From positions 2,666,001-2,730,000 of the forward strand of contig NZ_CP082161.1 of the NCBI RefSeq assembly GCF_023101665.1: a DNA stretch of 64,000 nucleotides. The letters run 5' to 3'. The notes under the pieces were generated by a model. The model did no database searches, was not told the origin of the DNA, and saw only the letters and a program-made list of their open reading frames with translations. This document shows, piece by piece, positions 1 to 64,000 of the stretch (its first letter is position 1; each line of letters starts with the position of its first letter). This DNA is from Bradyrhizobium sp. 195 (GTDB lineage Bacteria; Pseudomonadota; Alphaproteobacteria; Rhizobiales; Xanthobacteraceae). The translations under genes were made by a program, and so were the position numbers.

Positions 1-81
1 GCCGATCGAAGTCTCGATCCACCAGCTTTGCCGCCCGGAAGCCGGCAACAACGGGGACTTACCCGCCGACAGGAAGGTCAG

Positions 82-116
82 CCTCAGAGCGGGAAGGGCA
101 TTCGCCCGCTCCGAGG
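82..116. terminator. Hairpin after the fadB-like gene
   Basis: An inverted repeat with arms CCTC-A-GAGCGGG and CCCGCTC-C-GAGG (11 paired bases, one mismatch, 11-nt loop) lies just past the stop codon of the minus-strand fadB-like gene. No T-tract follows on either strand, so it may be a processing or attenuating hairpin rather than a classic intrinsic terminator. The first 124 bases otherwise show no gene. Confidence 0.35.
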
Positions 117-124
117 CCAGCAAC

Positions 125-2194
125 TCAGGTGAATTTCGCGTTCTGATTGGCCAGCTTCTTCAGCAACGGTGCCGGCTCGAGCGACGGATCGTTTGCTTCC
201 TTCGCATAGTACGACAGCTTGTCAGCGATTGTCTTCAGCCCGATATGGTCGGCGTAATACATGGGGCCTCCACGATAGACGGGCCATCCGTACCCATAAA
301 GCCATACCACGTCGATATCGCTTGCTCGAGTCGCGATGCCTTCTTCAAGGATTCGCGCTCCTTCGTTGATCATCGCATATGTCGTCCGCTCCAGGATTTC
401 CTCATCGCTGATCGTGCGCCGCTTGCGCCCGAGACGCATCAACGTCTGATCGATCAGTTTCTCGACTTCCGGATCGGGAAGGGGAGCGCGCGAGCCGCTT
501 TCATACCGGAAAAAGCCCTTTCCGGTCTTCTGTCCGAAGCGGCCAGCCTCGCATAAGGCGTCTTCGATCTCCGACTTGATGCCACGATCCTGTCGCGAGC
601 GCCACCCGATATCTAGTCCGGCGAGGTCGCCCATCGCGAACGGACCCATCGGCATTCCGAACTTGGTCAGGGCGGCATCTACCTGCTGAGGAAGTGCGCC
701 GTCGAAAAGCAGCTGGCTGGCCTGATGCTGCCGGGCCATGAGCATGCGATTGCCGACGAAGCCGTCGCAGACACCGACGATCACCGGCACTTTTCCGATC
801 TTCCGCGCCAATGAAACTGCAGTTACCAGCGCGTCGGGCGCGGTGCTCTTGGCGCGGACGATTTCGCACAGTTTCATCACGTTGGCCGGGCTGAAGAAGT
901 GCATGCCGACCACGTCCTGGGGACGCCCGGTCTCTTTGGCGATCTCATTGATGTCCAGAAAGGAGGTGTTGGTCGCCAGGATAGCGCCAGATTTCGCGAT
1001 CTTGTCGAGCTGTCCGAAAACCTCCTTTTTGATCGCCATGGTTTCGAATACAGCCTCTACGATGAGGTCGGCTTGCCCGGCGTTGTCGAGACCGACGGCT
1101 CCCGTGATGAGTGCCATGCGCTTCGCAGGCGCATCGGCGGGAATACCACCCCGGGCTGCGGTGGCTTCATAGTTTTTGCGGATGACGCCCAATCCGCGAT
1201 CGAGCTGCTCCTTGCCGGTCTCCACCAAAGTGACAGGAATGCCTGCGTTCGCGAACGACATCGCGATCCCGCCCCCCATGGTGCCGGCGCCGATGATCGC
1301 CACGCCCTCGACCGAACGCGGCTTGGTGCCGGTCTCGACACCGGCGATCTTCGCTGCCTCTCGCTCGGCGAAGAAAGCGTATCGCAGAGCCTTCGATTGA
1401 TCGCTGCTCATCAGCCGGAGGAACAACTCTCGTTCTTTCTTCAGCCCCTGCTCAAAGGGTAGATCCAGCGCATGGCCGATTGCGTCGGCCGCAACGAACG
1501 GCGCCTCCAATCCTCTGACCTTCTTTGTAATTGCAGCCACCGCGCCGGTGAAGATCGAGCGGTCCGATCGAGCCGCGGCCAGCTTGGTGTCATCGTCGCG
1601 CAACCTGCGAAGCGGGCGCCTGTCGGCAAGGAGCTTTCGAGCGAAGGCTTCGCCGCCCGAGGCTGCCTCCTCGACCACCTCCTCGATCAATCCGTTCTGA
1701 AACGCTTCGTTGGCGCCGATGGGGTCGCCGCCGATGATCATTTTAACGGCAAGTTCTGGACCCACTGCGCGCGGCAGGCGCTGTGTGCCGCCGGCGCCTG
1801 GCAATAGACCGAGTTTGACCTCGGGCAGGCCAAGCTTCGAACCCTTATCCGCCACCCGGAAATGACACGCCAGGGCGACCTCAAGCCCCCCACCGAGAGC
1901 GGTGCCGTGAATTGCCGCGATGACGGGCTTCGGGCTGCTCTCAATCGCGGTCAGGACCTCATCGAGGGCCGGCTTCTTCGGAGGCTTGCCGAATTCCGTG
2001 ATGTCGGCTCCGGCGATGAACGTCCGTCCTGCGCAGGTCAGCACGATGGCCTGAATGGAGGGATCGGCGATGGCCTGTTGGACGCACTCCAGAATGCCGC
2101 CGCGTACTGCTGCACTGAGCGCATTGACGGGAGGGCTATCGATGGTGACGATGCCTACGACGTCGTGGGACTTCAGGCTTACGACAGTGCTCAT
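125..2194 (-). CDS. Bifunctional enoyl-CoA hydratase / 3-hydroxyacyl-CoA dehydrogenase (FadB/FadJ-like)
   Basis: This 689-residue protein should carry out hydration of 2-enoyl-CoA and NAD-dependent oxidation of 3-hydroxyacyl-CoA in cytosolic beta-oxidation. The N-terminal crotonase domain (about 1-190) has the oxyanion-hole motif [10 protein letters not shown] and both crotonase glutamates (E105, E125, the latter in [14 protein letters not shown]). A central NAD-binding motif, [14 protein letters not shown], starts near residue 298, and [11 protein letters not shown] carries the dehydrogenase histidine. Length is normal for FadJ-type trifunctional-alpha proteins. It is followed downstream by a hairpin and preceded, 106 bases away, by etfBA on the same strand, which would take electrons from the acyl-CoA dehydrogenase step. 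The start codon follows a purine-rich GGAGGAGAT stretch on the minus strand. Substrate chain length cannot be told from sequence. Confidence 0.93.
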
Positions 2195-2300
2195 CGATCT
2201 CCTCCATATCGCCGTCCTGGACGGCGTTTGCCGTTGGAATTGCCGGGTACGTTGGGTCGCATTCGCGCGCCGAACGGTGCATGGGCTGGCGCCACGTGCA

Positions 2301-3236
2301 TTACTTGCCGAGTTCGGCCGTCAGCTCCGGAACCGCCTGGTAGAGGTCGGCGACCAGGCCGTAATCGGCAACCTGGAAGATCGGCGCGTCCTCGTCCTTG
2401 TTGATCGCGACGATCACCTTGGAGTCCTTCATGCCGGCCAGATGCTGGATGGCGCCGGAAATGCCGACGGCGACATAGAGCTCGGGGGCCACGACCTTGC
2501 CGGTCTGGCCGACCTGCCAGTCGTTCGGCGCATAGCCGGCGTCGACCGCCGCGCGCGAGGCACCGACGCCGGCGCCCAGCTTGTCGGCGAGCGGCTCGAT
2601 GTACTTTGCGAAGTTCTCGCGACTTTGCATGGCGCGGCCACCGGAGACGATGATCTTGGCCGAGGTCAGCTCGGGGCGGTCGTTCTTCGCGACTTCCTCG
2701 CCGACGAAGGACGACAGGCCGGGATCGGCCGCTGCAGCCACGCTCTCGACGGGCGCGCTGCCGCCTTCACCCGCGGCGGCGAAGGTCGAGGTACGCACCG
2801 TGATGACCTTCTTGGCGTCCTTCGACTTCACCGTCTGGATGGCATTGCCGGCATAGATCGGACGCTCATAGGTGTCGGGCGCGACCACCTTGATGATCTC
2901 CGAAACCTGCATGACGTCGAGCAGGGCTGCGATGCGCGGCATCACGTTCTTGAAGCGCGAGGTCGCGGGCGCGACGATGGCGTCGTAGCCGGGCGCCAGC
3001 GAGACGATCAGCGCAGCCAGCGGCTCGGCGAGATCGTGCGCGTAAAGCGCGCCATCGGCGAGCAGCACCTTCTTCACACCTGCGAGCTTGGCGGCCGCAT
3101 CTGCCGCGGCTTTGGCGTTCTCGCCGGCGACCAGCACCTCGACATCCGCGCCGAGCGCGGCGGCCGCGGTCAGCGCCTTGTTGGTCGCATCCTTCAGCGA
3201 CGCGTTGTCGTGTTCGGCAATCAGAAGCGTCGTCAT
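2301..3236 (-). CDS. etfA: Electron transfer flavoprotein alpha subunit
   Basis: EtfA pairs with EtfB, binds FAD and passes electrons from acyl-CoA dehydrogenases to ETF-ubiquinone oxidoreductase. The 311-residue length is typical. The C-terminal half has the conserved ETF-alpha FAD domain: [41 protein letters not shown] and [11 protein letters not shown]. Its ATG overlaps the TGA of etfB by one base (TGATG), so the two are translationally coupled. It shares the etfB promoter and therefore the putative operator at 4017-4031. Two acyl-CoA dehydrogenase genes that need ETF lie at 18.6-21.0 kb behind a promoter of the same design. Confidence 0.96.
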
Positions 3237-3985
3237 CAGAGCACCCCGGCTTCGTTCTTGAGTTTCGACACCAGCTCGGCGACGTCCTTGACCTTGACGC
3301 CCGCCTTGCGGCCCGCCGGTTCCGTCGTCTTGAGAACCTCGAGACGCGCGGTGGCGTCGACGCCGTAATCGGCGACGGTCTTCTCCGCGATCGGCTTCTT
3401 CTTGGCCTTCATGATGTTGGGCAGCGACGCGTAGCGCGGCTCGTTGAGACGCAGGTCGGTGGTGACGATCGCCGGTCCCTTCAGCTTGACGGTCTGGAGG
3501 CCGCCGTCGACTTCGCGGGTGACCTTGAAGTCAGAACCTTCGACCTCGAGCTTCGAGGCGAATGTCGCCTGCGACCAGCCGAGCAGCGCGGCCAGCATCT
3601 GGCCGGTCTGATTGCTGTCGTCGTCGATCGCCTGCTTGCCGAGAATAATCAGGCCCGGCTGCTCTTCGTCGGCGATCTTCTTGAGAATCTTCGCGACCGC
3701 CAGCGGCTCGACGGTACCGTCGGCCTTCACGAGGATGCCGCGGTCGGCACCCATCGCAAGACCGGTGCGGATCGTCTCCGACGCCTGCGCCGGTCCAATG
3801 GAGACCACCACGACCTCGGTGGCCTTGCCACCTTCTTTCAGGCGCAGGGCTTCCTCGACCGCGATTTCGTCGAACGGGTTCATCGACATCTTGACGTTGG
3901 CGAGTTCAACGCCCGATCCATCGCCCTTGACGCGGACCTTGACGTTGTAATCGACCACCCGCTTTACCGGCACTAAGACCTTCAT
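3236..3985 (-). CDS. etfB: Electron transfer flavoprotein beta subunit
   Basis: EtfB is the AMP-binding partner of EtfA. The start is placed at the ATG giving [17 protein letters not shown] (249 residues, family-typical), because a GGAGG sits just upstream on the minus strand and a further 32-codon in-frame extension would run through the promoter. Motifs include [37 protein letters not shown] and [22 protein letters not shown] (the adenine-nucleotide loop). It is first in the etfBA operon. A -35 TTGACA (4038-4033), the operator (4017-4031) and a -10-like TATCGA lie directly upstream, so repression by the GTTCT-motif regulator is likely. Confidence 0.96.
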
Positions 3986-4016
3986 CGAGTAGCCTCCATT
4001 TGGAAGAATTCGATAA

Positions 4017-4038
4017 GTTCCATAAAAGAACTTGTCAA
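4017..4038 (-). promoter_or_regulatory. etfBA promoter with GTTCT-type operator
   Basis: Read on the minus strand, a perfect -35 box TTGACA (4038-4033) is followed after one base by the palindrome GTTCT-TTTAT-GGAAC (4031-4017) and then a -10-like TATCGA at 17-bp spacing. The palindrome lies entirely between -35 and -10, a repressor position. The same arrangement recurs at 12.6, 16.7, 17.8 and 62.2 kb. The regulator is not identified. Confidence 0.7.
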
Positions 4039-4252
4039 GAGGATGCAAGCGCTCTGGCAAGCAGGACAGTTCGGCGGCCAAATCGGCTGCACGTCGTGAA
4101 CGACCGCTTATTCATTTTTGACTAGGCGCTGCTCGAAATGCGCGGCTCGACCGGGTTGCAGGAAACACACCTACTTTCTCACCCTAGGTTCATCCTCGGA
4201 AATCGATCCGTTCGTCATGCGCGACGACCGGATCACGCTCCCAGGAAAACCA

Positions 4253-5524
4253 ATGAGGTGGACGTTGGAGCAGCGAACTTTGTATCCGGATCGATCGAAC
4301 CAGGAGGCTAGAGAGAGGTCTCATAACTTCGGTCCGATCATCGCTGCATATGGATCTGACGACCTCGTGAGAATGGCGGACACACTGGCGATCGGACTCG
4401 CCATAGAGATGGAGCCGACGACATGGGAAGGCATCCGGACGGCCGGCGAGTCTGCGCGACCAGCGGTCCTGAAAATTCCGGGTGTCCCGGCCGCCATTGA
4501 GATTGACTCGTCCGGGAGGTTGCGTCCGCTTCGTCAGCACGGCTTTCTGGTCGGTGACGAGATCGACAAGCTCATGACATCCGCAGGCTTACGGAGCCGG
4601 CTACATCGTCTGAGATCGAAAAGCAGAGATATCGCTTTCGATTTGCTCGCGCCACTCACTCTTCCGGGGCGCTTTCCGTCTAGAACAGAGTTCCGGTCCG
4701 TATGCAGATGGGCGCCTCTCATCGAAGTGTTGGCATATGCGCTGGCAACTCGCTATCTGGCGGCCCTGGAAGACTTAGGTGAGCGCGCGAGGGTCGAAGC
4801 CAATACCACATTCAGTGTCGGTGAATGCAACTATTGCGCAATAGCTCACGCGATGGCTCATTTCGCCCTGATGAGCAGCGACGCTCCTGAATACTGGTTG
4901 GCTGAAGCGGCCAAATCATCGACCTTGAATGGGTGGACTCCTAGCCTGGGATTCACGCGAGCGCGCACAATATGGTTGGCGGCGGCCGGAGCGAAGTCGG
5001 CGGCCGCGTTCGGACCGACTGCCTTGGAATGTTATCTCAGGATGTTGGTCACCGCGCGCCACGCGTTCCGGATCTTTGACGCTCTGTTCGGCTTGACCGC
5101 TATCGCTCTCAGCCATGATCACGTGCGTGAAGAGGTACTGCAAGCTGTTATGTATCACGCGCAGATGGTTAGTGACCGATCTGTCGACGACATCGATTGT
5201 GTGACGCTTGCTTTTCGTTCCGCGATCGAAGTGTTGAAGTGGCGCCCCGGCGGACACTCGCCTGTAGCCGCGCTCGATCGCCTCGGTTGGCGCCGTGACC
5301 ACGAGGGAGACGGCCTTGCTTCGCCGCCGGCCTTTCGTCTCGATCCAACCGAAACCGCACCGAATGGCATGATGCTCGGCTTCAGCGCGCTTCCGGCGAT
5401 GTTGAAAGCCTCGCCGGCCCAGCATTATCCAAGATCCAAAGCGAGAGTTTGCCGGCTCAAGCTTCGCGAAACGGAGATGCTACAGATTGCGAGACGAGCC
5501 TGGCTCCTTCATCCCACAGAATAA
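4253..5524 (+). CDS. Unrecognised protein with AhpD-like CxxCxxxH motif
   Basis: I do not recognise this protein as a whole. The start at 4253 is preferred because AGGAAAA precedes it. In-frame ATGs at 4118 and 4217 would give up to 468 residues. A segment ending GECNYCAIAH (Cys codons at 4826 and 4835, His at 4847) matches the CxxCxxxH signature of AhpD/carboxymuconolactone-decarboxylase proteins and sits at the end of a helix, as it does there. It is also preceded by the family's glutamate. Flanking sequence is largely alpha-helical with no signal peptide or membrane span. It diverges from etfBA. Its codon use is less GC-extreme than its neighbours, and it carries many Arg codons and irregular third positions, consistent with acquired or fast-evolving DNA. 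A peroxidase or thiol-redox role is only a hint. Confidence 0.6.
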   Translation: MRWTLEQRTLYPDRSNQEARERSHNFGPIIAAYGSDDLVRMADTLAIGLAIEMEPTTWEGIRTAGESARPAVLKIPGVPAAIEIDSSGRLRPLRQHGFLVGDEIDKLMTSAGLRSRLHRLRSKSRDIAFDLLAPLTLPGRFPSRTEFRSVCRWAPLIEVLAYALATRYLAALEDLGERARVEANTTFSVGECNYCAIAHAMAHFALMSSDAPEYWLAEAAKSSTLNGWTPSLGFTRARTIWLAAAGAKSAAAFGPTALECYLRMLVTARHAFRIFDALFGLTAIALSHDHVREEVLQAVMYHAQMVSDRSVDDIDCVTLAFRSAIEVLKWRPGGHSPVAALDRLGWRRDHEGDGLASPPAFRLDPTETAPNGMMLGFSALPAMLKASPAQHYPRSKARVCRLKLRETEMLQIARRAWLLHPTE

Positions 5525-5531
5525 CACAATG

Positions 5532-5611
5532 AAAAAAAACCGGCCGCTTTCGCAGCCGGTTAAGTAGTCCGAGCCAGATCTCGCCGTCTCCTGGGCCGGA
5601 CCGGGAGGTTG
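5532..5611 (-). ncRNA. Candidate small RNA with anti-Shine-Dalgarno loop and intrinsic terminator
   Basis: On the minus strand a promoter (-35 TTGACT at 5645-5640, 17-bp spacer, -10 TTTTAT at 5622-5617) precedes about 80 nt of non-coding sequence that ends in a textbook terminator: arms AACCGGC/GCCGGTT (5561-5538) followed by eight T. The predicted 5' end is single-stranded AACCUCCCG, complementary to a ribosome-binding site. It is followed by a hairpin with arms GTCCG/CGGAC and an inner GCC/GGC stem. This architecture resembles alphaproteobacterial trans-acting sRNAs of the alpha-r14/suhB kind; that match is from memory and unverified. The terminator could alternatively serve the gene at 5732-7060, 170 bases upstream on this strand, but the intervening promoter argues for a separate transcript. 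Confidence 0.65.
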
Positions 5612-5644
5612 CGGGAATAAAACATTGAGATGATGGCTTAGTCA

Positions 5645-5659
5645 ATTCTAAAAAAGAAC
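5645..5659. promoter_or_regulatory. GTTCT-type operator beside the sRNA promoter
   Basis: ATTCT-AAAAA-AGAAC matches the operator at the other sites except for the first base. It abuts the -35 box of the candidate sRNA, sharing one base with it, rather than lying between -35 and -10. Both flanking protein genes converge here, so the only promoter it could act on is that of the sRNA. Confidence 0.5.
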
Positions 5660-5731
5660 TAAAAGGTTCGAACCTGCGGCCAGTAGGCGCCCGAGCTGCA
5701 CGCCTACGGCTTGGCTCGCAACAGTGTTTTG

Positions 5732-7060
5732 TCATTTCGGGAAGCAGGCGCCGAAGGCCTTCAGGAGTTGAAGAGGACCCTTCAATCGAATCTTTCTCTG
5801 CGCGAGCGCCAGGACGACCGAGAGCTGACCATTCAAAGTCTTCAGCCAAGCGGCTGAGTCCGCCTGAATGCGCAAGTCCGGGGTACCAATGAGGCCGTCG
5901 GTGACGGTCAGCTTCTGATTTTTGATAACCACCGTGGCCTCCTTGGGCTCTTGGCCCGTGAAGACGAAGTGGTAGGTGGCATTCAAGCCCTTAGCCCTAT
6001 TACGCTGGAAGGTAAGCCCCATTCCGAAGAGAAATGCGCCGATACTCGAGGCCCGGGCACTCGAGCGTACAAACCGAAGCGACTTGTGCGGGAACATCTT
6101 CGCGGCGTGACTTGCTGCATCGGAATCCCGGACGACATACAGCGGCTCGACTTTGTCCTGCAACGGTTTGACGATCGTTTCCACGTGCGCTTTGCGGTCT
6201 GACAAGTAGCCGGCCATGACGTCTTCGCCGGCAGGACAAACCGCGACGCAATAGGCCGCATTGTAGTTGGGGCCGTACGAGAGGCTCTGCCAGCGCTTGA
6301 CTGTTTCTGCCAGCGGTTGGCGTTCACGGTAGTCCTTGGCGGACTTCGCGTCCGCGATGTCCTCGATCCATTGTGCGAATCCGCCCATGAACTGCTGGTA
6401 GTTGTGGTTGAGGCAGGAAGAAAAATCGAAATAGCCATCGGGCTTGATCGCGCCGACCGGACAGGCGACGACGCAGAGCCTGCACTCGAAGCAGGGATTG
6501 TAGTCGAGTGGCTTCGACGGCGCCTCTATGTCGAGATCGACCAGCACGGTGCCCAAAAGGATAAAGCTGCCGAATTTGGGATGGATGACGCTGCGATGGA
6601 TGCCGCGCTTTCCAACGCCGGCAGCTTCGGCAATGAGCTTGTGTGAGACGACCCATCCCCGTTCCGGGTATTTGTCGAACTCCATGGGGAATGCCATCGG
6701 CGGGTTCATCGCCGAGATGCCCATGTCCTCCAGCCGCCGAACGAGCTCGCGCGCGATATCGTCGACCTCGTGAGAAATCTTGTGGAACTCGTTATTGGAC
6801 GCTGAACGCGCGGGTGAACGGATGGGACCGCGATTCATCCTGCTCACGATGCTCACCGCCAATCGCGCCCCCGCGAATGCCCGTCGGGCGTGAACCGCTT
6901 CGTCCTTTACCAGGGGGTCATCGAGGCTGACGATACCGCAATCATCTGCACCGCATTCCATGACCAACGCCTTCAAAGCATCGAGGCTAAGGGCTGCAGG
7001 CGGTGCCGGAGGGTTGAGCCGTATGCGTTCGGCGATCGGGTGGTCTTTAAGTCCCGCCAT
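5732..7060 (-). CDS. QueG-like 4Fe-4S protein fused to a C-terminal SCP2 (sterol-carrier) domain
   Basis: The start at 7060 follows AAGGAGACC on the minus strand and gives 442 residues; a longer in-frame ATG at 7129 has no such site. Residues 185-280 hold two ferredoxin-type clusters: C190xxC193xxC196xxxC200P, and C216 with C271xxxC275P. This is the layout of epoxyqueuosine reductase (QueG) and reductive-dehalogenase C-terminal domains. The last roughly 105 residues (about 335-442) look like an SCP2 lipid-binding domain: FVFTGQEPKEATVVIKNQKLTVTDG, then WLKTLNGQLSVVLALAQRKIRLKG. There is no cobalamin-binding motif that I can see. I infer an electron-transfer or reductive step on a hydrophobic or CoA-bound substrate. 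It is monocistronic, with no Tat signal, so cytoplasmic. Confidence 0.75.
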   Translation of the reverse strand: MAGLKDHPIAERIRLNPPAPPAALSLDALKALVMECGADDCGIVSLDDPLVKDEAVHARRAFAGARLAVSIVSRMNRGPIRSPARSASNNEFHKISHEVDDIARELVRRLEDMGISAMNPPMAFPMEFDKYPERGWVVSHKLIAEAAGVGKRGIHRSVIHPKFGSFILLGTVLVDLDIEAPSKPLDYNPCFECRLCVVACPVGAIKPDGYFDFSSCLNHNYQQFMGGFAQWIEDIADAKSAKDYRERQPLAETVKRWQSLSYGPNYNAAYCVAVCPAGEDVMAGYLSDRKAHVETIVKPLQDKVEPLYVVRDSDAASHAAKMFPHKSLRFVRSSARASSIGAFLFGMGLTFQRNRAKGLNATYHFVFTGQEPKEATVVIKNQKLTVTDGLIGTPDLRIQADSAAWLKTLNGQLSVVLALAQRKIRLKGPLQLLKAFGACFPK

Positions 7061-7579
7061 GCTGGTCTCCTTGATCTGAAGGCTGCATCTGAAGGCTGCG
7101 TGCACCCGCGCGCGGTGCGCCGGACCCAATTACGGGCATATGATACTATCACGTTGTGCAGGCAGGTAAACTGCCATTTCATTGAGGTTCGTTTGGCGAT
7201 TTGATGCTAAGGGCCTGGAGCACCGAGTCTGATCCGTACGCCCGATGCACGACAGCTCCGAACTGGTCTTGCGTCGGTGTTCGCCGAAAGCATGATAGAC
7301 GTTATCTGAGAGACGGACCGAGCGACGAGGGGGCCCTGCGGGACCGAGCGTCGTGCTGCGCACTGCTTCCGAAAATCCAAGGTGTAGAACGGTTCTGCCG
7401 AAACGCGCTTCGCGGCAATTCAGCGGTAAAGCAAAGCTATTCGATTCTGAATTGGCCGAGGCCTCCGTAACGACCTATTCGTCAAGAATACGTACCAGGT
7501 TCGACACATCGGATCCGGCGGCCGCGGTGCTTGGAGAGGCAGGCAGGTGCCGTTGTTCGCCACTACAGGAGCATTCGCA
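7061..7579. other. Intergenic region without a recognisable gene
   Basis: About 520 bases separate the divergent Fe-S/SCP2 gene and the first IorA-type gene. Short open frames here have no ribosome-binding site or familiar motif. The stretch must contain promoters for both flanking genes, but no convincing -35/-10 pair or long palindrome stands out. A short AGAACGGTTCT palindrome at 7384-7394 is too isolated to interpret. Confidence 0.5.
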
Positions 7580-8038
7580 ATGCAGTTGACCGTCAACAGT
7601 AAGCGCTACGATCTGGATGTCGAACCGGAAATGCCGCTCCTTTGGGTGCTCCGAGACGAGCTTGGTATCTCAGGGCCGAAGTACGGTTGCGGGGCGGGCC
7701 TTTGCGGTGCGTGCACCGTTCATATCGACGGTACCGCGGTTCGTTCCTGCTCGATCAACGCTGGTGAGGTCCGCGGCAGCATCACGACAATCGAGGGTCT
7801 GGGCACTCCCGCAAACCTGCACATTGTTCAGCAGGCTTGGATCGAGCACCAAGTTGCGCAGTGCGGTTATTGTCAGTCCGGCCAAATGATGACTGCAGCG
7901 GCCCTGCTATCGAAAACCCCCGATCCGTCAGACACCGAAATCGCCGACGCCATGAGCGGAAATCTTTGTCGCTGCGGCACTTATACTCGCATCCACAGCG
8001 CCGTCAAAACTGCTGCCCAGATGATGAAGGGGAAATAA
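7580..8038 (+). CDS. 2Fe-2S subunit of an IorAB-type molybdenum hydroxylase (first copy)
   Basis: The 152-residue protein is the electron-transfer subunit of a xanthine-oxidase-family enzyme of the isoquinoline 1-oxidoreductase / aldehyde oxidoreductase kind. The plant-type cluster ligands are C37, C42, C45 and C57 (motif [15 protein letters not shown]). The second, helical cluster is held by C95, C98, C130 and C132 ([10 protein letters not shown] and CRCGTY). The ATG at 7580 is chosen because AGGAG stands 8 bases upstream; an in-frame ATG 11 codons earlier lacks this. One base separates its stop from the molybdopterin-subunit gene. There is no FAD-subunit gene in this operon, typical of IorAB enzymes, which pass electrons to a cytochrome. 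Confidence 0.92.
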
Positions 8039-8039
8039 C

Positions 8040-10289
8040 GTGGCTCGGCTCAGGACAATTGCAAGACGCACGTTTCTGATCGGCTCCGCTGCGATCGCCG
8101 GCGGCGTCGCCTTCGGCTATTACCGATTGCGCCAGGATCCTCCCAATCCGCTGCTCAAGGACCTCAAGGCGGGTGAAGCCGCGATCACGCCCTACGTCCG
8201 CGTCGACGCAAAGGGCGTTACACTCATCACTCCGCGCGCCGACAAGGGCCAAGGCTCATATTCCATCCAAGCTCATCTGATCGCCGAAGAGCTTGACGTG
8301 GATCCGCACAAGGTTCGCATCGATCCTGGTCCGCCAAATCCGGCCTACTTCAACAGCCGGGTCATGGACGACAGCCTCCCCTTCTCTCCGATCGACGATG
8401 GCCTCATGGCTCGAGGGGCGCGGGGAGGTGGCGAGGTGTTGAGCCGTCTTCTCGGCATGCAGATCACGGGAGGATCGTCCACCGTACCCGATGGCTATCA
8501 AAAACTTCGGATGGCGGGAGCCGTCGCTCGCGAGACATTGAAGGAGGCGGCGGCCAGAAAGTCGGGCGTGCCCCGATCGCAGCTGAAAACCAGGGACGGT
8601 CAGGTCATCTTGCCCGATGGCAAGTCCGTCACTTACGCGGAGCTGGCCGTCGAGGCAGCGCAGCTTGCACCGGTTACCGATGTCACCCTCCGGCCGGAAC
8701 AGGAGTGGCGCTACATCGGCAAGAAGATGCGCCGGATCGATATCGTCGCCAAGTCTACCGGTACGCAACAGTATGGGATCGATATTCGTCCGGACCGGAT
8801 TGTGTACGCCACCGTCCGGGCCAACCCGGGCATGGGAGGCACGATCAAACGATATGATGCCTCTAGCGCGGAAAAGATGAGAGGCGTCAAGAAGATCGTT
8901 CCGATCAAAGACGGTGTGGGCGTCGTTGCCGACAACACGTGGAGAGCTTTTCAGGCCGCGGCCGCTATCAAGATCGAATGGAACGATCCTCCTTATCCGG
9001 CCGACTCGGCTGGAATGTGGAAGGTGCTGGAGAATTCGTTCTCCAAAGACCTGCTGGACAGCCGGCTTCGCAATGACGGAGACGTCGAGAAGGCGTTGGC
9101 CGGCTCATCCAAACCGATTGAGGCGGAGTATCGGACTCCATATCTTGCCCACGCTCCGCTCGAGCCCATGAATGCGGTTGTACTCTATACGAAGGAGCGG
9201 CTCGACATCTGGACGGGAACGCAGATCCCGGTATTCCTCCAGGCGCATGCGGCGAAGCTGACCCAACTGCCGGAAGAGAAGATCTACGTGCACGCTCAGC
9301 CGATCGGTGGCAGCTTCGGGGCGCGACTGGACGACACCTATGCGTTGCAGGCGATCGAACTCGCGATGGCCATGGAAGGCGTTCCGGTCAAGATGACCTG
9401 GAGCCGTGAAGAGAACATGGGGCACGACTATCCGCGCCCGATTCAGCTCTCGCGCGCCAAGGGAACGGTTCGCGATGGCATGGTCGAGAGCATGAGCATC
9501 GATGTGGCTGGACAATCGATGGGAGCTTCCTGGTTCAACCGTCTGCAGGCGCCCGTTCCTCCCGGTCCCGATGCTTCAAGCGTCAACGGCATTTGGGATC
9601 AGCCTTTCGCCATACCGAACTTTCGGGTGACAGGTTACCGGGCGAAAGAAATGGTGCCAGTCAGCCCGTGGCGATCCGTCGGAGCGTCCGCGAATGGCTT
9701 CCACCATGCTTCCTTCCTGGACGAGTTGATCCATGCCGCGGGTGCGGATCCGATGGCGGAACTTATTCGTCTCTGCAATCATGAACCTTCCAAGAAGGTC
9801 TTGCATACCTTGCGAGATGTTTCCGCCTGGAAAGGCTCGCGAATCGGCGACCGGCGAGCCCGAGGCCTGGCGCTGACAGTGGCCTTCGGCGTGCCCATGG
9901 CCCAAGTCGTCGAGGTGAGCGACACTCCTCAGGGCATCAAGATCGACAAGGTATATGCCGTTTGCGATGTGGGGCGCATTCTGGACCCGGTCAATTTTGA
10001 AGCGCAGGTGCGGGGTGGCATCATCTGGGCCTTGGGCCATGCCATGAACTGCGAGCTCACCTACGAAAACTTTGCGCCGGTCCAGACGAACTTTCACCTG
10101 TTTGAAGCCATGAGATTCCATCAGGTGCCGGAAATCATCGTCAAGGGATTGGAGCTTGGGGGTGAAGTGCGGGGAATTGGCGAACCGCCAGTCCCACCGG
10201 CCGCACCTGCTCTCGCCAACGCAATCTTTGCTCTTACCGGAAAGCGTGTGCGCGAACTGCCACTCAACAAGAGCGTCACGTTCGCGTGA
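8040..10289 (+). CDS. Molybdopterin subunit of an IorAB-type hydroxylase, Tat-exported (first copy)
   Basis: The large catalytic subunit (749 residues) should hydroxylate an N-heterocycle or aldehyde using water-derived oxygen. The N-terminus reads ARRTFLIGSAAIAGG, a twin-arginine signal, so the complex is probably carried folded to the periplasm with its small partner. The Moco-domain signatures include PIGGSFGARLDDTYALQA, the duplicated aldehyde-oxidase fold, and near the C-terminus VRGIGEPPVPPAAPALANAIF with the essential active-site glutamate. The GTG start directly follows the small-subunit stop, and AAGGGG precedes it. It is a paralogue of the enzyme at 41.1 kb, but the divergence and different codon style suggest different origins. 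The substrate is unknown. Confidence 0.9.
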   Translation: MARLRTIARRTFLIGSAAIAGGVAFGYYRLRQDPPNPLLKDLKAGEAAITPYVRVDAKGVTLITPRADKGQGSYSIQAHLIAEELDVDPHKVRIDPGPPNPAYFNSRVMDDSLPFSPIDDGLMARGARGGGEVLSRLLGMQITGGSSTVPDGYQKLRMAGAVARETLKEAAARKSGVPRSQLKTRDGQVILPDGKSVTYAELAVEAAQLAPVTDVTLRPEQEWRYIGKKMRRIDIVAKSTGTQQYGIDIRPDRIVYATVRANPGMGGTIKRYDASSAEKMRGVKKIVPIKDGVGVVADNTWRAFQAAAAIKIEWNDPPYPADSAGMWKVLENSFSKDLLDSRLRNDGDVEKALAGSSKPIEAEYRTPYLAHAPLEPMNAVVLYTKERLDIWTGTQIPVFLQAHAAKLTQLPEEKIYVHAQPIGGSFGARLDDTYALQAIELAMAMEGVPVKMTWSREENMGHDYPRPIQLSRAKGTVRDGMVESMSIDVAGQSMGASWFNRLQAPVPPGPDASSVNGIWDQPFAIPNFRVTGYRAKEMVPVSPWRSVGASANGFHHASFLDELIHAAGADPMAELIRLCNHEPSKKVLHTLRDVSAWKGSRIGDRRARGLALTVAFGVPMAQVVEVSDTPQGIKIDKVYAVCDVGRILDPVNFEAQVRGGIIWALGHAMNCELTYENFAPVQTNFHLFEAMRFHQVPEIIVKGLELGGEVRGIGEPPVPPAAPALANAIFALTGKRVRELPLNKSVTFA

Positions 10290-10694
10290 CATCTCGATCA
10301 TGAGCAACCAGCGCGTTGGCCACCAGCGGCACGGGTGCGGGTAACGCGGGTGCTGTATCTGGGGCCGCCATCGGAAGCGGCGGCCTACAGGGCAGGGCTG
10401 CCACGCCAGGCAGCTTGATCGCGCTCAAATGCGCGCAAATGGGGCGCGCATGTCTGGAAAGGGACCCCTGCCGAGGGACGAAATGACGCTCGGTAGGTGA
10501 GCCTCCTCCGCGCGCACGAGAGGCGCGAGGCGTAAACGTCGCGGGGCAGGCGCAACCCTCGGCGGCGGCATTCACCTCTGAATAGGGTTGGCACAAGATT
10601 GTTGTAGCCGACTTGCGAGCTGCGCTGTCAACTCGTCAGAAAGAAAGCAGGCTTTGGCGACGCGGTCGGTGGTTGCCGCGTCTGGAGGATACAA
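10290..10694. other. GC-rich intergenic region, no gene seen
   Basis: Four hundred bases between the Mo-hydroxylase operon and the crotonase gene. Small open frames on either strand show no recognisable protein and no ribosome-binding site. No intrinsic terminator with a T-tract follows the upstream operon. A plausible GGAGG ribosome-binding site for the next gene is at 10683-10687. Confidence 0.5.
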
Positions 10695-11486
10695 ATGAGC
10701 GATCAGAAGGGCCCATCGGGCCGGATCCGCACGGAAGTGCATGGTCGGATCCTCAAGATCATCATCGACAATCCAGCGAAGAAGAATTCCTTCACACCCG
10801 CCATGATGGTGGAGATGTCGAATGCCATGACGCTTCTGGACGGCAACGACGATTATTGGGCGGGCGTCGTTTGCGCAGAAGGAACGGACTTCACGTCAGG
10901 TCTCGACATGCCAAAATTCTTCGGCCCGAACGCCGAGAAAAGCGAGATTCCTCCGAGCAACATCGATGCTTTTGCGCTCAAGGGACGTTGCCGCAAGCCG
11001 ATCGTGACGGCAGTGCAGGGCATCGTCTATACGATCGGAATCGAAATGATGCTTGCCGGCGATATCGTCATCGCTGCGTCGGATAGCCGGTTTTGCCAAA
11101 TGGAAGCAAAGCGAGGAATTGCACCTCTCGGCGGCGCTCACTTCCGATTCCTGACGCGCGCAGGTTGGGGGGACGCGATGTATCACCTTTTCCTTTGCGA
11201 CGAGTTCAATGCCGAGCGGGCGCACGCGATTGGCCTCGTGCAGGAAGTGGTCGAGCCGGGAAGCCAGATCGATCGGGCCATGGCGCTGGCGCAGACGATC
11301 GTAAAAAATGCGCCGCTCGGAATACAGGTCACAAAGCAAGCCGCGCTGAAGTATATCGAGGCGGCCGAACGAGACGCGATCGATTACATACCCAAGATCA
11401 AGGACCGCGTTCTCGGTAGCGAGGATATGATGGAAGGCATTCAATCCTTCATCGAACGTCGTCCAGCCGTTTTCCGCGGGAAATGA
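10695..11486 (+). CDS. Enoyl-CoA hydratase/isomerase (crotonase) family protein
   Basis: A 263-residue crotonase-fold enzyme acting on a CoA thioester. The oxyanion-hole elements are TSGLDMPKFF and GIVYTIGIEMMLAGD (glutamate in the usual first position), and MEAKRGIAPLGGAHFR supplies the second catalytic glutamate position. GGAGG stands 8 bases upstream of the ATG. It precedes a haloalkane-dehalogenase-like gene by 57 bases, and a feruloyl-CoA synthase-like ligase lies 2.6 kb downstream. A role as hydratase/lyase for an aryl-propenoyl-CoA is therefore possible but not shown. The closest family members are general enoyl-CoA hydratases. Confidence 0.88.
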   Translation: MSDQKGPSGRIRTEVHGRILKIIIDNPAKKNSFTPAMMVEMSNAMTLLDGNDDYWAGVVCAEGTDFTSGLDMPKFFGPNAEKSEIPPSNIDAFALKGRCRKPIVTAVQGIVYTIGIEMMLAGDIVIAASDSRFCQMEAKRGIAPLGGAHFRFLTRAGWGDAMYHLFLCDEFNAERAHAIGLVQEVVEPGSQIDRAMALAQTIVKNAPLGIQVTKQAALKYIEAAERDAIDYIPKIKDRVLGSEDMMEGIQSFIERRPAVFRGK

Positions 11487-11543
11487 TCGGCGCGGGCGAC
11501 GGAAAAGGGTGAAAAGCCGTTCAGAACGAGTTGAAGCGCAACG

Positions 11544-12437
11544 ATGATCGACTCTCGCGAGACCTTCGGTGGAACCTGGCCCTTCCAGCCTCGCTTCTTC
11601 GAAGGAAGCGGTTTCCGGATGCATTACGTCGACGAGGGGAGTGGCGATCCTATCGTCTGTCTGCACGGTGAGCCGACGTGGGGCTATCTCTATCGCCGCT
11701 TCATCCCACCGCTTGCGGTTTCACATAGGGTGATCGTTCCCGACCATATGGGTTTCGGCAAGAGCGAGACGCCTCCAAATCGCGAATACTCGCTCAGAAC
11801 CCACGTCGAGAACTTCACCAAGTTGGTCGAATCGCTCGATCTCACGAACATCACGCTCGTTGTGCAGGACTGGGGAGGATTGATCGGTTCGGCGTTCGCG
11901 CTACGTTATCCCGATCGCATCAAGCGGCTGTTTCTGCTCAACACACTTACTGGCTACGGCAACGCTCCTCCGGGGCTGACGCCGTGGTTCCAGTTCGTCC
12001 TCGATCATCACAGGGCCGGAACGCTCACTGAAGTGCTGGGACATCTGGGTGTAAACATCCTTAGCGTCATGAAGACTCAAGGTCTGGAGGATCTCTCCGT
12101 CGTCAACGCCGATTGGCTCGCGGCCTACGGTTCGCCATTCACGACCAAACAAGAATGTCTCGGAGCGATCGAGTTTCCGCTCGATGCACTGCTCGGCAGA
12201 ATCCGGCCCTACCTCGCTGAGGGCTTTCCGCTACTTGACAATTTGAAGTCCAAGCCGGCGATGCTTGCTGTCGGCATGAAGGATCGCGCCATCGCGCCCG
12301 ACACGCAGATCGCCGATTTCAGTGCGATTTGGCCGGGGAGGCCGATCATAAAAATTCCGCACGCGGGACACTTCAGCCAGGAAGACGCGCCCGATACCGT
12401 GATTGCGCTGATCGAGCTTTTCATTGGCAGTACTTGA
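11544..12437 (+). CDS. Alpha/beta hydrolase of the haloalkane dehalogenase family
   Basis: The 297-residue protein has a full haloalkane-dehalogenase-type triad: nucleophile D109 in VVQDWGG, acid D247 in GMKDRAIAPD, and base H276 in HAGHFSQEDAPD. W110, the residue after the nucleophile, is a halide-binding Trp in that family, and HGEPTWGYLYR (41-51) is like the DhlA subfamily (HGEPTW). This reading supports C-X hydrolysis, but many relatives annotated this way act on other substrates. It follows the crotonase gene on the same strand, and the next gene starts behind its own regulated promoter. Cytoplasmic, with no signal peptide. Confidence 0.82.
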   Translation: MIDSRETFGGTWPFQPRFFEGSGFRMHYVDEGSGDPIVCLHGEPTWGYLYRRFIPPLAVSHRVIVPDHMGFGKSETPPNREYSLRTHVENFTKLVESLDLTNITLVVQDWGGLIGSAFALRYPDRIKRLFLLNTLTGYGNAPPGLTPWFQFVLDHHRAGTLTEVLGHLGVNILSVMKTQGLEDLSVVNADWLAAYGSPFTTKQECLGAIEFPLDALLGRIRPYLAEGFPLLDNLKSKPAMLAVGMKDRAIAPDTQIADFSAIWPGRPIIKIPHAGHFSQEDAPDTVIALIELFIGST

Positions 12438-12615
12438 CGACCTGCGCTCGAGTGGCGGCGGTCCAGTCCGTCTTGAGGCCGTCGCTCGCGGCACAGCGCG
12501 GTAAGTTCGATAACGGAAGTAATTGGTCGAACTGGGCGTGGAGCTATCGGGACCGGAATGACCGGCAGGTTAGGTCTCGGATGATCGTGTCGCAGATCTT
12601 AGCCTACAGAGACTC

Positions 12616-12645
12616 TTGACGAGTTCTAAAAAAGAACGGTATGCT
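12616..12645 (+). promoter_or_regulatory. Promoter with GTTCT-type operator, upstream of the binding-protein gene
   Basis: TTGACG (-35, 12616-12621), the perfect palindrome GTTCT-AAAAA-AGAAC (12623-12637) and TATGCT (-10, 12640-12645) lie in a row with 18-bp spacing. A repressor here would block RNA polymerase directly. The site at 17.77 kb has an identical 18-bp layout and identical operator, so the two promoters should respond together. The rest of the 332-base intergenic stretch (12438-12769) shows nothing else. Confidence 0.78.
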
Positions 12646-12769
12646 CCGATTAGACCTCTAGCCTCACTCCGGTCGGTGCGAACCGACGACCGGCGGGGAA
12701 GCGCGCAAAGCAGAAGGTCAACCAACATACTGGCGTGCCCCGACAGGCGCGCGTGGGGGAGGATGATCG

Positions 12770-13969
12770 ATGATAGCGAAATGGAAAATCGCGATAGCAC
12801 TGGCTGTGCTTTTGAGCGGCCCGGCGTCTGCGGCGGAAGAGCCAGGCGTCTCCGATACCGAGATCAAAATTGGCGGGGTTTACCCCTTCAGCGGACCGGC
12901 GTCATCGATCGGGCTCGTGGGCAAGGGTCTTATCGCCTATATCCAATCGCTGAACGAGCGAGGTGGCGTCAACGGCCGCAAGATCAACTACATCGCCTAC
13001 GATGACTCATACAGCCCACCCAAGGCGGTGGAGCACGTGCGCAAGCTGGTCGAAAGCGACGAAGTATCGTTCATGTACGGTCAGCTTGGTACGCCCGGCA
13101 TCTCGGCTACGGCCAAGTATCTCAGGGCGAAAGGCGTGCCCAGCATTGCGATCATCAGCGGCTCATCCAAGTTCACGGATATCGCCAATTATCCCCTGAC
13201 GACGACCGGTCTCGTCAGTTACGATACCGAAGGGAAGATCTACGCCAAGTATCTAACCAAAGTGCTTCCCAACGCGAAGTACGCCATTCTCTATCAGAAC
13301 GACGACCTCGGCAAAGACTACGTCAATGCTTTCAAGGCGTATCTCGGCGGCGAGTTCGATCGGAAGGTCGTGACAGCCGCTTACGAGGTCACCGAGCCCA
13401 CGATCGATTCACAGATCACGAACCTGAAGAGCACTGGAGCCGAGGCTCTCGTGATCGCTGGGACGCCGAAGTTTGCGGCGCAGGCAATCAGGCAGGCTTC
13501 GGTGATCGGATGGAAGGCGACCATCATCATCAATTTTCCTTCCGCGTCCGTTGGTGGCACGCTCGCGCCGGCCGGTCTCGACAAGTCGATCGGCGTAATC
13601 GCCGGCACGATCACCAAAGACATTGCTGACGAGGCGTGGAAGGACGATCCTGCCATGCAGGACTACAGAAAGTTCTTCGAGAAGTATATCCCCGGCGCCG
13701 ACATCACCAACGGGACCTACCTGGTCGGATATCAGCAGGGAATTCTGCTCGAGCAGATCCTGAAACAATGCGGCAATGACCTCTCCCGCAAGAATATTCT
13801 CGCGCAGGCAAAGAATCTCAAGCAGGCCATCGTCCCCGTCGCGCTGCCGGGAATTGAGGTCAATACCAGTGAAAACGCGAACATGATGTGGTCTCAAATG
13901 CGGCTGCAGCGCTGGACCGGCACGGCGTACAAGTTGTTCGGAGATGTGCTCGACGCGAAATCCGAGTAG
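12770..13969 (+). CDS. Liv-type ABC transporter substrate-binding protein (first copy)
   Basis: A 399-residue periplasmic binding protein of the branched-chain amino acid/aromatic acid class. The N-terminus is a Sec signal (hydrophobic AIALAVLLSG, cleavage near ASAAEE). The mature start reads VSDTEIKIGGVYPFSGPAS, typical of receptor-ligand-binding family proteins that bring aromatic or acyl compounds to LivHMGF permeases. No permease is adjacent; the only Liv component in the window is the partial livG at the right edge. The gene at 49.7 kb is a close paralogue (shared motifs GGVNGRKI, LYQNDDLGKD and YDTEG). Expression is probably controlled by the GTTCT operator 130 bases upstream, and the ligase gene that follows may be in the same transcript. 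Confidence 0.9.
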   Translation: MIAKWKIAIALAVLLSGPASAAEEPGVSDTEIKIGGVYPFSGPASSIGLVGKGLIAYIQSLNERGGVNGRKINYIAYDDSYSPPKAVEHVRKLVESDEVSFMYGQLGTPGISATAKYLRAKGVPSIAIISGSSKFTDIANYPLTTTGLVSYDTEGKIYAKYLTKVLPNAKYAILYQNDDLGKDYVNAFKAYLGGEFDRKVVTAAYEVTEPTIDSQITNLKSTGAEALVIAGTPKFAAQAIRQASVIGWKATIIINFPSASVGGTLAPAGLDKSIGVIAGTITKDIADEAWKDDPAMQDYRKFFEKYIPGADITNGTYLVGYQQGILLEQILKQCGNDLSRKNILAQAKNLKQAIVPVALPGIEVNTSENANMMWSQMRLQRWTGTAYKLFGDVLDAKSE

Positions 13970-14116
13970 CGGTTTCGAGCAGAAAACTGCAAAGCAGCGC
14001 GTGATCGAATGCGCTGCCGAGCTCCTGGGATAAGTCACCCGCGCAAGTTTCGCGAGATGGTCGGCGATCAGAAGCCGGATCACACGCGAGTGTGCGGGGT
14101 CGGCCTACGGTAAGTC

Positions 14117-15937
14117 ATGGGATCAATTTCAATGTCAACGAACGAACCTGTCTTCGCGCCCAAAGAGGTCTCACTGCAGCGTCGGAGCGACGGTACGCTT
14201 ATCTTGAAGTCGCCGCTCGAGCTGGGAGAGTGCGATTGGCGTGTCACGGACTTCCTGCTGACCTGGGCGAAAGCCGCTCCCGATCGCATCTTCTTGGCTC
14301 AGCGCAATTCAAACGGCGAGTGGGACGAGATCACATATAGCCAGGCCTGGTCCTCGGTTCAGGCGGTTGGTCAAAGCCTGATCGAAATGGATGCGAAGCC
14401 TTCGGATAGTCTTGCCATCCTCTCCGGGAATTCCATAGAGAATGCGGTGATTTCTTTCGCCGCAATGTCGATCGGCTTGGTTTTCGCGCCGATCTCGCCG
14501 AATTACACCTTGATGCCTGGCGGCTTGGCGCGCCTGAAGGATATCGCAGAGGTGCTGCGTCCGAAGTTCGTATTCGTGCAAAGCGGACGCGATTTCGCCG
14601 CCGCCCGCTCCATTCCGGAACTGAAGGCGGCAAGCTGGATCAGCGTAGACGGTGCTCCCGAAACGGTGCGCTATTCCGACCTGACGAAGCAGAGGAGTGG
14701 CTATGAAGGCTTCGAACGCGCGTCCCGCTCCGTATCTTGCGATTCCGTCGCAAAAGTCCTCTTCACGTCGGGCTCGACGGGCCTTCCCAAGGGCGTCCTG
14801 AATACTCACCGCATGATGGCGAGCTCGCTACAAATGGGTAGCTTGCTGGTAGCCCCGTCCGAAGCGCCTGTTCAGGTCGAGTGGATGCCATGGCACCACA
14901 CCATGGGAAGCAACGTCATTCTGCACGGCATACTCAAGAATGGAGGGACGCTCTACATCGACGACGGCCGGCCATTACCGCAGCTCTTCCACAAAACGCT
15001 CCTCAATCTCCAAGAGGTTTCGCCGACCGCGATGTTCAATGTGCCGGCCGGCTATAATTTCCTTTGCGACGCCATCGAGAAGGATTCCGAGCTTGGGGCG
15101 CGCATACTGAAGCGGTTGGACAGGATAAGCTACGCTGGCGCAGCCATCTCGCAGAACACGCTCGAGCGTCTTTACCGATTGACGTCATCGATCACCGACC
15201 GGCGGATTCCTGTCATGTCCGGCTACGGTACGACGGAAACCGCTCCAACGATCAGTACGACCCATTGGGCTACCGATCGACCGGGGGAAATCGGCCTTCC
15301 CGCGCCCGGTTTGCAGCTTAAACTGCTTCCCGTTTCCGATACATACGAGGTGCGGGTCAAGGGTCCCAACGTCACGCCGGGTTATCTCGGCCGGCCGGAT
15401 TTGACGGAACAAGCCTTTGATGAAGAAGGCTTCTATCGCATCGGCGACACGGTCTCGTTCATGGACCCCGAGAAACCCGAAAAGGGACTTCGCTTTACGG
15501 GCAGGATTTCCGAAAACTTCAAGCTCGCGAACGGGACCTGGGTATCGATCGGGAACATGCGCGCCGCAATCTTGTCAGCTGGCCGCGGCGTGCTGTCGGA
15601 TGTGGTGATTGCAGGCGAAAACCGAGAATGCTGCGGTCTGCTTTGCTGGCTGAACCCGACTGAGGCGGCCCGGATCTCTTCGCAGTCGTCTTCCGACCTG
15701 AACCCCAATCCCGTCGTCGTGCAGTTCCTCAAGGATCGCCTCGAAGAGTACAACCGGACCGTTGGCAGCAGCGAGAAGGTCCACTCGTTCGTGCTGCTCA
15801 AGGAGCCGCCGTCAATTGCCGCCGGAGAAATCACCGACAAGGCGTATGTCAATCAACGCGCGGTCTTGAAGTGCCGGTCGGACCAGGTCGAATCTCTCTA
15901 CGGCTCCGCCCCGAACCCAGACGTGATCCGAGTTTGA
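14117..15937 (+). CDS. Feruloyl-CoA synthase-like AMP-forming acyl-CoA ligase
   Basis: The 606-residue ANL-family ligase has the AMP-binding P-loop FTSGSTGLPKGVLNTHR (216 onward) and a central WMPWHHTMGSN...GGTLYIDDGRP segment characteristic of feruloyl-CoA synthases. The later motifs are GYGTTETAP and FYRIGDTVSF. It should activate a hydroxycinnamate or related aryl acid with ATP and CoA. The hinge/C-terminal domain is FCS-like, with GRISENFKLANGTWVS in place of the usual GRxKD...NGE. It lies 147 bases after the binding-protein gene on the same strand, so uptake and activation could be co-expressed. A second in-frame ATG five codons in is an equally possible start. Substrate identity is inferred from family only. 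Confidence 0.85.
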   Translation: MGSISMSTNEPVFAPKEVSLQRRSDGTLILKSPLELGECDWRVTDFLLTWAKAAPDRIFLAQRNSNGEWDEITYSQAWSSVQAVGQSLIEMDAKPSDSLAILSGNSIENAVISFAAMSIGLVFAPISPNYTLMPGGLARLKDIAEVLRPKFVFVQSGRDFAAARSIPELKAASWISVDGAPETVRYSDLTKQRSGYEGFERASRSVSCDSVAKVLFTSGSTGLPKGVLNTHRMMASSLQMGSLLVAPSEAPVQVEWMPWHHTMGSNVILHGILKNGGTLYIDDGRPLPQLFHKTLLNLQEVSPTAMFNVPAGYNFLCDAIEKDSELGARILKRLDRISYAGAAISQNTLERLYRLTSSITDRRIPVMSGYGTTETAPTISTTHWATDRPGEIGLPAPGLQLKLLPVSDTYEVRVKGPNVTPGYLGRPDLTEQAFDEEGFYRIGDTVSFMDPEKPEKGLRFTGRISENFKLANGTWVSIGNMRAAILSAGRGVLSDVVIAGENRECCGLLCWLNPTEAARISSQSSSDLNPNPVVVQFLKDRLEEYNRTVGSSEKVHSFVLLKEPPSIAAGEITDKAYVNQRAVLKCRSDQVESLYGSAPNPDVIRV

Positions 15938-16052
15938 ACTTTTACTCATCGAGCGCCCAGCCGGTGGCAAACATGGAGGCTGATCTCGGTGAAACGGTCA
16001 GCCCCTCAATCATTTGCGTAGCGGCTTGGCCTGGCTTCGCAGGGCAGGGTGA

Positions 16053-16571
16053 TCAGGCTGCTTTGCGTCGTACCTTGGGTTTTGGGGCCGGCGCTTCCAG
16101 GTCGTTTTTCGCAAGGGGGCGCCTGGCACCAGGGCCCGGATGCGTATGGACCTCTTTGGCTAAAACCGGCTCGCCACACTCGGAGCAAACCATGACGGGG
16201 TCGAAGTTCTTACCGCAGTTGCGATGCTGATGCAGAAGCGGCCGACCGCGTTCGTCGACCATGTGAGTGTCGCCCCAATGGACGATCGCCATCATGATCG
16301 GATAGAGATCGAGGCCCTTCTGCGTCAGGATGTACTCGTGGCGCTTGGGCGATTCTTGATAGGGGACTCGGCGAAGAATGCCTTGCCGGACAAGCTTCTT
16401 CAACCGCTCGGCAAGGAGATGGCGGGTTATTCCCAAGGCGGACTGGAATCCCTCGAAGCGGCGAGTACGCAAAAAGCATTCGCGTAGGATGAGCAGCGTC
16501 CATCGGTCGCCGATTACGGCGATAGTCCTGGCCATTGAGCATGGCTCTTCCTCAAGTTCCTTCCATTTCAT
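16053..16571 (-). CDS. HxlR-family transcriptional regulator with C-terminal CxxC
   Basis: A 172-residue winged-helix protein starting at the ATG preceded by GGAG (16571); a 20-codon upstream extension is less likely. The HxlR hallmark is EEPCSMARTIAVIGDRWTLLILRE followed by the recognition-helix region ITRHLLAERLKKLVRQGILRR. Unusually for HxlR, the C-terminus adds a cysteine-bearing tail (HRNCG...VMVCSECGEPV) that could bind zinc or sense redox, then a basic KPKVRRKAA end. It diverges from the HCCA-isomerase-like gene. A TACC...GGTA imperfect palindrome at 16631-16648 lies upstream of its own start and may be its operator. Confidence 0.9.
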   Translation of the reverse strand: MKWKELEEEPCSMARTIAVIGDRWTLLILRECFLRTRRFEGFQSALGITRHLLAERLKKLVRQGILRRVPYQESPKRHEYILTQKGLDLYPIMMAIVHWGDTHMVDERGRPLLHQHRNCGKNFDPVMVCSECGEPVLAKEVHTHPGPGARRPLAKNDLEAPAPKPKVRRKAA

Positions 16572-16630
16572 CCGCGGTCTCCAATAGCCCCGATCATTCT
16601 CCCACGAATCTGCGGAGAAGCGACAAGTCA

Positions 16631-16648
16631 TACCATTCTAGATAGGTA
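16631..16648. promoter_or_regulatory. Imperfect palindrome, possible HxlR operator
   Basis: TACCATTCTAGATAGGTA is an 18-bp inverted repeat (7 of 9 pairs match) centred about 70 bases upstream of the HxlR start codon. HxlR proteins commonly autoregulate through short palindromes. This element differs from the GTTCT operator 62 bases further on, so two regulators may act in this intergenic region. Confidence 0.4.
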
Positions 16649-16703
16649 CTGATCCTCAAACAATACCCCCCGGAAAAATCGACCAAATTGCCCGAGTATC
16701 GGT

Positions 16704-16732
16704 TTGACAGTTCAAAAATAGAACTGTAAACC
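16704..16732 (+). promoter_or_regulatory. Promoter with GTTCT-type operator, upstream of the isomerase-like gene
   Basis: TTGACA (-35, 16704-16709) is followed immediately by GTTCA-AAAAT-AGAAC (16710-16724) and then TGTAAACC, which supplies a weak -10. The palindrome matches the other operators with two arm or spacer variations. The ATG of the gene served is 47 bases beyond the operator. Confidence 0.68.
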
Positions 16733-16770
16733 CATGTCACAATCATCAAAATTGTCCGGAGGACGCCGAC

Positions 16771-17403
16771 ATGACCCCGAAAGTAGAATTCCAGTTCGAT
16801 TTCGGTAGTCCGAACGCCTATTTGGCCGAGGTCGCGATCCCGGGCATCGAACAGCGAACCGGGGCCAAATTCGAGTACGTCCCGGTCCTTCTTGGCGGCA
16901 TCTACAAGGCCACCGGAAACATGTCGCCCTTCGATTCTCTTCGTGGAATCAAGAACAAGCCGGAGTATCAGGCGCTCGAGACGCAGCGGTTCATTCGCCG
17001 CCATAACGTGACGAAATTCCGCACCAATCCCTTCTTCCCCGTCAACACCCTCATGTTGATGCGCTGCGCGGTTGCGGCGCAGTTCGAGGGAGTGTTCGAG
17101 CCCTACTTCAGGGCCGCCTATCATCATATGTGGGAAGAACCGAAGAAAATGGACGATCCTGAAGTTTTTCGGAGCGCGTTCGTCTCTTCAGGCATCGATA
17201 TCGATCGCGTGGCAAAACGTGCGCAGGAAGACGATGTGAAGAAGCGGCTCATCGAGTTGACGAACGACGCCGTGAGCCGGGGCGCGTTCGGCTCGCCGAC
17301 TTTCTTCGTCGGCAAGGAAATGTTCTTCGGAAAGGATCAGTTGCGAGACGTGGAGGAATCCATCGTCGAACAAACCCGCGGGACCACTTCCAGGACCAAG
17401 TGA
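16771..17403 (+). CDS. 2-hydroxychromene-2-carboxylate isomerase-like (DsbA/GST-kappa fold) protein
   Basis: The 210-residue thioredoxin-fold protein starts with VEFQFDFGSPNAYLA, the signature of HCCA isomerases (NahD) and GST-kappa proteins, where Ser replaces the DsbA CxxC. Near the C-terminus, GAFGSPTFFVGKEMFFGKDQL carries the cis-Pro loop and the family ending. Members are glutathione-dependent isomerases in naphthalene-type ring cleavage, but many act on unknown substrates. It is a single gene with its own operator-controlled promoter, divergent from an HxlR gene. Confidence 0.88.
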   Translation: MTPKVEFQFDFGSPNAYLAEVAIPGIEQRTGAKFEYVPVLLGGIYKATGNMSPFDSLRGIKNKPEYQALETQRFIRRHNVTKFRTNPFFPVNTLMLMRCAVAAQFEGVFEPYFRAAYHHMWEEPKKMDDPEVFRSAFVSSGIDIDRVAKRAQEDDVKKRLIELTNDAVSRGAFGSPTFFVGKEMFFGKDQLRDVEESIVEQTRGTTSRTK

Positions 17404-17769
17404 TATCTGCATCGAAGTTCGGCGATCATGAATGAAATTCGCCGCTGCTCGCCGGCGATGATCGCGGTGAGCCTTGCAGGTAGGGCTTCGAGCCGCTCGC
17501 CGTCTGGCGCGACCACCAAAGCAGCCGCCCTCGCGGTGAAGTGGTGAGCTCGGCGGCAATATCTTTGGACGCAAGCGCGGCCCCGATAAAGGACAGCGCT
17601 GATGTCCTTCAACTTCGTGCCGTGAGCGAGGTCACTTTGAATGATCTGTCCCTGGACCGGGACAGCGCATCTTCTGCCGTGCTCGGGCAGTCAGGCTCGA
17701 TATCCAGTTCAGTTTGAGGTCGGAGCCTCGTTCGCCTTGCGACCTCGAAGCGCCAACTTCAAATATCAA
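17404..17769. other. Intergenic region without a recognisable gene
   Basis: This stretch follows the isomerase-like gene and ends at the promoter of the beta-oxidation operon. Short open frames on both strands have no ribosome-binding site or familiar motif. I see no terminator hairpin with a T-tract. Confidence 0.45.
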
Positions 17770-17799
17770 TTGACGAGTTCTAAAAAAGAACGCTATGTA
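17770..17799 (+). promoter_or_regulatory. Promoter with GTTCT-type operator, head of the beta-oxidation operon
   Basis: TTGACG (-35, 17770-17775), the perfect palindrome GTTCT-AAAAA-AGAAC (17777-17791) and TATGTA (-10, 17794-17799) have the same 18-bp spacing as the promoter at 12.62 kb. The block from TTGACGAGTTCT through AGAACG is the same in both, while sequence outside is unrelated. This points to selection on the operator/promoter rather than a duplicated segment. Confidence 0.78.
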
Positions 17800-17893
17800 C
17801 TTTCCGTGATGCCGAGCGCGTCGACGACGCGGTCCGGCGGGTTCACGGCAAGCTAATTCGCAAGCGAAGTATAACCTCACAGGGAGCACGCCC

Positions 17894-18631
17894 GTGCAGA
17901 AGAGAAACGCAACCGCGGCTGTCATCGGCGCCGGCGATTTCATCGGCGGCGAGATCGCCAAGAAGTTTGCCGCAGAAGGGTTCACCGTCTTCGCCGGCCG
18001 TCGTAACGGCGAAAAGTTGGCTCCGCTCGTCAAGGATATCGAGGCTGCCGGCGGAGAGGTTCACGCCCGTTCGCTCGACGCTCGCAAGGAAGACGAGATC
18101 GTCTCGTTCCTGAACGATGCAGACAAACATGCGCCGCTGGAAGTCTGCATCTTCAACATCGGCGCGAACGTCAACTTCCCGATTCTGGAGACCACTGAGC
18201 GCGTTTTCCGCAAGGTCTGGGAAATGGCCTGCTATTCGGGCTTTCTGGCCGGCCGCGAGGCGGCTCGCCTGATGCTGCCGCGCGGGGGCGGTAAGATCTT
18301 CTTTACGGGGGCGACCGCTTCGCTCCGCGGCGGCAGCGGTTACGCTGCCTTTGCGAGCGCAAAATTCGGCCTTCGCGCGGTCGCGCAAGCAATGGCTCGC
18401 GAGCTTGGCCCCCAAAATATCCACGTTGCGCATCTGATCATCGATTCCGGTGTGGATACCGAATGGGTTCGGCAGCGGCGGCTGGAGGCTCTCGGGCCAA
18501 ACGCGCTGGACGATCCGGATGCGTTGATGCCGCCGTCCTCCGTTGCTGCATCCTATTGGCAACTCTACCAGCAGCCGAAAAGCGCATGGACGTTCGAGCT
18601 GGAGATTCGTCCTTTCGGCGAGAAGTGGTGA
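17894..18631 (+). CDS. Atypical short-chain dehydrogenase (catalytic Tyr position is Phe)
   Basis: The 245-residue Rossmann protein is first in a five-gene operon. The nucleotide-binding loop is GAGDFIGG (12-19), where classical SDRs have GxxxGIG. In the active-site region GGSGYAAFASAKFGLRA, the residue four before Lys157 is F153, not Tyr; Y150 is three residues too early. The NNAG-equivalent is NIGAN. Relatives with the same FASAKFGLRA...MARELGP pattern exist, as I recall, so the change is probably family-wide rather than a lesion. A redox role is therefore uncertain; it may bind an acyl-CoA intermediate or use another residue. The start follows AGGGAG at about 12 bases. Confidence 0.82.
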   Translation: MQKRNATAAVIGAGDFIGGEIAKKFAAEGFTVFAGRRNGEKLAPLVKDIEAAGGEVHARSLDARKEDEIVSFLNDADKHAPLEVCIFNIGANVNFPILETTERVFRKVWEMACYSGFLAGREAARLMLPRGGGKIFFTGATASLRGGSGYAAFASAKFGLRAVAQAMARELGPQNIHVAHLIIDSGVDTEWVRQRRLEALGPNALDDPDALMPPSSVAASYWQLYQQPKSAWTFELEIRPFGEKW

Positions 18632-18643
18632 GGAGCAAATAGT

Positions 18644-19825
18644 ATGGAGCTGGCGCTTTCTCCAGAGGATGCCGCATTTCGGGACGAAGTGCGCTCCTTC
18701 ATCGCGGAAAACTACCCTGCGGAAATGCGAGTCCCGAATCCGGAGACCGACCTGACCAAGGAGCAATCGCTGCTCTGGCATCGCATTCTGCACAAAAAGG
18801 GCTGGATCGCGCCTCTCTGGCCCAAGGAGTACGGCGGTCCCGGCTGGTCGATCACGCGCCGCTTCATCTTTGAACAGGAGACCAGCCGCGCCGGCACGCT
18901 GCCGCCCTTGGCATTCAGCGTCACCATGGTGGGGCCTGTCATCTACACGTTCGGCAACGATGCCCAGAAGAAGAAGTTTCTTCCGCGTATCCTGTCGGGC
19001 GAGGACTGGTGGTGCCAGGGCTACTCCGAGCCGGGCTCCGGCTCGGACCTGGCAACCGTCCGCACCAAGGCCGTGCGCGACGGCGATCACTATATCGTCA
19101 ATGGTCACAAGACTTGGACGACGCTCGCTCAGCATGCGGATTGGATCTTCTGTCTGGTGCGGACCGATCCGAATGCGAAACCACAATCCGGCATCTCCTT
19201 CCTGTTGATCGACATGAAGTCGCCCGGCGTCACCGTGCGGCCGATCATCACCATCGACGGAAGCCATGAGGTCAACGACGTCTTTCTGGAGGACGTTCGT
19301 GTCCCCGTCGAGAACCTGATCGGCGAGGAGAACAAGGGCTGGACCTATGCCAAGTTTCTGCTCGGCAACGAACGAACCAGCATGGCCGGCATCGGTCGAT
19401 CGACGCGCTACATCAACAAACTAAAGCAGATCGTGGAGGCCGAGGTCGCGCCCGACGATCCTGCGCATCTCGACTTCCTGCGCGAGATCGCCCTCGTGGA
19501 ACTCGACGTACTGGCGCTCGAGGCGACCGAGCTGCGTGTCGTGGCTCAGATGGCGCGGGGCATCGACCCTGGACCGGCCGCCTCGTTGTTCAAGATCCGC
19601 GGCACTGAGATTTTCCAGAAGATCACCGAATTGACTCATCGCGCGATCGGCAATTACGGGCTCGCGCTGCGCGAGCATCCGGTCAGCGCCAACCACTTCA
19701 TGCCCGGCTCTGAATACGGGCACACCGCGTCGGAAAAGTACCTGAATTCTCGCAAGCTCAGCATCTACGGCGGGTCGAACGAGATTCAGCGCAACATCAT
19801 CGCAAAAGTTGTGCTTGGTCTCTAG
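18644..19825 (+). CDS. Acyl-CoA dehydrogenase (first of a pair)
   Basis: The 393-residue FAD enzyme of the acyl-CoA dehydrogenase family oxidises an acyl-CoA to the 2-enoyl-CoA and hands electrons to ETF. Motifs include WPKEYGGPGWS, the FAD/substrate loop YSEPGSGSDLATVRTKA, GHKTWTT and the C-terminal signature YGGSNEIQRNIIAKVVLGL. GAGGAGC precedes the ATG, 12 bases after the SDR stop. A second, shorter ACAD follows 21 bases on. Such pairs often form heteromeric dehydrogenases for branched, cyclic or steroid-type acyl-CoAs, so the two products may assemble together; this is inference from arrangement. Confidence 0.94.
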   Translation: MELALSPEDAAFRDEVRSFIAENYPAEMRVPNPETDLTKEQSLLWHRILHKKGWIAPLWPKEYGGPGWSITRRFIFEQETSRAGTLPPLAFSVTMVGPVIYTFGNDAQKKKFLPRILSGEDWWCQGYSEPGSGSDLATVRTKAVRDGDHYIVNGHKTWTTLAQHADWIFCLVRTDPNAKPQSGISFLLIDMKSPGVTVRPIITIDGSHEVNDVFLEDVRVPVENLIGEENKGWTYAKFLLGNERTSMAGIGRSTRYINKLKQIVEAEVAPDDPAHLDFLREIALVELDVLALEATELRVVAQMARGIDPGPAASLFKIRGTEIFQKITELTHRAIGNYGLALREHPVSANHFMPGSEYGHTASEKYLNSRKLSIYGGSNEIQRNIIAKVVLGL

Positions 19826-19846
19826 CCAGAGTATCGAGAGGGTCGG

Positions 19847-20977
19847 ATGGACATTCAGTTTACGGAAGAGCAGGAGTTGCTGCGATCCAGCATCCAGCGC
19901 CTGCTGCGCGATCAGTATGATTTCGATGCGCGCCGCAAGATCGTCGCCGACGAACAAGGTTTTAGCCGCAGGCAATGGGCGGCGTTCGCCGAACTCGGCC
20001 TGCTGGCTGCACCGTTCGCGGAAGACGCTGGTGGCCTCGGCGGCGGTCCGCTGTCGACCATGATCATCGCCCATGAATTCGGGCGCCATCTCGTCGTCGA
20101 GCCGTTCGTCGAGACGGTGGTGTTGGCCGGCGGCCTGATCGAACGGCTAGGCGATGCCGCGCAGAAACAGGGCTTCATCCCCGACATCATCGACGGCAAG
20201 AAGATCTGGACGCTGGCCTGGACGGAGAAGGGGGGGCGGTTCGATCTCGCAGACGTGACGACCACCGCGCGACGCGAGGGCGATGCCTATGTCCTGAGCG
20301 GCGGAAAGACGGCGGTGATCGCGGCGCCCTGGGCGGATTACATCCTCATTTCCGCGCGCACCTCGGGTAATCGACGGGACCGCGATGGGGTCAGTCTGTT
20401 CGTGGTCGACCGCCGCGCGGCTGGTGTCGATCTGCAAAGCTTCAGGACCATCGACGGCCGGCGCGCCGCCGAGATCAGTCTGCGCAATGTCCGTGGGCAG
20501 TTGCTCGGCAAGGAAGGCGAGGGCGTGGCTGCGCTGGAGGCCTGCCGCGACCGCGCCATCGGCGCGCTCTGTGCGGAAGCGGTCGGTGCCATTGGCGAGT
20601 TGAATTCCGCCACATTGGAATATTCGAAGACCCGCAAGCAGTTCGGCACCACCATCGGTTCGTTTCAGGTGCTGCAGCATCGGATGGTCGATATGTTCAT
20701 CGCCCATCAGGAAGCGCTCTCGCTGATGCAACATCTCAATCTCAGCATCAGCGACGGTGAAGCCGGGCTCTCGCGGCTCGCCTCCGGCGCCAAGACGAAG
20801 ATCGGCTATGCGGCCAAATTCGTCGCCGACCAGGCTGTGCAGCTGCATGGCGGCATGGGTATGACCGATGAGCTCAATGTGGGCCACTATTTCAAGCGGA
20901 TCTCTTCCATCAACATCCAGTTCGGCGACCCTGCGTTCCATGTCCTGCGCTATGCACGACTGGGCGCGGCCGCGTAA
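19847..20977 (+). CDS. Acyl-CoA dehydrogenase (second of a pair)
   Basis: The 376-residue acyl-CoA dehydrogenase family member begins [20 protein letters not shown] and ends with the partially degenerate [20 protein letters not shown] region. The FAD loop is much altered ([24 protein letters not shown]), as expected for the non-catalytic or shared-site partner in alpha2beta2 ACADs. It sits between ACAD-1 and thiolase with 21- and 14-base gaps. It probably forms a complex with the preceding gene product in the cytosol. Confidence 0.93.
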
Positions 20978-20991
20978 GAAAAGAGGCGAGT

Positions 20992-22179
20992 ATGACGACA
21001 GAAGCAGTAATCGTTTCCACCGCTCGTACCGCGGTCGGCAAAGCCTACCGTGGATCCCTCAACAATACGGAGGGCCCGACCTTGGCCGGTCACGTCATGG
21101 CCGAGGCGGTGAAGCGCGCCGGCATCGCCCCGGGTGAAGTCGAAGACGTGGTGATGGGCTGCGCCATGCAGCAAGGCACCATGGTGATGAACGTGGCCCG
21201 CAAGGGGGCGATCCGTGCGGGCATGCCGGTGACCGTCGCCGGGACGACGATCGATCGGCAATGCGCCTCTGGCCTGCAGGCGATCGCCGTGGCGGCACGT
21301 TCCGTGATGCTGGATGGCGTGGACGTCGCGATCGGCGGCGGCATCGAGTCGATCAGCCTGGTGCAAAACGAGCACATGAACAAGTTTCATATGGTCGACG
21401 ATGAATTGATGGCAATGAAGCCGGACATGTACATGTCGATGCTCGAGACGGCAGAAACGGTCGCCGAGCGCTACAAGATCGGCCGCGACAAGCAGGATGA
21501 ATACAGCCTCGAGAGCCAGCGCCGCGTCGGAGCTGCTTTGCAGAGCGGCCGGTTCGACGAGGAGATCGTTCCAATCACGACGAAAATGGCGCTCGTCAAC
21601 AAGGAGACCAAGCAGGTCTCCTATGAACAGGTGACCCTCGCCAAAGACGAAGGCCCGCGTCCCGACACGACGGCAGAAGGCCTCGCCAAGATCAAGCCGG
21701 TGTTCGAGGGCAAGACCATCAGCGCCGGCAATGCGAGCCAGCTTTCCGACGGTGCTTCGGCATGCGTGATCATGAGCGATAAGGCCGCAGCCAAGAAGGG
21801 ACTCAAGCCGCTCGGCATCTTCCGCGGCTTCGTTGCAGCGGGCGTCGAGCCGGACGAGATGGGTATTGGCCCGGTCATCGCGATCCCCCGCCTGCTGAAG
21901 CGTCACAACCTGAAGATCGACGACATCGATCTCTGGGAGCTCAACGAGGCATATGCCGTTCAGGTGATCTATTGCCGCGACAAGCTCGGCATCGACCCGA
22001 ACAAGCTCAACGTCAATGGGGGCTCGATCGCGATCGGCCATCCCTATGGCATGACCGGCGCGCGCCTCACCGGCCACCTTCTGATCGAGGGGCGGCGACG
22101 AAAGGCAAAGTACGGCGTCGTGACCATGTGCATCGGTGGCGGCATGGGCGCGGCGGGCCTTTTCGAAATCATCCATTGA
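20992..22179 (+). CDS. Acetyl-CoA acetyltransferase (thiolase)
   Basis: The 395-residue thiolase cleaves 3-ketoacyl-CoA with CoA. The acyl-accepting cysteine is C91 in [14 protein letters not shown]. The catalytic histidine is H350 in [12 protein letters not shown], where the usual Gly-Thr-Gly context is changed by a Tyr, and the second cysteine is C380 in [21 protein letters not shown] precedes the ATG. It completes an operon-level beta-oxidation set (two dehydrogenases plus thiolase), with FadB encoded at the left edge of the window. Confidence 0.95.
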
Positions 22180-22200
22180 ACGGAACTGCGGGAGATCATC

Positions 22201-23214
22201 GTGAAGACAGCGATCACTGAACTGTTCGGTATCGAACATCCGATTATTCAGGGCGGGATGCACTATGTCGGGTTCGCCGAACTCGCAGCAGCGGTGTCGA
22301 ACGCCGGCGGCCTCGGCCTCATTACCGGCCTCACCCAGAAGACGCCCGAGCTTCTGGCCAAGGAGATCGCGCGCTGTCGCGACATGACGGACAAGCCGTT
22401 CGGCGTCAATCTCACCTTCTTGCCGAGCTTCACCGCGCCCCCTTATCCTGAGTATATCGCCGCGATCAAGGAAGGCGGCATCAAGGCGGTCGAGACCGCC
22501 GGCCGCAGCCCGGAGGAGTACATGCCGGCGCTGAAGGCCGCCGGCATCAAGGTGATCCATAAGTGCACCTCGGTGCGGCATTCGCTGAAGGCCGAGAAGA
22601 TCGGCTGCGACGCGGTCAGTGTCGATGGCTTTGAGTGCGGCGGCCATCCGGGTGAGGACGACATGCCGAACATGATCCTGCTGCCGCGTGCGGCCGATGA
22701 GCTCAAGATCCCGTTCGTCGCGTCGGGCGGCATGGCGGATGCGCGCAGCCTCGTCGCGGCTCTCTCCATGGGTGCGGCGGGCATGAACATGGGAACTCGC
22801 TTCGTCGCCACCAAGGAGGCGCCGGTCCACGACAATGTGAAGGAAGCATTGGTCAAGGCGACCGAGCTCGACACCGTTCTCGTCATGCGCGCGCTGCGCA
22901 ACACCGAGCGCGTGTTGAAGAACAAGGGCGTCAGCGAGCTAATCGAGATCGAGCGCGAGAAGGGCGCCAGCCTGAAGATCGAGGATATTCTCGACCAAGT
23001 TGCCGGCGTCTATCCAAAGGTGATGTTGGAGGGCAACATGGATGCCGGGGCCTGGAGCTGCGGCATGGTGGTCGGGCTTATCAACGATATTCCGACCGTC
23101 AAGGAATTGATCGATCGCATCATGGACGGTGCCGAACGCATCATCCGGCAGCGGCTGACGGGCTTCCTCGACGGTGTGAGCACGGGTTCCGTCCCGGCAC
23201 GCGCAATCGCCTGA
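22201..23214 (+). CDS. Nitronate monooxygenase-like FMN protein
   Basis: The 337-residue TIM-barrel flavoprotein of the 2-nitropropane dioxygenase/FabK family starts at a GTG preceded by GGGAGAT. The motifs are TELFGIEHPIIQGGMHYVG at the N-terminus, VDGFECGGHPGEDD with the catalytic-site histidine, and FVASGGMADARSLVAALSMGAAGMNMGTRF for FMN-phosphate binding. It is last in the beta-oxidation operon and is followed by a strong terminator. Family members oxidise nitronates or reduce enoyl thioesters. Its place behind thiolase suggests a CoA-ester or detoxifying role, not demonstrated. Confidence 0.88.
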   Translation: MKTAITELFGIEHPIIQGGMHYVGFAELAAAVSNAGGLGLITGLTQKTPELLAKEIARCRDMTDKPFGVNLTFLPSFTAPPYPEYIAAIKEGGIKAVETAGRSPEEYMPALKAAGIKVIHKCTSVRHSLKAEKIGCDAVSVDGFECGGHPGEDDMPNMILLPRAADELKIPFVASGGMADARSLVAALSMGAAGMNMGTRFVATKEAPVHDNVKEALVKATELDTVLVMRALRNTERVLKNKGVSELIEIEREKGASLKIEDILDQVAGVYPKVMLEGNMDAGAWSCGMVVGLINDIPTVKELIDRIMDGAERIIRQRLTGFLDGVSTGSVPARAIA

Positions 23215-23243
23215 CGCGTCTCGGGAAGTAGGGGTCTGAACGG

Positions 23244-23273
23244 ACTGGACGCTCAATATTTTGAGCGTCCAGT
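23244..23273 (+). terminator. Terminator of the beta-oxidation operon
   Basis: A perfect 13-bp inverted repeat (arms ACTGGACGCTCAA and TTGAGCGTCCAGT, loop TATT) begins 29 bases after the operon's last stop codon and is followed by TCTCTTAT. It is probably an intrinsic terminator. The YCII gene converges from the other side, so it may work for both strands. Confidence 0.8.
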
Positions 23274-23443
23274 TCTCTTATGAGTCTGTCGTACACTCTT
23301 CAGTCACGCCGATCACCGGAAGAGAAGCGCGCTGCTTCTTCGGCCGATGTTGGCGCTGTACTGGAGCGCGCATCCTGCGCAAGTCCGAGAGACAAACGCC
23401 AGATTTGCGCGGTACCTGATCCTGGAGGTGATGGACGTGGCGT

Positions 23444-23740
23444 TCAGCCTCGAGCCGACAAATGTCGCATCGGAAAGTGCTCATAGTGCCCCGCGCCGTT
23501 CTTCACGATGGGATCCTGTGAGGTAATCGCTTCGATGCTCTCATCGTCGGCGATCTGGTAGAGTGAGACGCCATAACCGCCACTCGGATCCATGACGGGG
23601 CCGTGCGCGACGACTATTCCTTTGGCGAGCAGATCGTCCAAGAACGCGCCATGCTGCTTCATCCACTTTGCTTCGTCGGCCGTCATCGTCGCTATAAAAT
23701 CGGCCCGCGGCGGAATGAACTTGCAGAGGTAAGCCTTCAT
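23444..23740 (-). CDS. YCII-domain protein
   Basis: The 98-residue protein starts MKAYLCKFIPPRADFIATMTADEAKWMKQHGAF, characteristic of the small YCII family. The start at 23740 follows TTGGAGTCC on the minus strand; upstream in-frame sequence looks non-coding. The conserved His of the YCII fold is present in MKQHGAFL, and VAHGPVMDPSGGYGVSLYQI matches the second family block. YCII proteins occur with catabolic dehydrogenases and resemble muconolactone isomerase. The function here is unknown. Confidence 0.8.
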   Translation of the reverse strand: MKAYLCKFIPPRADFIATMTADEAKWMKQHGAFLDDLLAKGIVVAHGPVMDPSGGYGVSLYQIADDESIEAITSQDPIVKNGAGHYEHFPMRHLSARG

Positions 23741-23986
23741 GTTTGGACTCCAAGCTTTGAGGCAGTGGTGACACACCCATCGCTGCCGACCGTTGCCCGT
23801 ATCCGGGCTTGGTCGTGTCGCGACTATCAAATTATAAGTCGCTAGGTAAAATATACAAACATCGGATTTGACGGGACGATCAGATTCTCGAGGGTCGGTT
23901 TCGCAAGGCGTAACTGACCCGGAGTGCCCGTTTGCACTGCTGTGCACCGGCGATGACGTACCGCGAAGGCGTTGACGCGGTGCCGC

Positions 23987-24889
23987 CTAACCGCCCGTCG
24001 TATAAAAGCCCGCGTGGCGCAGAACGAAATCGTAAACGCTAAGCGGTGGCTTGCCGGTGATCTTCTCGACATCCGAGGTCAACCTGTCGTATCGATTCTG
24101 CTGTTTGAGAAGAGCCATTGTCGCGAGATGGGAAAGCGCATGGGGAGGCAATCTTCCGCTATCCTCCAACTGCTTGCGCCAAGGCTCCCAGGGAACGTTG
24201 ACATAAGTGATCGGACCTCCCAGGGCCTTGGAGAACTCCTCGGCAATTCCGTTCATGTCCTGTGACCGGGGTCCCGTCAGTTCGTAAATCTTGCCGATAT
24301 GCGGGCCCGGGTCTTGGAGGATGGTTGCTATCACGCGCGCGACATCTTCACTCGCTATCGGCGACGTCTTCCCGTTTCCGAAGGGTAGACGAATTTGTCG
24401 ATGGTCACGGATGGAACTCGCGGAAAGTCGAAGGAAAAAGGTGTCCAGGAATGCCGTGGGGCGGACATGTACGACGGGTAGTCCGGACCAATTCAATGCC
24501 TGTTCCGCGAGCCAGTGCAGCTTTTGCTGCGGACTGTCGGTCGTCGAATTGATGCTCATCTGCGATACGGTCATCTGGGAGATGTTCACGAACGCGCTTA
24601 CCTTGTGGTGTTTCGCGACGGCCGCGGCGTTGACGGTCGCCTCCAGATATGAAGGTGAAACGGCCATACCGAAGTAGACCCGCTCGCAACCTTCGATCGC
24701 TCGATGCATCGCGTGCAGGTCGAGAAGATCGCCAACGACGATCTCAACCCCTAAGTTGGCCAGCTTGGCCGATCGAGCGTCCTCGCTGCGGACGAGAGCT
24801 CGTACCTTCGAGCCCCGTTCGACCAGCAGCTTGCATGCAACATGGCCGATGGTGCCAGTGGCGCCGGTGATCAAGATGGGGGACTGCAT
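23987..24889 (-). CDS. NmrA-like NAD(P)-binding protein (first copy)
   Basis: The 300-residue atypical SDR opens with the Rossmann motif ILITGATGTIGHVACKLLVERG and has the NmrA-like pattern RALVRSEDARSAKL, then VVGDLLDLHAMHRAIEGCERVYF. There is no YxxxK motif. Such proteins either reduce quinones or ethers or act as NADP-redox sensors. AGGAAT precedes the ATG. The protein at 36.5-37.5 kb is a paralogue with the same block order (QQKLHWLAEQALNWSGLPVVHVRPT against QQRAHWASEQALNWSGLPVVNIRAT). It is a single gene between YCII and a divergent FAH operon. Confidence 0.85.
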   Translation of the reverse strand: MQSPILITGATGTIGHVACKLLVERGSKVRALVRSEDARSAKLANLGVEIVVGDLLDLHAMHRAIEGCERVYFGMAVSPSYLEATVNAAAVAKHHKVSAFVNISQMTVSQMSINSTTDSPQQKLHWLAEQALNWSGLPVVHVRPTAFLDTFFLRLSASSIRDHRQIRLPFGNGKTSPIASEDVARVIATILQDPGPHIGKIYELTGPRSQDMNGIAEEFSKALGGPITYVNVPWEPWRKQLEDSGRLPPHALSHLATMALLKQQNRYDRLTSDVEKITGKPPLSVYDFVLRHAGFYTTGG

Positions 24890-25212
24890 GTTTATTCCTC
24901 GCGTGGGATATGCGGGCCCGGAACCGGCCGCGAGCTTTATTTAGGGGCATATCATACCAATCCTATACGCCGGCAATGCAGGCTTCGCAACGACCCATCT
25001 TCTCGCGGCCTGCGGCAGGCATCCGCCGAGCCGATGGCTCCGCCGGCTTGGCGCTCATGTTGCTCCATCGATCGCGGCGCTCGGGTCAATGATCGCCGGG
25101 TGACGATCATGCCACACGTCCACTGCACGTCTGGCCAGATGGCTTGCAAAACAATAGCCATGCGATATGCTCAGCCTTAAGCAACGAGAATATCAGATCA
25201 TGGGAGGGGCTC
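24890..25212. other. Divergent intergenic region, no gene seen
   Basis: This stretch separates the NmrA-like gene from the FAH-family operon and should hold both promoters. No GTTCT operator and no long palindrome is present. An in-frame ATG at 25144 lies within it, but the FAH start is better placed at 25213. Confidence 0.5.
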
Positions 25213-26211
25213 TTGAAACTAGCTACCTATCGGTCGAACGGGCGAAATAGGGTCGCCTTGGTTTATGGCGGCGATACACGGCTGTTCGATCTTGCTGCCG
25301 CATCCGAACGTGCCGGCAAGGCAAATCCTGCCTTCAATTCGATGCTCGAGCTCATCGACGACTGTGACGCGTCGCTCGATGCGGCGTCGGACCTGTTCCG
25401 CCGATACGGGCAGGACCAGGATCTGTCATTCGATGTTGCCGCATCCGAACTTTTGGCCCCGCTGCCGGAGCCGCGCCAAATGCGAGACGGCATGTCTTTT
25501 CCCGTTCACATCGTTCAAGCTCCGATTGGACACCTCAGGGCCCAGGCGCGAAAGGCCGGTGACGCGGTTGAACTCGCCCGCCTTCAGGCCGCCCCTCTGC
25601 CTGAATTGCCGGAAGTCTATCGCAAGCAGCCGATCTACTACATCACGAACCGCTTCAGCGTCGGAGGCCCCAACACCACTGTGAGATGGCCGCGCTATAG
25701 CCAAGTGATGGACTACGAGCTGGAGTTCGGCATCATCACCAAGAACAGGGGCGCGAACATCCCTGCAGCGAACGCGCGCGATCACATATTCGGGTTCACG
25801 ATCTTCAATGATTTTTCCGCGCGCGATGCCCAGCGGGTGGAGATGGAGGGCAGGCTGGGGCCAGCCAAAGGCAAGAGCTTTGACGGCGGCAACGTGCTCG
25901 GGCCCTGGATCGTGACGCCAGATGAAATAGGCGATCCCTACAAGCTCACCATGGAAGCGCGCGTCAACGGTGAGACCCGTTCGCGAGGCACAAGCGAGGG
26001 CATGCTATTCTCGTTCGAAGAAATCATCGCGCATGTGACACGGGATGAGACGTTGATGCCGGGTGAGTTCATCGGCTCGGGTACTGTCGGCAATGGCTGT
26101 GGTCTCGAGCTTGGATGGTACCTCGAGCATTCGGATACGATCGAGCTCGAGGTCGAGAAGATCGGCGTCTTGAGAAATAGGGTCGCACGCCAGGATGCGC
26201 CTGAAAATTGA
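25213..26211 (+). CDS. Fumarylacetoacetate hydrolase (FAH) family protein
   Basis: A TTG start at 25213 is proposed because GGAGGGG lies just upstream and the protein then begins LKLATYRSNGRNR, the usual family beginning (332 residues). An ATG 23 codons earlier has no ribosome-binding site. The divalent-metal site is represented by YELEFGIITKNRGANIP and IFNDFSARDAQ, and the family's GKSFDGGNVLGPWIVT and GSGTVGNGCGLELG blocks follow. FAH-family enzymes hydrolyse or decarboxylate oxo-acids from ring cleavage. The crotonase and CoA transferase downstream put it in an aromatic or cyclic acid pathway. Confidence 0.88.
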   Translation: MKLATYRSNGRNRVALVYGGDTRLFDLAAASERAGKANPAFNSMLELIDDCDASLDAASDLFRRYGQDQDLSFDVAASELLAPLPEPRQMRDGMSFPVHIVQAPIGHLRAQARKAGDAVELARLQAAPLPELPEVYRKQPIYYITNRFSVGGPNTTVRWPRYSQVMDYELEFGIITKNRGANIPAANARDHIFGFTIFNDFSARDAQRVEMEGRLGPAKGKSFDGGNVLGPWIVTPDEIGDPYKLTMEARVNGETRSRGTSEGMLFSFEEIIAHVTRDETLMPGEFIGSGTVGNGCGLELGWYLEHSDTIELEVEKIGVLRNRVARQDAPEN

Positions 26212-26260
26212 GGCTTGCAAAATGCAAGTCATGATGTGACAATCGTCTCATAGGAAAATA

Positions 26261-27097
26261 ATGAGCCGTTACGGAGCGGCGTCGACCAGGGAGGCGGCTT
26301 TGTCTGAAGAGGCATTGGTGACGCGCGACGAGCGCGGAAATATCTCTGTATTGACCATGGTCTACCGGCCGTACAATTTGCTCGGCCCCAAATTCCTCAG
26401 TGCGATCGTTCAGCAGGTTGAGGCGGCTCAGAAGGCCGGGAGCCGTGCGATCGTCATCCGCAGCGGGTTGCGCCATTTCTCAGCCGGAGCGGATCTGGAT
26501 ATTTTCGAGACGCAGGTAGCGGCCGACGACGCCGAACGGAGCGGCGCGAATTTGCGGCGAACGAACGTCGACTTCCTGCGCTTTATGGAGCTGTTGCCGG
26601 TTCCGTTGATTGCGAGCATCCACGGTGTCTGCCTGGGTGGCGGGCTCGAACTCGCTTTGTCCTGCGACTACATCATCGCGGCTAGTTCGGCAAAGATCGG
26701 CTCGGTCGAGGCGACGCTGGGGCTGCATCCGTTGCTGGGCGGGATCCAGCGTCAGGTGCAGCGGATCGGCGCGCAGCGTGCCAAGGAAATGTCGATGTTG
26801 GCGCGCCGTTACGACGCACCGACGCTGGAGAAGTGGGGTCTTATCAATCTAACTGTGCCGGAGGAGTCCTTGGAGGCTGCGACGATGGCTATCGCGGAGG
26901 AGTTTGCGCAGGGCCCCACGGTCGCGCATGCCGCCACCAAGGAGCTCGCTTATATCGCAGTCAACGAGGGCGTCGCGGCCGCCGACGAAGCAATGGCGAG
27001 AGTACAGGCGCCAATTTGGGCGTCGGAGGACCTGAAGACCGGCCTTGTGTCCTATCGCAAGAATGGTCCTGGTCTCGCAAAATTCGCGGGGCGCTGA
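26261..27097 (+). CDS. Enoyl-CoA hydratase/isomerase (crotonase) family protein
   Basis: The 278-residue crotonase shows HFSAGADLDIF (oxyanion hole), HGVCLGGGLELALSCDYIIA and IGSVEATLGLHPLLGG with both glutamates, so a hydratase or hydrolase activity is plausible. AGGAAAAT precedes the ATG. The CoA-transferase gene begins 1 base past its stop, so the two are almost certainly co-translated. Together with the FAH-family gene it forms a three-gene operon. Confidence 0.9.
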   Translation: MSRYGAASTREAALSEEALVTRDERGNISVLTMVYRPYNLLGPKFLSAIVQQVEAAQKAGSRAIVIRSGLRHFSAGADLDIFETQVAADDAERSGANLRRTNVDFLRFMELLPVPLIASIHGVCLGGGLELALSCDYIIAASSAKIGSVEATLGLHPLLGGIQRQVQRIGAQRAKEMSMLARRYDAPTLEKWGLINLTVPEESLEAATMAIAEEFAQGPTVAHAATKELAYIAVNEGVAAADEAMARVQAPIWASEDLKTGLVSYRKNGPGLAKFAGR

Positions 27098-27098
27098 C

Positions 27099-28364
27099 AT
27101 GAGCGGCCCTCTCAGTGGAATTCGAGTCGTGGATTTCTCCCGCGTCCTGGCGGGCCCCTTGTGCGCGAGGACGCTGCAGGATCTCGGCGCCGAGGTCATC
27201 AAGATCGAACCGCCGAGCCCTGATGTCAGTCGGTTCGCGTTTCCGTCGACCGACGGCATGTCAGGCTATTACGCGCAGCAGAATGCCGGCAAACGCAACG
27301 TCAGCATCAATCTCAACGTGCCGGGGGCCTATGAGTTGGTGCTGAAGCTCTGTGACACGGCGGACGTCGTGGTCGAGAATTTCCGCGCTGGCACGCTGAA
27401 TTTCTTCGGGCTCGACTACGATACGCTGTCCAAGCGAAACCCGAAATTGATCTACGCGTCCATCACCGGATATGGGCAGGGCGGCCCCTGGCGCAGCCGG
27501 ATGGCGTATGCGCCGACCGTGCAGGCCGAGGCCGGCTTCACTCATAACAGTATTCGTCACTACGGCGAGGCGTTGACCGAGCCGCGCACCGACAGTCTCT
27601 CGCATGCGGACGTCTACACCGGGTTGCAGGGAGTGATCGCGATCCTCGCGGCTCTCAACAGCCGCCAGAAGACCGGGCAGGGCCAGTACGTGGACATAGC
27701 TATGGCGGCGACGCTGCTGGCGGTCAACGAGCGAGCCCACGTCGATCTGTCCGACGACGACATCGGAGCGGAGCCGGCAGTGCTGGGGGCGACCGACTGC
27801 TCGTTCTTCATCGGGCCGCAAGGCGAAGAGTTCACCGTCGCAACGAGCATCATCGGCAGCCTGACGTTTCCGTCTTGGCTGAGAGCGATGCGCCGCGTCG
27901 ATCTGATCGAGGATCCACGGTTCGCCACCGCGGCCGCGCGCCGGTTGAACTTCGGTCTGCTGCACCAGATCATCCAGTCCTGGATACTGACATTCCCCGA
28001 CATGGCGACGCTCGATGCGCAGTTCGACGAAGCCAAAATCGCGATGGGAGAGATCCGCTCCCTCAAGGAGCTCGCATCTTCCGAGTGGAGCGACTATTGG
28101 GGCGCGGTCCAACGGGTTCCAGATCGAAGCGGCGGGGAATACCGGTTGCCGGGACGACCGTGGCACTTTTCCGGAGACCAATTGTCGCCGATTGGAGCGC
28201 CGGCCTTCCAGGGAGAACACAATTTTGCGGTTTTCGGCGAACTCGGCATCAGCGAAGAAGAGTTGAAGCGCTTGAGCGAGGCAGGCGTTCTGGTCTCCCA
28301 TAGGCGCGCTTTGGAGACCGACGCGGCCGCCAAGACGAAAACCGAGCCCGGACAGGCCGCCTGA
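27099..28364 (+). CDS. Family III CoA transferase (CaiB/BaiF/Frc type)
   Basis: The 421-residue enzyme should move CoA between carboxylic acids. The start at 27099 gives MSGPLSGIRVVDFSRVLAGPLC, the family's opening motif; a longer frame overlaps the crotonase gene. The catalytic aspartate is D171 in LSHADVYTGLQG, matching the position of D169 in formyl-CoA transferase. AGRNVSI-type and VVENFRAGT motifs follow the family. It probably activates the substrate of this operon or recycles CoA, with the crotonase as partner. Confidence 0.92.
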   Translation: MSGPLSGIRVVDFSRVLAGPLCARTLQDLGAEVIKIEPPSPDVSRFAFPSTDGMSGYYAQQNAGKRNVSINLNVPGAYELVLKLCDTADVVVENFRAGTLNFFGLDYDTLSKRNPKLIYASITGYGQGGPWRSRMAYAPTVQAEAGFTHNSIRHYGEALTEPRTDSLSHADVYTGLQGVIAILAALNSRQKTGQGQYVDIAMAATLLAVNERAHVDLSDDDIGAEPAVLGATDCSFFIGPQGEEFTVATSIIGSLTFPSWLRAMRRVDLIEDPRFATAAARRLNFGLLHQIIQSWILTFPDMATLDAQFDEAKIAMGEIRSLKELASSEWSDYWGAVQRVPDRSGGEYRLPGRPWHFSGDQLSPIGAPAFQGEHNFAVFGELGISEEELKRLSEAGVLVSHRRALETDAAAKTKTEPGQAA

Positions 28365-28447
28365 GGAACACACGCGAAAAAGGCTCGTACTGGACATACA
28401 CGAATCCCGCTCGATTTGGTATGGGCTGGGTTTGGAGGTGAAAACCT

Positions 28448-28996
28448 ATGTCCAGTGCGAAGCAGGGCCGTCTCGCCAACAAGGAATGCTCCGTTGCGCG
28501 AGCCATGGAAATCGTCGGTGATCGTTGGTCCATCCTGATTCTGCGGGAGGCGTATTACGGCGTGAAGCGCTTCGACGAGTTCGAGATGTACGTCGGAATC
28601 GCCCCCAACATCCTGAGCGCCAGGTTGAAGAAGCTCGTAACTGCCGGTGTTATGAGGCGGGTACCTCTGCCCGAGCATTCTGGCCGATACGAGTATGTCC
28701 TCACCGACAAGGGCCGCGACTTTTTTCCGGCCTACCTTGCGTTGAAGAAATGGGGTGACGACTGGCTCGCGGAGTCAGAGGGACCGCAGGTCGTGTTTCT
28801 CGATCGCGCGGCGGGACGTCCGATTGAATATCCGGAGCTGAAAAGAGCGGACGGCAAGCCTTTGCGGCTCGAGGACGTCGAGATCGTCCCCGGCGCGGGT
28901 GCCGTGCGCTTCAATCGAACGCGATTTGGCGGCGCTTCAGGCGGCCGCAATGTCGGCAAGCCGGTCGGTGCCGTCTCAAGAGGAAAGCGCAAGTAG
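28448..28996 (+). CDS. HxlR-family transcriptional regulator
   Basis: The 182-residue winged-helix regulator has CSVARAMEIVGDRWSILILREAYYGVKRFDEF followed by IAPNILSARLKKLVTAGVMRR. A perfect GGAGGTGA precedes its ATG by eight bases. It lies 83 bases after the CoA-transferase gene and its last 21 bases overlap the convergent stop of the CoxM-type gene, so it could be the local regulator of either operon. A C-terminal Gly/Arg/Lys-rich tail is present. I found no clear palindrome in its short upstream region. Confidence 0.9.
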   Translation: MSSAKQGRLANKECSVARAMEIVGDRWSILILREAYYGVKRFDEFEMYVGIAPNILSARLKKLVTAGVMRRVPLPEHSGRYEYVLTDKGRDFFPAYLALKKWGDDWLAESEGPQVVFLDRAAGRPIEYPELKRADGKPLRLEDVEIVPGAGAVRFNRTRFGGASGGRNVGKPVGAVSRGKRK

Positions 28997-29830
28997 AGCT
29001 CGGCCGAGCTCGATCCGGATCAAGTCCGCGCGATATTCGGCCGGTGCATATCGGTCCGAGAGGCATTCGGTGATATCACCGACCATCTTGGCGGCTTCGC
29101 CGATGTTGTCCTGAGAGAGAGCCTTGCCGATCAGGAAGTCGGACGCTGCCCTGCCCACGAAGGCGTGGTTCGCTGCACCGGTGATGCCGATGGAAACGTC
29201 GGCGACGATATCGCCCTGCATTTGCACCCCTGCCGCGACCCCTACGACGGCAAACCCGCTCGCCGGATGCCGGATCTTTCGATAGGTGTAGCGCGTGCCC
29301 GGTTTTGGCCTCGGGATGCGGATAGCGGCAAGAACTTCGTCTGGCTCCAGGGCCGTCGTGAAGATATCGACGAAAAAGTCTTCCGCCGGTACGGTGCGAC
29401 GTCCGGCTGCACCAGCGATTTCGATTTCCGCCCGCAGCGCCAAGACGACGGCTGGCCAGTCTGCCGCCGGGTCGGCATTCGCCAACGAACCGCCGATCGT
29501 GCCGCGGTTACGTACCTGGGGATCCGCGAGAACGTTGGCTGCCTCCCGGAAGACCGGGAATATTTGATTCAACGGCTCGGAAGCTAACAGCTCAGCGTGG
29601 GTCGTAAGCGCGCCGATCTTGACGTGGGTTTCGCCGACTTCGATCCCCTTGATTTCGGAGATGCCTCCGATGTCGATCAAAAGTTCGGGCGAAGCCAGCC
29701 GCAACTTCAGCGCTGGAAGCAGGGTATGGCCGCCGGCCAGGAGCTTCGCTCCGTCGGGATTGTCGCGCAACAGCTCGATCGCCTGGGCGAGGGAGGACGC
29801 GCGGACATAATCGAATGCAGCGGGGATCAT
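28976..29830 (-). CDS. FAD-binding medium subunit of a CO-dehydrogenase-type molybdenum hydroxylase
   Basis: The 284-residue CoxM/CutM-like protein passes electrons from the Fe-S clusters to FAD. The FAD motifs are AGGHTLLPALKLRLA (32-46) and TIGGSLANADPAADWP. It is last in the operon small-large-medium, adjoining the large-subunit stop. It ends inside the 3' end of the convergent HxlR gene. No CO-specific feature can be judged from this subunit. Confidence 0.93.
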   Translation of the reverse strand: MIPAAFDYVRASSLAQAIELLRDNPDGAKLLAGGHTLLPALKLRLASPELLIDIGGISEIKGIEVGETHVKIGALTTHAELLASEPLNQIFPVFREAANVLADPQVRNRGTIGGSLANADPAADWPAVVLALRAEIEIAGAAGRRTVPAEDFFVDIFTTALEPDEVLAAIRIPRPKPGTRYTYRKIRHPASGFAVVGVAAGVQMQGDIVADVSIGITGAANHAFVGRAASDFLIGKALSQDNIGEAAKMVGDITECLSDRYAPAEYRADLIRIELGRALLALSS

Positions 29831-32199
29831 CAGGCGGCTCCTGCGCGTGCGTTGCGTACTGCGGCCCAGATTCGTGGGGGTGTGAGCGGCATATCGAGAT
29901 GTTTGATGCCGAATGGCGACAACGCATCGAGCACGGCGTGGACCATGCAGGGCGGAGCAGCGATCGAGCCGCTCTCACCGATGCCCTTCACGCCGATCGG
30001 ATTGGTCGGCGACGGCGTTTCCTGAAACAAGGATCGGATGTTCGGTACGTGCTCCGCGCGCGGAACGGCATAGTCGAGCAGCGAACCGGTCAGGAGCTGG
30101 CCGTTCTCGGGGTCGTAGCTGACTTCTTCATAAAGGGCTTGAGCGATGCCCTGCACGACGCCGCCATGGATTTGGCCCGCCGCCAGAAGCGGGTTGATCA
30201 ACGTCCCGACATCGTCCACCGCGACATAGTCGAGAATGTCGACCGCTCCGGTCTGGGGATCGACCTCGACATAAGCGAGGTGGACCCCTGACGGGGCGCC
30301 CATGCCGGTAGGATCATAAAAAACCGTCTCGTCGAGGCCGGGGGCCACCCCGTCGGGCAACTGATGGCCGACATATGCCATGCGCGCCACCTTGGAGAAG
30401 GTCAGCGGGGCGATATCGGTGCCGGGTACGGTGAATGCGCCCGCCGAATAGGAAACGTCCTTCTCGTCCACCTCCAACATGCCCGCGGCGATCTTCTTGG
30501 CCTTGGCGATGACCTGGTGAGCAGACACATGAACGCTCGATCCGCCGACCGCCATGGAGCGTGAGTTGAACGTGCCGTGTCCGGCTTGCACCTGGCGCGT
30601 GTCGCCCTGAACGATCTCGATATCGTCTATCGGAATTTGCAAAACGTCCGCAGCGATTTGCGAGAGCGACGTGGCATGGCCTTGCCCCTGGCTCATTGAG
30701 CCGGAGTAAATAGTGGCCCGGCCACTGGAATCAATGCTGACGCGAGCGCTTTCCCAGCCTCCGCGGTTGAACCCGCCGGGAGCCAAACGGCGTGATGGAG
30801 CCATGCCGCACATATGCGTGTAGGCAGCGACTCCAATGCCGCGGTAGATGCCGGTCCCGCGCAAGCGCTCGCATTCTTCACGGCGTCTTTCATAATCGAA
30901 TGCCTCGAGCGCTTTGTCCATCAATGCGTGATAATCGCCGCTGTCGTACATCACGCCGGTGCTGCCATACGGCCGGTAAGGGAAATCCGACGAATGAAGC
31001 AGGTTCTTTCGTCGGACATCCACCTGATCGAGATTGAGATGACGCGCCACGGCATCGATGGCGCGTTCCGCGATGTAAGCTCCTTCGGGCCGGCCATAGC
31101 CGCGGTAGGCGTCTACTGGCACCGTATTGGTGACGACGACCCGGGAAAATGCTTCGTAATTGTCGATCTTGTAGGTCCCGGTTCCGAAGTTGACCGTGTT
31201 CACGGTAGGGCCGCCGGTCGCCATGTTTGACAGATAGGCTCCGACATTCCCAAGCGTACTGACTTTGAGGCCGAGTATCCTTCCATCGTTCGTGAAAGCG
31301 ACCTCGATATCCTCGGTATGGGCGCGGCCGTGGCTGGTTGATTGATGGCTCTCCGAGCGGGTCTCCCACCACTTCACCGGTGCGTTCAATTCGCGAGCGA
31401 GATAGGGGCAGAGCAGATCTTCCGGGTACAGATGCATCTTGGCACCGAAGCCACCCCCGATATCGGGCGCGACCACGCGCAATTGATGTTCGGGAATGCC
31501 GACTGTCTCCGCGATCCAGCGCCGGTGCATATGAGGAACCTGGCTGCCGATATAAACCGTGAGCGTGCCGTCGGGCTCTGGCGCGGCGATGATCGCGCGC
31601 GTCTCCATGCAAGTCGGAATCAAGCGGTTATTGATGACGCGAAGACTGATGACCTGATCCGCTTCCCGATTTGCCTTGGTGTAATCGCCCCCCTTGACCT
31701 GATAGAGGGTTGTGACGTTGCCCGGTACGTTCTCGTGAAGCTGCGGCGCGCCCCGCTGGACGGCGGCCGCCTCTTCGGTCACCGCGGGCAGCACCTCGTA
31801 ATCGACCTCGATCAGCCCGACTGCATCGTAGGCCTGTGCCAGTGTCTCCGCCACCACCAGCGCCACGCATTCTCCGACGAAGCGAACGCGGTCGGTCGCG
31901 ATCACCGGGCGGACCGGCACCTTGCTGCCGGGAATAATCCAGTTGGGCACGATAGGACCGATCCTATCGACAAGCGCCTCGCCGGAAAGAACCAGGCGAA
32001 CTCCGGGCGCCGCTTTCGCATGCGACAGATCGATGCTGCTGATCGTGGCGTGGGCGTGTGGCGATCGGAGTATCGCCATGTGCAGCATGCCCGGCAGCTT
32101 GATGTCGTCGACGTAACGGCCCCTGCCGGCGAGTAGTTTGTGGTCCTCGCGTCGCCTGAGCGGCTGGCCGACGTGTCGTTTTCCGGTCGAAATGGTCAT
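29830..32199 (-). CDS. Molybdopterin large subunit of a CoxL-like hydroxylase
   Basis: The 789-residue catalytic subunit binds the molybdopterin-cytosine cofactor. It has DIGGGFGAKMHLYPEDLL (Moco contact), VDAYRGYGRPEG in the place of the CO-dehydrogenase active-site loop, and GVKGIGESGSIAAPP with the catalytic glutamate. True (form I) CO dehydrogenase has an AYRCSFR loop; AYRGYGR lacks the Cys, so this is a form-II-type enzyme acting on an organic substrate. No signal peptide, so cytoplasmic, unlike the two IorB proteins. Its GTG/ATG overlaps the small-subunit stop by 4 bases. The neighbouring FAH, crotonase and CoA-transferase genes suggest an aromatic or heterocyclic acyl-CoA (2-furoyl-CoA dehydrogenase has this subunit pattern), not verified. 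Confidence 0.93.
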   Translation of the reverse strand: MTISTGKRHVGQPLRRREDHKLLAGRGRYVDDIKLPGMLHMAILRSPHAHATISSIDLSHAKAAPGVRLVLSGEALVDRIGPIVPNWIIPGSKVPVRPVIATDRVRFVGECVALVVAETLAQAYDAVGLIEVDYEVLPAVTEEAAAVQRGAPQLHENVPGNVTTLYQVKGGDYTKANREADQVISLRVINNRLIPTCMETRAIIAAPEPDGTLTVYIGSQVPHMHRRWIAETVGIPEHQLRVVAPDIGGGFGAKMHLYPEDLLCPYLARELNAPVKWWETRSESHQSTSHGRAHTEDIEVAFTNDGRILGLKVSTLGNVGAYLSNMATGGPTVNTVNFGTGTYKIDNYEAFSRVVVTNTVPVDAYRGYGRPEGAYIAERAIDAVARHLNLDQVDVRRKNLLHSSDFPYRPYGSTGVMYDSGDYHALMDKALEAFDYERRREECERLRGTGIYRGIGVAAYTHMCGMAPSRRLAPGGFNRGGWESARVSIDSSGRATIYSGSMSQGQGHATSLSQIAADVLQIPIDDIEIVQGDTRQVQAGHGTFNSRSMAVGGSSVHVSAHQVIAKAKKIAAGMLEVDEKDVSYSAGAFTVPGTDIAPLTFSKVARMAYVGHQLPDGVAPGLDETVFYDPTGMGAPSGVHLAYVEVDPQTGAVDILDYVAVDDVGTLINPLLAAGQIHGGVVQGIAQALYEEVSYDPENGQLLTGSLLDYAVPRAEHVPNIRSLFQETPSPTNPIGVKGIGESGSIAAPPCMVHAVLDALSPFGIKHLDMPLTPPRIWAAVRNARAGAA

Positions 32200-32678
32200 G
32201 CCACGTCCCCCTTCGATGCGAGGCTTTCGACGGCGCGCACGATGTTATGATAGCCAGTGCACCGGCAGATGTTTCCGGCAAGACCGTGTCGTATCTCGCG
32301 CTCGCTGGGATTGGCGTTTTCTTTCAACAAATTCCGCACGCCCATGACCATACCTGGCGTGCAGAAGCCGCATTGAAGCGCGTGGTGATCTTGAAACGCC
32401 GCCTGAACACGGTCGAGACCGCCGCCGCCGGCCACGCCCTCGATCGTCGTGATGGACGTGCCATCGGCCATCACGGCGAGGACAGTGCAGGATTTCACCG
32501 CTTGTCCATCGATCTCGACGGTACAGGCGCCGCATTGAGAAGTGTCGCACCCAACATGCGTGCCGGTGAGGCCGAGATCCTCCCGGATGAGATGGACAAG
32601 CAATCTGCGCGCCTCGACGGTCACCGTCCTGCGCGAACCATTGATCTCGATTGTCACTTCATGCGGAACGGCCGGCAT
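32196..32678 (-). CDS. 2Fe-2S small subunit of a CoxS-like hydroxylase
   Basis: The 160-residue subunit has plant-type cluster ligands C44, C49, C52 and C64 (CDTSQCGACTVEIDG) and the second cluster C103, C106, C138 and C140 (CGFCTPGMVMG, CRCTGYHNI). It is first in the operon, with a 4-base ATGA overlap into the large subunit. A 25-bp palindrome with AGTCACT arms lies 36-60 bases upstream of its start, and the divergent HxlR gene begins beyond it. Confidence 0.94.
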   Translation of the reverse strand: MPAVPHEVTIEINGSRRTVTVEARRLLVHLIREDLGLTGTHVGCDTSQCGACTVEIDGQAVKSCTVLAVMADGTSITTIEGVAGGGGLDRVQAAFQDHHALQCGFCTPGMVMGVRNLLKENANPSEREIRHGLAGNICRCTGYHNIVRAVESLASKGDVA

Positions 32679-32713
32679 AATTCCTCCCGCGGTTAGTTTG
32701 ATGCTTTACTTGT

Positions 32714-32738
32714 AGTCACTCTAATAATAATAGTGACT
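32714..32738. promoter_or_regulatory. 25-bp palindrome (AGTCACT-N11-AGTGACT) between coxS-like and hxlR genes
   Basis: Perfect 7-bp arms AGTCACT/AGTGACT flank an A/T-only-plus-one spacer CTAATAATAAT. It lies between the divergent small-subunit gene (start 32678) and the HxlR gene (start 32823), so it probably controls one or both. The same arms and spacer length recur at 55343-55367, upstream of the Fe-alcohol dehydrogenase gene. The HxlR protein encoded beside it is the natural candidate binder. Confidence 0.65.
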
Positions 32739-32822
32739 TTGGGCAAGAGCTTTTTGCCGTCGCTCCGAGATTTCGGATGCGGTACCTCTGTTTGTGTGAT
32801 TGCTTGAATGGGCCAATGACGG

Positions 32823-33314
32823 ATGCGATTGAAAAGCTTTGAAGGAATGGCGTGTTCTATCGCCGGCGTACTGGACGCCGTCGGAGACCGCTGGGCCTTT
32901 TTGATCCTACGTGACCTCTCGTTGGGGGTAAGCAGGTACGAGGATCTGAAGAAGTCGAGCGGCATTACCCATGCCACCCTGTCTGATCGGCTAAAACATC
33001 TCGAACGAAACGGATTGATCGAGCGTCGTCTCTATCAGACCGGACCCGATCGTTATGAGTATTTCCTGTCCATAAGAGGCTGGGACGTGGCTCTCGTGAT
33101 TCAGGCGCTCGCTCAGGTCGGCGACAAATGGGCAGTGACCGGGAGCGCCGGCCCTCCACTCGAATTCATCAACAAGAGCGGGGGCAGCCGGGTGAAGCTG
33201 GCGATTGTTGATGAAGATACGGGTGCGACGGTCCGCTTGAGGGATGTTCGGCCGAAGGCCGGCCCGGGCGCCGACGACCTGGTGAGATGGCGGATATCCA
33301 AAGTCGCACCATAG
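32823..33314 (+). CDS. HxlR-family transcriptional regulator
   Basis: The 163-residue regulator has the HxlR core FEGMACSIAGVLDAVGDRWAFLILRDLSLGVSRYEDL and ITHATLSDRLKHLERNGLIERR. It is divergent from the CoxSLM-type operon across the AGTCACT palindrome, so it is the likely local regulator. The ATG has no strong ribosome-binding site (ACGG only), which would keep expression low. The C-terminal part is short and contains FINKSGGSRVKLAIVDEDTG. Confidence 0.88.
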   Translation: MRLKSFEGMACSIAGVLDAVGDRWAFLILRDLSLGVSRYEDLKKSSGITHATLSDRLKHLERNGLIERRLYQTGPDRYEYFLSIRGWDVALVIQALAQVGDKWAVTGSAGPPLEFINKSGGSRVKLAIVDEDTGATVRLRDVRPKAGPGADDLVRWRISKVAP

Positions 33315-33475
33315 CGGTCGAGCAGGCTTGTGGTTCCGGGGGCGCCAATGGAGTCGCCGGTCGTTCAATCGCGAACCAGAGGTGAGCTACGTCCTTGTAA
33401 CGAGTATTGCAATCGGGCGCATGGGCGGTCAGCCCCCACAGCTGCTGGCGCCGCTGGCACCATGACAAATGAGAG

Positions 33476-33496
33476 GGCCCGCCAAGCAGGCGGGCC
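33476..33496. terminator. Hairpin between hxlR and glutaredoxin genes
   Basis: Perfect 8-bp arms GGCCCGCC/GGCGGGCC with a 5-nt loop stand between two convergent genes. A T-rich stretch (CTTAGTGTTGTT) follows on the plus strand, and a weaker one on the minus strand, so it may end both transcripts. Confidence 0.55.
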
Positions 33497-33516
33497 TTAG
33501 TGTTGTTGCGGCTAGC

Positions 33517-33846
33517 TCAGGACGAGTGCGCGACTTGCTGCTCTTGCGACAGCAATTGTTGCAATTCGCCCGACTGGAACATTTCCGTGACGATGTCACA
33601 GCCGCCGACGAATTCGCCGCGCACGTAGAGTTGCGGAATCGTCGGCCAATCCGAATACGCCTTGATTCCTTGCCGCAATTCCTCGGATTGGTAGATGTCG
33701 TGCGACTTGTACGTCACGTCCAGATGATCGAGGATCCGAACGACCTGCGCCGAAAATCCGCAGGCCGGCGAGCTCGGCGATCCCTTCATGAACAGCACGA
33801 CTTCGTTTGCATTGACCTCGCTGCTTATGAAGTCTGCGATCGTCAT
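33517..33846 (-). CDS. Monothiol CGFS glutaredoxin (GrxD type)
   Basis: The start at 33846 follows CAGGAGAAG on the minus strand and gives a 109-residue single-domain CGFS glutaredoxin; in-frame sequence upstream to 33999 lacks conservation. Motifs: CGFS at 29-32, WPTIPQLYVRGEFVGGCDIV with the cis-Pro glutathione site and TEMFQSGEL. This family binds a glutathione-ligated 2Fe-2S cluster and helps BolA-linked iron homeostasis. The residues before CGFS (GSPSSPACGFS) differ from the usual GTPxxPQCGFS, and no bolA is adjacent, so it may be an accessory copy. It could supply Fe-S clusters to the nearby molybdenum hydroxylases, which is inference. Confidence 0.88.
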   Translation of the reverse strand: MTIADFISSEVNANEVVLFMKGSPSSPACGFSAQVVRILDHLDVTYKSHDIYQSEELRQGIKAYSDWPTIPQLYVRGEFVGGCDIVTEMFQSGELQQLLSQEQQVAHSS

Positions 33847-34146
33847 CGGTCTTCTCCTGCCGCTGTCAGTCACCAAGTCGATACAATTCGCTGAGAACGA
33901 AAGGGCGCCCTGGCGGATACGCCCTTTACGATCAACGTGGTCAGCCGAGCGAGATCTCTCGCGGACCCGGCTTCGCTTCCCGAACGACACAGATGTCACT
34001 TGAATTTTAATAGAAAGTCAATACCGAAAAGGAACTTGGGAATTTGAAGTCCCGCGCTAATATCGTCGCTCGGACAACCGAGGCTGTGGCGCATTCGGCG
34101 GACAGATCGAGGCCACAAAGTCGGTCCGTACCAAGGGGGGTAAAAC

Positions 34147-35844
34147 GTGGAACGGTTTTGGCTGGAGAATTATCCCGACGGCGTGCCGGCGGATATCAAC
34201 GTCGATCAATTTCCGTCATTGATCGAAATGTTTGAAGCGAGCTTTGCGAAATTTGGAGACCGTAAAGCGGCCATCTGCATGGACAAGGCAGTCACCTACC
34301 GCGAGCTCGACGAGATGTCGGGTGCAATCGGCGCCTACCTGCAGAGCAAGGGCCTGGCAAAAGGAAGCCGGGTTGCGGTGATGATGCCGAACGTTCTCCA
34401 GAATCCGATTGCTGGTGCGGCGGCTTTGCGCGCGGGCTGCACGGTTGTGAACGTCAATCCTCTCTACACGCCTCGAGAGCTCGAGCATCAGTTGATCGAT
34501 TCGGGCGCGGAAGCGATCTTCATACTCGAGAACTTTGCTTCGACCTTGGAAAAGGTGCTGCCAAGGACGAACGTCAAGCACATCGTCATCTGCTCGATGG
34601 GGGAGTTGCTCGGTCCAAAGGGGGTTCTCGTAAACCTTGTCGTGCGCAAGGTGAAGAAGATGGTCCCTGCCTATGCGCTTCCGGGCGCCGTCTCGTTCAA
34701 GAATGCGCTGTCGGCAGGCCGGAAGATGAAGTTGAAGAGGCCTGATATCGGCCCAGACGACGTTGCCTTCCTGCAATACACCGGAGGCACCACCGGCGTC
34801 TCGAAAGGAGCGACCTTGCTCCATCGCAATTTGGTGGCCAACGTCCTTCAAATTCATGCCTGGAGCGAGCCTGCTTTCCGCAGTGTTCCCGCAGGCGAAC
34901 CTTTGCTGACGGTGTGCGCGCTGCCGCTGTATCATATCTTCGCGCTTACCGTTTGCTTCTTGGTCTCGGTGCGGATCGGCGGTGCCAATCTTCTGATCGT
35001 AAACCCGCGGGATATCGATGGCTTCGTCAAGGAGCTCCGCAAATACAGGATTCACAGTTTTCCGGCCGTCAACACGCTGTTCAATGGGCTCCTGCGCCAT
35101 CCCGACTTCAAGAACGTGGATTTTTCGCAGTTGCGGATGGCGATCGGTGGAGGAATGGCAACTCAAAAGGCCGTGGCGGACAAGTGGCTTGCGGTGACGG
35201 GCAGTGTCCTTTCCGAGGGCTACGGTCTGTCCGAGACCTCACCGACGCTGACGGCCACGCTGCCGACCATGACGGAGTTTTCCGGCACGATCGGCTTGCC
35301 GCTTCCATCGACCTATATCTCGATCCGCGACGATGAAGGAATCGAACTCCCGATCGGAGAAGCCGGCGAGATCTGCGGAAAAGGCCCACAGGTGATGTCC
35401 GGCTACTGGAACAGGCCTGATGAGACTGCCCGGGTGATGACCGCCGACGGGTTCTTCCGAACGGGTGACATCGGCGTCATGTCGGCCGACGGATTCACAA
35501 AGATAGTGGACCGCAAGAAGGACATGATCATCGTTTCGGGCTTCAATGTTTATCCGAACGAAGTGGAAGCGGTCATCTCGAGTCACCCAGGGGTGCTGGA
35601 GTGCGCCGCAATCGGCGTGCCGGACGCGAAATCCACCGAGGCGGTGAAAGTCTTTGTTGTTCGTGCCGACCCTCAGCTGACCGCGGAGGAACTCGTCAGT
35701 TTTGCCGGGACCCAGTTGACGCCATACAAGGTTCCGAAGCTGATCGAGTTCAGGTCTGAACTTCCTAAAAGCAATGTCGGGAAGATCTTGCGTCGCGAGC
35801 TGAGGAGTGAAGCGCAAGTAGGCGGCGGGCCGCAGGCTTCATGA
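34147..35844 (+). CDS. Long-chain fatty acyl-CoA synthetase-like ligase (FadD type)
   Basis: The 565-residue ANL-family ligase begins MERFWLENYPDGVPADINVDQFPSLIEMFE, like FadD, from a GTG preceded by AAGGGGGG. AMP-binding motifs are YTGGTTGVSKGATLLHRN (from about residue 212), EGYGLSETSP and FFRTGDIGVMSADGFTKIVDRKKDMIIVSGFNVYPNEVE, and SNVGKILRREL carries the catalytic lysine. It should make long- or medium-chain acyl-CoAs for the beta-oxidation genes to the left. It is a single gene, with no GTTCT operator upstream. Confidence 0.92.
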   Translation: MERFWLENYPDGVPADINVDQFPSLIEMFEASFAKFGDRKAAICMDKAVTYRELDEMSGAIGAYLQSKGLAKGSRVAVMMPNVLQNPIAGAAALRAGCTVVNVNPLYTPRELEHQLIDSGAEAIFILENFASTLEKVLPRTNVKHIVICSMGELLGPKGVLVNLVVRKVKKMVPAYALPGAVSFKNALSAGRKMKLKRPDIGPDDVAFLQYTGGTTGVSKGATLLHRNLVANVLQIHAWSEPAFRSVPAGEPLLTVCALPLYHIFALTVCFLVSVRIGGANLLIVNPRDIDGFVKELRKYRIHSFPAVNTLFNGLLRHPDFKNVDFSQLRMAIGGGMATQKAVADKWLAVTGSVLSEGYGLSETSPTLTATLPTMTEFSGTIGLPLPSTYISIRDDEGIELPIGEAGEICGKGPQVMSGYWNRPDETARVMTADGFFRTGDIGVMSADGFTKIVDRKKDMIIVSGFNVYPNEVEAVISSHPGVLECAAIGVPDAKSTEAVKVFVVRADPQLTAEELVSFAGTQLTPYKVPKLIEFRSELPKSNVGKILRRELRSEAQVGGGPQAS

Positions 35845-35946
35845 GAGCCGGGCGGAGAACTTCACGTCACCAGCAGGACGAAGATCGATCGACGGGCGCG
35901 GGAGGTGTTGCAAGCGCACATTGGCGTAGTTTCAATTCCAGGAATA

Positions 35947-35964
35947 TTGACTATATTTAGACAA
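35947..35964. promoter_or_regulatory. Imperfect palindrome upstream of an hxlR gene
   Basis: TTGACTA-TATT-TAGACAA is an 18-bp inverted repeat with one arm mismatch, 25 bases before the HxlR start codon. Its position suits autoregulation. TTGACT could also be a -35 box, but no -10 at normal spacing is obvious. Confidence 0.45.
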
Positions 35965-35989
35965 GATAAGGACTTTAGGACCCATTTGG

Positions 35990-36448
35990 ATGGCAAGAAA
36001 TAGCCTCGACGTAACTTGTCCGGTAGCCCGTACGCTCGACATCGTCGGCGCGCGGTGGACGCTCCTCATCATCAGGGACTTGCTTCCTGGCACCATGCGC
36101 TTTCAGGATCTTCAAGAGCGTCTGCCCCGCATGGCTCCAAATGTGCTCTCCGATCGCTTAAAGATCCTTGAGGAACACGGCCTCGTGAGCCGCGAGTTCT
36201 ACAGCGATCACCCTCCCAGAGCTGCCTATACCTTGACGGATCCGGGCCGCGAGCTCGGCGTCATCGTATTGGCTCTTGGTCGGTGGGGCCTGCGCCACCT
36301 CGGCGGGAAATTGAATCCCGGCCTGCAGCACGATGAGTGCTTCCGGCACCTGCAGCAAGCCTCAGAGGCCTTGATCCGCCGTCCGGTGCAACGAGTGAAA
36401 TCCGGAGGCAAGTCGACGGCGAAGGGAGCGAGAGACGCAAGGAACTGA
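35990..36448 (+). CDS. HxlR-family transcriptional regulator
   Basis: A 152-residue regulator with CPVARTLDIVGARWTLLIIRDLLPGTMRFQDL and MAPNVLSDRLKILEEHGLVSREFYSDHPPRAAYTLT. One change from the usual IVGDRW is Ala for Asp (IVGARW). The C-terminus is rich in Lys/Arg. It is convergent with the NmrA-like gene at 36.5 kb and follows fadD by 145 bases; which it controls is unclear. The palindrome at 35947-35964 may be its own operator. Confidence 0.88.
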   Translation: MARNSLDVTCPVARTLDIVGARWTLLIIRDLLPGTMRFQDLQERLPRMAPNVLSDRLKILEEHGLVSREFYSDHPPRAAYTLTDPGRELGVIVLALGRWGLRHLGGKLNPGLQHDECFRHLQQASEALIRRPVQRVKSGGKSTAKGARDARN

Positions 36449-36505
36449 GCCGCGAGCCACCATGCGAGCGGTTCGGGATGTCGCTTCAGAAAGCATTTGT
36501 CTCGA

Positions 36506-37489
36506 TCAGACTTTACCGGCGGCTTCGAGGAGCCGGGGCGATCGCTCCAAGGCCCATCTGAAGCTCTTCGGAGCGCGTCCGAGCAGATGTTCGAGCTCGC
36601 CGGTGACGGCCTCATACCGTCCACTTGCGGCCAGACGGGTGATAGTCCTTAGGTGCTCCGCGGTGTGCGGAACGCGAGTTGCCAGTGCTCCATTGATGTA
36701 GGCCTCGATCCAGGCGTTCAGATCCTGAGGAACGTAGGAAACGGGTCTTCCCAACGTCGCGGCGTAGTCCTCGGCGAAGCCCTGCATGTCCTTCGCCTCC
36801 GGGCCTGTGAGCTCGTAGGTTTTCGATACGTGCGCCGACGGATCGATGAGGATCTTGGTGCAGACCTCGGCAACGTCGTAGGCGGCAATCGGGGCGATCT
36901 TGTGCTTGCCGAAGGGGAGGTGAAGCTCGCCCGCACTCAGCAACTGCTTGAGCGGAAACCAGGCAAGAATTGGATTTTCAACGAACATTGTTGCTCGGAT
37001 ATTGACGACCGGCAGGCCGGACCAATTCAGAGCCTGTTCGGAGGCCCAATGGGCTCTCTGCTGCGGCGACCAGTCGGTGACAAGTCCTCCCAACCACTCC
37101 CGCCGTGCCTCATAAGGGGCCGTCATCCGCGTGAAGTCCATATAGGACTGCTCGAACTCGGAAATGTTGAGAAAAACCTCGAGGTCGCCTTGGGCTCGCG
37201 CGGCGGCTGCCATCAAGATCGTTGCGTCGGTGTAATAGGGGTTCAAGCTCATGCTGAAGTAGACCCGGCGACAGCCCTTCAGGGCCGCCGCAACATCAGC
37301 GACGTTGAGTAGATCCCCCACGAATATCTCGGCGCCGAGCTTTCGAAGCGCTTGTGCCCTCTCGTCGTCTTTACGTACGAAGGCACGCACCGGATGCTTC
37401 TTCTCGATGAGCATGTTGATCATCGTCTTGCTGATGGAGCCCACGTCTCCGCCGGCGCCGGTAATCAAGATGGGACACGGTTTGGACAT
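36506..37489 (-). CDS. NmrA-like NAD(P)-binding protein (second copy)
   Basis: The 327-residue atypical SDR has PILITGAGGDVGSISKTMINMLIEK, PVRAFVRKDDERAQAL and EIFVGDLLNVADVAAALKGCRRVYF. It is a clear paralogue of the 24-kb protein, about 30 residues longer because of an internal insertion containing YMDFTRMTAPYEARREWLGG. There is no YxxxK dehydrogenase motif. Downstream-coupled to the epoxide-hydrolase-like gene on the same strand (68 bases apart), so the pair could handle the same compound. Confidence 0.85.
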   Translation of the reverse strand: MSKPCPILITGAGGDVGSISKTMINMLIEKKHPVRAFVRKDDERAQALRKLGAEIFVGDLLNVADVAAALKGCRRVYFSMSLNPYYTDATILMAAAARAQGDLEVFLNISEFEQSYMDFTRMTAPYEARREWLGGLVTDWSPQQRAHWASEQALNWSGLPVVNIRATMFVENPILAWFPLKQLLSAGELHLPFGKHKIAPIAAYDVAEVCTKILIDPSAHVSKTYELTGPEAKDMQGFAEDYAATLGRPVSYVPQDLNAWIEAYINGALATRVPHTAEHLRTITRLAASGRYEAVTGELEHLLGRAPKSFRWALERSPRLLEAAGKV

Positions 37490-37557
37490 CGCATCTTCCT
37501 ATTGGAGGACCTGACTGGGTTTGAACGGAAAGGCGGGCCGCGCGGCGCGCCTTGCCA

Positions 37558-38499
37558 TCAGCTCTTGAGGAAAGGCAAGATGTGGCTCAAAACGGCCTCG
37601 GGCTTTTCGAGATGCAGGAAATGGCCGACGCCGGGTATCACGACGCGTTCGAAGCCTTTCGTGAACGCTGCAGCCATGTCGTCGCTGAGCCGCGCTGACA
37701 TGCAGCCGTCCTCCTCCCCGTGTAGATAAAGAGTTGGGACGGCAATCGGGCCGTTCGCGCGAGCTTCGAGGGCCTGCGCTTCCGCTTCGGGCGGCGGGGT
37801 AAACAATTGCCTGTAGTAGGCGAGCGTCTGGGGCACGACTCCGGGTTGTCTGAACGTTTCGATCAGCGCCATGCGATCCGAAGCCGGCATCGTGTAGCCG
37901 GGCGACCACTCCCGCCAAAGTCGATCGAGGAAAGCGAAGTTGTTGAGCTGAACGGCCGGTTCGGCAAAACGCGTGTGGAAGAAGAACATGTACCAGCTTC
38001 GTCGCTGTTGGTCGCCGTCGGCCAGGAACGCCTGCGACAAGCCTTTCCCGTAGGGGACCGCCAGCCCTACAAGCTTGCGGATCCGCGACGCATCGAGACT
38101 TGCCGCGGAATAGGCCGCCCGTGCCCCAAAATCGTGACCGATGACATAAGCCTGTTCCACGCCCAAAGCTTCGATGAGGGCGAGCACGTCCTGCCCGATG
38201 GCCGCGGCACGGTAGGATCCGTCGGGTGCAGCGCCACCGGCCCAGAAACCGCGCAGCGCCGGAGCAACGGCCCGATATCCCTCCTGCGCGAGACGGCCGA
38301 GGACGTGACCCCAGCTTTGCGAATGATCGGGAAAGCCGTGCAGGCATAGCACCAGCGGGCCGTCGCCGACTTCGAGGACTGGAAAGTCCAGTCCGTTGGC
38401 CCGAACCACCCGCTTGCGGATCTCGTTCGACCCAAAGTTCCGGCCCATCTGCAGCGGAGCACCGGCGCGATCGGGCGAAGGCGCAGCAGTCTTTGTCAT
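37558..38499 (-). CDS. Epoxide-hydrolase-like alpha/beta hydrolase
   Basis: The 313-residue hydrolase has HGFPDHSQSWGHVLGRLA (oxyanion region, HG at 54-55), the nucleophile D123 in YVIGHDFGARAAY and the base histidine in PGVGHFLHLEKPE. An Asp nucleophile in GHDFGA with a Tyr-bearing lid is the pattern of soluble epoxide hydrolases. It is first of a two-gene minus-strand unit with the NmrA-like gene. A perfect palindrome lies 19 bases upstream of its start, and a divergent TetR gene follows, so TetR repression is likely. Confidence 0.86.
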   Translation of the reverse strand: MTKTAAPSPDRAGAPLQMGRNFGSNEIRKRVVRANGLDFPVLEVGDGPLVLCLHGFPDHSQSWGHVLGRLAQEGYRAVAPALRGFWAGGAAPDGSYRAAAIGQDVLALIEALGVEQAYVIGHDFGARAAYSAASLDASRIRKLVGLAVPYGKGLSQAFLADGDQQRRSWYMFFFHTRFAEPAVQLNNFAFLDRLWREWSPGYTMPASDRMALIETFRQPGVVPQTLAYYRQLFTPPPEAEAQALEARANGPIAVPTLYLHGEEDGCMSARLSDDMAAAFTKGFERVVIPGVGHFLHLEKPEAVLSHILPFLKS

Positions 38500-38517
38500 T
38501 GCGAGGTCCTCGTGAAT

Positions 38518-38541
38518 TCTGGATGATGACTATCATCCAGA
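38518..38541. promoter_or_regulatory. Perfect palindrome upstream of the epoxide-hydrolase-like gene (TetR operator)
   Basis: Ten-base arms TCTGGATGAT/ATCATCCAGA flank the spacer GACT. The site starts 19 bases upstream of the hydrolase ATG and lies in the 220-base gap shared with the divergent TetR gene. A symmetrical 24-bp site is the usual form for TetR dimers. Confidence 0.7.
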
Positions 38542-38719
38542 GCCGGAGGTGCGTAATTCATTGTTGAATAGGTGTGGCAGCAGCTTTGCCGTGTTGGGCT
38601 GCACTGGGTTGAATTACGGTGAGCCGGGTGGCGATTGGACCAGCGGACGGCCGCACACTGGGCGCGGGGATGTGGTCGCGAATTTCGATCGGCCAATCGC
38701 TCGTTGATGGCGAGACATT

Positions 38720-39388
38720 ATGCGCTACGAGAAAGGTCATGGAGCCGGAACGTCGGCCCGTATCGTTGAATGCGCTTCGGCGCGCATTCGCGAGCGGGGG
38801 ATTGAAAGCATCAAGGTCGCCGGGCTCATGAAGTCTGCCGGTCTGACCCACGGCGGCTTCTATCTCCATTTCAAATCTCGTCGTGATCTGATCGAAAGAG
38901 CTTTCGCCCGGGCCATGGACGGATCGGTGGAGCAATGGCGGAAGCTGGCGGATCGCTCAAGTCGGGACGAACGGCTTTTGGGCATCGTCGACTACTACCT
39001 CACGGATCGGCATCGTAACGCTGTCGCGAATGGTTGCGCGCTTCCCTCGCTCGGTGCCGAAGCCTCGCGAGCCGGTGTTGGCATCAAAAGGACGTTTTCA
39101 AGCGGCCTGAGAGAGATAATCGACCTCCTGTCGGAGGACGCGAACGGCCCGTCGAAGCGAGAAGCGATTGCCATCGTATCCGAGATCGTGGGTGCCTTGC
39201 TGTTGGCCCGGGCGGTGGATCATCCGGAATTCTCATCGGAAATAATGAGCGTGGCCCGCGAGTATGTCCTGGGCGGCGACCCGCAGGTCCTCGGAATCGC
39301 GAAAGCGCCGCGCAAATTGCCGGCGCGGACGAAGCGTGCGAATGCGAAGAGGCCGCAGAAGCGCGAAAAATCCAAGCATCTTCCGTGA
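38720..39388 (+). CDS. TetR-family transcriptional regulator
   Basis: The 222-residue repressor has the TetR helix-turn-helix AGLMKSAGLTHGGFYLHFKSRRDLIERAF. A C-terminal tail after about residue 190 is a long Lys/Arg stretch (RKLPARTKRANAKRPQKREKSK), which is unusual for the family and may add non-specific DNA binding. It is divergent from the epoxide-hydrolase/NmrA unit; the operator at 38518-38541 lies between them. The ligand is probably an epoxide-pathway compound or electrophile, by context only. Confidence 0.9.
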   Translation: MRYEKGHGAGTSARIVECASARIRERGIESIKVAGLMKSAGLTHGGFYLHFKSRRDLIERAFARAMDGSVEQWRKLADRSSRDERLLGIVDYYLTDRHRNAVANGCALPSLGAEASRAGVGIKRTFSSGLREIIDLLSEDANGPSKREAIAIVSEIVGALLLARAVDHPEFSSEIMSVAREYVLGGDPQVLGIAKAPRKLPARTKRANAKRPQKREKSKHLP

Positions 39389-39489
39389 AGAAGACCCACA
39401 AGGCCTGTGTTGCGGAATCAGCGAACTCGTCATTGTGCAATACGCCGGATAGCGGACTTGGACAGAACTCGCTCAAGAACCTCGATTGT

Positions 39490-40422
39490 TTAAACGCCCA
39501 ACTTCCTTGAATCAGTCTCCAGGGCCTTGGACACCACCTTCAGCCATTTGTGGACGGCCTTGATCTTCTCGGACGAGCCGTCGACCCCCCGATGGGTGAA
39601 GTAGAAGTCCCTCAGCGGCATGCCTTTCGAGCCCCATTGTGCCATGACTGTCAGGGCGCCGCTGTTGACCAGCGGGGCGATCAGGGGAAAAGGCGCCAGC
39701 ACGACGCCCATCGATGACCTGGCCATCTGTATGGCCGTCAAAAGGCTGTCGCCGACCAAGTCCGGTTCCTTAGTGGCGACCTGTGGTTCGTACTCCTCGA
39801 ACCATCTTGGCCAAAGTTCTGGCGCCGTGGCGACCTTTATCAATGGCAGCTTCGTCAAGTCTTCCGGGTGCTGAATTGGGGCGAAGCGATCCAATAGCTT
39901 CGAGTCCGCGCATGGGGCAGCGCGCGACCTGAGCAGCCTGTGATAGGTCAGGCTGCCGAAGGGCGGCTCGCCGAATTGGACCGCGGCATCGATGTTGTCC
40001 CTCTCGAAATCGGCCAGTGTATTCTTGGCCTCCAGTCTCAAATCAAGCCCCGGATTATCGATGCGGAATCTCTCAAGGTGAGGGAGCGCAGCAAGCATCG
40101 CGAACGTAGGGGTTACGCTAACCCGGACGATAGGACCCCGCTTTCTATCCTCCAAGAGGTCGCTTGCGCGAAACAATTCGTTGAAGGCGCTCAGGACGGC
40201 GCTGGCATAGATCGCCCCGTTTTCAGTGAGTTCGATGTTCCGGCCGTTGCGCTGAACCAGTTGAATCCCGAAGTGCGCTTCGAGCGTGCGAATTTGGTGC
40301 GTGATCGCGGACGGCGTGAGATTCAGACTTTCGGAAGCAAGTTTCACGCTGCCTGAGCGTGCAAGAGCTTCGAATGCGCGCAGGCTTGCCAAGGGGGGGA
40401 GAGGTGATGGTGCATTCGACAT
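39490..40422 (-). CDS. LysR-family transcriptional regulator (GcvA-like)
   Basis: The start at 40422 gives 310 residues beginning MSNAPSPLPPLASLRAFEALARSGSVKLASESLNLTPSAITHQI, the LysR helix-turn-helix. Upstream in-frame codons back to 40572 are non-conserved and overlap the promoter. The effector domain has VRVSVTPTFAMLAALPHLERF and later AIQMARSSMGVVLAPFPL, the GcvA-subgroup pattern. It faces the second IorAB operon, which starts 200 bases away, and probably controls it. A perfect 8-bp-arm palindrome lies at 40480-40503. A decayed copy of this gene with its upstream region is at 47.6-47.8 kb. Confidence 0.9.
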   Translation of the reverse strand: MSNAPSPLPPLASLRAFEALARSGSVKLASESLNLTPSAITHQIRTLEAHFGIQLVQRNGRNIELTENGAIYASAVLSAFNELFRASDLLEDRKRGPIVRVSVTPTFAMLAALPHLERFRIDNPGLDLRLEAKNTLADFERDNIDAAVQFGEPPFGSLTYHRLLRSRAAPCADSKLLDRFAPIQHPEDLTKLPLIKVATAPELWPRWFEEYEPQVATKEPDLVGDSLLTAIQMARSSMGVVLAPFPLIAPLVNSGALTVMAQWGSKGMPLRDFYFTHRGVDGSSEKIKAVHKWLKVVSKALETDSRKLGV

Positions 40423-40479
40423 TTTGTCGTGAGCCTGGTTCAACGATCCGCAATCGAATTCAGTTGTGTTCCACTTGCT

Positions 40480-40503
40480 TTGCTTCCAGCTTAGCGGAAG
40501 CAA
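40480..40503. promoter_or_regulatory. LysR-type palindrome, conserved with covariation at 47742-47763
   Basis: Arms TTGCTTCC/GGAAGCAA surround the spacer AGCTTAGC, 58 bases upstream of the LysR start. The homologous position beside the LysR remnant keeps the symmetry with changed arms (TGCTGCC/GGCAGCA) and nearly the same spacer. Such compensatory change implies selection for dyad symmetry, as for a regulator-binding site. Confidence 0.6.
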
Positions 40504-40622
40504 GCGACGCTCCATAGCGCAATTTAGATTCAAGTACAGGGTCGTTGTGCCCGAACCCGAACAGCTCGGCATAGCGCCGTCAACTTGGGCGCTTAGAAAC
40601 AGGGAGAAAGCTTGGTGAGTTC

Positions 40623-41087
40623 GTGAGCGTGAAATTCAATCTCAATGGCAAAGCCGTTTCGGCCAGCGCCGAACCCGACACCCCTTTGCTGTGGGTCATT
40701 CGTGACGAGATCGGCCTGACCGGCACCAAGTTCGGCTGCGGCATGGCCTTGTGCGGCGCCTGCACGGTGCACCTCGACGGTCAGCCGGTGCGTTCCTGCC
40801 AGACGCCGTTGTCGGCCGTGCTGGGCAAGCGGGTGGCCACCGTGGAGAGCCTGTCGCCTGACAACAGCCATCCGTTGCAAACAGCCTGGATCAAGCACGA
40901 CGTGCCGCAGTGCGGCTACTGCCAGTCAGGGCAACTCATGAGCGCCGCGGCGCTGCTGGCCCACAACAAGAACCCGAGCGACGTCGACATCGACGAGGCT
41001 ATGAGCGGCAACATCTGCCGTTGCGGCACTTATCCGCGCGTGAAGGCCGCCATCAAGGACGCAGCCATCATGATGCGCAAAGGCTGA
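40623..41087 (+). CDS. 2Fe-2S subunit of an IorAB-type molybdenum hydroxylase (second copy)
   Basis: The 154-residue Fe-S subunit begins at a GTG (VSVKFNLNG). Cluster ligands: C39, C44, C47 and C59 ([15 protein letters not shown]), and C97, C100, C132 and C134 ([19 protein letters not shown]). It is clearly related to the subunit at 7.6 kb. From here to about 46.2 kb the DNA is more extreme in GC and codon choice (CTG, GTG, AAG, GAG dominate), as in Comamonadaceae. It forms an operon with the Mo subunit 18 bases downstream and faces a LysR gene. Confidence 0.93.
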
Positions 41088-41105
41088 GTCTTCCGGGGAA
41101 AACGA

Positions 41106-43247
41106 ATGAACAACTTCACCGAACCCTCACGCCGCGATTTCCTGAGAACTTCGGCCGTCGCCAGCGGCCTGCTGCTGTGTGTCAGTCTTCCGAGTCCGCT
41201 CGATGCCAAAGCCACCGGAAACGTGCACACACTTAATGCTTGGGTGCACATCGCCGACGACAACAGCATCACCCTCATCACCGCCCGCTCCGAGATGGGC
41301 CAGGGTGTCTACACCGCGCTGCCCATGCTGCTGGCCGAAGAGCTCGGTGTCGACCTCGCCAGCATCAAGGTGGAGGTCGCTCCGCCCAACGCCAAGGCTT
41401 ACGGCAACGCGCTGGTGGGCGGCCTGCAGCTGACGGGCGGCTCCACGTCGGTGCGCGACGGCTGGGATCGCCTGCGTATCGCGGGCGCGCAGGCGCGCGA
41501 GATGCTCGCCGGCGCGGCGGCCGCGCGCTGGAAGGTGACGCGCGATCAGGTCCGGCCGGGCAATGGCTTCGTCACGGGCCCCGGGGGGCGCAAGGCGAGT
41601 TTCGGCGAGCTCGCGGCTGCAGCGGCCACGATGCCGCTACCGGAGAAGCCGCCGCTGAAGGACCCCAAGGACTTTCGTCTCGTCGGCAAAAGCACGCGGC
41701 GGCTGGACACGCCGGCCAAGGTCAACGGCACGGCCCGCTTCGGGATCGACGTCAAGCTGCCCGGCATGCTTTACGCGGCGCTCGAGCAATGCCCGGTGAT
41801 CGGCGGCACTGTCAAGACCGTGGACTCGGCCAAGGCCAAAGGCATGCCTGGCGTGGTGGACGTGGTGCAGATCCCCGACGGCGTCGCGGTGGTGGCCGAC
41901 AGTTGGTGGCGCGCCAACCAGGCCCGCAAGGCCCTGGTCATCGAGTGGGACGAGGGCGCGGGCGCCGCGCTCGACCACAATTCCATGCTGGCCGGCACCC
42001 GGGCGGCTTTGGACAGCGGCACGCCGAAACTGTTCAAGGCGAATGGCGACGCCAATGCCGTGATCGCCGCCTCATCGCGGGTGGTGCGCGCTGAGTACGT
42101 GAGCCACCTGCTGTCGCATGCGGCGCTGGAGCCGATGAACTTCACTGCGCATTACAACAACGGGCGCGTTCACCTGATCGGCCCCACGCAGTGGCAAGAT
42201 TTGACGCAGACTGCGGTGGCCAAGGCCTTGGGTATCAAACCCGAGGACGTCACCTTGGAGACCACCTTCCTCGGGGGCTCCTTCGGCCGTCGCCAGGAAG
42301 TGGACTTCGTCGTTCAGGCCGCGCAGATCTCCAAGGCCGTGGGCAAGCCGGTCAAGCTGCTGTGGTCGCGCGAGGACGACATGACCCACGACTTCTACCG
42401 GCCGCAGGCGGTGCACCGCGTCGCTGCCGCGCTGGGGTCGGACGGCAAGCCGACGGCCATGACCTTTCGCATGGCTTCCCAGTCTGTCGGCATCCGCGTA
42501 TTCGGCATCCCGCTCAAGGTTCAGGACCCGACGATGACCGAATCGGCCGTCGCGCCCTACGAAATTGCGGCGACGCGCCACGACGTGGTCAAGCACGACG
42601 CGGGGTTGCGGGTGGGCTATTGGCGCTCGGTCAGCAACCCGCTCAACGTGTTTGCCAACGAGTGCTTCATCGACGAGCTTGCCAAGGAGGCCGGCCAAGA
42701 CCCTTACGCGTACCGCCTGTCATTGCTGGGCAACCAGCCGCGCTTTGTCGAGGTGCTGAAACTGGCAGCCGAAAAATCGGGCTGGGGCAAGCCGCTGCCC
42801 GCCGGCCGGGCCCGTGGCATCGCCCTGATGGAAGCCTATAACACCTACATGGCCCAGGTGGCCGAGATCAGCCTGGACGACCAGGGCGCAGTCAAGGTGC
42901 ACCGAGTCGTCGTGGCGGCCGACCTGGGCCGCATGGTCAACCCCGACACGGTGGAGGCGCAGATCCAGTCCAGCGTGATCTTCGGCATGGGCGCGGCGCT
43001 GTCGCAGGAGATCACCTTGGAAAAGGGCCGGGTGCAGCAGACCAACTTCCACGAGTTCCCGGTCGTGCGCATGAATGAAGTGCCGGCGATCGACATCGTG
43101 CTGGTCGACAGTACCGAGGCGCCCGGCGGCATCGGCGAGCCGGCCACGGCCGTGATCATGCCGGCCCTTGCCAACGCGGTCGCCGCGCTCACCTCCAAGC
43201 GGCTGCGCAAACTGCCGATGACTGCCGAGGCCATAAAGATGGCTTGA
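41106..43247 (+). CDS. Molybdopterin subunit of an IorAB-type hydroxylase, Tat-exported (second copy)
   Basis: The 713-residue Mo-binding subunit opens MNNFTEPSRRDFLRTSAVASGLLL, a twin-arginine signal, so it is probably exported with its Fe-S partner. Motifs: ITARSEMGQGVYTALPML, LGGSFGRRQEVDFVVQA, WSREDDMTHDFYRP and near the end GGIGEPATAVIMPALANAVAAL with the active-site glutamate. These place it with isoquinoline 1-oxidoreductase / aldehyde-oxidase beta subunits. A PQQ-haem dehydrogenase follows 0.8 kb downstream, so both could feed the same periplasmic electron chain. The substrate is unknown. Confidence 0.92.
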   Translation: MNNFTEPSRRDFLRTSAVASGLLLCVSLPSPLDAKATGNVHTLNAWVHIADDNSITLITARSEMGQGVYTALPMLLAEELGVDLASIKVEVAPPNAKAYGNALVGGLQLTGGSTSVRDGWDRLRIAGAQAREMLAGAAAARWKVTRDQVRPGNGFVTGPGGRKASFGELAAAAATMPLPEKPPLKDPKDFRLVGKSTRRLDTPAKVNGTARFGIDVKLPGMLYAALEQCPVIGGTVKTVDSAKAKGMPGVVDVVQIPDGVAVVADSWWRANQARKALVIEWDEGAGAALDHNSMLAGTRAALDSGTPKLFKANGDANAVIAASSRVVRAEYVSHLLSHAALEPMNFTAHYNNGRVHLIGPTQWQDLTQTAVAKALGIKPEDVTLETTFLGGSFGRRQEVDFVVQAAQISKAVGKPVKLLWSREDDMTHDFYRPQAVHRVAAALGSDGKPTAMTFRMASQSVGIRVFGIPLKVQDPTMTESAVAPYEIAATRHDVVKHDAGLRVGYWRSVSNPLNVFANECFIDELAKEAGQDPYAYRLSLLGNQPRFVEVLKLAAEKSGWGKPLPAGRARGIALMEAYNTYMAQVAEISLDDQGAVKVHRVVVAADLGRMVNPDTVEAQIQSSVIFGMGAALSQEITLEKGRVQQTNFHEFPVVRMNEVPAIDIVLVDSTEAPGGIGEPATAVIMPALANAVAALTSKRLRKLPMTAEAIKMA

Positions 43248-43312
43248 GACTACGAATTTCCCTGAGCTCGTTTTCGAGGCAATACACACCCTTAACTTTA
43301 AGGATCTCTCAC

Positions 43313-43768
43313 ATGTTCTCAAACACCTCGCACTCGTTGCTCCTTCGTGCATCCCTGCTCGCCGCGTTCGCGGCCACACCGATGCTGGCATCGTCGGCCT
43401 GGGCCGGTGATCTGATCATCAAGGTCAAAGGCGCGGAGGCGCCTTACGGCAAGGTTGGCTGCTGGCTGTACAGCAGCAGCGAGGGATACCCCATGAACCC
43501 CAAAACCACCAAGGCGATCGTCTGGGTGCCGGCCGCAGCCGAAGTCACGTGTCGCTTCCCAGACGTTGCCCCCGGCCGCTATGCGGCTTCCATCATGCAT
43601 GACGTGAACAACAACCAAATGATGGACGTCAGCCCCGTCGGCCAGCCCACCGAGCAGTGGGCGATATCGACCAACGTGCGGCCCCCGATGCGAGTGCCGA
43701 CCTTCGAGGACGGTGCCTTCACGATGCCGGCCACGGACCTGACGCTCAATGTCGAAGTAGACATGTAA
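43313..43768 (+). CDS. Secreted DUF2141-domain protein
   Basis: The start at 43313 (AAGGATCT upstream) gives 151 residues with a Sec signal (LLLRASLLAAFAATPMLASSAWA) and mature GDLIIKVKGAEAPYGKVGCWLYSS. The core VTCRFPDVAPGRYAASIMHDVNNNQMMD is the DUF2141 signature. These small periplasmic beta-sandwich proteins have no assigned function. It lies between the Mo subunit and PQQ dehydrogenase genes, 65 bases after the former, and is followed by a terminator-like hairpin. An in-frame ATG at 43244 overlaps the preceding gene and is less likely. Confidence 0.85.
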   Translation: MFSNTSHSLLLRASLLAAFAATPMLASSAWAGDLIIKVKGAEAPYGKVGCWLYSSSEGYPMNPKTTKAIVWVPAAAEVTCRFPDVAPGRYAASIMHDVNNNQMMDVSPVGQPTEQWAISTNVRPPMRVPTFEDGAFTMPATDLTLNVEVDM

Positions 43769-43792
43769 GCAAGGCGGGTTGTGACTTTGTAC

Positions 43793-43815
43793 CAGCGGCC
43801 CTGCGCGGGCCGCTG
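43793..43815 (+). terminator. GC hairpin after the DUF2141 gene
   Basis: Arms CAGCGGCCC/GGGCCGCTG with a TGCGC loop lie 25 bases after the stop codon. The CGGCCC-TGCG-GGGCCG style is common behind betaproteobacterial genes, in my experience, and recurs at 46144-46166. No T-tract follows. Confidence 0.55.
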
Positions 43816-44036
43816 GCAAAATCCAGGGTTTGCAGCTGAATCGTCATGCGCGGACATGGGCGGCGTTTTTGGGCAAGGGCTTGCGCTGCTCCGGCATCGT
43901 CGCGGCCCAGCAAACACCCCCAGACCTTTCGGCTTCGGCGTTGAGCCAGCGTAGGCTCGGCGAAAGACCGCGAGCGATCAGTTCAAAATTCAGCGGGTGA
44001 CCACCACACCCGACAAAAAACATAGGAGAGGATTCC

Positions 44037-46133
44037 ATGAAAACCGCATTCGCGCAGCGGACGGCCGCGGCGTTGTTGGCCGTGCTTGCGCTGACCGCCC
44101 ACACCGCGGCGCTGTCGGCCGATAAACCGGCGGGCAAGGTCGATGGCACATTCATCCGCGCCAATGCACTCACGACAACCGAGTGGCCGAGCCACGGTCT
44201 GGACTACGCGGAGACACGCTTCTCACGCCTGGATCGGATCAACACCTCCAACGTGAAAGACTTGGGCTTGGTGTGGTCGTACGACCTGGAGTCCACGCGC
44301 GGCGTGGAGGCCACGCCCCTGGTGGTGGATGGCGTCATGTACGTCACGGCATCGTGGAGCGTGGTGCACGCGGTGGACGTGCGCACCGGCAAGCGCCTGT
44401 GGACCTACGATCCGCAGGTGAAGCGCGACGAGGGCTACAAGGGTTGCTGCGACGTGGTCAACCGCGGCGTGGCGCTCTGGCAAGGCAAGGTGTTCGTGGC
44501 GTCCTTCGACGGTCGGCTGATCGCGCTGGATGCGAGCACGGGCGGCAAGGTCTGGGAGCAGGACACCATTGCCGATCACAAGTTCAGCTACACCATCACC
44601 GGCGCTCCGCGCGTGTTCAACGGCAAGGTGATCATCGGCAACGGCGGTGCCGAGATGGGCGCCCGAGCCTACATCACCGCGTACGACGCGAACACCGGCG
44701 AACAGAAGTGGCGCTGGTTCATCGTGCCCGGCGACCCGAGCAAGCCTTTCGAGGACGAGTCGATGGCGAAGGCCGCCAAGACGTGGGACCCGGCGGGAAA
44801 GTGGTGGGAGTTCGGCGGCGGCGGCAATGCCTGGGACACGATGACTTTCGATCCCGAACTGAACTTGATGTACGTGGGCACCGGCAGCGGTACGCCGTGG
44901 GCGCAGAGCCAGCGCAGCCCCGCGGGCGGCGACAACCTGTACATTGCCTCCATCGTGGCGCTCAACCCGGACACCGGCCAGTACGTCTGGCACTACCAGG
45001 AAACGCCGGGCGAAAGCTGGGACTTCGACTCCACGCCGCCGATGATCTTGGCCGATATCACGATCGCCGGCAAGCCGCGCAAGGTGATCCTGCATGCACC
45101 GAAGAGCGGCTTCTTCTTCGTGATCGACCGCACTAACGGCGAGTTCATCTCCGCCAAGAACTTCGTCGATGCGAACTGGGCCACGGGCTACGACGACAAG
45201 GGCCGGCCGATCGAGACCGCCATCGCCCGCAAGGGCGACCGGCCGCGCGAGATCACCCCCAGCGCGCACGGCGCGCGCGGCTTCCATTCGATGTCGTTCA
45301 ACCCCTCCACGGGCCTAGTGTACATGCCGGTGCAGTCCATACCTCTCACGCTGATGGACGACAAGGACTGGAAGTTCAACAAGAGCACCCCGAGCCAGAT
45401 ACAGAGCGGCACGGGCTGGAATCTGGCCACGTTCATCAACGCGAAGCAGCCCAAAGGCCCGACCCTCGGCAGACTTGTCGCCTGGGACCCTGTGCAACAG
45501 AAGGCCGCCTGGACGCATGAGCACTCGGCGCCCTGGAACGGCGGCACCCTCGCCACTGCGGGCAACCTGGTGTTCGAGGGCACCGCGGATGGCCGCCTCA
45601 TGGCCTTCGACGCGCGCGATGGCAAAGTGCTTTGGGAGACGCCCATCGGCGGCGGCGTGGTGGCGGCGCCCGTGAGCTATGTGGTGAACGGCCAGCAGTA
45701 CGTTTCCATCGCGGTGGGCTGGGGTGGCACGTACGGGCTATCCGCGGGTCACAGCGAAAAGCGGGCGCCGGGCACCGTGTACACCTTCGCCGTGGGCGGC
45801 AAGGCGCCTCTGCCCGACTTTCCCGCCCATCGCCTGGGTGAGCTGGTCGCCGGCGTCAAGTACAACCTCGCCGACGTGGCGCCCGGCCTCGGGCTGTACC
45901 TGAGCAACTGCCTGCTGTGTCACGGCGAGCCCGGCAAGGAGCATCTTGGCGGCAACCTGCCCAGCTTGGTCTATTTGGACAAGGCCTACATCGAGAATCT
46001 GGAAAAGTTCGTCTTCAAGGGGCCGGCCATGTCGCGCGGCATGCCCGATTTCACCGGCAAGCTCAGCGCAGACGATGTGGAGAAGCTAAAGGCCTTCATC
46101 CAGAGCACGGCCGATGCGATGCGCGGCAAGTAG
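44037..46133 (+). CDS. PQQ-dependent quinohaemoprotein alcohol dehydrogenase, possibly lanthanide-type
   Basis: The 698-residue type II quinohaemoprotein oxidises alcohols in the periplasm. A Sec signal (AAALLAVLALTAHTAALSA) is followed by an eight-bladed PQQ propeller: adjacent cysteines C137-C138 (YKGCCDVVNRG) form the disulfide ring typical of these enzymes, and DTMTFDPE and ILHAPKSGFFFVIDRTNGEF are blade motifs. Residues from about 610 form a cytochrome c domain with the haem motif C625-LL-C628-H629. In ESWDFDSTPPMIL, D329 matches the catalytic Asp and D331 (+2) is an Asp where Ca-dependent relatives have Thr/Ala; +2 Asp is the known mark of lanthanide dehydrogenases. Closest look-alike: Comamonas qhADH. 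Confidence 0.93.
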   Translation: MKTAFAQRTAAALLAVLALTAHTAALSADKPAGKVDGTFIRANALTTTEWPSHGLDYAETRFSRLDRINTSNVKDLGLVWSYDLESTRGVEATPLVVDGVMYVTASWSVVHAVDVRTGKRLWTYDPQVKRDEGYKGCCDVVNRGVALWQGKVFVASFDGRLIALDASTGGKVWEQDTIADHKFSYTITGAPRVFNGKVIIGNGGAEMGARAYITAYDANTGEQKWRWFIVPGDPSKPFEDESMAKAAKTWDPAGKWWEFGGGGNAWDTMTFDPELNLMYVGTGSGTPWAQSQRSPAGGDNLYIASIVALNPDTGQYVWHYQETPGESWDFDSTPPMILADITIAGKPRKVILHAPKSGFFFVIDRTNGEFISAKNFVDANWATGYDDKGRPIETAIARKGDRPREITPSAHGARGFHSMSFNPSTGLVYMPVQSIPLTLMDDKDWKFNKSTPSQIQSGTGWNLATFINAKQPKGPTLGRLVAWDPVQQKAAWTHEHSAPWNGGTLATAGNLVFEGTADGRLMAFDARDGKVLWETPIGGGVVAAPVSYVVNGQQYVSIAVGWGGTYGLSAGHSEKRAPGTVYTFAVGGKAPLPDFPAHRLGELVAGVKYNLADVAPGLGLYLSNCLLCHGEPGKEHLGGNLPSLVYLDKAYIENLEKFVFKGPAMSRGMPDFTGKLSADDVEKLKAFIQSTADAMRGK

Positions 46134-46143
46134 TGCTCCCTTC

Positions 46144-46166
46144 GAAGCGGCCCTGCGGGCCGCTTC
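46144..46166 (+). terminator. GC hairpin ending the PQQ dehydrogenase gene
   Basis: Perfect 10-bp arms GAAGCGGCCC/GGGCCGCTTC with a TGC loop begin 11 bases after the stop codon. No long T-tract follows. It marks the right-hand end of the block with a betaproteobacterial look. Confidence 0.65.
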
Positions 46167-46279
46167 AGGCAGCGGGTTCGACCTATCTTCCGCCGCGCGA
46201 GCCGGCCATCTTGGGGGAAGCGTGGCTCAAGACCCCTCAGAACTGAACGTCGACCATACACACCAACTCGGAGGAGCGC

Positions 46280-47236
46280 ATGTCAGCCAAGAAAACCGAC
46301 TTGTTTCAAAACCTCGCCCGAATGGCCGTCGCAGCGATGGTGAGCGTAGCCGGGGCCTCATTTGCAAATGAGGCTCGGTCGCAGATCGCGATTCCATCTG
46401 GATCCCCGTTTCCCGAAAGCCTGGCAGCGACAACGGATGGAACGCTCTTCGTCAGCAGCTTGACTAACGGCGGGATCGCGCGCGCAAAGCCCGGCGCCTC
46501 CGAGGCCGAAGCCTGGATCAAGCCCGGGACATTCGATACGCGATCGACATTCGGCGTTCTCGCCGACGAGAAATCAGGCCTTCTTTGGGTCTGTTCGAAC
46601 GATGCCACCCCGCTCGGCGTCAAAGGTCCAAACACGATCGAAGGCTCGTTCGTCAAAGGATTCGACCTCAAGACCGGAGAGGGAAAAATCAGCGCTCAAT
46701 TGCCCGCGAAACCCTCGCTCTGTAACGATCTCGCGATTGGGCCGGACGGCGCGCTATACGTCACGAATACTCTGCAGCCACAGATCCTTCGCTTGAAGAA
46801 GGGATCTTCCGAGCTTGATATCTGGGTCCAGGACGACAAGCTGAAGGGTGGCCTTGATGGGATTGCCTTCGGAGAGGATGGAGCTTTGTACGTCAACACC
46901 TTCCAAAGCGGCGAACTCTTCCGCATCGAAGCCAAATCGGGAGTCGCCGGCGCCGTCACGAAGCTTGAGACATCACGCCCAATCAAGTTTCCGGACGGTC
47001 TTCGGACAGACAAGACCGGGTTCGTGATGGTGGAGGGTGCCGGTCCGCTTTCGAGGGTCACGATCGTCGGGGATCGGGCCCAAATTGACACGATCAAAGA
47101 ATTCGCTGGACCAACAGGAGTCGCGCGCGTCGGCAATATGCTTTGGGTCGTGGAAGGCCAGATCGGCTATCTCATGGATCCCTCCAAGAAGGGCCAGACG
47201 CCGACCTTCCAGTTGCGTTCAATCGACGCTCCGTGA
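46280..47236 (+). CDS. Secreted SMP-30/gluconolactonase-like beta-propeller protein
   Basis: The 318-residue protein has a Sec signal (MAVAAMVSVAGASFA) and a six-bladed SMP-30-like propeller. Repeats such as PFPESLAATTDGTLFVSSL, LCNDLAIGPDGALYVTNT, LDGIAFGEDGALYVNTF and FPDGLRTDKTGFVMVEG carry the family's Asp-Gly blade ends. It should sit in the periplasm as a lactonase or as a binding propeller without assigned substrate. GGAGGAGC precedes the ATG. Its codon use is closer to the host than the block just before it, so the border of the acquired segment lies near 46.2 kb. Confidence 0.83.
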   Translation: MSAKKTDLFQNLARMAVAAMVSVAGASFANEARSQIAIPSGSPFPESLAATTDGTLFVSSLTNGGIARAKPGASEAEAWIKPGTFDTRSTFGVLADEKSGLLWVCSNDATPLGVKGPNTIEGSFVKGFDLKTGEGKISAQLPAKPSLCNDLAIGPDGALYVTNTLQPQILRLKKGSSELDIWVQDDKLKGGLDGIAFGEDGALYVNTFQSGELFRIEAKSGVAGAVTKLETSRPIKFPDGLRTDKTGFVMVEGAGPLSRVTIVGDRAQIDTIKEFAGPTGVARVGNMLWVVEGQIGYLMDPSKKGQTPTFQLRSIDAP

Positions 47237-47579
47237 CCAACACAACCCTATGGGACCTCTGTTGGCTCGACTTAAGGCCAACCTCTGAGCCTCTGCCTCG
47301 AACTACACGACGCGCTGGGATATCCGTATCTCGGGACGCAGCTATTTGATGTGCCCAGCATGGCTCCGAATTGCGTCGACCAGCGGCATCAGAGTTGCCG
47401 CTGCGACGACCAGTCTGCGAGTGTTGATGTATCGAGGTCGAGGCCTGCCGGCCTGGACGTCGCGCTGACGATAGATCGGCATCACCAGCCGAAGCAGACT
47501 GATCTATCTAGCGCGTTTGGCGTTGATCGCTTTCGCTCCGCAGCGGCATCGCCGGCCATCGGACAAGACAAGCCATTCT
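47237..47579. other. Degenerate region between the SMP-30 gene and the LysR remnant
   Basis: No intact gene is seen. Short frames on both strands lack ribosome-binding sites and recognisable motifs. Together with the LysR remnant next to it, this looks like decayed sequence at the edge of a rearranged segment. I could not identify an insertion sequence. Confidence 0.4.
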
Positions 47580-47677
47580 GATTGTTTCTGTTCGGCCGCA
47601 AGCTTTGCGAACGTTGGAGTCACACTAACGCGCACAAACGGCGGAGGCTTTCCAGCGGGGAAAGTGTTGACTTGCAT
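47580..47677 (-). pseudogene. Remnant of a LysR-family regulator gene
   Basis: Read on the minus strand, codons after a start at 47677 soon run into PPFVRVSVTPTFAKLAAEQ, matching PIVRVSVTPTFAMLAALP of the LysR protein at 39.5-40.4 kb. The helix-turn-helix segment between is missing (about 250 bases relative to the intact gene), and the rest of the effector domain is gone. Upstream sequence from 47672 to about 47765 also matches that of the intact gene, including ATTCGAC, TTCAACGATCC and CAATCGA, and the palindrome. Confidence 0.72.
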
Positions 47678-47741
47678 TCGACCTCTTGCGCTGAGCGCAG
47701 TTCAACGATCCACAATCGATTTCAATTGTCTTTTCGCTGCT

Positions 47742-47763
47742 TGCTGCCAGCTTAGTGGCAGCA
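47742..47763. promoter_or_regulatory. LysR-type palindrome beside the LysR remnant
   Basis: Arms TGCTGCC/GGCAGCA around AGCTTAGT occupy the position of the palindrome at 40480-40503. It still lies about 105 bases upstream of the class II aldolase gene at 47870, so it may regulate that operon through the intact LysR protein. Confidence 0.5.
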
Positions 47764-47869
47764 GCGGACATCCGTAGCTGAACCTGAACTCTTAATCAGC
47801 GCGGCGTCGAACAATCCCCGTCACTGTGCCGCGGCCCTTACGCGGCATACTGAATACGAAGGAAAAACG

Positions 47870-48691
47870 ATGAACCAACATCACCCACAGGATCAACATG
47901 CTGGAGCCGTGACCAAGATCGGTGCGGGGCTGCCACAGCCTCCTGTCTTCAAGTCCTTGGCTGAAGAGAGGCAGCACAGAAAGGAACGGCTGGCTGCCGG
48001 ACTGAGGCTCTTTGCGAAGTTCGGATTCGACGAGGGTGTCGCAGGCCACATCACGGTGCGTGACCCCGAGTTCACGGACACGTTCTGGGTGAACGGCTTC
48101 GGGATGAGCTTCGGTTTGATCAAGGCGTCGGATCTCATTCGGGTCAATCACAAGGGCGAGGTCGTCGAGGGTAACCATCCCGTCAATGCCGCTGCTTTCG
48201 CGATTCACGCAAGCGTTCACGCGGCCCGTCCGGAGTCGATTGGTGCGGCGCATTCGCACTCCACGTATGGCCGGGCGTTCTCGACGCTGGCCCGGAAGCT
48301 GGAGCCGATTACGCAGGACGCCTGCGCTTTCTACAACGATCATGCTCTATACGAAGACTATGGTGGCGTGGCGGTCGAAGTGGACGAAGGCCAGCAAATC
48401 GCCCAGGCGCTGGGGCCGCACAAGGCGGCAATCTTGCAGAACCATGGACTTTTGACCGTCGGACAGAGCGTGGATGAGGCGGTCTGGTGGTTCATCACGA
48501 TGGAGCGGTCGTGCCAGGTTCAGCTACTTGCCGAGGCGGCGGCGGCGAGAACCGGCCAAGCTCTCAAAATCATTCCCGAACAATCTGCCAAGCAGGCTTT
48601 CGCTATCCTCGGTTCGTCCAGGACAGGGTGGTTTCAATTCCAGACCCTGTACTCGAAGATCGTAAAGGAACAGCCGGACCTGCTCAACTGA
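47870..48691 (+). CDS. Class II aldolase/adducin-family protein (first of a pair)
   Basis: The 273-residue protein has the class II aldolase fold with zinc ligands in AAHSHSTYGRAFSTL and the family ending ILQNHGLLTVGQSVDEAVWWF. FWVNGFGMSFGLIKASDLIRV is the adducin-type substrate loop. Members cleave or decarboxylate 3-hydroxy/keto acids or act as aldolases. AAGGAAAAACG precedes the ATG. A second paralogue follows 36 bases on, and the pair may form a hetero-oligomer or act on consecutive intermediates. Confidence 0.88.
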   Translation: MNQHHPQDQHAGAVTKIGAGLPQPPVFKSLAEERQHRKERLAAGLRLFAKFGFDEGVAGHITVRDPEFTDTFWVNGFGMSFGLIKASDLIRVNHKGEVVEGNHPVNAAAFAIHASVHAARPESIGAAHSHSTYGRAFSTLARKLEPITQDACAFYNDHALYEDYGGVAVEVDEGQQIAQALGPHKAAILQNHGLLTVGQSVDEAVWWFITMERSCQVQLLAEAAAARTGQALKIIPEQSAKQAFAILGSSRTGWFQFQTLYSKIVKEQPDLLN

Positions 48692-48727
48692 GGTGCCGGC
48701 CAACGATAAGAGTTCATGGAGGACCGC

Positions 48728-49519
48728 ATGAACGTCCAAACTTCACCTGAAAACATCAGCCGAAGTGCTGTGGCCGCCGAAGAGCGGCTGGTCCGCGAGG
48801 ACCTCGCTGCCCTCTATCACGTCTTTTTCGATCTAGGCTGGTGCGAGCACATCTACAATCACATCACGGCCCGCGTGCCGGGTCCTGATAAGCACTTTCT
48901 GATCAATTCGTTTGGCTTGGCGTACAATGAAGTCACGGCCTCCAATCTCATCAAAATCGATCTTGATGGGCACAAGGTCGTAGACCTTCCGGGGCGCGTC
49001 AACGCGCCAGGCTTCACGATCCATTCCTCGGTTCATGCCGCGCGCGATGACGCTCATTTCATTGCCCACACGCATACGACGGCCGGTGTGGCTGTTGCGT
49101 GCACGGAAGAGGGGCTCTCGCATCACACCTTTTACGGCGCGATGCTCTATGGGCAAATTGCGTATCACGATTTCGAGGGCATTTCGACGGATCTCGGCGA
49201 GCGCGAGCGTCTCGTAAAATCGCTCGGCAACAAGAACTACATGATCCTGAGACATCATGGTCTTCTGACGTGTGGGAGGACTGCCGCCGAGGCACTGTTC
49301 CGCATGACGATCCTGCAACGCGCATGCGAAGTGCAGCTCGCGGCCGCAACGTTCGGCAAGAGCTGGCGGCCGTTGTCGGAAGAGATTTTGCAACGTACCA
49401 CGCGCCAGATGCAGAGCGAGGTTGCAAAGGGCTTCGACGAGAAAACCTCCTTTGGGCAAGATTCATTCGAGGCTTATCGTCGCGCGCTGGATGCGAAGGG
49501 TGCGCGCTACAGAGACTGA
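48728..49519 (+). CDS. Class II aldolase/adducin-family protein (second of a pair)
   Basis: The start at 48728 is preferred because GGAGG (48718-48722) is well placed for it; an ATG four codons earlier overlaps that site. The 263-residue protein carries HITARVPG and LINSFGLAYNEVTASNLIKIDLDGHKV, the zinc-site HTHTTAGVAVAC and LRHHGLLTCGRTAAEALF. It resembles the previous gene product but is clearly diverged. Both are cytoplasmic. The following binding-protein gene suggests uptake and processing of the same compound. Confidence 0.88.
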   Translation: MNVQTSPENISRSAVAAEERLVREDLAALYHVFFDLGWCEHIYNHITARVPGPDKHFLINSFGLAYNEVTASNLIKIDLDGHKVVDLPGRVNAPGFTIHSSVHAARDDAHFIAHTHTTAGVAVACTEEGLSHHTFYGAMLYGQIAYHDFEGISTDLGERERLVKSLGNKNYMILRHHGLLTCGRTAAEALFRMTILQRACEVQLAAATFGKSWRPLSEEILQRTTRQMQSEVAKGFDEKTSFGQDSFEAYRRALDAKGARYRD

Positions 49520-49691
49520 AGCGCGCCTACCGCGAGATTTTCGCGCGAGAGGCTGCCGAACATTGATTGTTGGAAGACAGCAAGGACGAGTCAAAGCCGA
49601 TCTTAGTAAGTGCGCAACCCCGCCGTCAGATGCGGGGGCGGAATGGAAACGCCATTGACGCCGAGAGCGTCTCATTGTGGGGAAAATATCG

Positions 49692-50903
49692 ATGTGGCAG
49701 AAAAGAGCCGTGCTCGCGACGCTGATGCTTGCAATTGCGCCGGTGTCCTTTGCGCAGAAGGCTGCGGCCGAGGATCCAGTCGGGGTGACCGCAACGGAGA
49801 TCAAGGTCGGCGCGACGTTTCCGTTCAGTGGTCCCGCCTCGGCTCTCGGCAATGTAGGCAAGGCATTGATGGGCTATGTCGAGTTCATCAATGACAAGGG
49901 AGGAGTTAACGGCCGCAAGATCAAGCTGATTGCACTCGACGATGCCTACTCGCCGAGCAAATCTGTCGAACAGACCCGCAAGCTGGTGGAAAGCGAGGAG
50001 GTCGCATTTCTGTTCAGCCCGCTTGGGACCGCAAGCATTTCCGCGAACGTGAAATACGCGAACAGCAAAAAGGTGCCGCACCTCTTCGTTCTTTCAGGCG
50101 CAAACAAGTTCACCAATCATGCCGAGTATCCTTACACCACGACCGGGCTTCCGAGCTACGATACCGAGGGTAGGGTGTATGCGAAATTCATAACCGAAAA
50201 GATGCCGGGCTCGCGCATCGCCATCCTCTACCAGAACGATGATCTCGGGAAGGATTTTGTCGGCGCTTTCCGCTCCTACATGAAGGACGATTTCGGCAAG
50301 CTGGTCGTGGCAAAATCCTACGAGGCGGCTGATCCGACCGTCGAATCTCAGGTCGTGTCGCTCAAGAGCTCGGGGGCAGAAGCGTTCTTTATCGCGGGGT
50401 CGCCAAAATTTACGGCGCAGGCTCTCCGTAGGAGCCGCGAAATCGGCTGGAATCCTCTGACGGTCATTATCAATTCAACCACGTCCGTAGCGGGTACGCT
50501 TGCGGCGGCAGGACTCGACAACGCCAAGGGGGTGGTATCAACCACGTTCCTGAAAGATCCGATGGATCCGACATGGGAGCACGATCCCGGGGTAAAAAGC
50601 TATCGTGCGCTCCTAGCCAAGTACGTTCCAGGCGGCGATGTGGCAGAGACGCTTTACATTGCCGGTGTCGTCCAAGGGGAAATTCTCGAGAAGATCCTCC
50701 AGCAGTGCGGCGATGACCTGTCGCGCGAAAACATAATGAAACAGGCGCGGAATTTGAGGAACTTTTCACCTTCGATGGCGCTCCCAGGCAGCGCCATCAA
50801 TACCAGCGTGAACAATAACCAGGCGTGGACGTCGCTTCAGTTCGAGAGTTTCGACGGGAAAAGCTGGATCCCCTTTGGGAAGCTTGTCAGCGCCGCGGAC
50901 TAG
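49692..50903 (+). CDS. Liv-type ABC transporter substrate-binding protein (second copy)
   Basis: The 403-residue periplasmic binding protein starts MWQKRAVLATLMLAIAPVSFAQKAAAED (Sec signal; a GTG five codons earlier is an alternative). Motifs GVTATEIKVGATFPFSGPASALG, GGVNGRKIKLIALDDAYSPSKSVEQ and LYQNDDLGKDF are shared with the protein at 12.8 kb, so the two are paralogues. No permease genes adjoin it. Its neighbours (aldolases, PanE-like reductase, alpha-hydroxyacid oxidase) suggest a hydroxy- or keto-acid ligand. It has no GTTCT operator, unlike the first copy. Confidence 0.9.
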   Translation: MWQKRAVLATLMLAIAPVSFAQKAAAEDPVGVTATEIKVGATFPFSGPASALGNVGKALMGYVEFINDKGGVNGRKIKLIALDDAYSPSKSVEQTRKLVESEEVAFLFSPLGTASISANVKYANSKKVPHLFVLSGANKFTNHAEYPYTTTGLPSYDTEGRVYAKFITEKMPGSRIAILYQNDDLGKDFVGAFRSYMKDDFGKLVVAKSYEAADPTVESQVVSLKSSGAEAFFIAGSPKFTAQALRRSREIGWNPLTVIINSTTSVAGTLAAAGLDNAKGVVSTTFLKDPMDPTWEHDPGVKSYRALLAKYVPGGDVAETLYIAGVVQGEILEKILQQCGDDLSRENIMKQARNLRNFSPSMALPGSAINTSVNNNQAWTSLQFESFDGKSWIPFGKLVSAAD

Positions 50904-51021
50904 GCGCGCCTGCCGGCAAGGCGACGGTCACTGAGGCGCCACTATCGCGCTGCGGAGCCGGACGCCAGGTCGTGCCTTCGACAAGGGACGACGATCTTTC
51001 ACATCGAAGAGGAGATGAAAC

Positions 51022-51966
51022 TTGCGGATACTGGTAATCGGAGCCGGCGCTCTGGGCGGATATTTCGGCGCGAGGCTTCTGGCAGCAGGGCGCAACGTCA
51101 CGTTCCTGGTACGGCCCAAGCGCGCGGAAGCGCTCGCGAAGGGCGGGCTGGTGGTCAAGAGCAAGGTTGGCGATCTGCACCTGGCATCGCCTCCGACCGT
51201 CACGTCCGAACGGCTGAATGGTCCGTATGATCTCATCATTGTGAGCTGCAAGGCCTACGATCTTGACGGCGCGATGGAGTCGTTTGCTCCCGCGGTGGGC
51301 AAGAACTCCGTCATCATACCTCTGTTGAATGGCTTGCGTCATCTCGACGTGCTGAACGCCCGGTTCGGTGAAAAGAACGTGTTCGGCGGCCAGTGTGCGA
51401 TCTCAGCGGCGCTTTCTGCCGACGGTGAGATTTTGCACATGACGGATCTGCACACGCTGAGCTTTGGCGAACAGAATGGAACGCGATCTGAACGTCGCGC
51501 CGAGATCACCGGTGCCTTGTCGGGCGCTGGCTTCGACGCCGAGCTGAGCGACAATATTCTTCAGGCCATGTGGGAAAAGTGGGTGATGATCGCCACCACG
51601 GCCAGCGCGACCTCCTTGATGCGCGCCGCGATCGGGGACATCGTAGCCGCCGGCGCGTCCGGCGCGGTGATGCGGTTGCTTGACGAGGCCTGTGAAATCG
51701 CGGCTAAGCAAGGATTTGAACCGCGTCCGGCCTACATCGAGCGGGTGCGTGCGATTCTCACGACGCCAGGCTCTCCACTGATGGCCTCCATGGTACGCGA
51801 TATCGAGCGAGGAGCACCGACCGAGGGCGATCATATTCTCGGTGATCTGCTCGGTCGCGTCGCGGGAGGCGAGGCCCCGGTCCTCCTCAGTACCGCCTAT
51901 GCACATGTAAAGTCGTATGAGGCGCGGCGGGCACGAGAGAATCCGCGGCTGCGTTCTGCAGAATGA
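51022..51966 (+). CDS. 2-dehydropantoate 2-reductase-like (PanE/ApbA) oxidoreductase
   Basis: The 314-residue NADP enzyme begins at a TTG (LRILVIGAGALGGYFGARLL) preceded by GAGGAGATGAAAC. The dinucleotide motif is VIGAGALGGYFG; SCKAYDLDGAMESF has the family lysine, and the C-terminal domain keeps the ketopantoate-reductase layout with TTPGSPLMASMVRDIERGAPTEGDHILGDLL. It is probably not for pantothenate synthesis here. It overlaps the alpha-hydroxyacid oxidase gene by 4 bases, so the two are coupled in a keto/hydroxy-acid conversion. Confidence 0.88.
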   Translation: MRILVIGAGALGGYFGARLLAAGRNVTFLVRPKRAEALAKGGLVVKSKVGDLHLASPPTVTSERLNGPYDLIIVSCKAYDLDGAMESFAPAVGKNSVIIPLLNGLRHLDVLNARFGEKNVFGGQCAISAALSADGEILHMTDLHTLSFGEQNGTRSERRAEITGALSGAGFDAELSDNILQAMWEKWVMIATTASATSLMRAAIGDIVAAGASGAVMRLLDEACEIAAKQGFEPRPAYIERVRAILTTPGSPLMASMVRDIERGAPTEGDHILGDLLGRVAGGEAPVLLSTAYAHVKSYEARRARENPRLRSAE

Positions 51967-53150
51967 CACGGCCTTGGGAGGTTGGGTTGGTCAATTACGG
52001 CGACTATCAGTTCGAAATCTATCGTTCGGGCTTGAACGGGGTGCTGCCGAAGCTTCCGGTCGACTTTCGCGAACTCGAGTTACGGGCCCACGCCGCAATG
52101 CCGCCGGGGGTCGTATCCTACGTGGCAGGCGGCTGCGGGAATGAGCATACCCAAAATATCAACGTATCTGCATTTGAACGCTGGGGATTGATCCCACGCG
52201 CGTTCGTCGGCGCTGCCAAGCGGGACATATCGATCAATCTTTTCGGAATGCGACTCCCGACGCCCCTGTTTCTGTGCCCGATTGGCGTCATTGGTTTGTG
52301 CGCGCAGGATGGACACGGTGATATTGCAACGGCAATGGCCGCACGCAAGCTTGGCGTGCCGATGATTGCATCAACCTTTAGCAACGCTCCGCTCGAAGAG
52401 GTTGCTTCGGAGTTCGGTGAGACGCCAGGCTTTTTCCAGCTGTATACGCCCACCGATCGTGCGCTTGCCGAGAGCTTGGTCCACCGGGCAGAGGCGGCCG
52501 GCTTCAAGGGGATCGTTGTGACCTTGGATACGTGGGTGACCGGGTGGCGTCCGCGCGATCTCAATCAGGCAAATTTCCCTCAGCTCCGCGGGCATGCCCT
52601 CGCCAACTATTTCTCGGACCCTGTATTTCGCGGCAGTCTCGGAAAGCCGCCTGAGAGCGATGTTCCTGCTGCCATCATGAAGTGGGGAACGATCTTCGGA
52701 CATCCGCTGACCTGGGATGATCTTCCGTGGTTGCGCTCGTTGACGAAACTGCCGTTGATCGTGAAAGGCATTTGTCATCCTGATGACGCGCGACGTGCCA
52801 TCGACGCCGGCGTCGATGGCATTTACTGCTCGAACCACGGCGGCCGCCAGGCAAACAGCGGCATCGCGGCGGTGGACCTGCTGCCCGGCATCGTCAGGGC
52901 CTCCGGCAACACGCCCGTTCTTTTTGACTCGGGAATTCGCTCAGGCACGGATGTTGTCAAAGCTTTGGCTTTGGGCGCGACGGCCGTCGGCATCGGCCGG
53001 CCATATGCCTACGGCCTCGCGCTCGATGGCGTCGAGGGTATCGTTCACGTGTTGCGATGCATCTTGGCCGAGGCGGACTTGCTGATGGCCGTCGATGGAT
53101 ACCCGCGTATCGCCGATCTTCGGCAGTCGGCGCTGCTGCCAGTTGGCTGA
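51963..53150 (+). CDS. FMN-dependent alpha-hydroxyacid oxidase (lactate 2-monooxygenase-like)
   Basis: The 395-residue TIM-barrel flavoprotein oxidises a 2-hydroxy acid. The catalytic histidine is H292 in YCSNHGGRQANS, the position of His290 in mycobacterial lactate monooxygenase. FMN contacts are PLFLCPIGVIGLCAQDGHGDIATA, FDSGIRSGTDVVKALALGATAVGIGRPYAYG. It begins with the 4-base overlap to the PanE-like gene. It converges with a fluoroacetate-dehalogenase-like gene whose product would be glycolate, a possible substrate; lactate and longer 2-hydroxy acids are equally plausible. Confidence 0.9.
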   Translation: MTRPWEVGLVNYGDYQFEIYRSGLNGVLPKLPVDFRELELRAHAAMPPGVVSYVAGGCGNEHTQNINVSAFERWGLIPRAFVGAAKRDISINLFGMRLPTPLFLCPIGVIGLCAQDGHGDIATAMAARKLGVPMIASTFSNAPLEEVASEFGETPGFFQLYTPTDRALAESLVHRAEAAGFKGIVVTLDTWVTGWRPRDLNQANFPQLRGHALANYFSDPVFRGSLGKPPESDVPAAIMKWGTIFGHPLTWDDLPWLRSLTKLPLIVKGICHPDDARRAIDAGVDGIYCSNHGGRQANSGIAAVDLLPGIVRASGNTPVLFDSGIRSGTDVVKALALGATAVGIGRPYAYGLALDGVEGIVHVLRCILAEADLLMAVDGYPRIADLRQSALLPVG

Positions 53151-54029
53151 TCAGCCGGCGAGGAACTTCAGGATAGCTCGCTGCGTGGCATCTGGAGCTT
53201 CCTCGCACATGAAGTGCCCCGCCTCGACGGCTTCTCCCGTGACCTGCGGTGCCCAATGTTTCCAGATGATCAGCGGTTGGGCGCCCGCTGCGGCGATGCC
53301 GCGGCTTCCCCAGATGACATGAAGGGGCGTTGTAATCTTCTTCCCGGCATCAAGATCACTCTTGTCATGGTCGAAGTCTGCATAGGCGCCGGCTCGGTAG
53401 TCTTCGCAGAGGCCATGTACGCGTTCCGGATCGCGTAATGCGCTGAGGTAGTGTTCTACGGCCCGGGAATCGAAACCCTCCGCGAACACGGGACCGAAGA
53501 ACCCGTCCGAGTCTCGCGAGATTAGCGTTTCGGGTAAAGGATGAGGCTGAGCGAGAAAAGTCCAATGATAGATGCGAAGCGCCGAGACACGGCTTAGATT
53601 CGTCCAGTAATTGTAAGTAGGCAATATGTCGAGGACGACAGCTCGCGAAAGGCGTTCGGGATGATCGAGCGCCAAACGATAGCCGACACGTCCTCCCCGG
53701 TCATGGCCAACTAGGGAGAAACGAGAGTGGCCGAGAGTTTCCATGGCCTCGACCATCGTTCGGGCCATTGCCCGCTTCGTGTAAGGAGTATGTTCTGCGT
53801 CGGTGCTCGGAACGTCCGACGCGCCGTATCCCGGAAGGTCAGCGATCACGAGGGAAAACCGCTCGGCGAGTGCCGGAGCCAGATGATGCCACATCACATG
53901 GGTTTGAGGAAATCCATGCAACAAGAGAAGCGGCGGACCTTTACCGCCAACGCGCGCAAAAATGCGCCCCGAACTTGTTTTGGCATACACCGACTCAAAT
54001 CCGGGAAACAAATCAGCGAGAGCAGTCAT
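53151..54029 (-). CDS. Fluoroacetate dehalogenase-like alpha/beta hydrolase
   Basis: The start at 54029 (GGAG upstream on the minus strand) gives 292 residues. Motifs and numbering agree with what I remember of Rhodopseudomonas fluoroacetate dehalogenase: D110 (nucleophile), R111 and R114 in [11 protein letters not shown] (carboxylate contacts), D134 in LDILPTY, H155 and W156 in IYHWTFL, Y216 in AGAYADF (fluoride pocket) and H272 in [20 protein letters not shown] and DLPGYGASD are also shared. It should cleave the C-F or C-Cl bond of haloacetate to give glycolate. No signal peptide. The function is strongly suggested but not measured. Confidence 0.86.
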
Positions 54030-54151
54030 CTTCACTCCGTCTATCGATAGAAGTGGCTCGAAGACACGCGAGATCGACATCTGCAAGGGGCTTGCGCAAG
54101 CCGCCCCTCTGCCGATCGCACGCACCTCGGCCCTATCGCGAGAACGATCAG

Positions 54152-55312
54152 TTAAGCGGCCATTCGCAGCAGATCGATGATATCGGCTTCGCTCTTGAAC
54201 GGCCGCGGATTGGCCTGAACGAAGCGATGATTGATCGCAATCTTGCTGATCTTCTCGAACTTGTCTTCGCCGACGCCGACGTCGGCAAGACGCGTAGGTA
54301 GTCCGAGGGCTTTGACGAAGCCGCCAAAGGCATCTCCAGCTTCCATATCAGGGCTGCCGAGGGCTGCCGCCAAGCGCTTCTGCGCGTCCTCGGTAAAGGC
54401 CTTGTTGTACCGAAGAAGGCTCGGCATGATGACGGGCGTGCAGTAATAGTGAGGAACATCGAAAGTGCCGCCAAGCACGTGTCCGATGCCGTGGCTTGCC
54501 CCCATCGGAATGCGTGCCTGCAGACCGAAAGCGGCGAGCCATGAGCCTTGTTGCGACTGGCGTCGCGCTTCCAAATCATCCGGGTGCTGCAAGGTGCGAA
54601 GCATACCCTCGCGCAAAAGACGGATGCCCGCCAAGACCACTTCATCCGCCAATGGCGTGCCTGCCGGCGAGCACAGGGCTTCGATGCCGTGATCCATCGA
54701 GCGTGTCCCGGATCCCATCCACAGGTTCATGGGCGTATGAAGGCTGAGGTCGGGATCAAGAATGACCGCCACGGGTGACATCTGCGGGTGGAAGAATATC
54801 TGCTTCAGCTTTGTGCGTTCGTCCGTGACGAGCGCACCGGCATTGTACTCGCCGCCATTCAGTGTCGACGGCACTGCGATCTGCCGCACCTTGGGCGCAC
54901 GGAATGGAGAGAAGGGCACGCCAGGCCCCATAACGAACGGGTCGAAACCTGCCTCATCGCGAATATCGTGCTCCATGGCCATGATGACGATTTTCGCGAG
55001 GTCGACTGCAGAGCCGCCGCCGACGGCTACGACCAGATCAGCTTGGGCGTCCCTTGCTTGACGCGCGACCTCGGCGGCTTGCTTGCGGGTCGTGTGCTGC
55101 GCAATTCCATCGAAGGTAACCACATGCTTGTTGCCGAGCGCACTCCGGATCTTCTCGATCTCACCGGACTTGGTATTCAAGGTTCGGCTGACCAAGAGGA
55201 AAACGCGCTTGGCTCCCAGCCGCATCGCCTCGTCATTCAACGCCTCGGCTGCAGGTTTGCCGTAAACGACCCGATCGATTTCAGGAAAGTTATGTATCCC
55301 AACCTTGCGCAT
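54152..55312 (-). CDS. Iron-containing alcohol dehydrogenase / maleylacetate reductase-like enzyme
   Basis: The start at 55312 (AGGGGAA upstream on the minus strand) gives 386 residues: [25 protein letters not shown]. The NAD-loop is [19 protein letters not shown], and the metal region runs [17 protein letters not shown] and [11 protein letters not shown]. The domain pattern is that of the group III Fe-ADH/maleylacetate reductase family, so reduction of an unsaturated keto-acid or an aldehyde is likely. A 25-bp AGTCACT palindrome just upstream probably controls it, and it shares the arms with the site before the CoxSLM operon. Confidence 0.87.
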
Positions 55313-55342
55313 TCGTTTCCCCTGGATTGTCTTTTGAATGTA

Positions 55343-55367
55343 AGTCACTTTAGTATTAATAGTGACT
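55343..55367. promoter_or_regulatory. 25-bp palindrome (AGTCACT-N11-AGTGACT) upstream of the Fe-alcohol dehydrogenase
   Basis: Arms AGTCACT/AGTGACT flank TTAGTATTAAT. The site lies 31-55 bases upstream of the dehydrogenase start codon. Arms and spacer length are the same as at 32714-32738, 22.6 kb away, so the same regulator, perhaps the HxlR protein at 32.8 kb, may bind both. Confidence 0.65.
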
Positions 55368-55566
55368 GGGTGCAACGGCCATTTCTGGCATGGGATCGAG
55401 GCCATTCGTGCGGTCGCGAGCCACGCAGCGCAGCTGTAACGTGCGCGCCTGCGAGGGTAGTCGGGAAATTGCATCCGCCGGCATTCTCATCCCGGGGAAT
55501 CGGCGGCGTGATCCTGCCGGAAGGCAACACGTTCGGACGCGTGATGCGAGCGGTCGATCAGCCGAG

Positions 55567-55656
55567 CTACGCTTCGAGGAAGTCTCGCTCGGCCAGAACA
55601 TGGAGCGGCCAGCCTGGGTTCAGTTCACGGCCATCGCGGCTTCCCGGGCCGGGTAG
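55567..55656 (+). pseudogene. Possible remnant of a MaoC-like hydratase gene
   Basis: Thirty codons read LRFEEVSLGQNMERPAWVQF and then end at a stop. The start resembles the opening of MaoC/enoyl-hydratase proteins (FEDVxVG...RPxxV), but nothing follows and no start codon precedes it cleanly. Its 3' part overlaps the end of the DUF3551 gene on the other strand. This is a weak call and could be chance. The rest of 55368-55619 shows no gene. Confidence 0.22.
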
Positions 55657-55862
55657 GGGCTGCGAGCGCAGCTCCCACCGCGACCGGAAATTACGACGAC
55701 GCACTGCTCGAGGGTGTGGAAGCTGCATGTCCTCATGTCTGAGGAATGGTCCTGAAGACAGTATCCGTGGGCGTTTGTCGAGGCTGCCGGCACAACGCTC
55801 AAGTAGTCTGCGCCAGCCAGGCCGGCAAAGACAATCGAGAGAAGGGTGAATAGCTTGCTCAA
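55620..55862 (-). CDS. DUF3551 small secreted protein
   Basis: A TTG start at 55862 has AGGAG six bases upstream and gives an 80-residue protein: LSKLFTLLSIVFAGLAGADYLSV is a signal-like N-terminus, and the core MRTCSFHTLEQCVVVISGRGGSCARSPY matches DUF3551, with the Cys-Phe...EQC...G-GG-C pattern. This is a family of small exported proteins common in Bradyrhizobium. Function unknown. It lies just downstream of the RND operon on the same strand, past the hairpin at 55897-55917. A GTG five codons earlier is possible. Confidence 0.72.
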   Translation of the reverse strand: MSKLFTLLSIVFAGLAGADYLSVVPAASTNAHGYCLQDHSSDMRTCSFHTLEQCVVVISGRGGSCARSPYPAREAAMAVN

Positions 55863-55896
55863 GGTGATCTCCTGCACTCAGGCGGTCAGTGTTCTT

Positions 55897-55917
55897 GCGC
55901 GCCGAAGGACGGCGCGC
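55897..55917. terminator. Hairpin between the RND operon and DUF3551 gene
   Basis: Seven-base arms GCGCGCC/GGCGCGC with a GAAGGAC loop lie 9 bases after the RND gene's stop. A T-rich stretch (TTTCCCTTTTATT) follows on the plus strand rather than the minus, so termination of the minus-strand operon would be inefficient. It could be a genuine plus-strand terminator without an identified gene. Confidence 0.5.
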
Positions 55918-55925
55918 TTTCCCTT

Positions 55926-58900
55926 TTATTCTGCGGCCAATGCCGGTCGCACGTCCGGCTTCTCGTGCGAGGCCTCGTGCCTATCATCTGCGGTCGGCTT
56001 GATCCGGAACCAGGTGGCATAGAGCGCGGGAAGGAACAGCAGGATCAGCACCGTTCCGACCGCGGTGCCGCCGATCAGGGTGTAGGCCATCGACCCCCAG
56101 AACACCGAATGCGTGAGCGGGATGAAGGCCAGCACGGCGGCGAGCGCGGTCAGGATCACGGGCCGCGTGCGTTGCACCGTGGCTTCGATGACGGCGTGAT
56201 AGTCGTCAAGTCCGGCGGCAAGGTTCTCCTTGATCTGCTCGGTCAAGATCAGCGTGTTGCGCATCAGGATGCCCGCAAGTCCAATCAGGCCCAGGATGGC
56301 GTTGAACCCGAACGGCTGGTTGAAGAGCAGCAATGCGGGCACGACGCCGACGAGGCCGAGCGGTCCGGTCAGGACGACCATCGCCATCGTCGAGAACGAG
56401 CGCACCTGCAGCATGACGACGATCAGCATCGCGGCAATCATGGCCGGGAAGATCGTCGCCAACGCATCGTTGGCCTTGGTTGCCTCTTCGATCGATCCAC
56501 CCAGCTCGATACGATAGCCGGCCGGAAGGGATGCGATCAGCGGCTGCAGGGCGGTGTTGATATCCTTGGAGACTTCCGGAGGTTGGGTCGCCTCATTGAT
56601 ATCGGAGCGTATCGTGACGACGGGCGTGCGATCGCGCCGCTTCATGATCGGCTCTTCGAGCCGGATCTCCGAATGGCCGACCTGGTCGAGCGGAATCGCG
56701 CGGCCGTCGCGGCTCATCAACGAGAAATCCGCCAGACGGGCCGGATCGAGCCGCTCGCGGCCGGCGCTGCGGGCCACGATCGGGACATTGCGGATGTCCT
56801 CGCGAACCTGCGTCACGGGGATGCCGGTGAGGAGGAACTGGAGCTGGCGGGCCACCTCGGCCGGCGACAGGCCGATCAGGTTCAACCGGTCCTGATCCGG
56901 GACGAAGCGAAGCACGGGCGTGCGATCGCCCCAATCCCGATTGGCCTGCCGCGCGTCCGGAACGCCGCGCATGATCTCGAGGGCCTTTTGCGAGATCGCA
57001 TACAATTGCGCGGGATCGGGTCCCATGACCCGGAACTCCACCGGGAACGGCGTATAGGGTCCGAACACGAGCTGGGTGACGCGCACATTGGCCTCGGCCG
57101 CAAGGCCCTGTGACACGGCCTGTCGGAGCCGGTGCTTCAAAACCTCGCGCGCTTCCGCGTCAGGCGTCAGGACCACGATCTTGGCGAAGGCCGGATCGGG
57201 CAGCTCGGGCGCCATCGCGAAGAAGAAGCGCGGCGCACCCTGACCGACATAGCTCGTGATGATCTTGGCCTCGGATTGATCGTGCAGCCAGCCCTCGAGC
57301 TTCTCGACGGTGGCGGTCGTCGTCTCGATGCTGGTGCCTTCCGGCAGACGAACCTCCACCAGCACTTCGGGGCGGTCGGAGGTTGGGAAGAACTGCTGCT
57401 TGACGCCGCCCATGCCGACGACGGACAGCGCGAAGGCGACGGCGACGACGCTGCAGGTCACGAACTTGTGGCGGACCGCGAAGGTGATGAGCCCGCGCAG
57501 GCGCTGATAATTGGGCGTGCCGTAAATGGCGTGGTGACCGCCTTCGACCGGCTTGATCGCGGGCAGCATCTTGACGCCGAGATAGGGCGTGAAGATCACC
57601 GCGACGATCCAGGAGACGATGAGGGCAAAGCCCACGACCCAGAAGATGTTGCCGGCATATTCGCCGGCGGTGGAGCGGGCGAAGCCCACCGGCAAGAAGC
57701 CTGCGATCGTCACCAGCGTTCCCGACAGCATCGGCGCCGCGGTGTGGCTCCATGCATAGGCGGCCGCCGAGATGCGGTCCATGCCCTCTTCCATCTTCAC
57801 CACCATCACCTCGATCGCGATGATGGCGTCGTCGACGAGGAGACCGAGCGCCAGGATCAGGGCGCCGAGCGTGATGCGGTCGAAGAACCGGCCGGTCTCC
57901 AGCATGATCAGGAACACGACGGCGAGCGTCAGGGGCACGGCCGCCGCGACCACGATGCCGACGCGCCAGCCGAGGCTGAGCAGGCTCACCAGCAGCACCA
58001 CGCCGAGCGCCATTGCGAACTTCATCATGAACTCGTCGACCGCCGAGGTGATGTTGACGGCCTGGTCGCTGACCTTGGCCAGGGACATCCCGAGCGGCAG
58101 CGTCCGGGCGATGGCTGCGGACCTCTCCTCCAGCGCCTTGCCGAGCGCCAGACCATTCCAGCCCTCCTGCATCACCGCTGCGAGCATGATGGTGGGCTCA
58201 CCCTGGTGCCTGATGATGTAGGTGGGAGGATCCTCGTAGCCGCGGCGGACCTCGGCAATGTCGGACAGCTTCAGCGTCCGCCCGGCGGCGACGATGGGCG
58301 TATCGGCGATCGCCTGGACGCTGTCATAGGCGCCGTCGACCCGGATGAAGACCTGCGGTCCCTTGGTGTCGATCGAGCCGGCCGGTGTCATCGTGTTCTG
58401 CCGCTGCAAGGCGGCAACGATATCCGTTGCCGACACACCGAGGGTTGCCAGCTTGGCATAGGAAAACTCGACGAAGATCTGCTCGGGACGCTCGCCGAGG
58501 ATGTTGATCTTCTTGACGCCGGACACGTGCAGGAGGTCCTGACGGATGGTCTCGGCTTGCCTGGCGAGCTCGCGCATCGGCATGCCCTTGGCCTTGAGGG
58601 CATAAAGGGCGAAGCTCACGTCGGAATATTCGTCGTTGACGAAGGGGCCGAGCACGCCGGAGGGCAGCTTGCGCGCTTCATCGCCCAGCTTCTTGCGGGC
58701 CTGGTAGAACTCCTCCTGCACGCTCGCGGGCGGCGTGCTGTCCTTCAGCGTCACCGTCATGTAGGCGTAGCCCGGCCGCGTCGTCGTCTCCACCCGGTCG
58801 TACCAGGTCAGCTCCTGAATCCGCTTCTCCAGGGGTTCGGCGACCTGGTCCTGCATCTCGCGCGCGGTCGCGCCCGGCCAGACCGTCGTGACCGTCAGGG

Positions 58901-59039
58901 TCTTGATGGTGAAGGACGGATCCTCGGCCCGCCCGAGCATGAGGAAGGCGTAGGCGCCGGCGGCTGCCAGCAGGAGGATGAAGAACAGGGTGACGGCCCG
59001 TTCGCGGACGGCGAGGGCGGAGAGATTGAAGCTCATCAC
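55926..59039 (-). CDS. RND-family multidrug efflux permease
   Basis: The 1037-residue inner-membrane permease is of the AcrB/MexF (HAE1) type and full length. TM1 is VTLFFILLLAAAGAYAFLML; the large periplasmic loop follows. The proton-relay aspartates are in GLLVDDAIIAIEVMVVKMEEG (TM4), and TM10-12 repeat that pattern from about residue 900 (FNAILGLIGLAGILMRNTLILTEQI, where the usual Lys region is replaced by Arg-Asn). It is translated in a 4-base overlap after its adaptor subunit and is the second gene of the operon controlled by the divergent TetR. No outer-membrane factor gene is present. Confidence 0.93.
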   Translation of the reverse strand: MMSFNLSALAVRERAVTLFFILLLAAAGAYAFLMLGRAEDPSFTIKTLTVTTVWPGATAREMQDQVAEPLEKRIQELTWYDRVETTTRPGYAYMTVTLKDSTPPASVQEEFYQARKKLGDEARKLPSGVLGPFVNDEYSDVSFALYALKAKGMPMRELARQAETIRQDLLHVSGVKKINILGERPEQIFVEFSYAKLATLGVSATDIVAALQRQNTMTPAGSIDTKGPQVFIRVDGAYDSVQAIADTPIVAAGRTLKLSDIAEVRRGYEDPPTYIIRHQGEPTIMLAAVMQEGWNGLALGKALEERSAAIARTLPLGMSLAKVSDQAVNITSAVDEFMMKFAMALGVVLLVSLLSLGWRVGIVVAAAVPLTLAVVFLIMLETGRFFDRITLGALILALGLLVDDAIIAIEVMVVKMEEGMDRISAAAYAWSHTAAPMLSGTLVTIAGFLPVGFARSTAGEYAGNIFWVVGFALIVSWIVAVIFTPYLGVKMLPAIKPVEGGHHAIYGTPNYQRLRGLITFAVRHKFVTCSVVAVAFALSVVGMGGVKQQFFPTSDRPEVLVEVRLPEGTSIETTTATVEKLEGWLHDQSEAKIITSYVGQGAPRFFFAMAPELPDPAFAKIVVLTPDAEAREVLKHRLRQAVSQGLAAEANVRVTQLVFGPYTPFPVEFRVMGPDPAQLYAISQKALEIMRGVPDARQANRDWGDRTPVLRFVPDQDRLNLIGLSPAEVARQLQFLLTGIPVTQVREDIRNVPIVARSAGRERLDPARLADFSLMSRDGRAIPLDQVGHSEIRLEEPIMKRRDRTPVVTIRSDINEATQPPEVSKDINTALQPLIASLPAGYRIELGGSIEEATKANDALATIFPAMIAAMLIVVMLQVRSFSTMAMVVLTGPLGLVGVVPALLLFNQPFGFNAILGLIGLAGILMRNTLILTEQIKENLAAGLDDYHAVIEATVQRTRPVILTALAAVLAFIPLTHSVFWGSMAYTLIGGTAVGTVLILLFLPALYATWFRIKPTADDRHEASHEKPDVRPALAAE

Positions 59040-60139
59040 TTGCTCCCGGTTTCCGAGGCGGTCTTGACGCGCGCGCCATCGTGCAGAAGATGAGCGCCGA
59101 GCGAAACGATCTGGTCACCGGACTTCGATCCGGAGATGACGGCCGTCTCGCTGGTCACGCGCAGAAGCTTGACAGGCTGCAAGCGTACGGTCGAGGTCGC
59201 GCTGTCGAACACCCACACGCCGGTCGTCCTGCCGTCATCGAGCACGGCTCCGAGCGGCACCTGGACTTCCGGCTGCTGATCCTGGCTGGCAAGCCGAATG
59301 GTGACCGTCGCGCCGAGCGGTGCCGCCGCGGCCTCGCCATCGAGCACGTAGCGGGCTTCATAGGTGCGGGTCTGGGGATCGGCGGAATCCGACAATTGGC
59401 GCAGATGCGCGGTAAAGCGGCGCCCATCGCTGCCATACAGGCTCGCCTCGGCGAGCGAACCGATCGCCGGCCGCATCGTTTCGGGGAGCGCCACCACGGC
59501 TTCGCGAGGACCGGACTGCGCCAGCCGCACCACCGCTTGTCCCGCGGCGACGACCTGGCCGGGCTCACCCAGCGTTTGGGTGACCGTTCCGTCCGCGTCC
59601 GCCACCAGGACGGAATAGGTCGCCTGGTTCTCGGCGACCCCTGCGTCGGCTTCCGCCGCGGCGAGCTGCGCCTTGGCGGTGTCCGATGCGGCCTTGGCCT
59701 GCTCGTAGCGCTGCTTGGACGTCCATCCCTCGTTCACCAGATTGGCGTAGCGCCGCTCGTCGGCGTCGGTCTGAACGACAACGGCCCGCGCCGCGGCAAC
59801 CGCGTTGCGCTTCGCTGCGACGGCGAGGCGCAGGTCGGTTTCGTCGATCCGCATCAGCGGCTGGCCGGACTTGACCTGCTCACCGACGTTCACCAGTCGT
59901 TCGACGATCTTGCCGGCGACGCGGAAACCGAGATTGCTTTCCACCCGCGCGCCGATGGTCCCGGTGAAACCGCGCTCGGATCCGCTGACCCGCGAGGCCG
60001 CGACCAGACGGACCATCGGGGGCTCCTGCCTGGGGTCGCTGACGGCCGAGGCTTCATGGGAGGGAATCGCAAGAGCAACGAAGGTCGCCACCCCGGCTGG
60101 GACCAGAATACCGGCGAGCACCGCAACACCCTTTTTCAC
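59036..60139 (-). CDS. RND efflux periplasmic adaptor (membrane fusion protein)
   Basis: The start is put at the GTG at 60139 (VKKGVAVLAGILVPAGVATFVALA) because AAGGAGACAGG precedes it; an ATG 15 codons earlier lacks that. The 367-residue protein has an N-terminal membrane anchor, the biotinyl-lipoyl halves GARVESNLGFRVAGKIVERLVNVGEQVKSGQPLMRID and VLVADADGTVTQTLGEPGQVVAAGQ, and a helical hairpin of about 60 residues between them rich in Ala and Gln. It links the permease to an outer-membrane factor encoded elsewhere. Its promoter shares two TetR-type palindromes. Confidence 0.9.
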   Translation of the reverse strand: MKKGVAVLAGILVPAGVATFVALAIPSHEASAVSDPRQEPPMVRLVAASRVSGSERGFTGTIGARVESNLGFRVAGKIVERLVNVGEQVKSGQPLMRIDETDLRLAVAAKRNAVAAARAVVVQTDADERRYANLVNEGWTSKQRYEQAKAASDTAKAQLAAAEADAGVAENQATYSVLVADADGTVTQTLGEPGQVVAAGQAVVRLAQSGPREAVVALPETMRPAIGSLAEASLYGSDGRRFTAHLRQLSDSADPQTRTYEARYVLDGEAAAAPLGATVTIRLASQDQQPEVQVPLGAVLDDGRTTGVWVFDSATSTVRLQPVKLLRVTSETAVISGSKSGDQIVSLGAHLLHDGARVKTASETGSK

Positions 60140-60175
60140 GACCTGTCTCCTTTGAGTTTTAGATTGTGCCCGAAA

Positions 60176-60195
60176 TCTATACACAAGTTAGAAGT
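60176..60195. promoter_or_regulatory. Palindrome near the efflux promoter (TetR operator 1)
   Basis: TCTATA-CACAAGTT-AGAAGT is a degenerate copy of the palindrome at 60304-60323, with about two thirds of positions identical. It stands 37 bases before the adaptor start codon. Position and similarity suggest the same TetR protein binds both. Confidence 0.5.
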
Positions 60196-60303
60196 CGATC
60201 GCAATCTAATTTTGGGATGATAACGAAAGCGTGATCTCCAGATCGAAGGTTTCCTCGCGGAGTGCCAAATCCAGGGGTTGAGATTGATAGATTGCAGTTG
60301 AAC

Positions 60304-60323
60304 TCTATATAAGATATAGAAGT
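60304..60323. promoter_or_regulatory. Palindrome near the tetR start (TetR operator 2)
   Basis: CTATAT-AAG-ATATAG (core 60305-60319) is a perfect 15-bp inverted repeat 31 bases before the TetR start codon, so it suits autorepression. The match at 60176-60195 is beside the divergent efflux gene. Confidence 0.62.
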
Positions 60324-60350
60324 GGGACGAAATCCAAATGGAGGTCCACG

Positions 60351-60929
60351 ATGCGAGTGAGTCGCACCCAGGCGGCCGAGAACCGCCAAACCGTGATCAA
60401 TGTGGCCAGTCGCCTCTTCAGGGAGCGCGGCTTCGACGGCATTGGGCTCAAGGACCTGATGAAGGGTGCCGGGCTAACCCAGGGCGCCTTCTACAAGCAG
60501 TTCGCGTCCAAAGAGGATCTGGCGGTCGAGGCATCCAGGCGCGCTCTGGAGAGCGCGTCCGGCCGATGGACGGATGCTGCCACTCAGAATCCCGATGATC
60601 CGCTTGGCGCGGTGATCGGGTTCTACCTCAGCGGCGACCATCGCGGAGAAAAGATGGACGGTTGCCCGATCGTGGCGCTTGGCTCGGATGCCGCGCGTCA
60701 GGGCCCCGAGGTGAAGGCGGAATTTGAAGCGGGCATCAAAGCCCATCTCGACGTGCTCGGCCGCTTCATCGCCGGAGCTGACGACGAGGCCTCCCGCAGC
60801 AAGGCCATGGCCATTCTCGCGACGATGGTTGGCGCGGTGACGCTCTCGCGCATGATCAACGACCCCGATCTGGCTCAGGCCGTTCTGGATGCCGCAGCCG
60901 AACAGGTTCGCGACGCCGCTGTCGCTTGA
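60351..60929 (+). CDS. TetR-family transcriptional regulator of the efflux operon
   Basis: The 192-residue repressor has the HTH LKDLMKGAGLTQGAFYKQFASKEDLAVEA and a TetR C-terminal domain with GDHRGEKMDGCPIVALGSDAARQGPEVKAEFEAGI, resembling NemR-type sensors with a conserved Cys in GCP. GGAGG lies six bases upstream of the ATG. It is divergent from the RND operon, and two related palindromes lie between. An SDR gene follows 69 bases downstream. A remnant of a related gene is at 62.0-62.2 kb. Confidence 0.9.
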   Translation: MRVSRTQAAENRQTVINVASRLFRERGFDGIGLKDLMKGAGLTQGAFYKQFASKEDLAVEASRRALESASGRWTDAATQNPDDPLGAVIGFYLSGDHRGEKMDGCPIVALGSDAARQGPEVKAEFEAGIKAHLDVLGRFIAGADDEASRSKAMAILATMVGAVTLSRMINDPDLAQAVLDAAAEQVRDAAVA

Positions 60930-60998
60930 AGGATGGGACGTTGTTCGGATTGAGAACGTGCCCGAGGCCCATTCGCGGATCAAACTAGAAAGAGAACG

Positions 60999-61799
60999 AT
61001 GTCGAAAGAGGCAGCGGACAGCTTCGCCGGAAAATGGGCTCTGATCACGGGCGCGTCGAGTGGCCTCGGCCTTGAATTCGCAGATCTCCTGGCGGCGCAG
61101 AAAGTCAATCTCGTGCTGGCGGCGCGACGGCAAGAGCCGATGGATAGGCTTGCCTCCGATCTCCGCCGCAAATACGGGGTGGATGTGCTGGTCGAGGCGA
61201 TCAATCTTGCCGCGCCGGGCGCGGCCACCCGCCTGAAAAGCAGTCTCGACGCGAGGTCAGTGACGGTCGACATCTTGTTGAACAATGCCGGCTTCGGCTT
61301 GCACGGCGATTTTCTGGACACGCCGATCGAGCATACCGCGAACATGATCCAGCTCAACATCACAACGCTCACAGAGCTGACCTATCTATTCGGCCATGAC
61401 ATGGCTAAGCGGCGATCCGGACATATCCTTCTCATCGCCAGCCTTCTGGCCTTCCAGGCCGTCCCCAGCTACGCGGCCTATGCGGCGACCAAGGCTTATG
61501 TCCTCGCGCTTGGCGAGGCCCTGCATGACGAACTCCGCCCAAACGGTGTGGTCGTTACCAGTCTCTGCCCGGGGCACACCGCGACGGGCTTCGATGCGGC
61601 AGCCGGCGCAACCGCATCGGCCGTGCTGCGCCTTCTCACCATGAAGCCGCGCCCGGTCGCCGCGAGCGGAATTCGGGCATTGCTGCAAGGAAAGGCTATG
61701 GTGGTCGCAGGCTTCTCGAACAAAATGGCCGCCTTTTCAAATCGTCTGACACCGCGATCAATGCAAAGGGCCACGATGAAAAGAATAATGGACGCTTGA
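60999..61799 (+). CDS. Short-chain dehydrogenase/reductase
   Basis: The 266-residue classical SDR has TGASSGLGLEFADLLA (NADP loop), LNNAGFG, and the catalytic set S...Y-AATK in LIASLLAFQAVPSYAAYAATKAYVLALGEALHDEL. This is an intact YxxxK, unlike the SDR at 17.9 kb. It lies downstream of tetR in the same direction, so it may be co-expressed. No signal peptide. Substrate unknown. Confidence 0.9.
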   Translation: MSKEAADSFAGKWALITGASSGLGLEFADLLAAQKVNLVLAARRQEPMDRLASDLRRKYGVDVLVEAINLAAPGAATRLKSSLDARSVTVDILLNNAGFGLHGDFLDTPIEHTANMIQLNITTLTELTYLFGHDMAKRRSGHILLIASLLAFQAVPSYAAYAATKAYVLALGEALHDELRPNGVVVTSLCPGHTATGFDAAAGATASAVLRLLTMKPRPVAASGIRALLQGKAMVVAGFSNKMAAFSNRLTPRSMQRATMKRIMDA

Positions 61800-62037
61800 C
61801 TCCGGAGCGCCTGGGTGCGGGCGCTCGCCGAACCAGCGCGGGTTCTTGACTCTTGGCAGAGGTCGCAGAAAAGGCGCGTGTGCAAGCAAGCGCGGATACG
61901 AGCCGATGGCTCTTGTAATTGAAGCTCGACCTCAGCACCAACCATCGAAGAACGGATCGACAGTTGTCGGATCTTGGCGCGCGGGATCGCGGCCCTCTCG
62001 ACGCTAGACCGGCGCCTTGAGCCGTTGCGAGCTGTGC
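61800..62037. other. Intergenic region, no gene seen
   Basis: The first part of a 600-base gap after the SDR. No gene, hairpin terminator or palindrome stands out. From 62038 it runs into the TetR remnant and then the Old Yellow Enzyme promoter. Confidence 0.45.
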
Positions 62038-62185
62038 AATGACCCGCGTTCGCGCAAGCGGTTTTGAAGAGTGTCGCCGAACAGGTTCGTGAGACCGCGC
62101 ACAACGCCCCGACCAGCGCAGTCGAAATCGCCAGACCAGCCGACCTCGATAAAAATTCCAAAAAAGAACTGCGTCATAGTGTCTA
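62038..62185 (+). pseudogene. 3' remnant of a TetR-family gene
   Basis: After a one-base frameshift, the frame reads PAFAQAVLKSVAEQVRETAHNAP, matching DPDLAQAVLDAAAEQVRDAAVA at the end of the intact TetR protein encoded at 60.35-60.93 kb. Only the C-terminal part survives, followed by a short extended tail to a TAA. Its position upstream of the Old Yellow Enzyme gene suggests a lost local repressor. A poor operator match at 62155-62169 lies inside this frame and may reflect Lys/Glu codons. Confidence 0.65.
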
Positions 62186-62223
62186 AGGGAGCCATTGGTA
62201 AGAAAAAGTTTGATCAAGCTTCA

Positions 62224-62252
62224 TTGACGGTTCTTATTTAGAACTGTATAGG
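62224..62252 (+). promoter_or_regulatory. Promoter with GTTCT-type operator, upstream of the Old Yellow Enzyme gene
   Basis: TTGACG (-35, 62224-62229), palindrome GTTCT-TATTT-AGAAC (62230-62244) and TATAGG (-10, 62247-62252) at 17-bp spacing repeat the layout seen at 12.6 and 17.8 kb. The spacer differs in sequence but both arms are perfect. The gene start is 148 bases downstream. Confidence 0.75.
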
Positions 62253-62399
62253 GAGGCGCTCCTTGCAAAACGAGCCAATCCAAGAATTCGCCGAAAAGGG
62301 GGGAAGGTGATGATCGTCGATGAGCGCACTCCGACTCGCAATCGCGAGATCGATCGCTCGCACCGAACTTCGTTAGGTTAGAGCGAGTCTGGAGCGCAA

Positions 62400-63500
62400 A
62401 TGGCGATCGACGTTCTTTTTCGGCCGTTCACATATAAAGGCCTGAACCTGCCAAATCGCGTCGTTATGGCGCCGATGACCCGCTCGTTCTCTCCAAATGG
62501 CATAGTTACCGCAGATGTAGCGCAGTACTACCGTCGCCGGGCCGAAGGCGGGGTCGGACTTATCATTTCGGAGGGCACAGGGGTTGATCGCCCGGCTTCC
62601 TTGAACGACCCGAACGTCCCTCGGTTTCACGGCGTACAGGAGCTCGCCGGCTGGCGTCGCATCGTGGACGAAGTCCACGATGCCGGCGGACTGATGGCGC
62701 CTCAGCTTTGGCACGTCGGCGCCGTCCGCACGCGCGAGAAAGACTGGCAGCCTCCAGGCGCCTACGACAGCCCTTCGGGGCTTTCGCGACCCGAGAAGAA
62801 TCTGGGCATCCCGATGAGCGATGAGGATATCGCGGACGCCATTCGGGCTTTCGCGGATGCCGCTCTTGCCGCCAAGCGCTCGAATTTCGATGCCGTCGAG
62901 CTGCATGGAGCGCACGGCTATCTGATCGACCAATTTTTCTGGGAAGGGACCAATCGCAGAGAAGATGCGTATGGTGGCAGAAACCTACCCGGAAGAGCGC
63001 GTTTCGCCGCAGACATCGTGCGCGCGGTGCGTAAATCGGTCGGCCCTGAGTTCCCGATATTGCTTCGGATCAGCCAGTGGAAGCAGCAGGACTTCGCCGT
63101 AAAGCTCGCCAGCACGCCGCGCGAATTGGAGGCGTGGTTGATGCCTCTGCGTGAAGCCGGTGTTGACATTCTTCATTGCTCGCAGCGGCGCTTCTGGGAG
63201 GCGGAGTTCGAGGGCTCGGATCTGAATTTCGCGGGGTGGGCGAAAAAGGTGACTGGCTTGCCGACGATTTCGGTCGGCTCAGTGGGGCTGACCGGTGAGT
63301 TCATCGCCGCATACGGCGGAGAGAGTTCGCGACCGGCATCCTTGGACGAACTGGTCCGTCGTCTGGACCGAGAGGAATTCGATCTCGTGGCCGTTGGTCG
63401 GGCGCTGCTTCAGGATCCGCAATGGCTGTTGAAGGTGCGTGACGGACGAGCCGCTGAACTGATGGCTTTCGATCGCTCGGCATTTGCGACCTTGAGCTGA
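62400..63500 (+). CDS. Old Yellow Enzyme-family NADH:flavin oxidoreductase
   Basis: The 366-residue FMN enzyme reduces activated C=C bonds or nitro groups. Motifs: NRVVMAPMTRSFSPNGI, the substrate-binding His pair in VELHGAHGYLIDQFFWEGTNRREDAYGG, and GRALLQDPQWLLKVRDGRAAE for FMN phosphate. GGAG precedes the ATG. It stands alone behind a GTTCT-type operator, which ties it to the beta-oxidation and ligase genes to the left. Substrate is unknown; 2-enoates and N-ethylmaleimide-like electrophiles are typical of relatives. Confidence 0.92.
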   Translation: MAIDVLFRPFTYKGLNLPNRVVMAPMTRSFSPNGIVTADVAQYYRRRAEGGVGLIISEGTGVDRPASLNDPNVPRFHGVQELAGWRRIVDEVHDAGGLMAPQLWHVGAVRTREKDWQPPGAYDSPSGLSRPEKNLGIPMSDEDIADAIRAFADAALAAKRSNFDAVELHGAHGYLIDQFFWEGTNRREDAYGGRNLPGRARFAADIVRAVRKSVGPEFPILLRISQWKQQDFAVKLASTPRELEAWLMPLREAGVDILHCSQRRFWEAEFEGSDLNFAGWAKKVTGLPTISVGSVGLTGEFIAAYGGESSRPASLDELVRRLDREEFDLVAVGRALLQDPQWLLKVRDGRAAELMAFDRSAFATLS

Positions 63501-63694
63501 ACATCGGAACGCGTCGATTGCTCTTTTGAGCACCGGGCATTGGAGGAGATGCGCAAGTTGCGACATCAAATCCCAAAAAAACAATGACGCAATCAGGAGG
63601 GAAAAGTGCGCGAGAAGCGGAGGGGATTGGATAGCCGTGGTCGTTGCGGAGCGCGGTCGCTCACCAGGTCGCCGAACGACAAGGGCGAGACGAG

Positions 63695-64000
<306 letters not shown>

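Follow-up and report, generated by a model that had tools for sequence, protein, structure and literature searches.

A GTTC-N7-GAAC promoter-spacer operator and a candidate HxlR/DUF24 repressor for a dispersed catabolic regulon in Bradyrhizobium

Introduction

YodB of Bacillus subtilis is a MarR/DUF24 repressor, for which the text of PMC8063818 gives the operator TACT-N7-AGTA. The family namesake, B. subtilis HxlR, is described in the text of PMC7835342 as a formaldehyde-sensing regulator of hxlAB and as an activator. CatR and YodB repress a catabolic operon according to the text of PMC6212828, and CouR is presented in that of PMC4737184 as a catabolic repressor released by a CoA-thioester, p-coumaroyl-CoA. 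A genistein-induced HxlR gene with an RpoN promoter is located near nopP in B. japonicum, and the available text of PMC9069715 gives no operator for it.

A stretch of 64,000 nucleotides from Bradyrhizobium sp. 195 (to be referred to as the window) contains a 15-bp inverted repeat in several promoters, together with the gene of a candidate regulator of this family. As described for YodB in the text of PMC8063818, there are two 4-bp half-sites 7 bp apart and a conserved N-terminal cysteine. However, the half-site is GTTC rather than TACT, with helix residues TRH; the regulon is catabolic, whereas YodB serves quinone and diamide defence; and the C-terminus of the candidate is longer and carries an invariant H-C-C-C pattern. 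Like B. subtilis HxlR, the candidate has a cysteine at the place of Cys11 (text of PMC7835342). In comparison with HxlR, an alignment by eye has Met for Lys13, which is needed for the formaldehyde crosslink, and the operator position would imply repression instead of activation. CatR and HypR of B. subtilis and QsrR of Staphylococcus aureus are DUF24 regulators that share the family and the fold, but they have single or few targets, respond to electrophile or catechol stress, and differ in their operators (no detailed comparison). The regulatory logic may be comparable to that of CouR and similar aromatic-catabolism repressors, as far as their text describes it, with a catabolic gene set freed by a CoA-thioester. 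CouR is a MarR protein proper, in contrast to the HxlR/DUF24 regulator here, and has another operator. Set against the openly licensed literature, the regulon is new and its putative repressor belongs to a known family.

Results

Operator sites and target genes in the window

The initial annotation had described GTTCT-N5-AGAAC in five promoters, with two near copies at 5645 and 62155. All seven lie where it placed them, and the full arms are exact at 12623, 17777 and 62230. The sites at 4017 (GTTCCATAAAAGAAC, with the promoter on the minus strand) and 16710 (GTTCAAAAATAGAAC) are each one base off in the 5-bp arms. The shorter form GTTC-N7-GAAC, with an A/T-rich core, is exact in 5/5 named promoters.

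The etfBA promoter (4010..4038, minus strand) has its -35 box TTGACA at 4038-4033, the operator GTTCTTTTATGGAAC at 4031-4017 as a promoter-coupled match, and a -10-like TATCGA, read by eye, at 4015-4010. It precedes etfB (3236-3985, ATG at 3985) and etfA (2301-3236), which together span 2301..3985 on the minus strand (Pfam ETF, ETF_alpha). The ORF facing this site (4118-5524, plus strand) was rejected as a target: neither Pfam nor NCBIfam gives a match, and its codon GC pattern is flat.

The other four promoters are on the plus strand. The binding protein/ligase promoter (12616..12645) consists of TTGACG (12616-12621), the operator GTTCTAAAAAAGAAC (12623-12637) and a -10 box TATGCT (12640-12645), with a spacer of 18. 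Downstream are a periplasmic binding protein (12770-13969, plus strand; Pfam Peripla_BP_6) and an acyl-CoA synthetase (14117-15937, plus strand; Pfam AMP-binding; PRK12582 799.7 bits, cut-off 777). In the divergent hxlR/HCCA-isomerase region (16704..16732), TTGACA (16704-16709) is followed by GTTCAAAAATAGAAC (16710-16724) and a -10-like TAAACC (16727-16732) for the HCCA-isomerase/kappa-GST-like gene (16771..17403, plus strand; DSBA fold, PF01323). The product of this gene matches 2imd, a 2-hydroxychromene-2-carboxylate isomerase, with E 8e-13. Towards hxlR, TTTACA is the -35-like hexamer on the minus strand.

The SDR operon promoter (17770..17799) has TTGACG (17770-17775), GTTCTAAAAAAGAAC again (17777-17791) and a -10-like TATGTA (17794-17799), with a spacer of 18. 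The operon (17894..23214, plus strand) begins with the SDR (17894-18631) and continues with two PimC/PimD-like acyl-CoA dehydrogenases (18644-19825 and 19847-20977), a thiolase (20992-22179) and an NMO/FabK-like flavoenzyme (22201-23214). The Old Yellow Enzyme promoter (62224..62252) is formed by TTGACG (62224-62229), GTTCTTATTTAGAAC (62230-62244) and a -10-like TATAGG (62247-62252), with a spacer of 17, ahead of an Old Yellow Enzyme-family gene (62400..63500, plus strand; PF00724). A second copy, ATTCCAAAAAAGAAC (62155..62169), lies 75 bp upstream of this operator, with no -35 box alongside.

The near copy at 5645 (ATTCTAAAAAAGAAC, 5645..5659) is an orphan and finds no support as a regulon member: it has no -35 or other promoter boxes, no recognisable target, and no query-set gene within 450 bp. 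A copy at 60943 (GTTCGGATTGAGAAC), with a mixed core and no -35 box visible alongside, was not counted. The same applies to a strict match at C1:8285240, inside an ORF unlinked to the pathway. The regulon does reach two further loci outside the window, at C1:6246-6249 kb and C2:382 kb. Of the three promoter-coupled sites found there, one belongs to a second HCCA-isomerase gene, one to a second gene for a binding protein, and one, on contig 2, to a CoA ligase/binding protein pair.

The candidate repressor

The initial annotation had named no repressor. The best candidate is the HxlR/DUF24-family gene beside the 16710 site (16053-16571, minus strand; PF01638 82.9 bits, cut-off 20.8), its start set at Met21 of the ORF 16053-16631 by comparison with relatives. 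It and the HCCA-isomerase-like gene form a divergent pair flanking the 16710 site. A paralogue (C1:6246565-6247089, 86% identical) is likewise divergent from an HCCA-isomerase-like gene, again with a site in between.

By sequence, the PDB relatives of the candidate include HxlR, HypR (YybR) and YodB, and the HxlR-type wHTH fold matches as well. The N-terminal Cys31 is present in 100% of the matches covering that position (176 distinct homologues). An AF2 model has a mean pLDDT of 68.7, and its confidence drops under 60 at about residue 111 and beyond. Its wHTH part matches 7bzg (B. subtilis HxlR, 33% identity over the aligned part), and further fold matches are HypR (4a5n/4a5m) and the QsrR-DNA complex (4hqe).

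Co-occurrence with HxlR and covariation with its recognition helix

The motif recurs upstream of a regulator gene in related genomes, a check that the initial annotation had suggested: an exact site lies within 240 bp upstream of HxlR at 68/73 loci, all of which have HxlR by construction, as they were collected through it. Among 198 genomes of the family, the motif is found in 28/29 with an HxlR orthologue and in 16/169 without; among genomes that all have the pathway SDR, the numbers are 28/29 and 2/30. The Fisher values and the permutation in this analysis take no account of relatedness. One genome, G301, has HxlR and a site only at one mismatch. In a cross-order survey of 150 genomes, 25 have at least one GTTCTWWWWWNGAAC and 10 have an HxlR match at 1e-40, so lone matches outside the family mean little.

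In diverged HxlR proteins the 7-bp spacing is kept (31 cases, versus a single case among the other spacings between 3 and 12), and the half-site shifts with the recognition helix, tracking residues 69-71. For new regulators, with the prediction fixed first, TRH went with GTTC in 3/4 versus 5/51. Arg or Lys at residue 70 went with G as the first base in 7/9 versus 0/6 for other residues, the seven successes representing about four lineages (L202/L203 are one genus, L226/L229/L232 one family). The triplet predictions failed for both scorable new regulators (one without a site, one with another palindrome), and two ATRH helices had no site. In a broader set, TRH is accompanied by a GTTC site in 13/17 and not in every case.

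These data bear on the possibility that another regulator of the pathway locus, for example MarR or TetR, binds the 15-mer and that HxlR only travels with the pathway. Since pathway genes are found together, the same would be expected of any local regulator. In two loci (L001, at the second binding-protein gene, and L026) the binding-protein promoter has a MarR-family gene next to it, and a TetR-family gene (60351-60929) is 1.2 kb from the 62155/62230 pair. However, the presence of the motif tracks HxlR rather than the pathway SDR. Neither of the two genes is a recurrent neighbour of the sites, with MarR/SBP at 3/202, and in other orders and classes the sequence of the site ahead of HxlR genes changes along with the recognition helix of the protein. 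We consider this explanation improbable.

Promoter geometry

At 169/202 A/T-core sites (window and loci L001-L078), a -35-like hexamer (at least 5/6 of TTGACA) lies no more than 5 nt from the 15-mer on one or both strands; the background rate is 3.7% at random positions and 10.7% at A/T-core positions. The consensus is TTGACR-(A)-GTTCT-W5-AGAAC-NN-TA: the operator occupies the whole 17/18-bp spacer, and the TA of the -10 box falls at spacer 17 or 18.

MerR sites also lie between -35 and -10, and the exact placement of the operator there would suit a MerR-kind activator that re-aligns a poor promoter. MerR promoters have spacers of 19-20 bp, whereas the 17 or 18 bp found here is normal, and the regulator adjoining the 16710 site is an HxlR protein and not a MerR. 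An activator of this kind is very unlikely.

Frequency of the motif

The verdict on enrichment depends on how the motif is worded. With two mismatches permitted, the window shows no enrichment: its 24 matches are reached by 11/100 shuffles, whose mean is 18.6. Bare GTTC-N7-GAAC with any core is barely enriched genome-wide (111, versus 82 for the reversed pattern). These two forms were dropped in favour of an A/T-core and a TTGAC-coupled form. GTTC-N7-GAAC with an A/T core and relaxed half-site ends is found at 13 places in the 9.14 Mb genome versus 0 for the reversed control, and 7 of the 13 are in the window. The promoter-coupled form, TTGAC-N1-2-GTTC-N7-GAAC, gives 8 matches genome-wide versus 0, and all five promoters in which the repeat had been placed directly after a TTGAC(A/G) box are among the 8. 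In 1.17 Mb of DNA from relatives there are 143 sites versus 0 in the control.

The genome scan and the relatives support a dispersed regulon with its operator between -35 and -10. Neither outcome named beforehand as refuting, a chance frequency of the motif or a lack of enrichment near -35/-10 boxes in relatives, is seen when the pattern includes the A/T core or the promoter. Chance palindromes in A/T-rich promoter DNA would fit the absence of a window excess at two mismatches and the 111 versus 82 bare matches, but the zero controls beside 13, 8 and 143 sites contradict them and make this explanation scarcely credible.

Discussion

With the motif, the promoter geometry, the co-occurrence with HxlR, the gene position and the covariation of half-site and helix observed computationally, the 15-mer is very probably the operator of the HxlR/DUF24 protein encoded at 16053-16571 (minus strand), a catabolic repressor that would occlude the promoter spacer until released by an inducer. 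This assignment is drawn from sequence. An HxlR homodimer would read the two GTTC half-sites 7 bp apart and, bound in the spacer, would block RNA polymerase at the five window promoters and at three elsewhere. As the operator fills the -35/-10 spacer, repression by occlusion is likely, with the bound repressor keeping the polymerase off; since B. subtilis HxlR activates, repression is not proven by family membership. Negative autoregulation of the repressor at the divergent 16710 region is probable. The likeliest inducer would be an intermediate in CoA-thioester form or an electrophile detected by the conserved N-terminal cysteine, and release would allow joint expression of uptake, CoA activation, dehydrogenation with ETF, thiolysis and flavin-dependent reduction.

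Regarding the substrate, the gene set might suggest a KstR2/HIP-like steroid route. Among the matches listed for the HCCA-isomerase-like protein (120 of 8000 scored), close relatives are named 2-hydroxychromene-2-carboxylate isomerase or DsbA family, and none names a pathway. The isoflavone cluster ifc of Variovorax V35 and relatives was weighed as the pathway and not adopted. By term counts, 'acyl-CoA', 'old yellow' and 'repressor' are absent from the main text of PMC11069340, and Afipia and metagenome bins account for many of the 73 HxlR loci.

A joint reading, to which we give even chances, is that the HxlR family has a readable protein-DNA code and that a thiol-bearing Bradyrhizobium HxlR switches on a CoA-dependent pathway. 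In such a code the 4-7-4 operator would be fixed and the three residues opening the recognition helix would set the half-site, with TRH giving GTTC, ARR giving GTCT, SRT giving GTCC and TPQ giving CTAT. Arg or Lys at residue 70 would specify G as the first base, and other residues a different base, often C. The substrate of the Bradyrhizobium pathway would perhaps be a plant-derived electrophile resembling an enone or a quinone.

The analysis provides a candidate repressor, an operator and a list of targets for an uncharacterised catabolic system that is present in many genomes of Bradyrhizobium, Afipia and their relatives. The known range of the HxlR family would widen from Gram-positive stress defence to a multi-locus catabolic regulon. 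The linked variation of half-site and helix suggests a rule, both simple and testable, by which operators could be predicted in this large and mostly unstudied repressor family and, if the code is true, the operators and regulons of many unstudied HxlR proteins would be predictable from sequence.

Operator sequence and distribution in the genome

The window corresponds to C1:2666001-2730000 of the 9.14 Mb genome (C1 and C2 are contigs), and homologue searches place the closest named records to its genes in Bradyrhizobium. All seven copies of the inverted repeat listed in the initial annotation are present: five at the promoters of etfBA (4017), the binding protein/ligase (12623), the HCCA-isomerase-like gene (16710), the SDR operon (17777) and Old Yellow Enzyme (OYE, 62230), and near copies at 5645 and 62155. 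The longer arms proposed there, GTTCT-N5-AGAAC, are one base off at 4017 and one base off at 16710. Both sites fit GTTC-N7-GAAC, and this motif with an A/T core is therefore the better description.

A scan with RTTCHWWWWWDGAAY finds 13 places genome-wide, versus 0 for the reversed control: seven in the window, three at C1:6246428-6248813, two at C2:381756 and C2:381833, and one at C1:8285240. The last was rejected as a target, as it sits within an ORF unconnected to the pathway. The bare GTTC-N7-GAAC motif has 111 matches in the whole genome versus 82 for the control, so the signal is carried by the core and the promoter context. TTGAC-N1-2-GTTC-N7-GAAC occurs at 8 places (0 for controls), the five named promoters in the window together with C1:6246428 (-), C1:6248619 (-) and C2:381827 (+).

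The operator in the promoter

The promoter geometry was assessed with 202 A/T-core sites from the window and from loci L001-L078 (HxlR loci; related genomes each counted). In 169 of them, a -35-like hexamer adjoins the 15-mer on one or both strands, compared to a background of 3.7% at random positions and 10.7% at A/T-core positions, and 179 of 180 hexamers end 0 or 1 nt before the 15-mer. The aligned consensus is TTGACR-(A)-GTTCT-W5-AGAAC-NN-TA, in which the TA gives a spacer of 17 or 18. The spacer of an ordinary sigma-70-like promoter is thus occupied by the operator, and a repressor bound there would exclude RNA polymerase. A MerR-like activator is argued against by the spacer of 17/18 bp. 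The YodB operator, given as TACT-[7]-AGTA in PMC8063818, provides a precedent.

A -35 is missing at 33 sites, 28 of which are located within 300 bp of a -35-bearing site, for example 62155/62230 (75 bp) and C2:381756/381833 (77 bp). These two pairs are upstream of OYE and the contig-2 ligase, respectively, and looping could occur between their members. Five sites remain unpaired within 300 bp, including that at 5645. This copy, ATTCTAAAAAAGAAC (5645-5659), has neither promoter boxes nor a recognisable target gene.

The HxlR gene and its relatives

The 16710 operator is located between the HCCA-isomerase-like gene and a divergent HxlR-family gene (16053-16571, minus strand; PF01638, 82.9 bits), the proposed repressor. 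A paralogue at C1:6246 kb, 86% identical over 176 residues, shows the same arrangement, with GTTCTAAAATAGAAC between it and a divergent HCCA-isomerase-like gene, and is adjoined by a second binding-protein gene carrying its own sites. On contig 2, the genes downstream of the sites encode a CoA ligase and a binding protein, and next to them comes an OYE-like stretch, detected as two tblastn pieces.

In total, PF01638 matches 18 times in this genome. Two further HxlR genes are found in the window, at 28448-28996 (+) and 32823-33314 (+), the latter preceded by AGTCACT-N11-AGTGACT, a layout unlike 4-7-4. One open frame (G000:C1:6331156-6332052, this genome) contains two HxlR domains; such frames, of about 310-425 aa, are also present in other genomes and apparently encode fused tandem HxlR proteins.

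A scan of one genome per species (84,980 species) finds 73 HxlR loci, mostly in Bradyrhizobium and Afipia. They contain 143 strict sites in 1.17 Mb, with 0 control matches, and an exact GTTC-N7-GAAC is located at most 240 bp upstream of the HxlR match in 68 of the 73. Among those lacking it, a form with one mismatch is present in L048, L075 and L077, whereas L078 (HxlR 49% identical) has GTAT-N7-ATAC after TTGCCC instead, and the HxlR match in L076 spans residues 50-171 only. Among the 202 sites, the operator beside hxlR faces the HCCA isomerase 55 times, the SDR 13 times, another binding protein 4 times and no query-set gene twice; the other sites are mostly before a binding-protein gene, the SDR operon or a CoA ligase. 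In L001, a MarR-family gene (L001:8939-9409) adjoins the second binding-protein promoter, which has two operator copies.

Co-occurrence of motif and HxlR

As these 73 loci were selected via HxlR, a genome-level test is less biased. Among 198 genomes of the family, GTTCTWWWWWNGAAC is found in 28/29 with an HxlR orthologue (identity of 64% or more) versus 16/169 without (Fisher p 1e-21, uncorrected for kinship); 13 genomes having weaker hits only (E up to 1e-35, identity no higher than about 47%) were counted as without. The reversed control is found in 3/29 and 25/169, respectively. G301, the one genome with the orthologue but not the motif, carries a site with one mismatch. HxlR was distinguished from the pathway by comparing 59 genomes whose SDR shares at least 77% identity with that at 17894, with 13 candidates scored per genome; the motif is present in 28/29 with HxlR versus 2/30 without (p 2e-13).

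In an order-wide draw of 150 genomes, motif and HxlR occur together in 4/4 same-genus genomes. The remaining 146 show no association of the motif with HxlR hits, which would be expected if single matches arise by chance and the HxlRs in question, at 43-56% identity, are different.

Covariation of recognition helix and half-site

The comparison covers 96 distinct upstream regions, taken from homologues (about 28-71% identity) in this genome and in its family, order, class and phylum. In these regions, 31 occurrences of GTTC-Nk-GAAC with an A/T-rich core have k=7, versus one for all other k from 3 to 12 together; the k=7 form is found 31 times in 29 kb of HxlR upstream sequence versus once in 246 kb of other sequence from these loci.

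Half-site identity tracks residues 69-71 of HxlR (192-aa numbering), the start of the recognition helix (50-62 in the AF2 model, numbered from Met21). TRH is found with GTTC (13/17), ARR with GTCT (5/5), SRT with GTCC (6 palindromes, 8 regulators) and TPQ with CTAT (2 regulators). Other triplets, APN and most ARN among them, lack a site of this kind. When records were reduced to one for each genus and triplet (n=67, 37 with a site), 48 same-triplet pairs share a half-site, compared to a permutation mean of 10.2 and maximum of 32 (20000 permutations, phylogeny not modelled).

Two predictions were fixed before new data were read. In 55 new regions, TRH goes with GTTC in 3/4 versus 5/51 others (p 0.008) and ARR with GTCT in 1/1 versus 0/54. 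Here 300 bp were scanned versus the 250 stated beforehand, with every hit within 130 bp, and Met was admitted at residue 68, which added the single TRH miss. Two ATRH helices, outside the rule, have no site in this set.

A residue-70 rule was derived from 26/29 versus 0/8. In 34 new regions, 15 with a site, Arg or Lys at residue 70 goes with a first base G in 7/9, versus 0/6 for other residues (p 0.007), the seven successes stemming from about 4 lineages. Both scorable triplet predictions failed in this set. On these counts, uncorrected for phylogeny, support is thus stronger for the residue-70 rule than for the complete triplet code.

Protein features and possible inducer

Among 176 distinct HxlR homologues, all those that cover position 31 have Cys there. 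Cys31 aligns with Cys11 of B. subtilis HxlR, described in PMC7835342 as conserved and electrophile-sensing in the family. Lys13 of the B. subtilis protein, the formaldehyde crosslink residue, is replaced by Met. Behind the HxlR domain is a His-Cys-Cys-Cys pattern (residues 136-152, 192-aa numbering): H136, C139, C149 and C152 are invariant in 101 homologues at least 55% identical and found in about three quarters below that identity, suggesting a possible metal site. The C-terminal part of the AF2 model has low confidence and does not resolve this site. We infer that the inducer may be a CoA-thioester or electrophilic intermediate, which would fit the presence in the regulon of OYE, an NMO/FabK-like flavoenzyme and a kappa-GST-like protein.

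Novelty and pathway

HxlR-family repressors and 4-7-4 operators are already known. No description of this operator or regulon was found in the openly licensed literature, and within the literature searched both the regulon and the rule linking helix to half-site appear to be new.

The window also encodes a 465-aa protein (5732-7129, minus strand) with an unusual combination of a ferredoxin-like 4Fe-4S part and a C-terminal SCP2 domain, weakly similar to QueG and reductive dehalogenases.

The regulon comprises a binding protein, an acyl-CoA synthetase, an SDR, two acyl-CoA dehydrogenases, a thiolase, an NMO-family flavoenzyme, ETF and OYE. The dehydrogenases are PimC-like (484 bits, curated cut-off 624) and PimD-like (369 bits, curated cut-off 653), both scoring under the cut-off. 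Judged from its gene content, the regulon appears to encode a CoA-dependent route of the beta-oxidation type.
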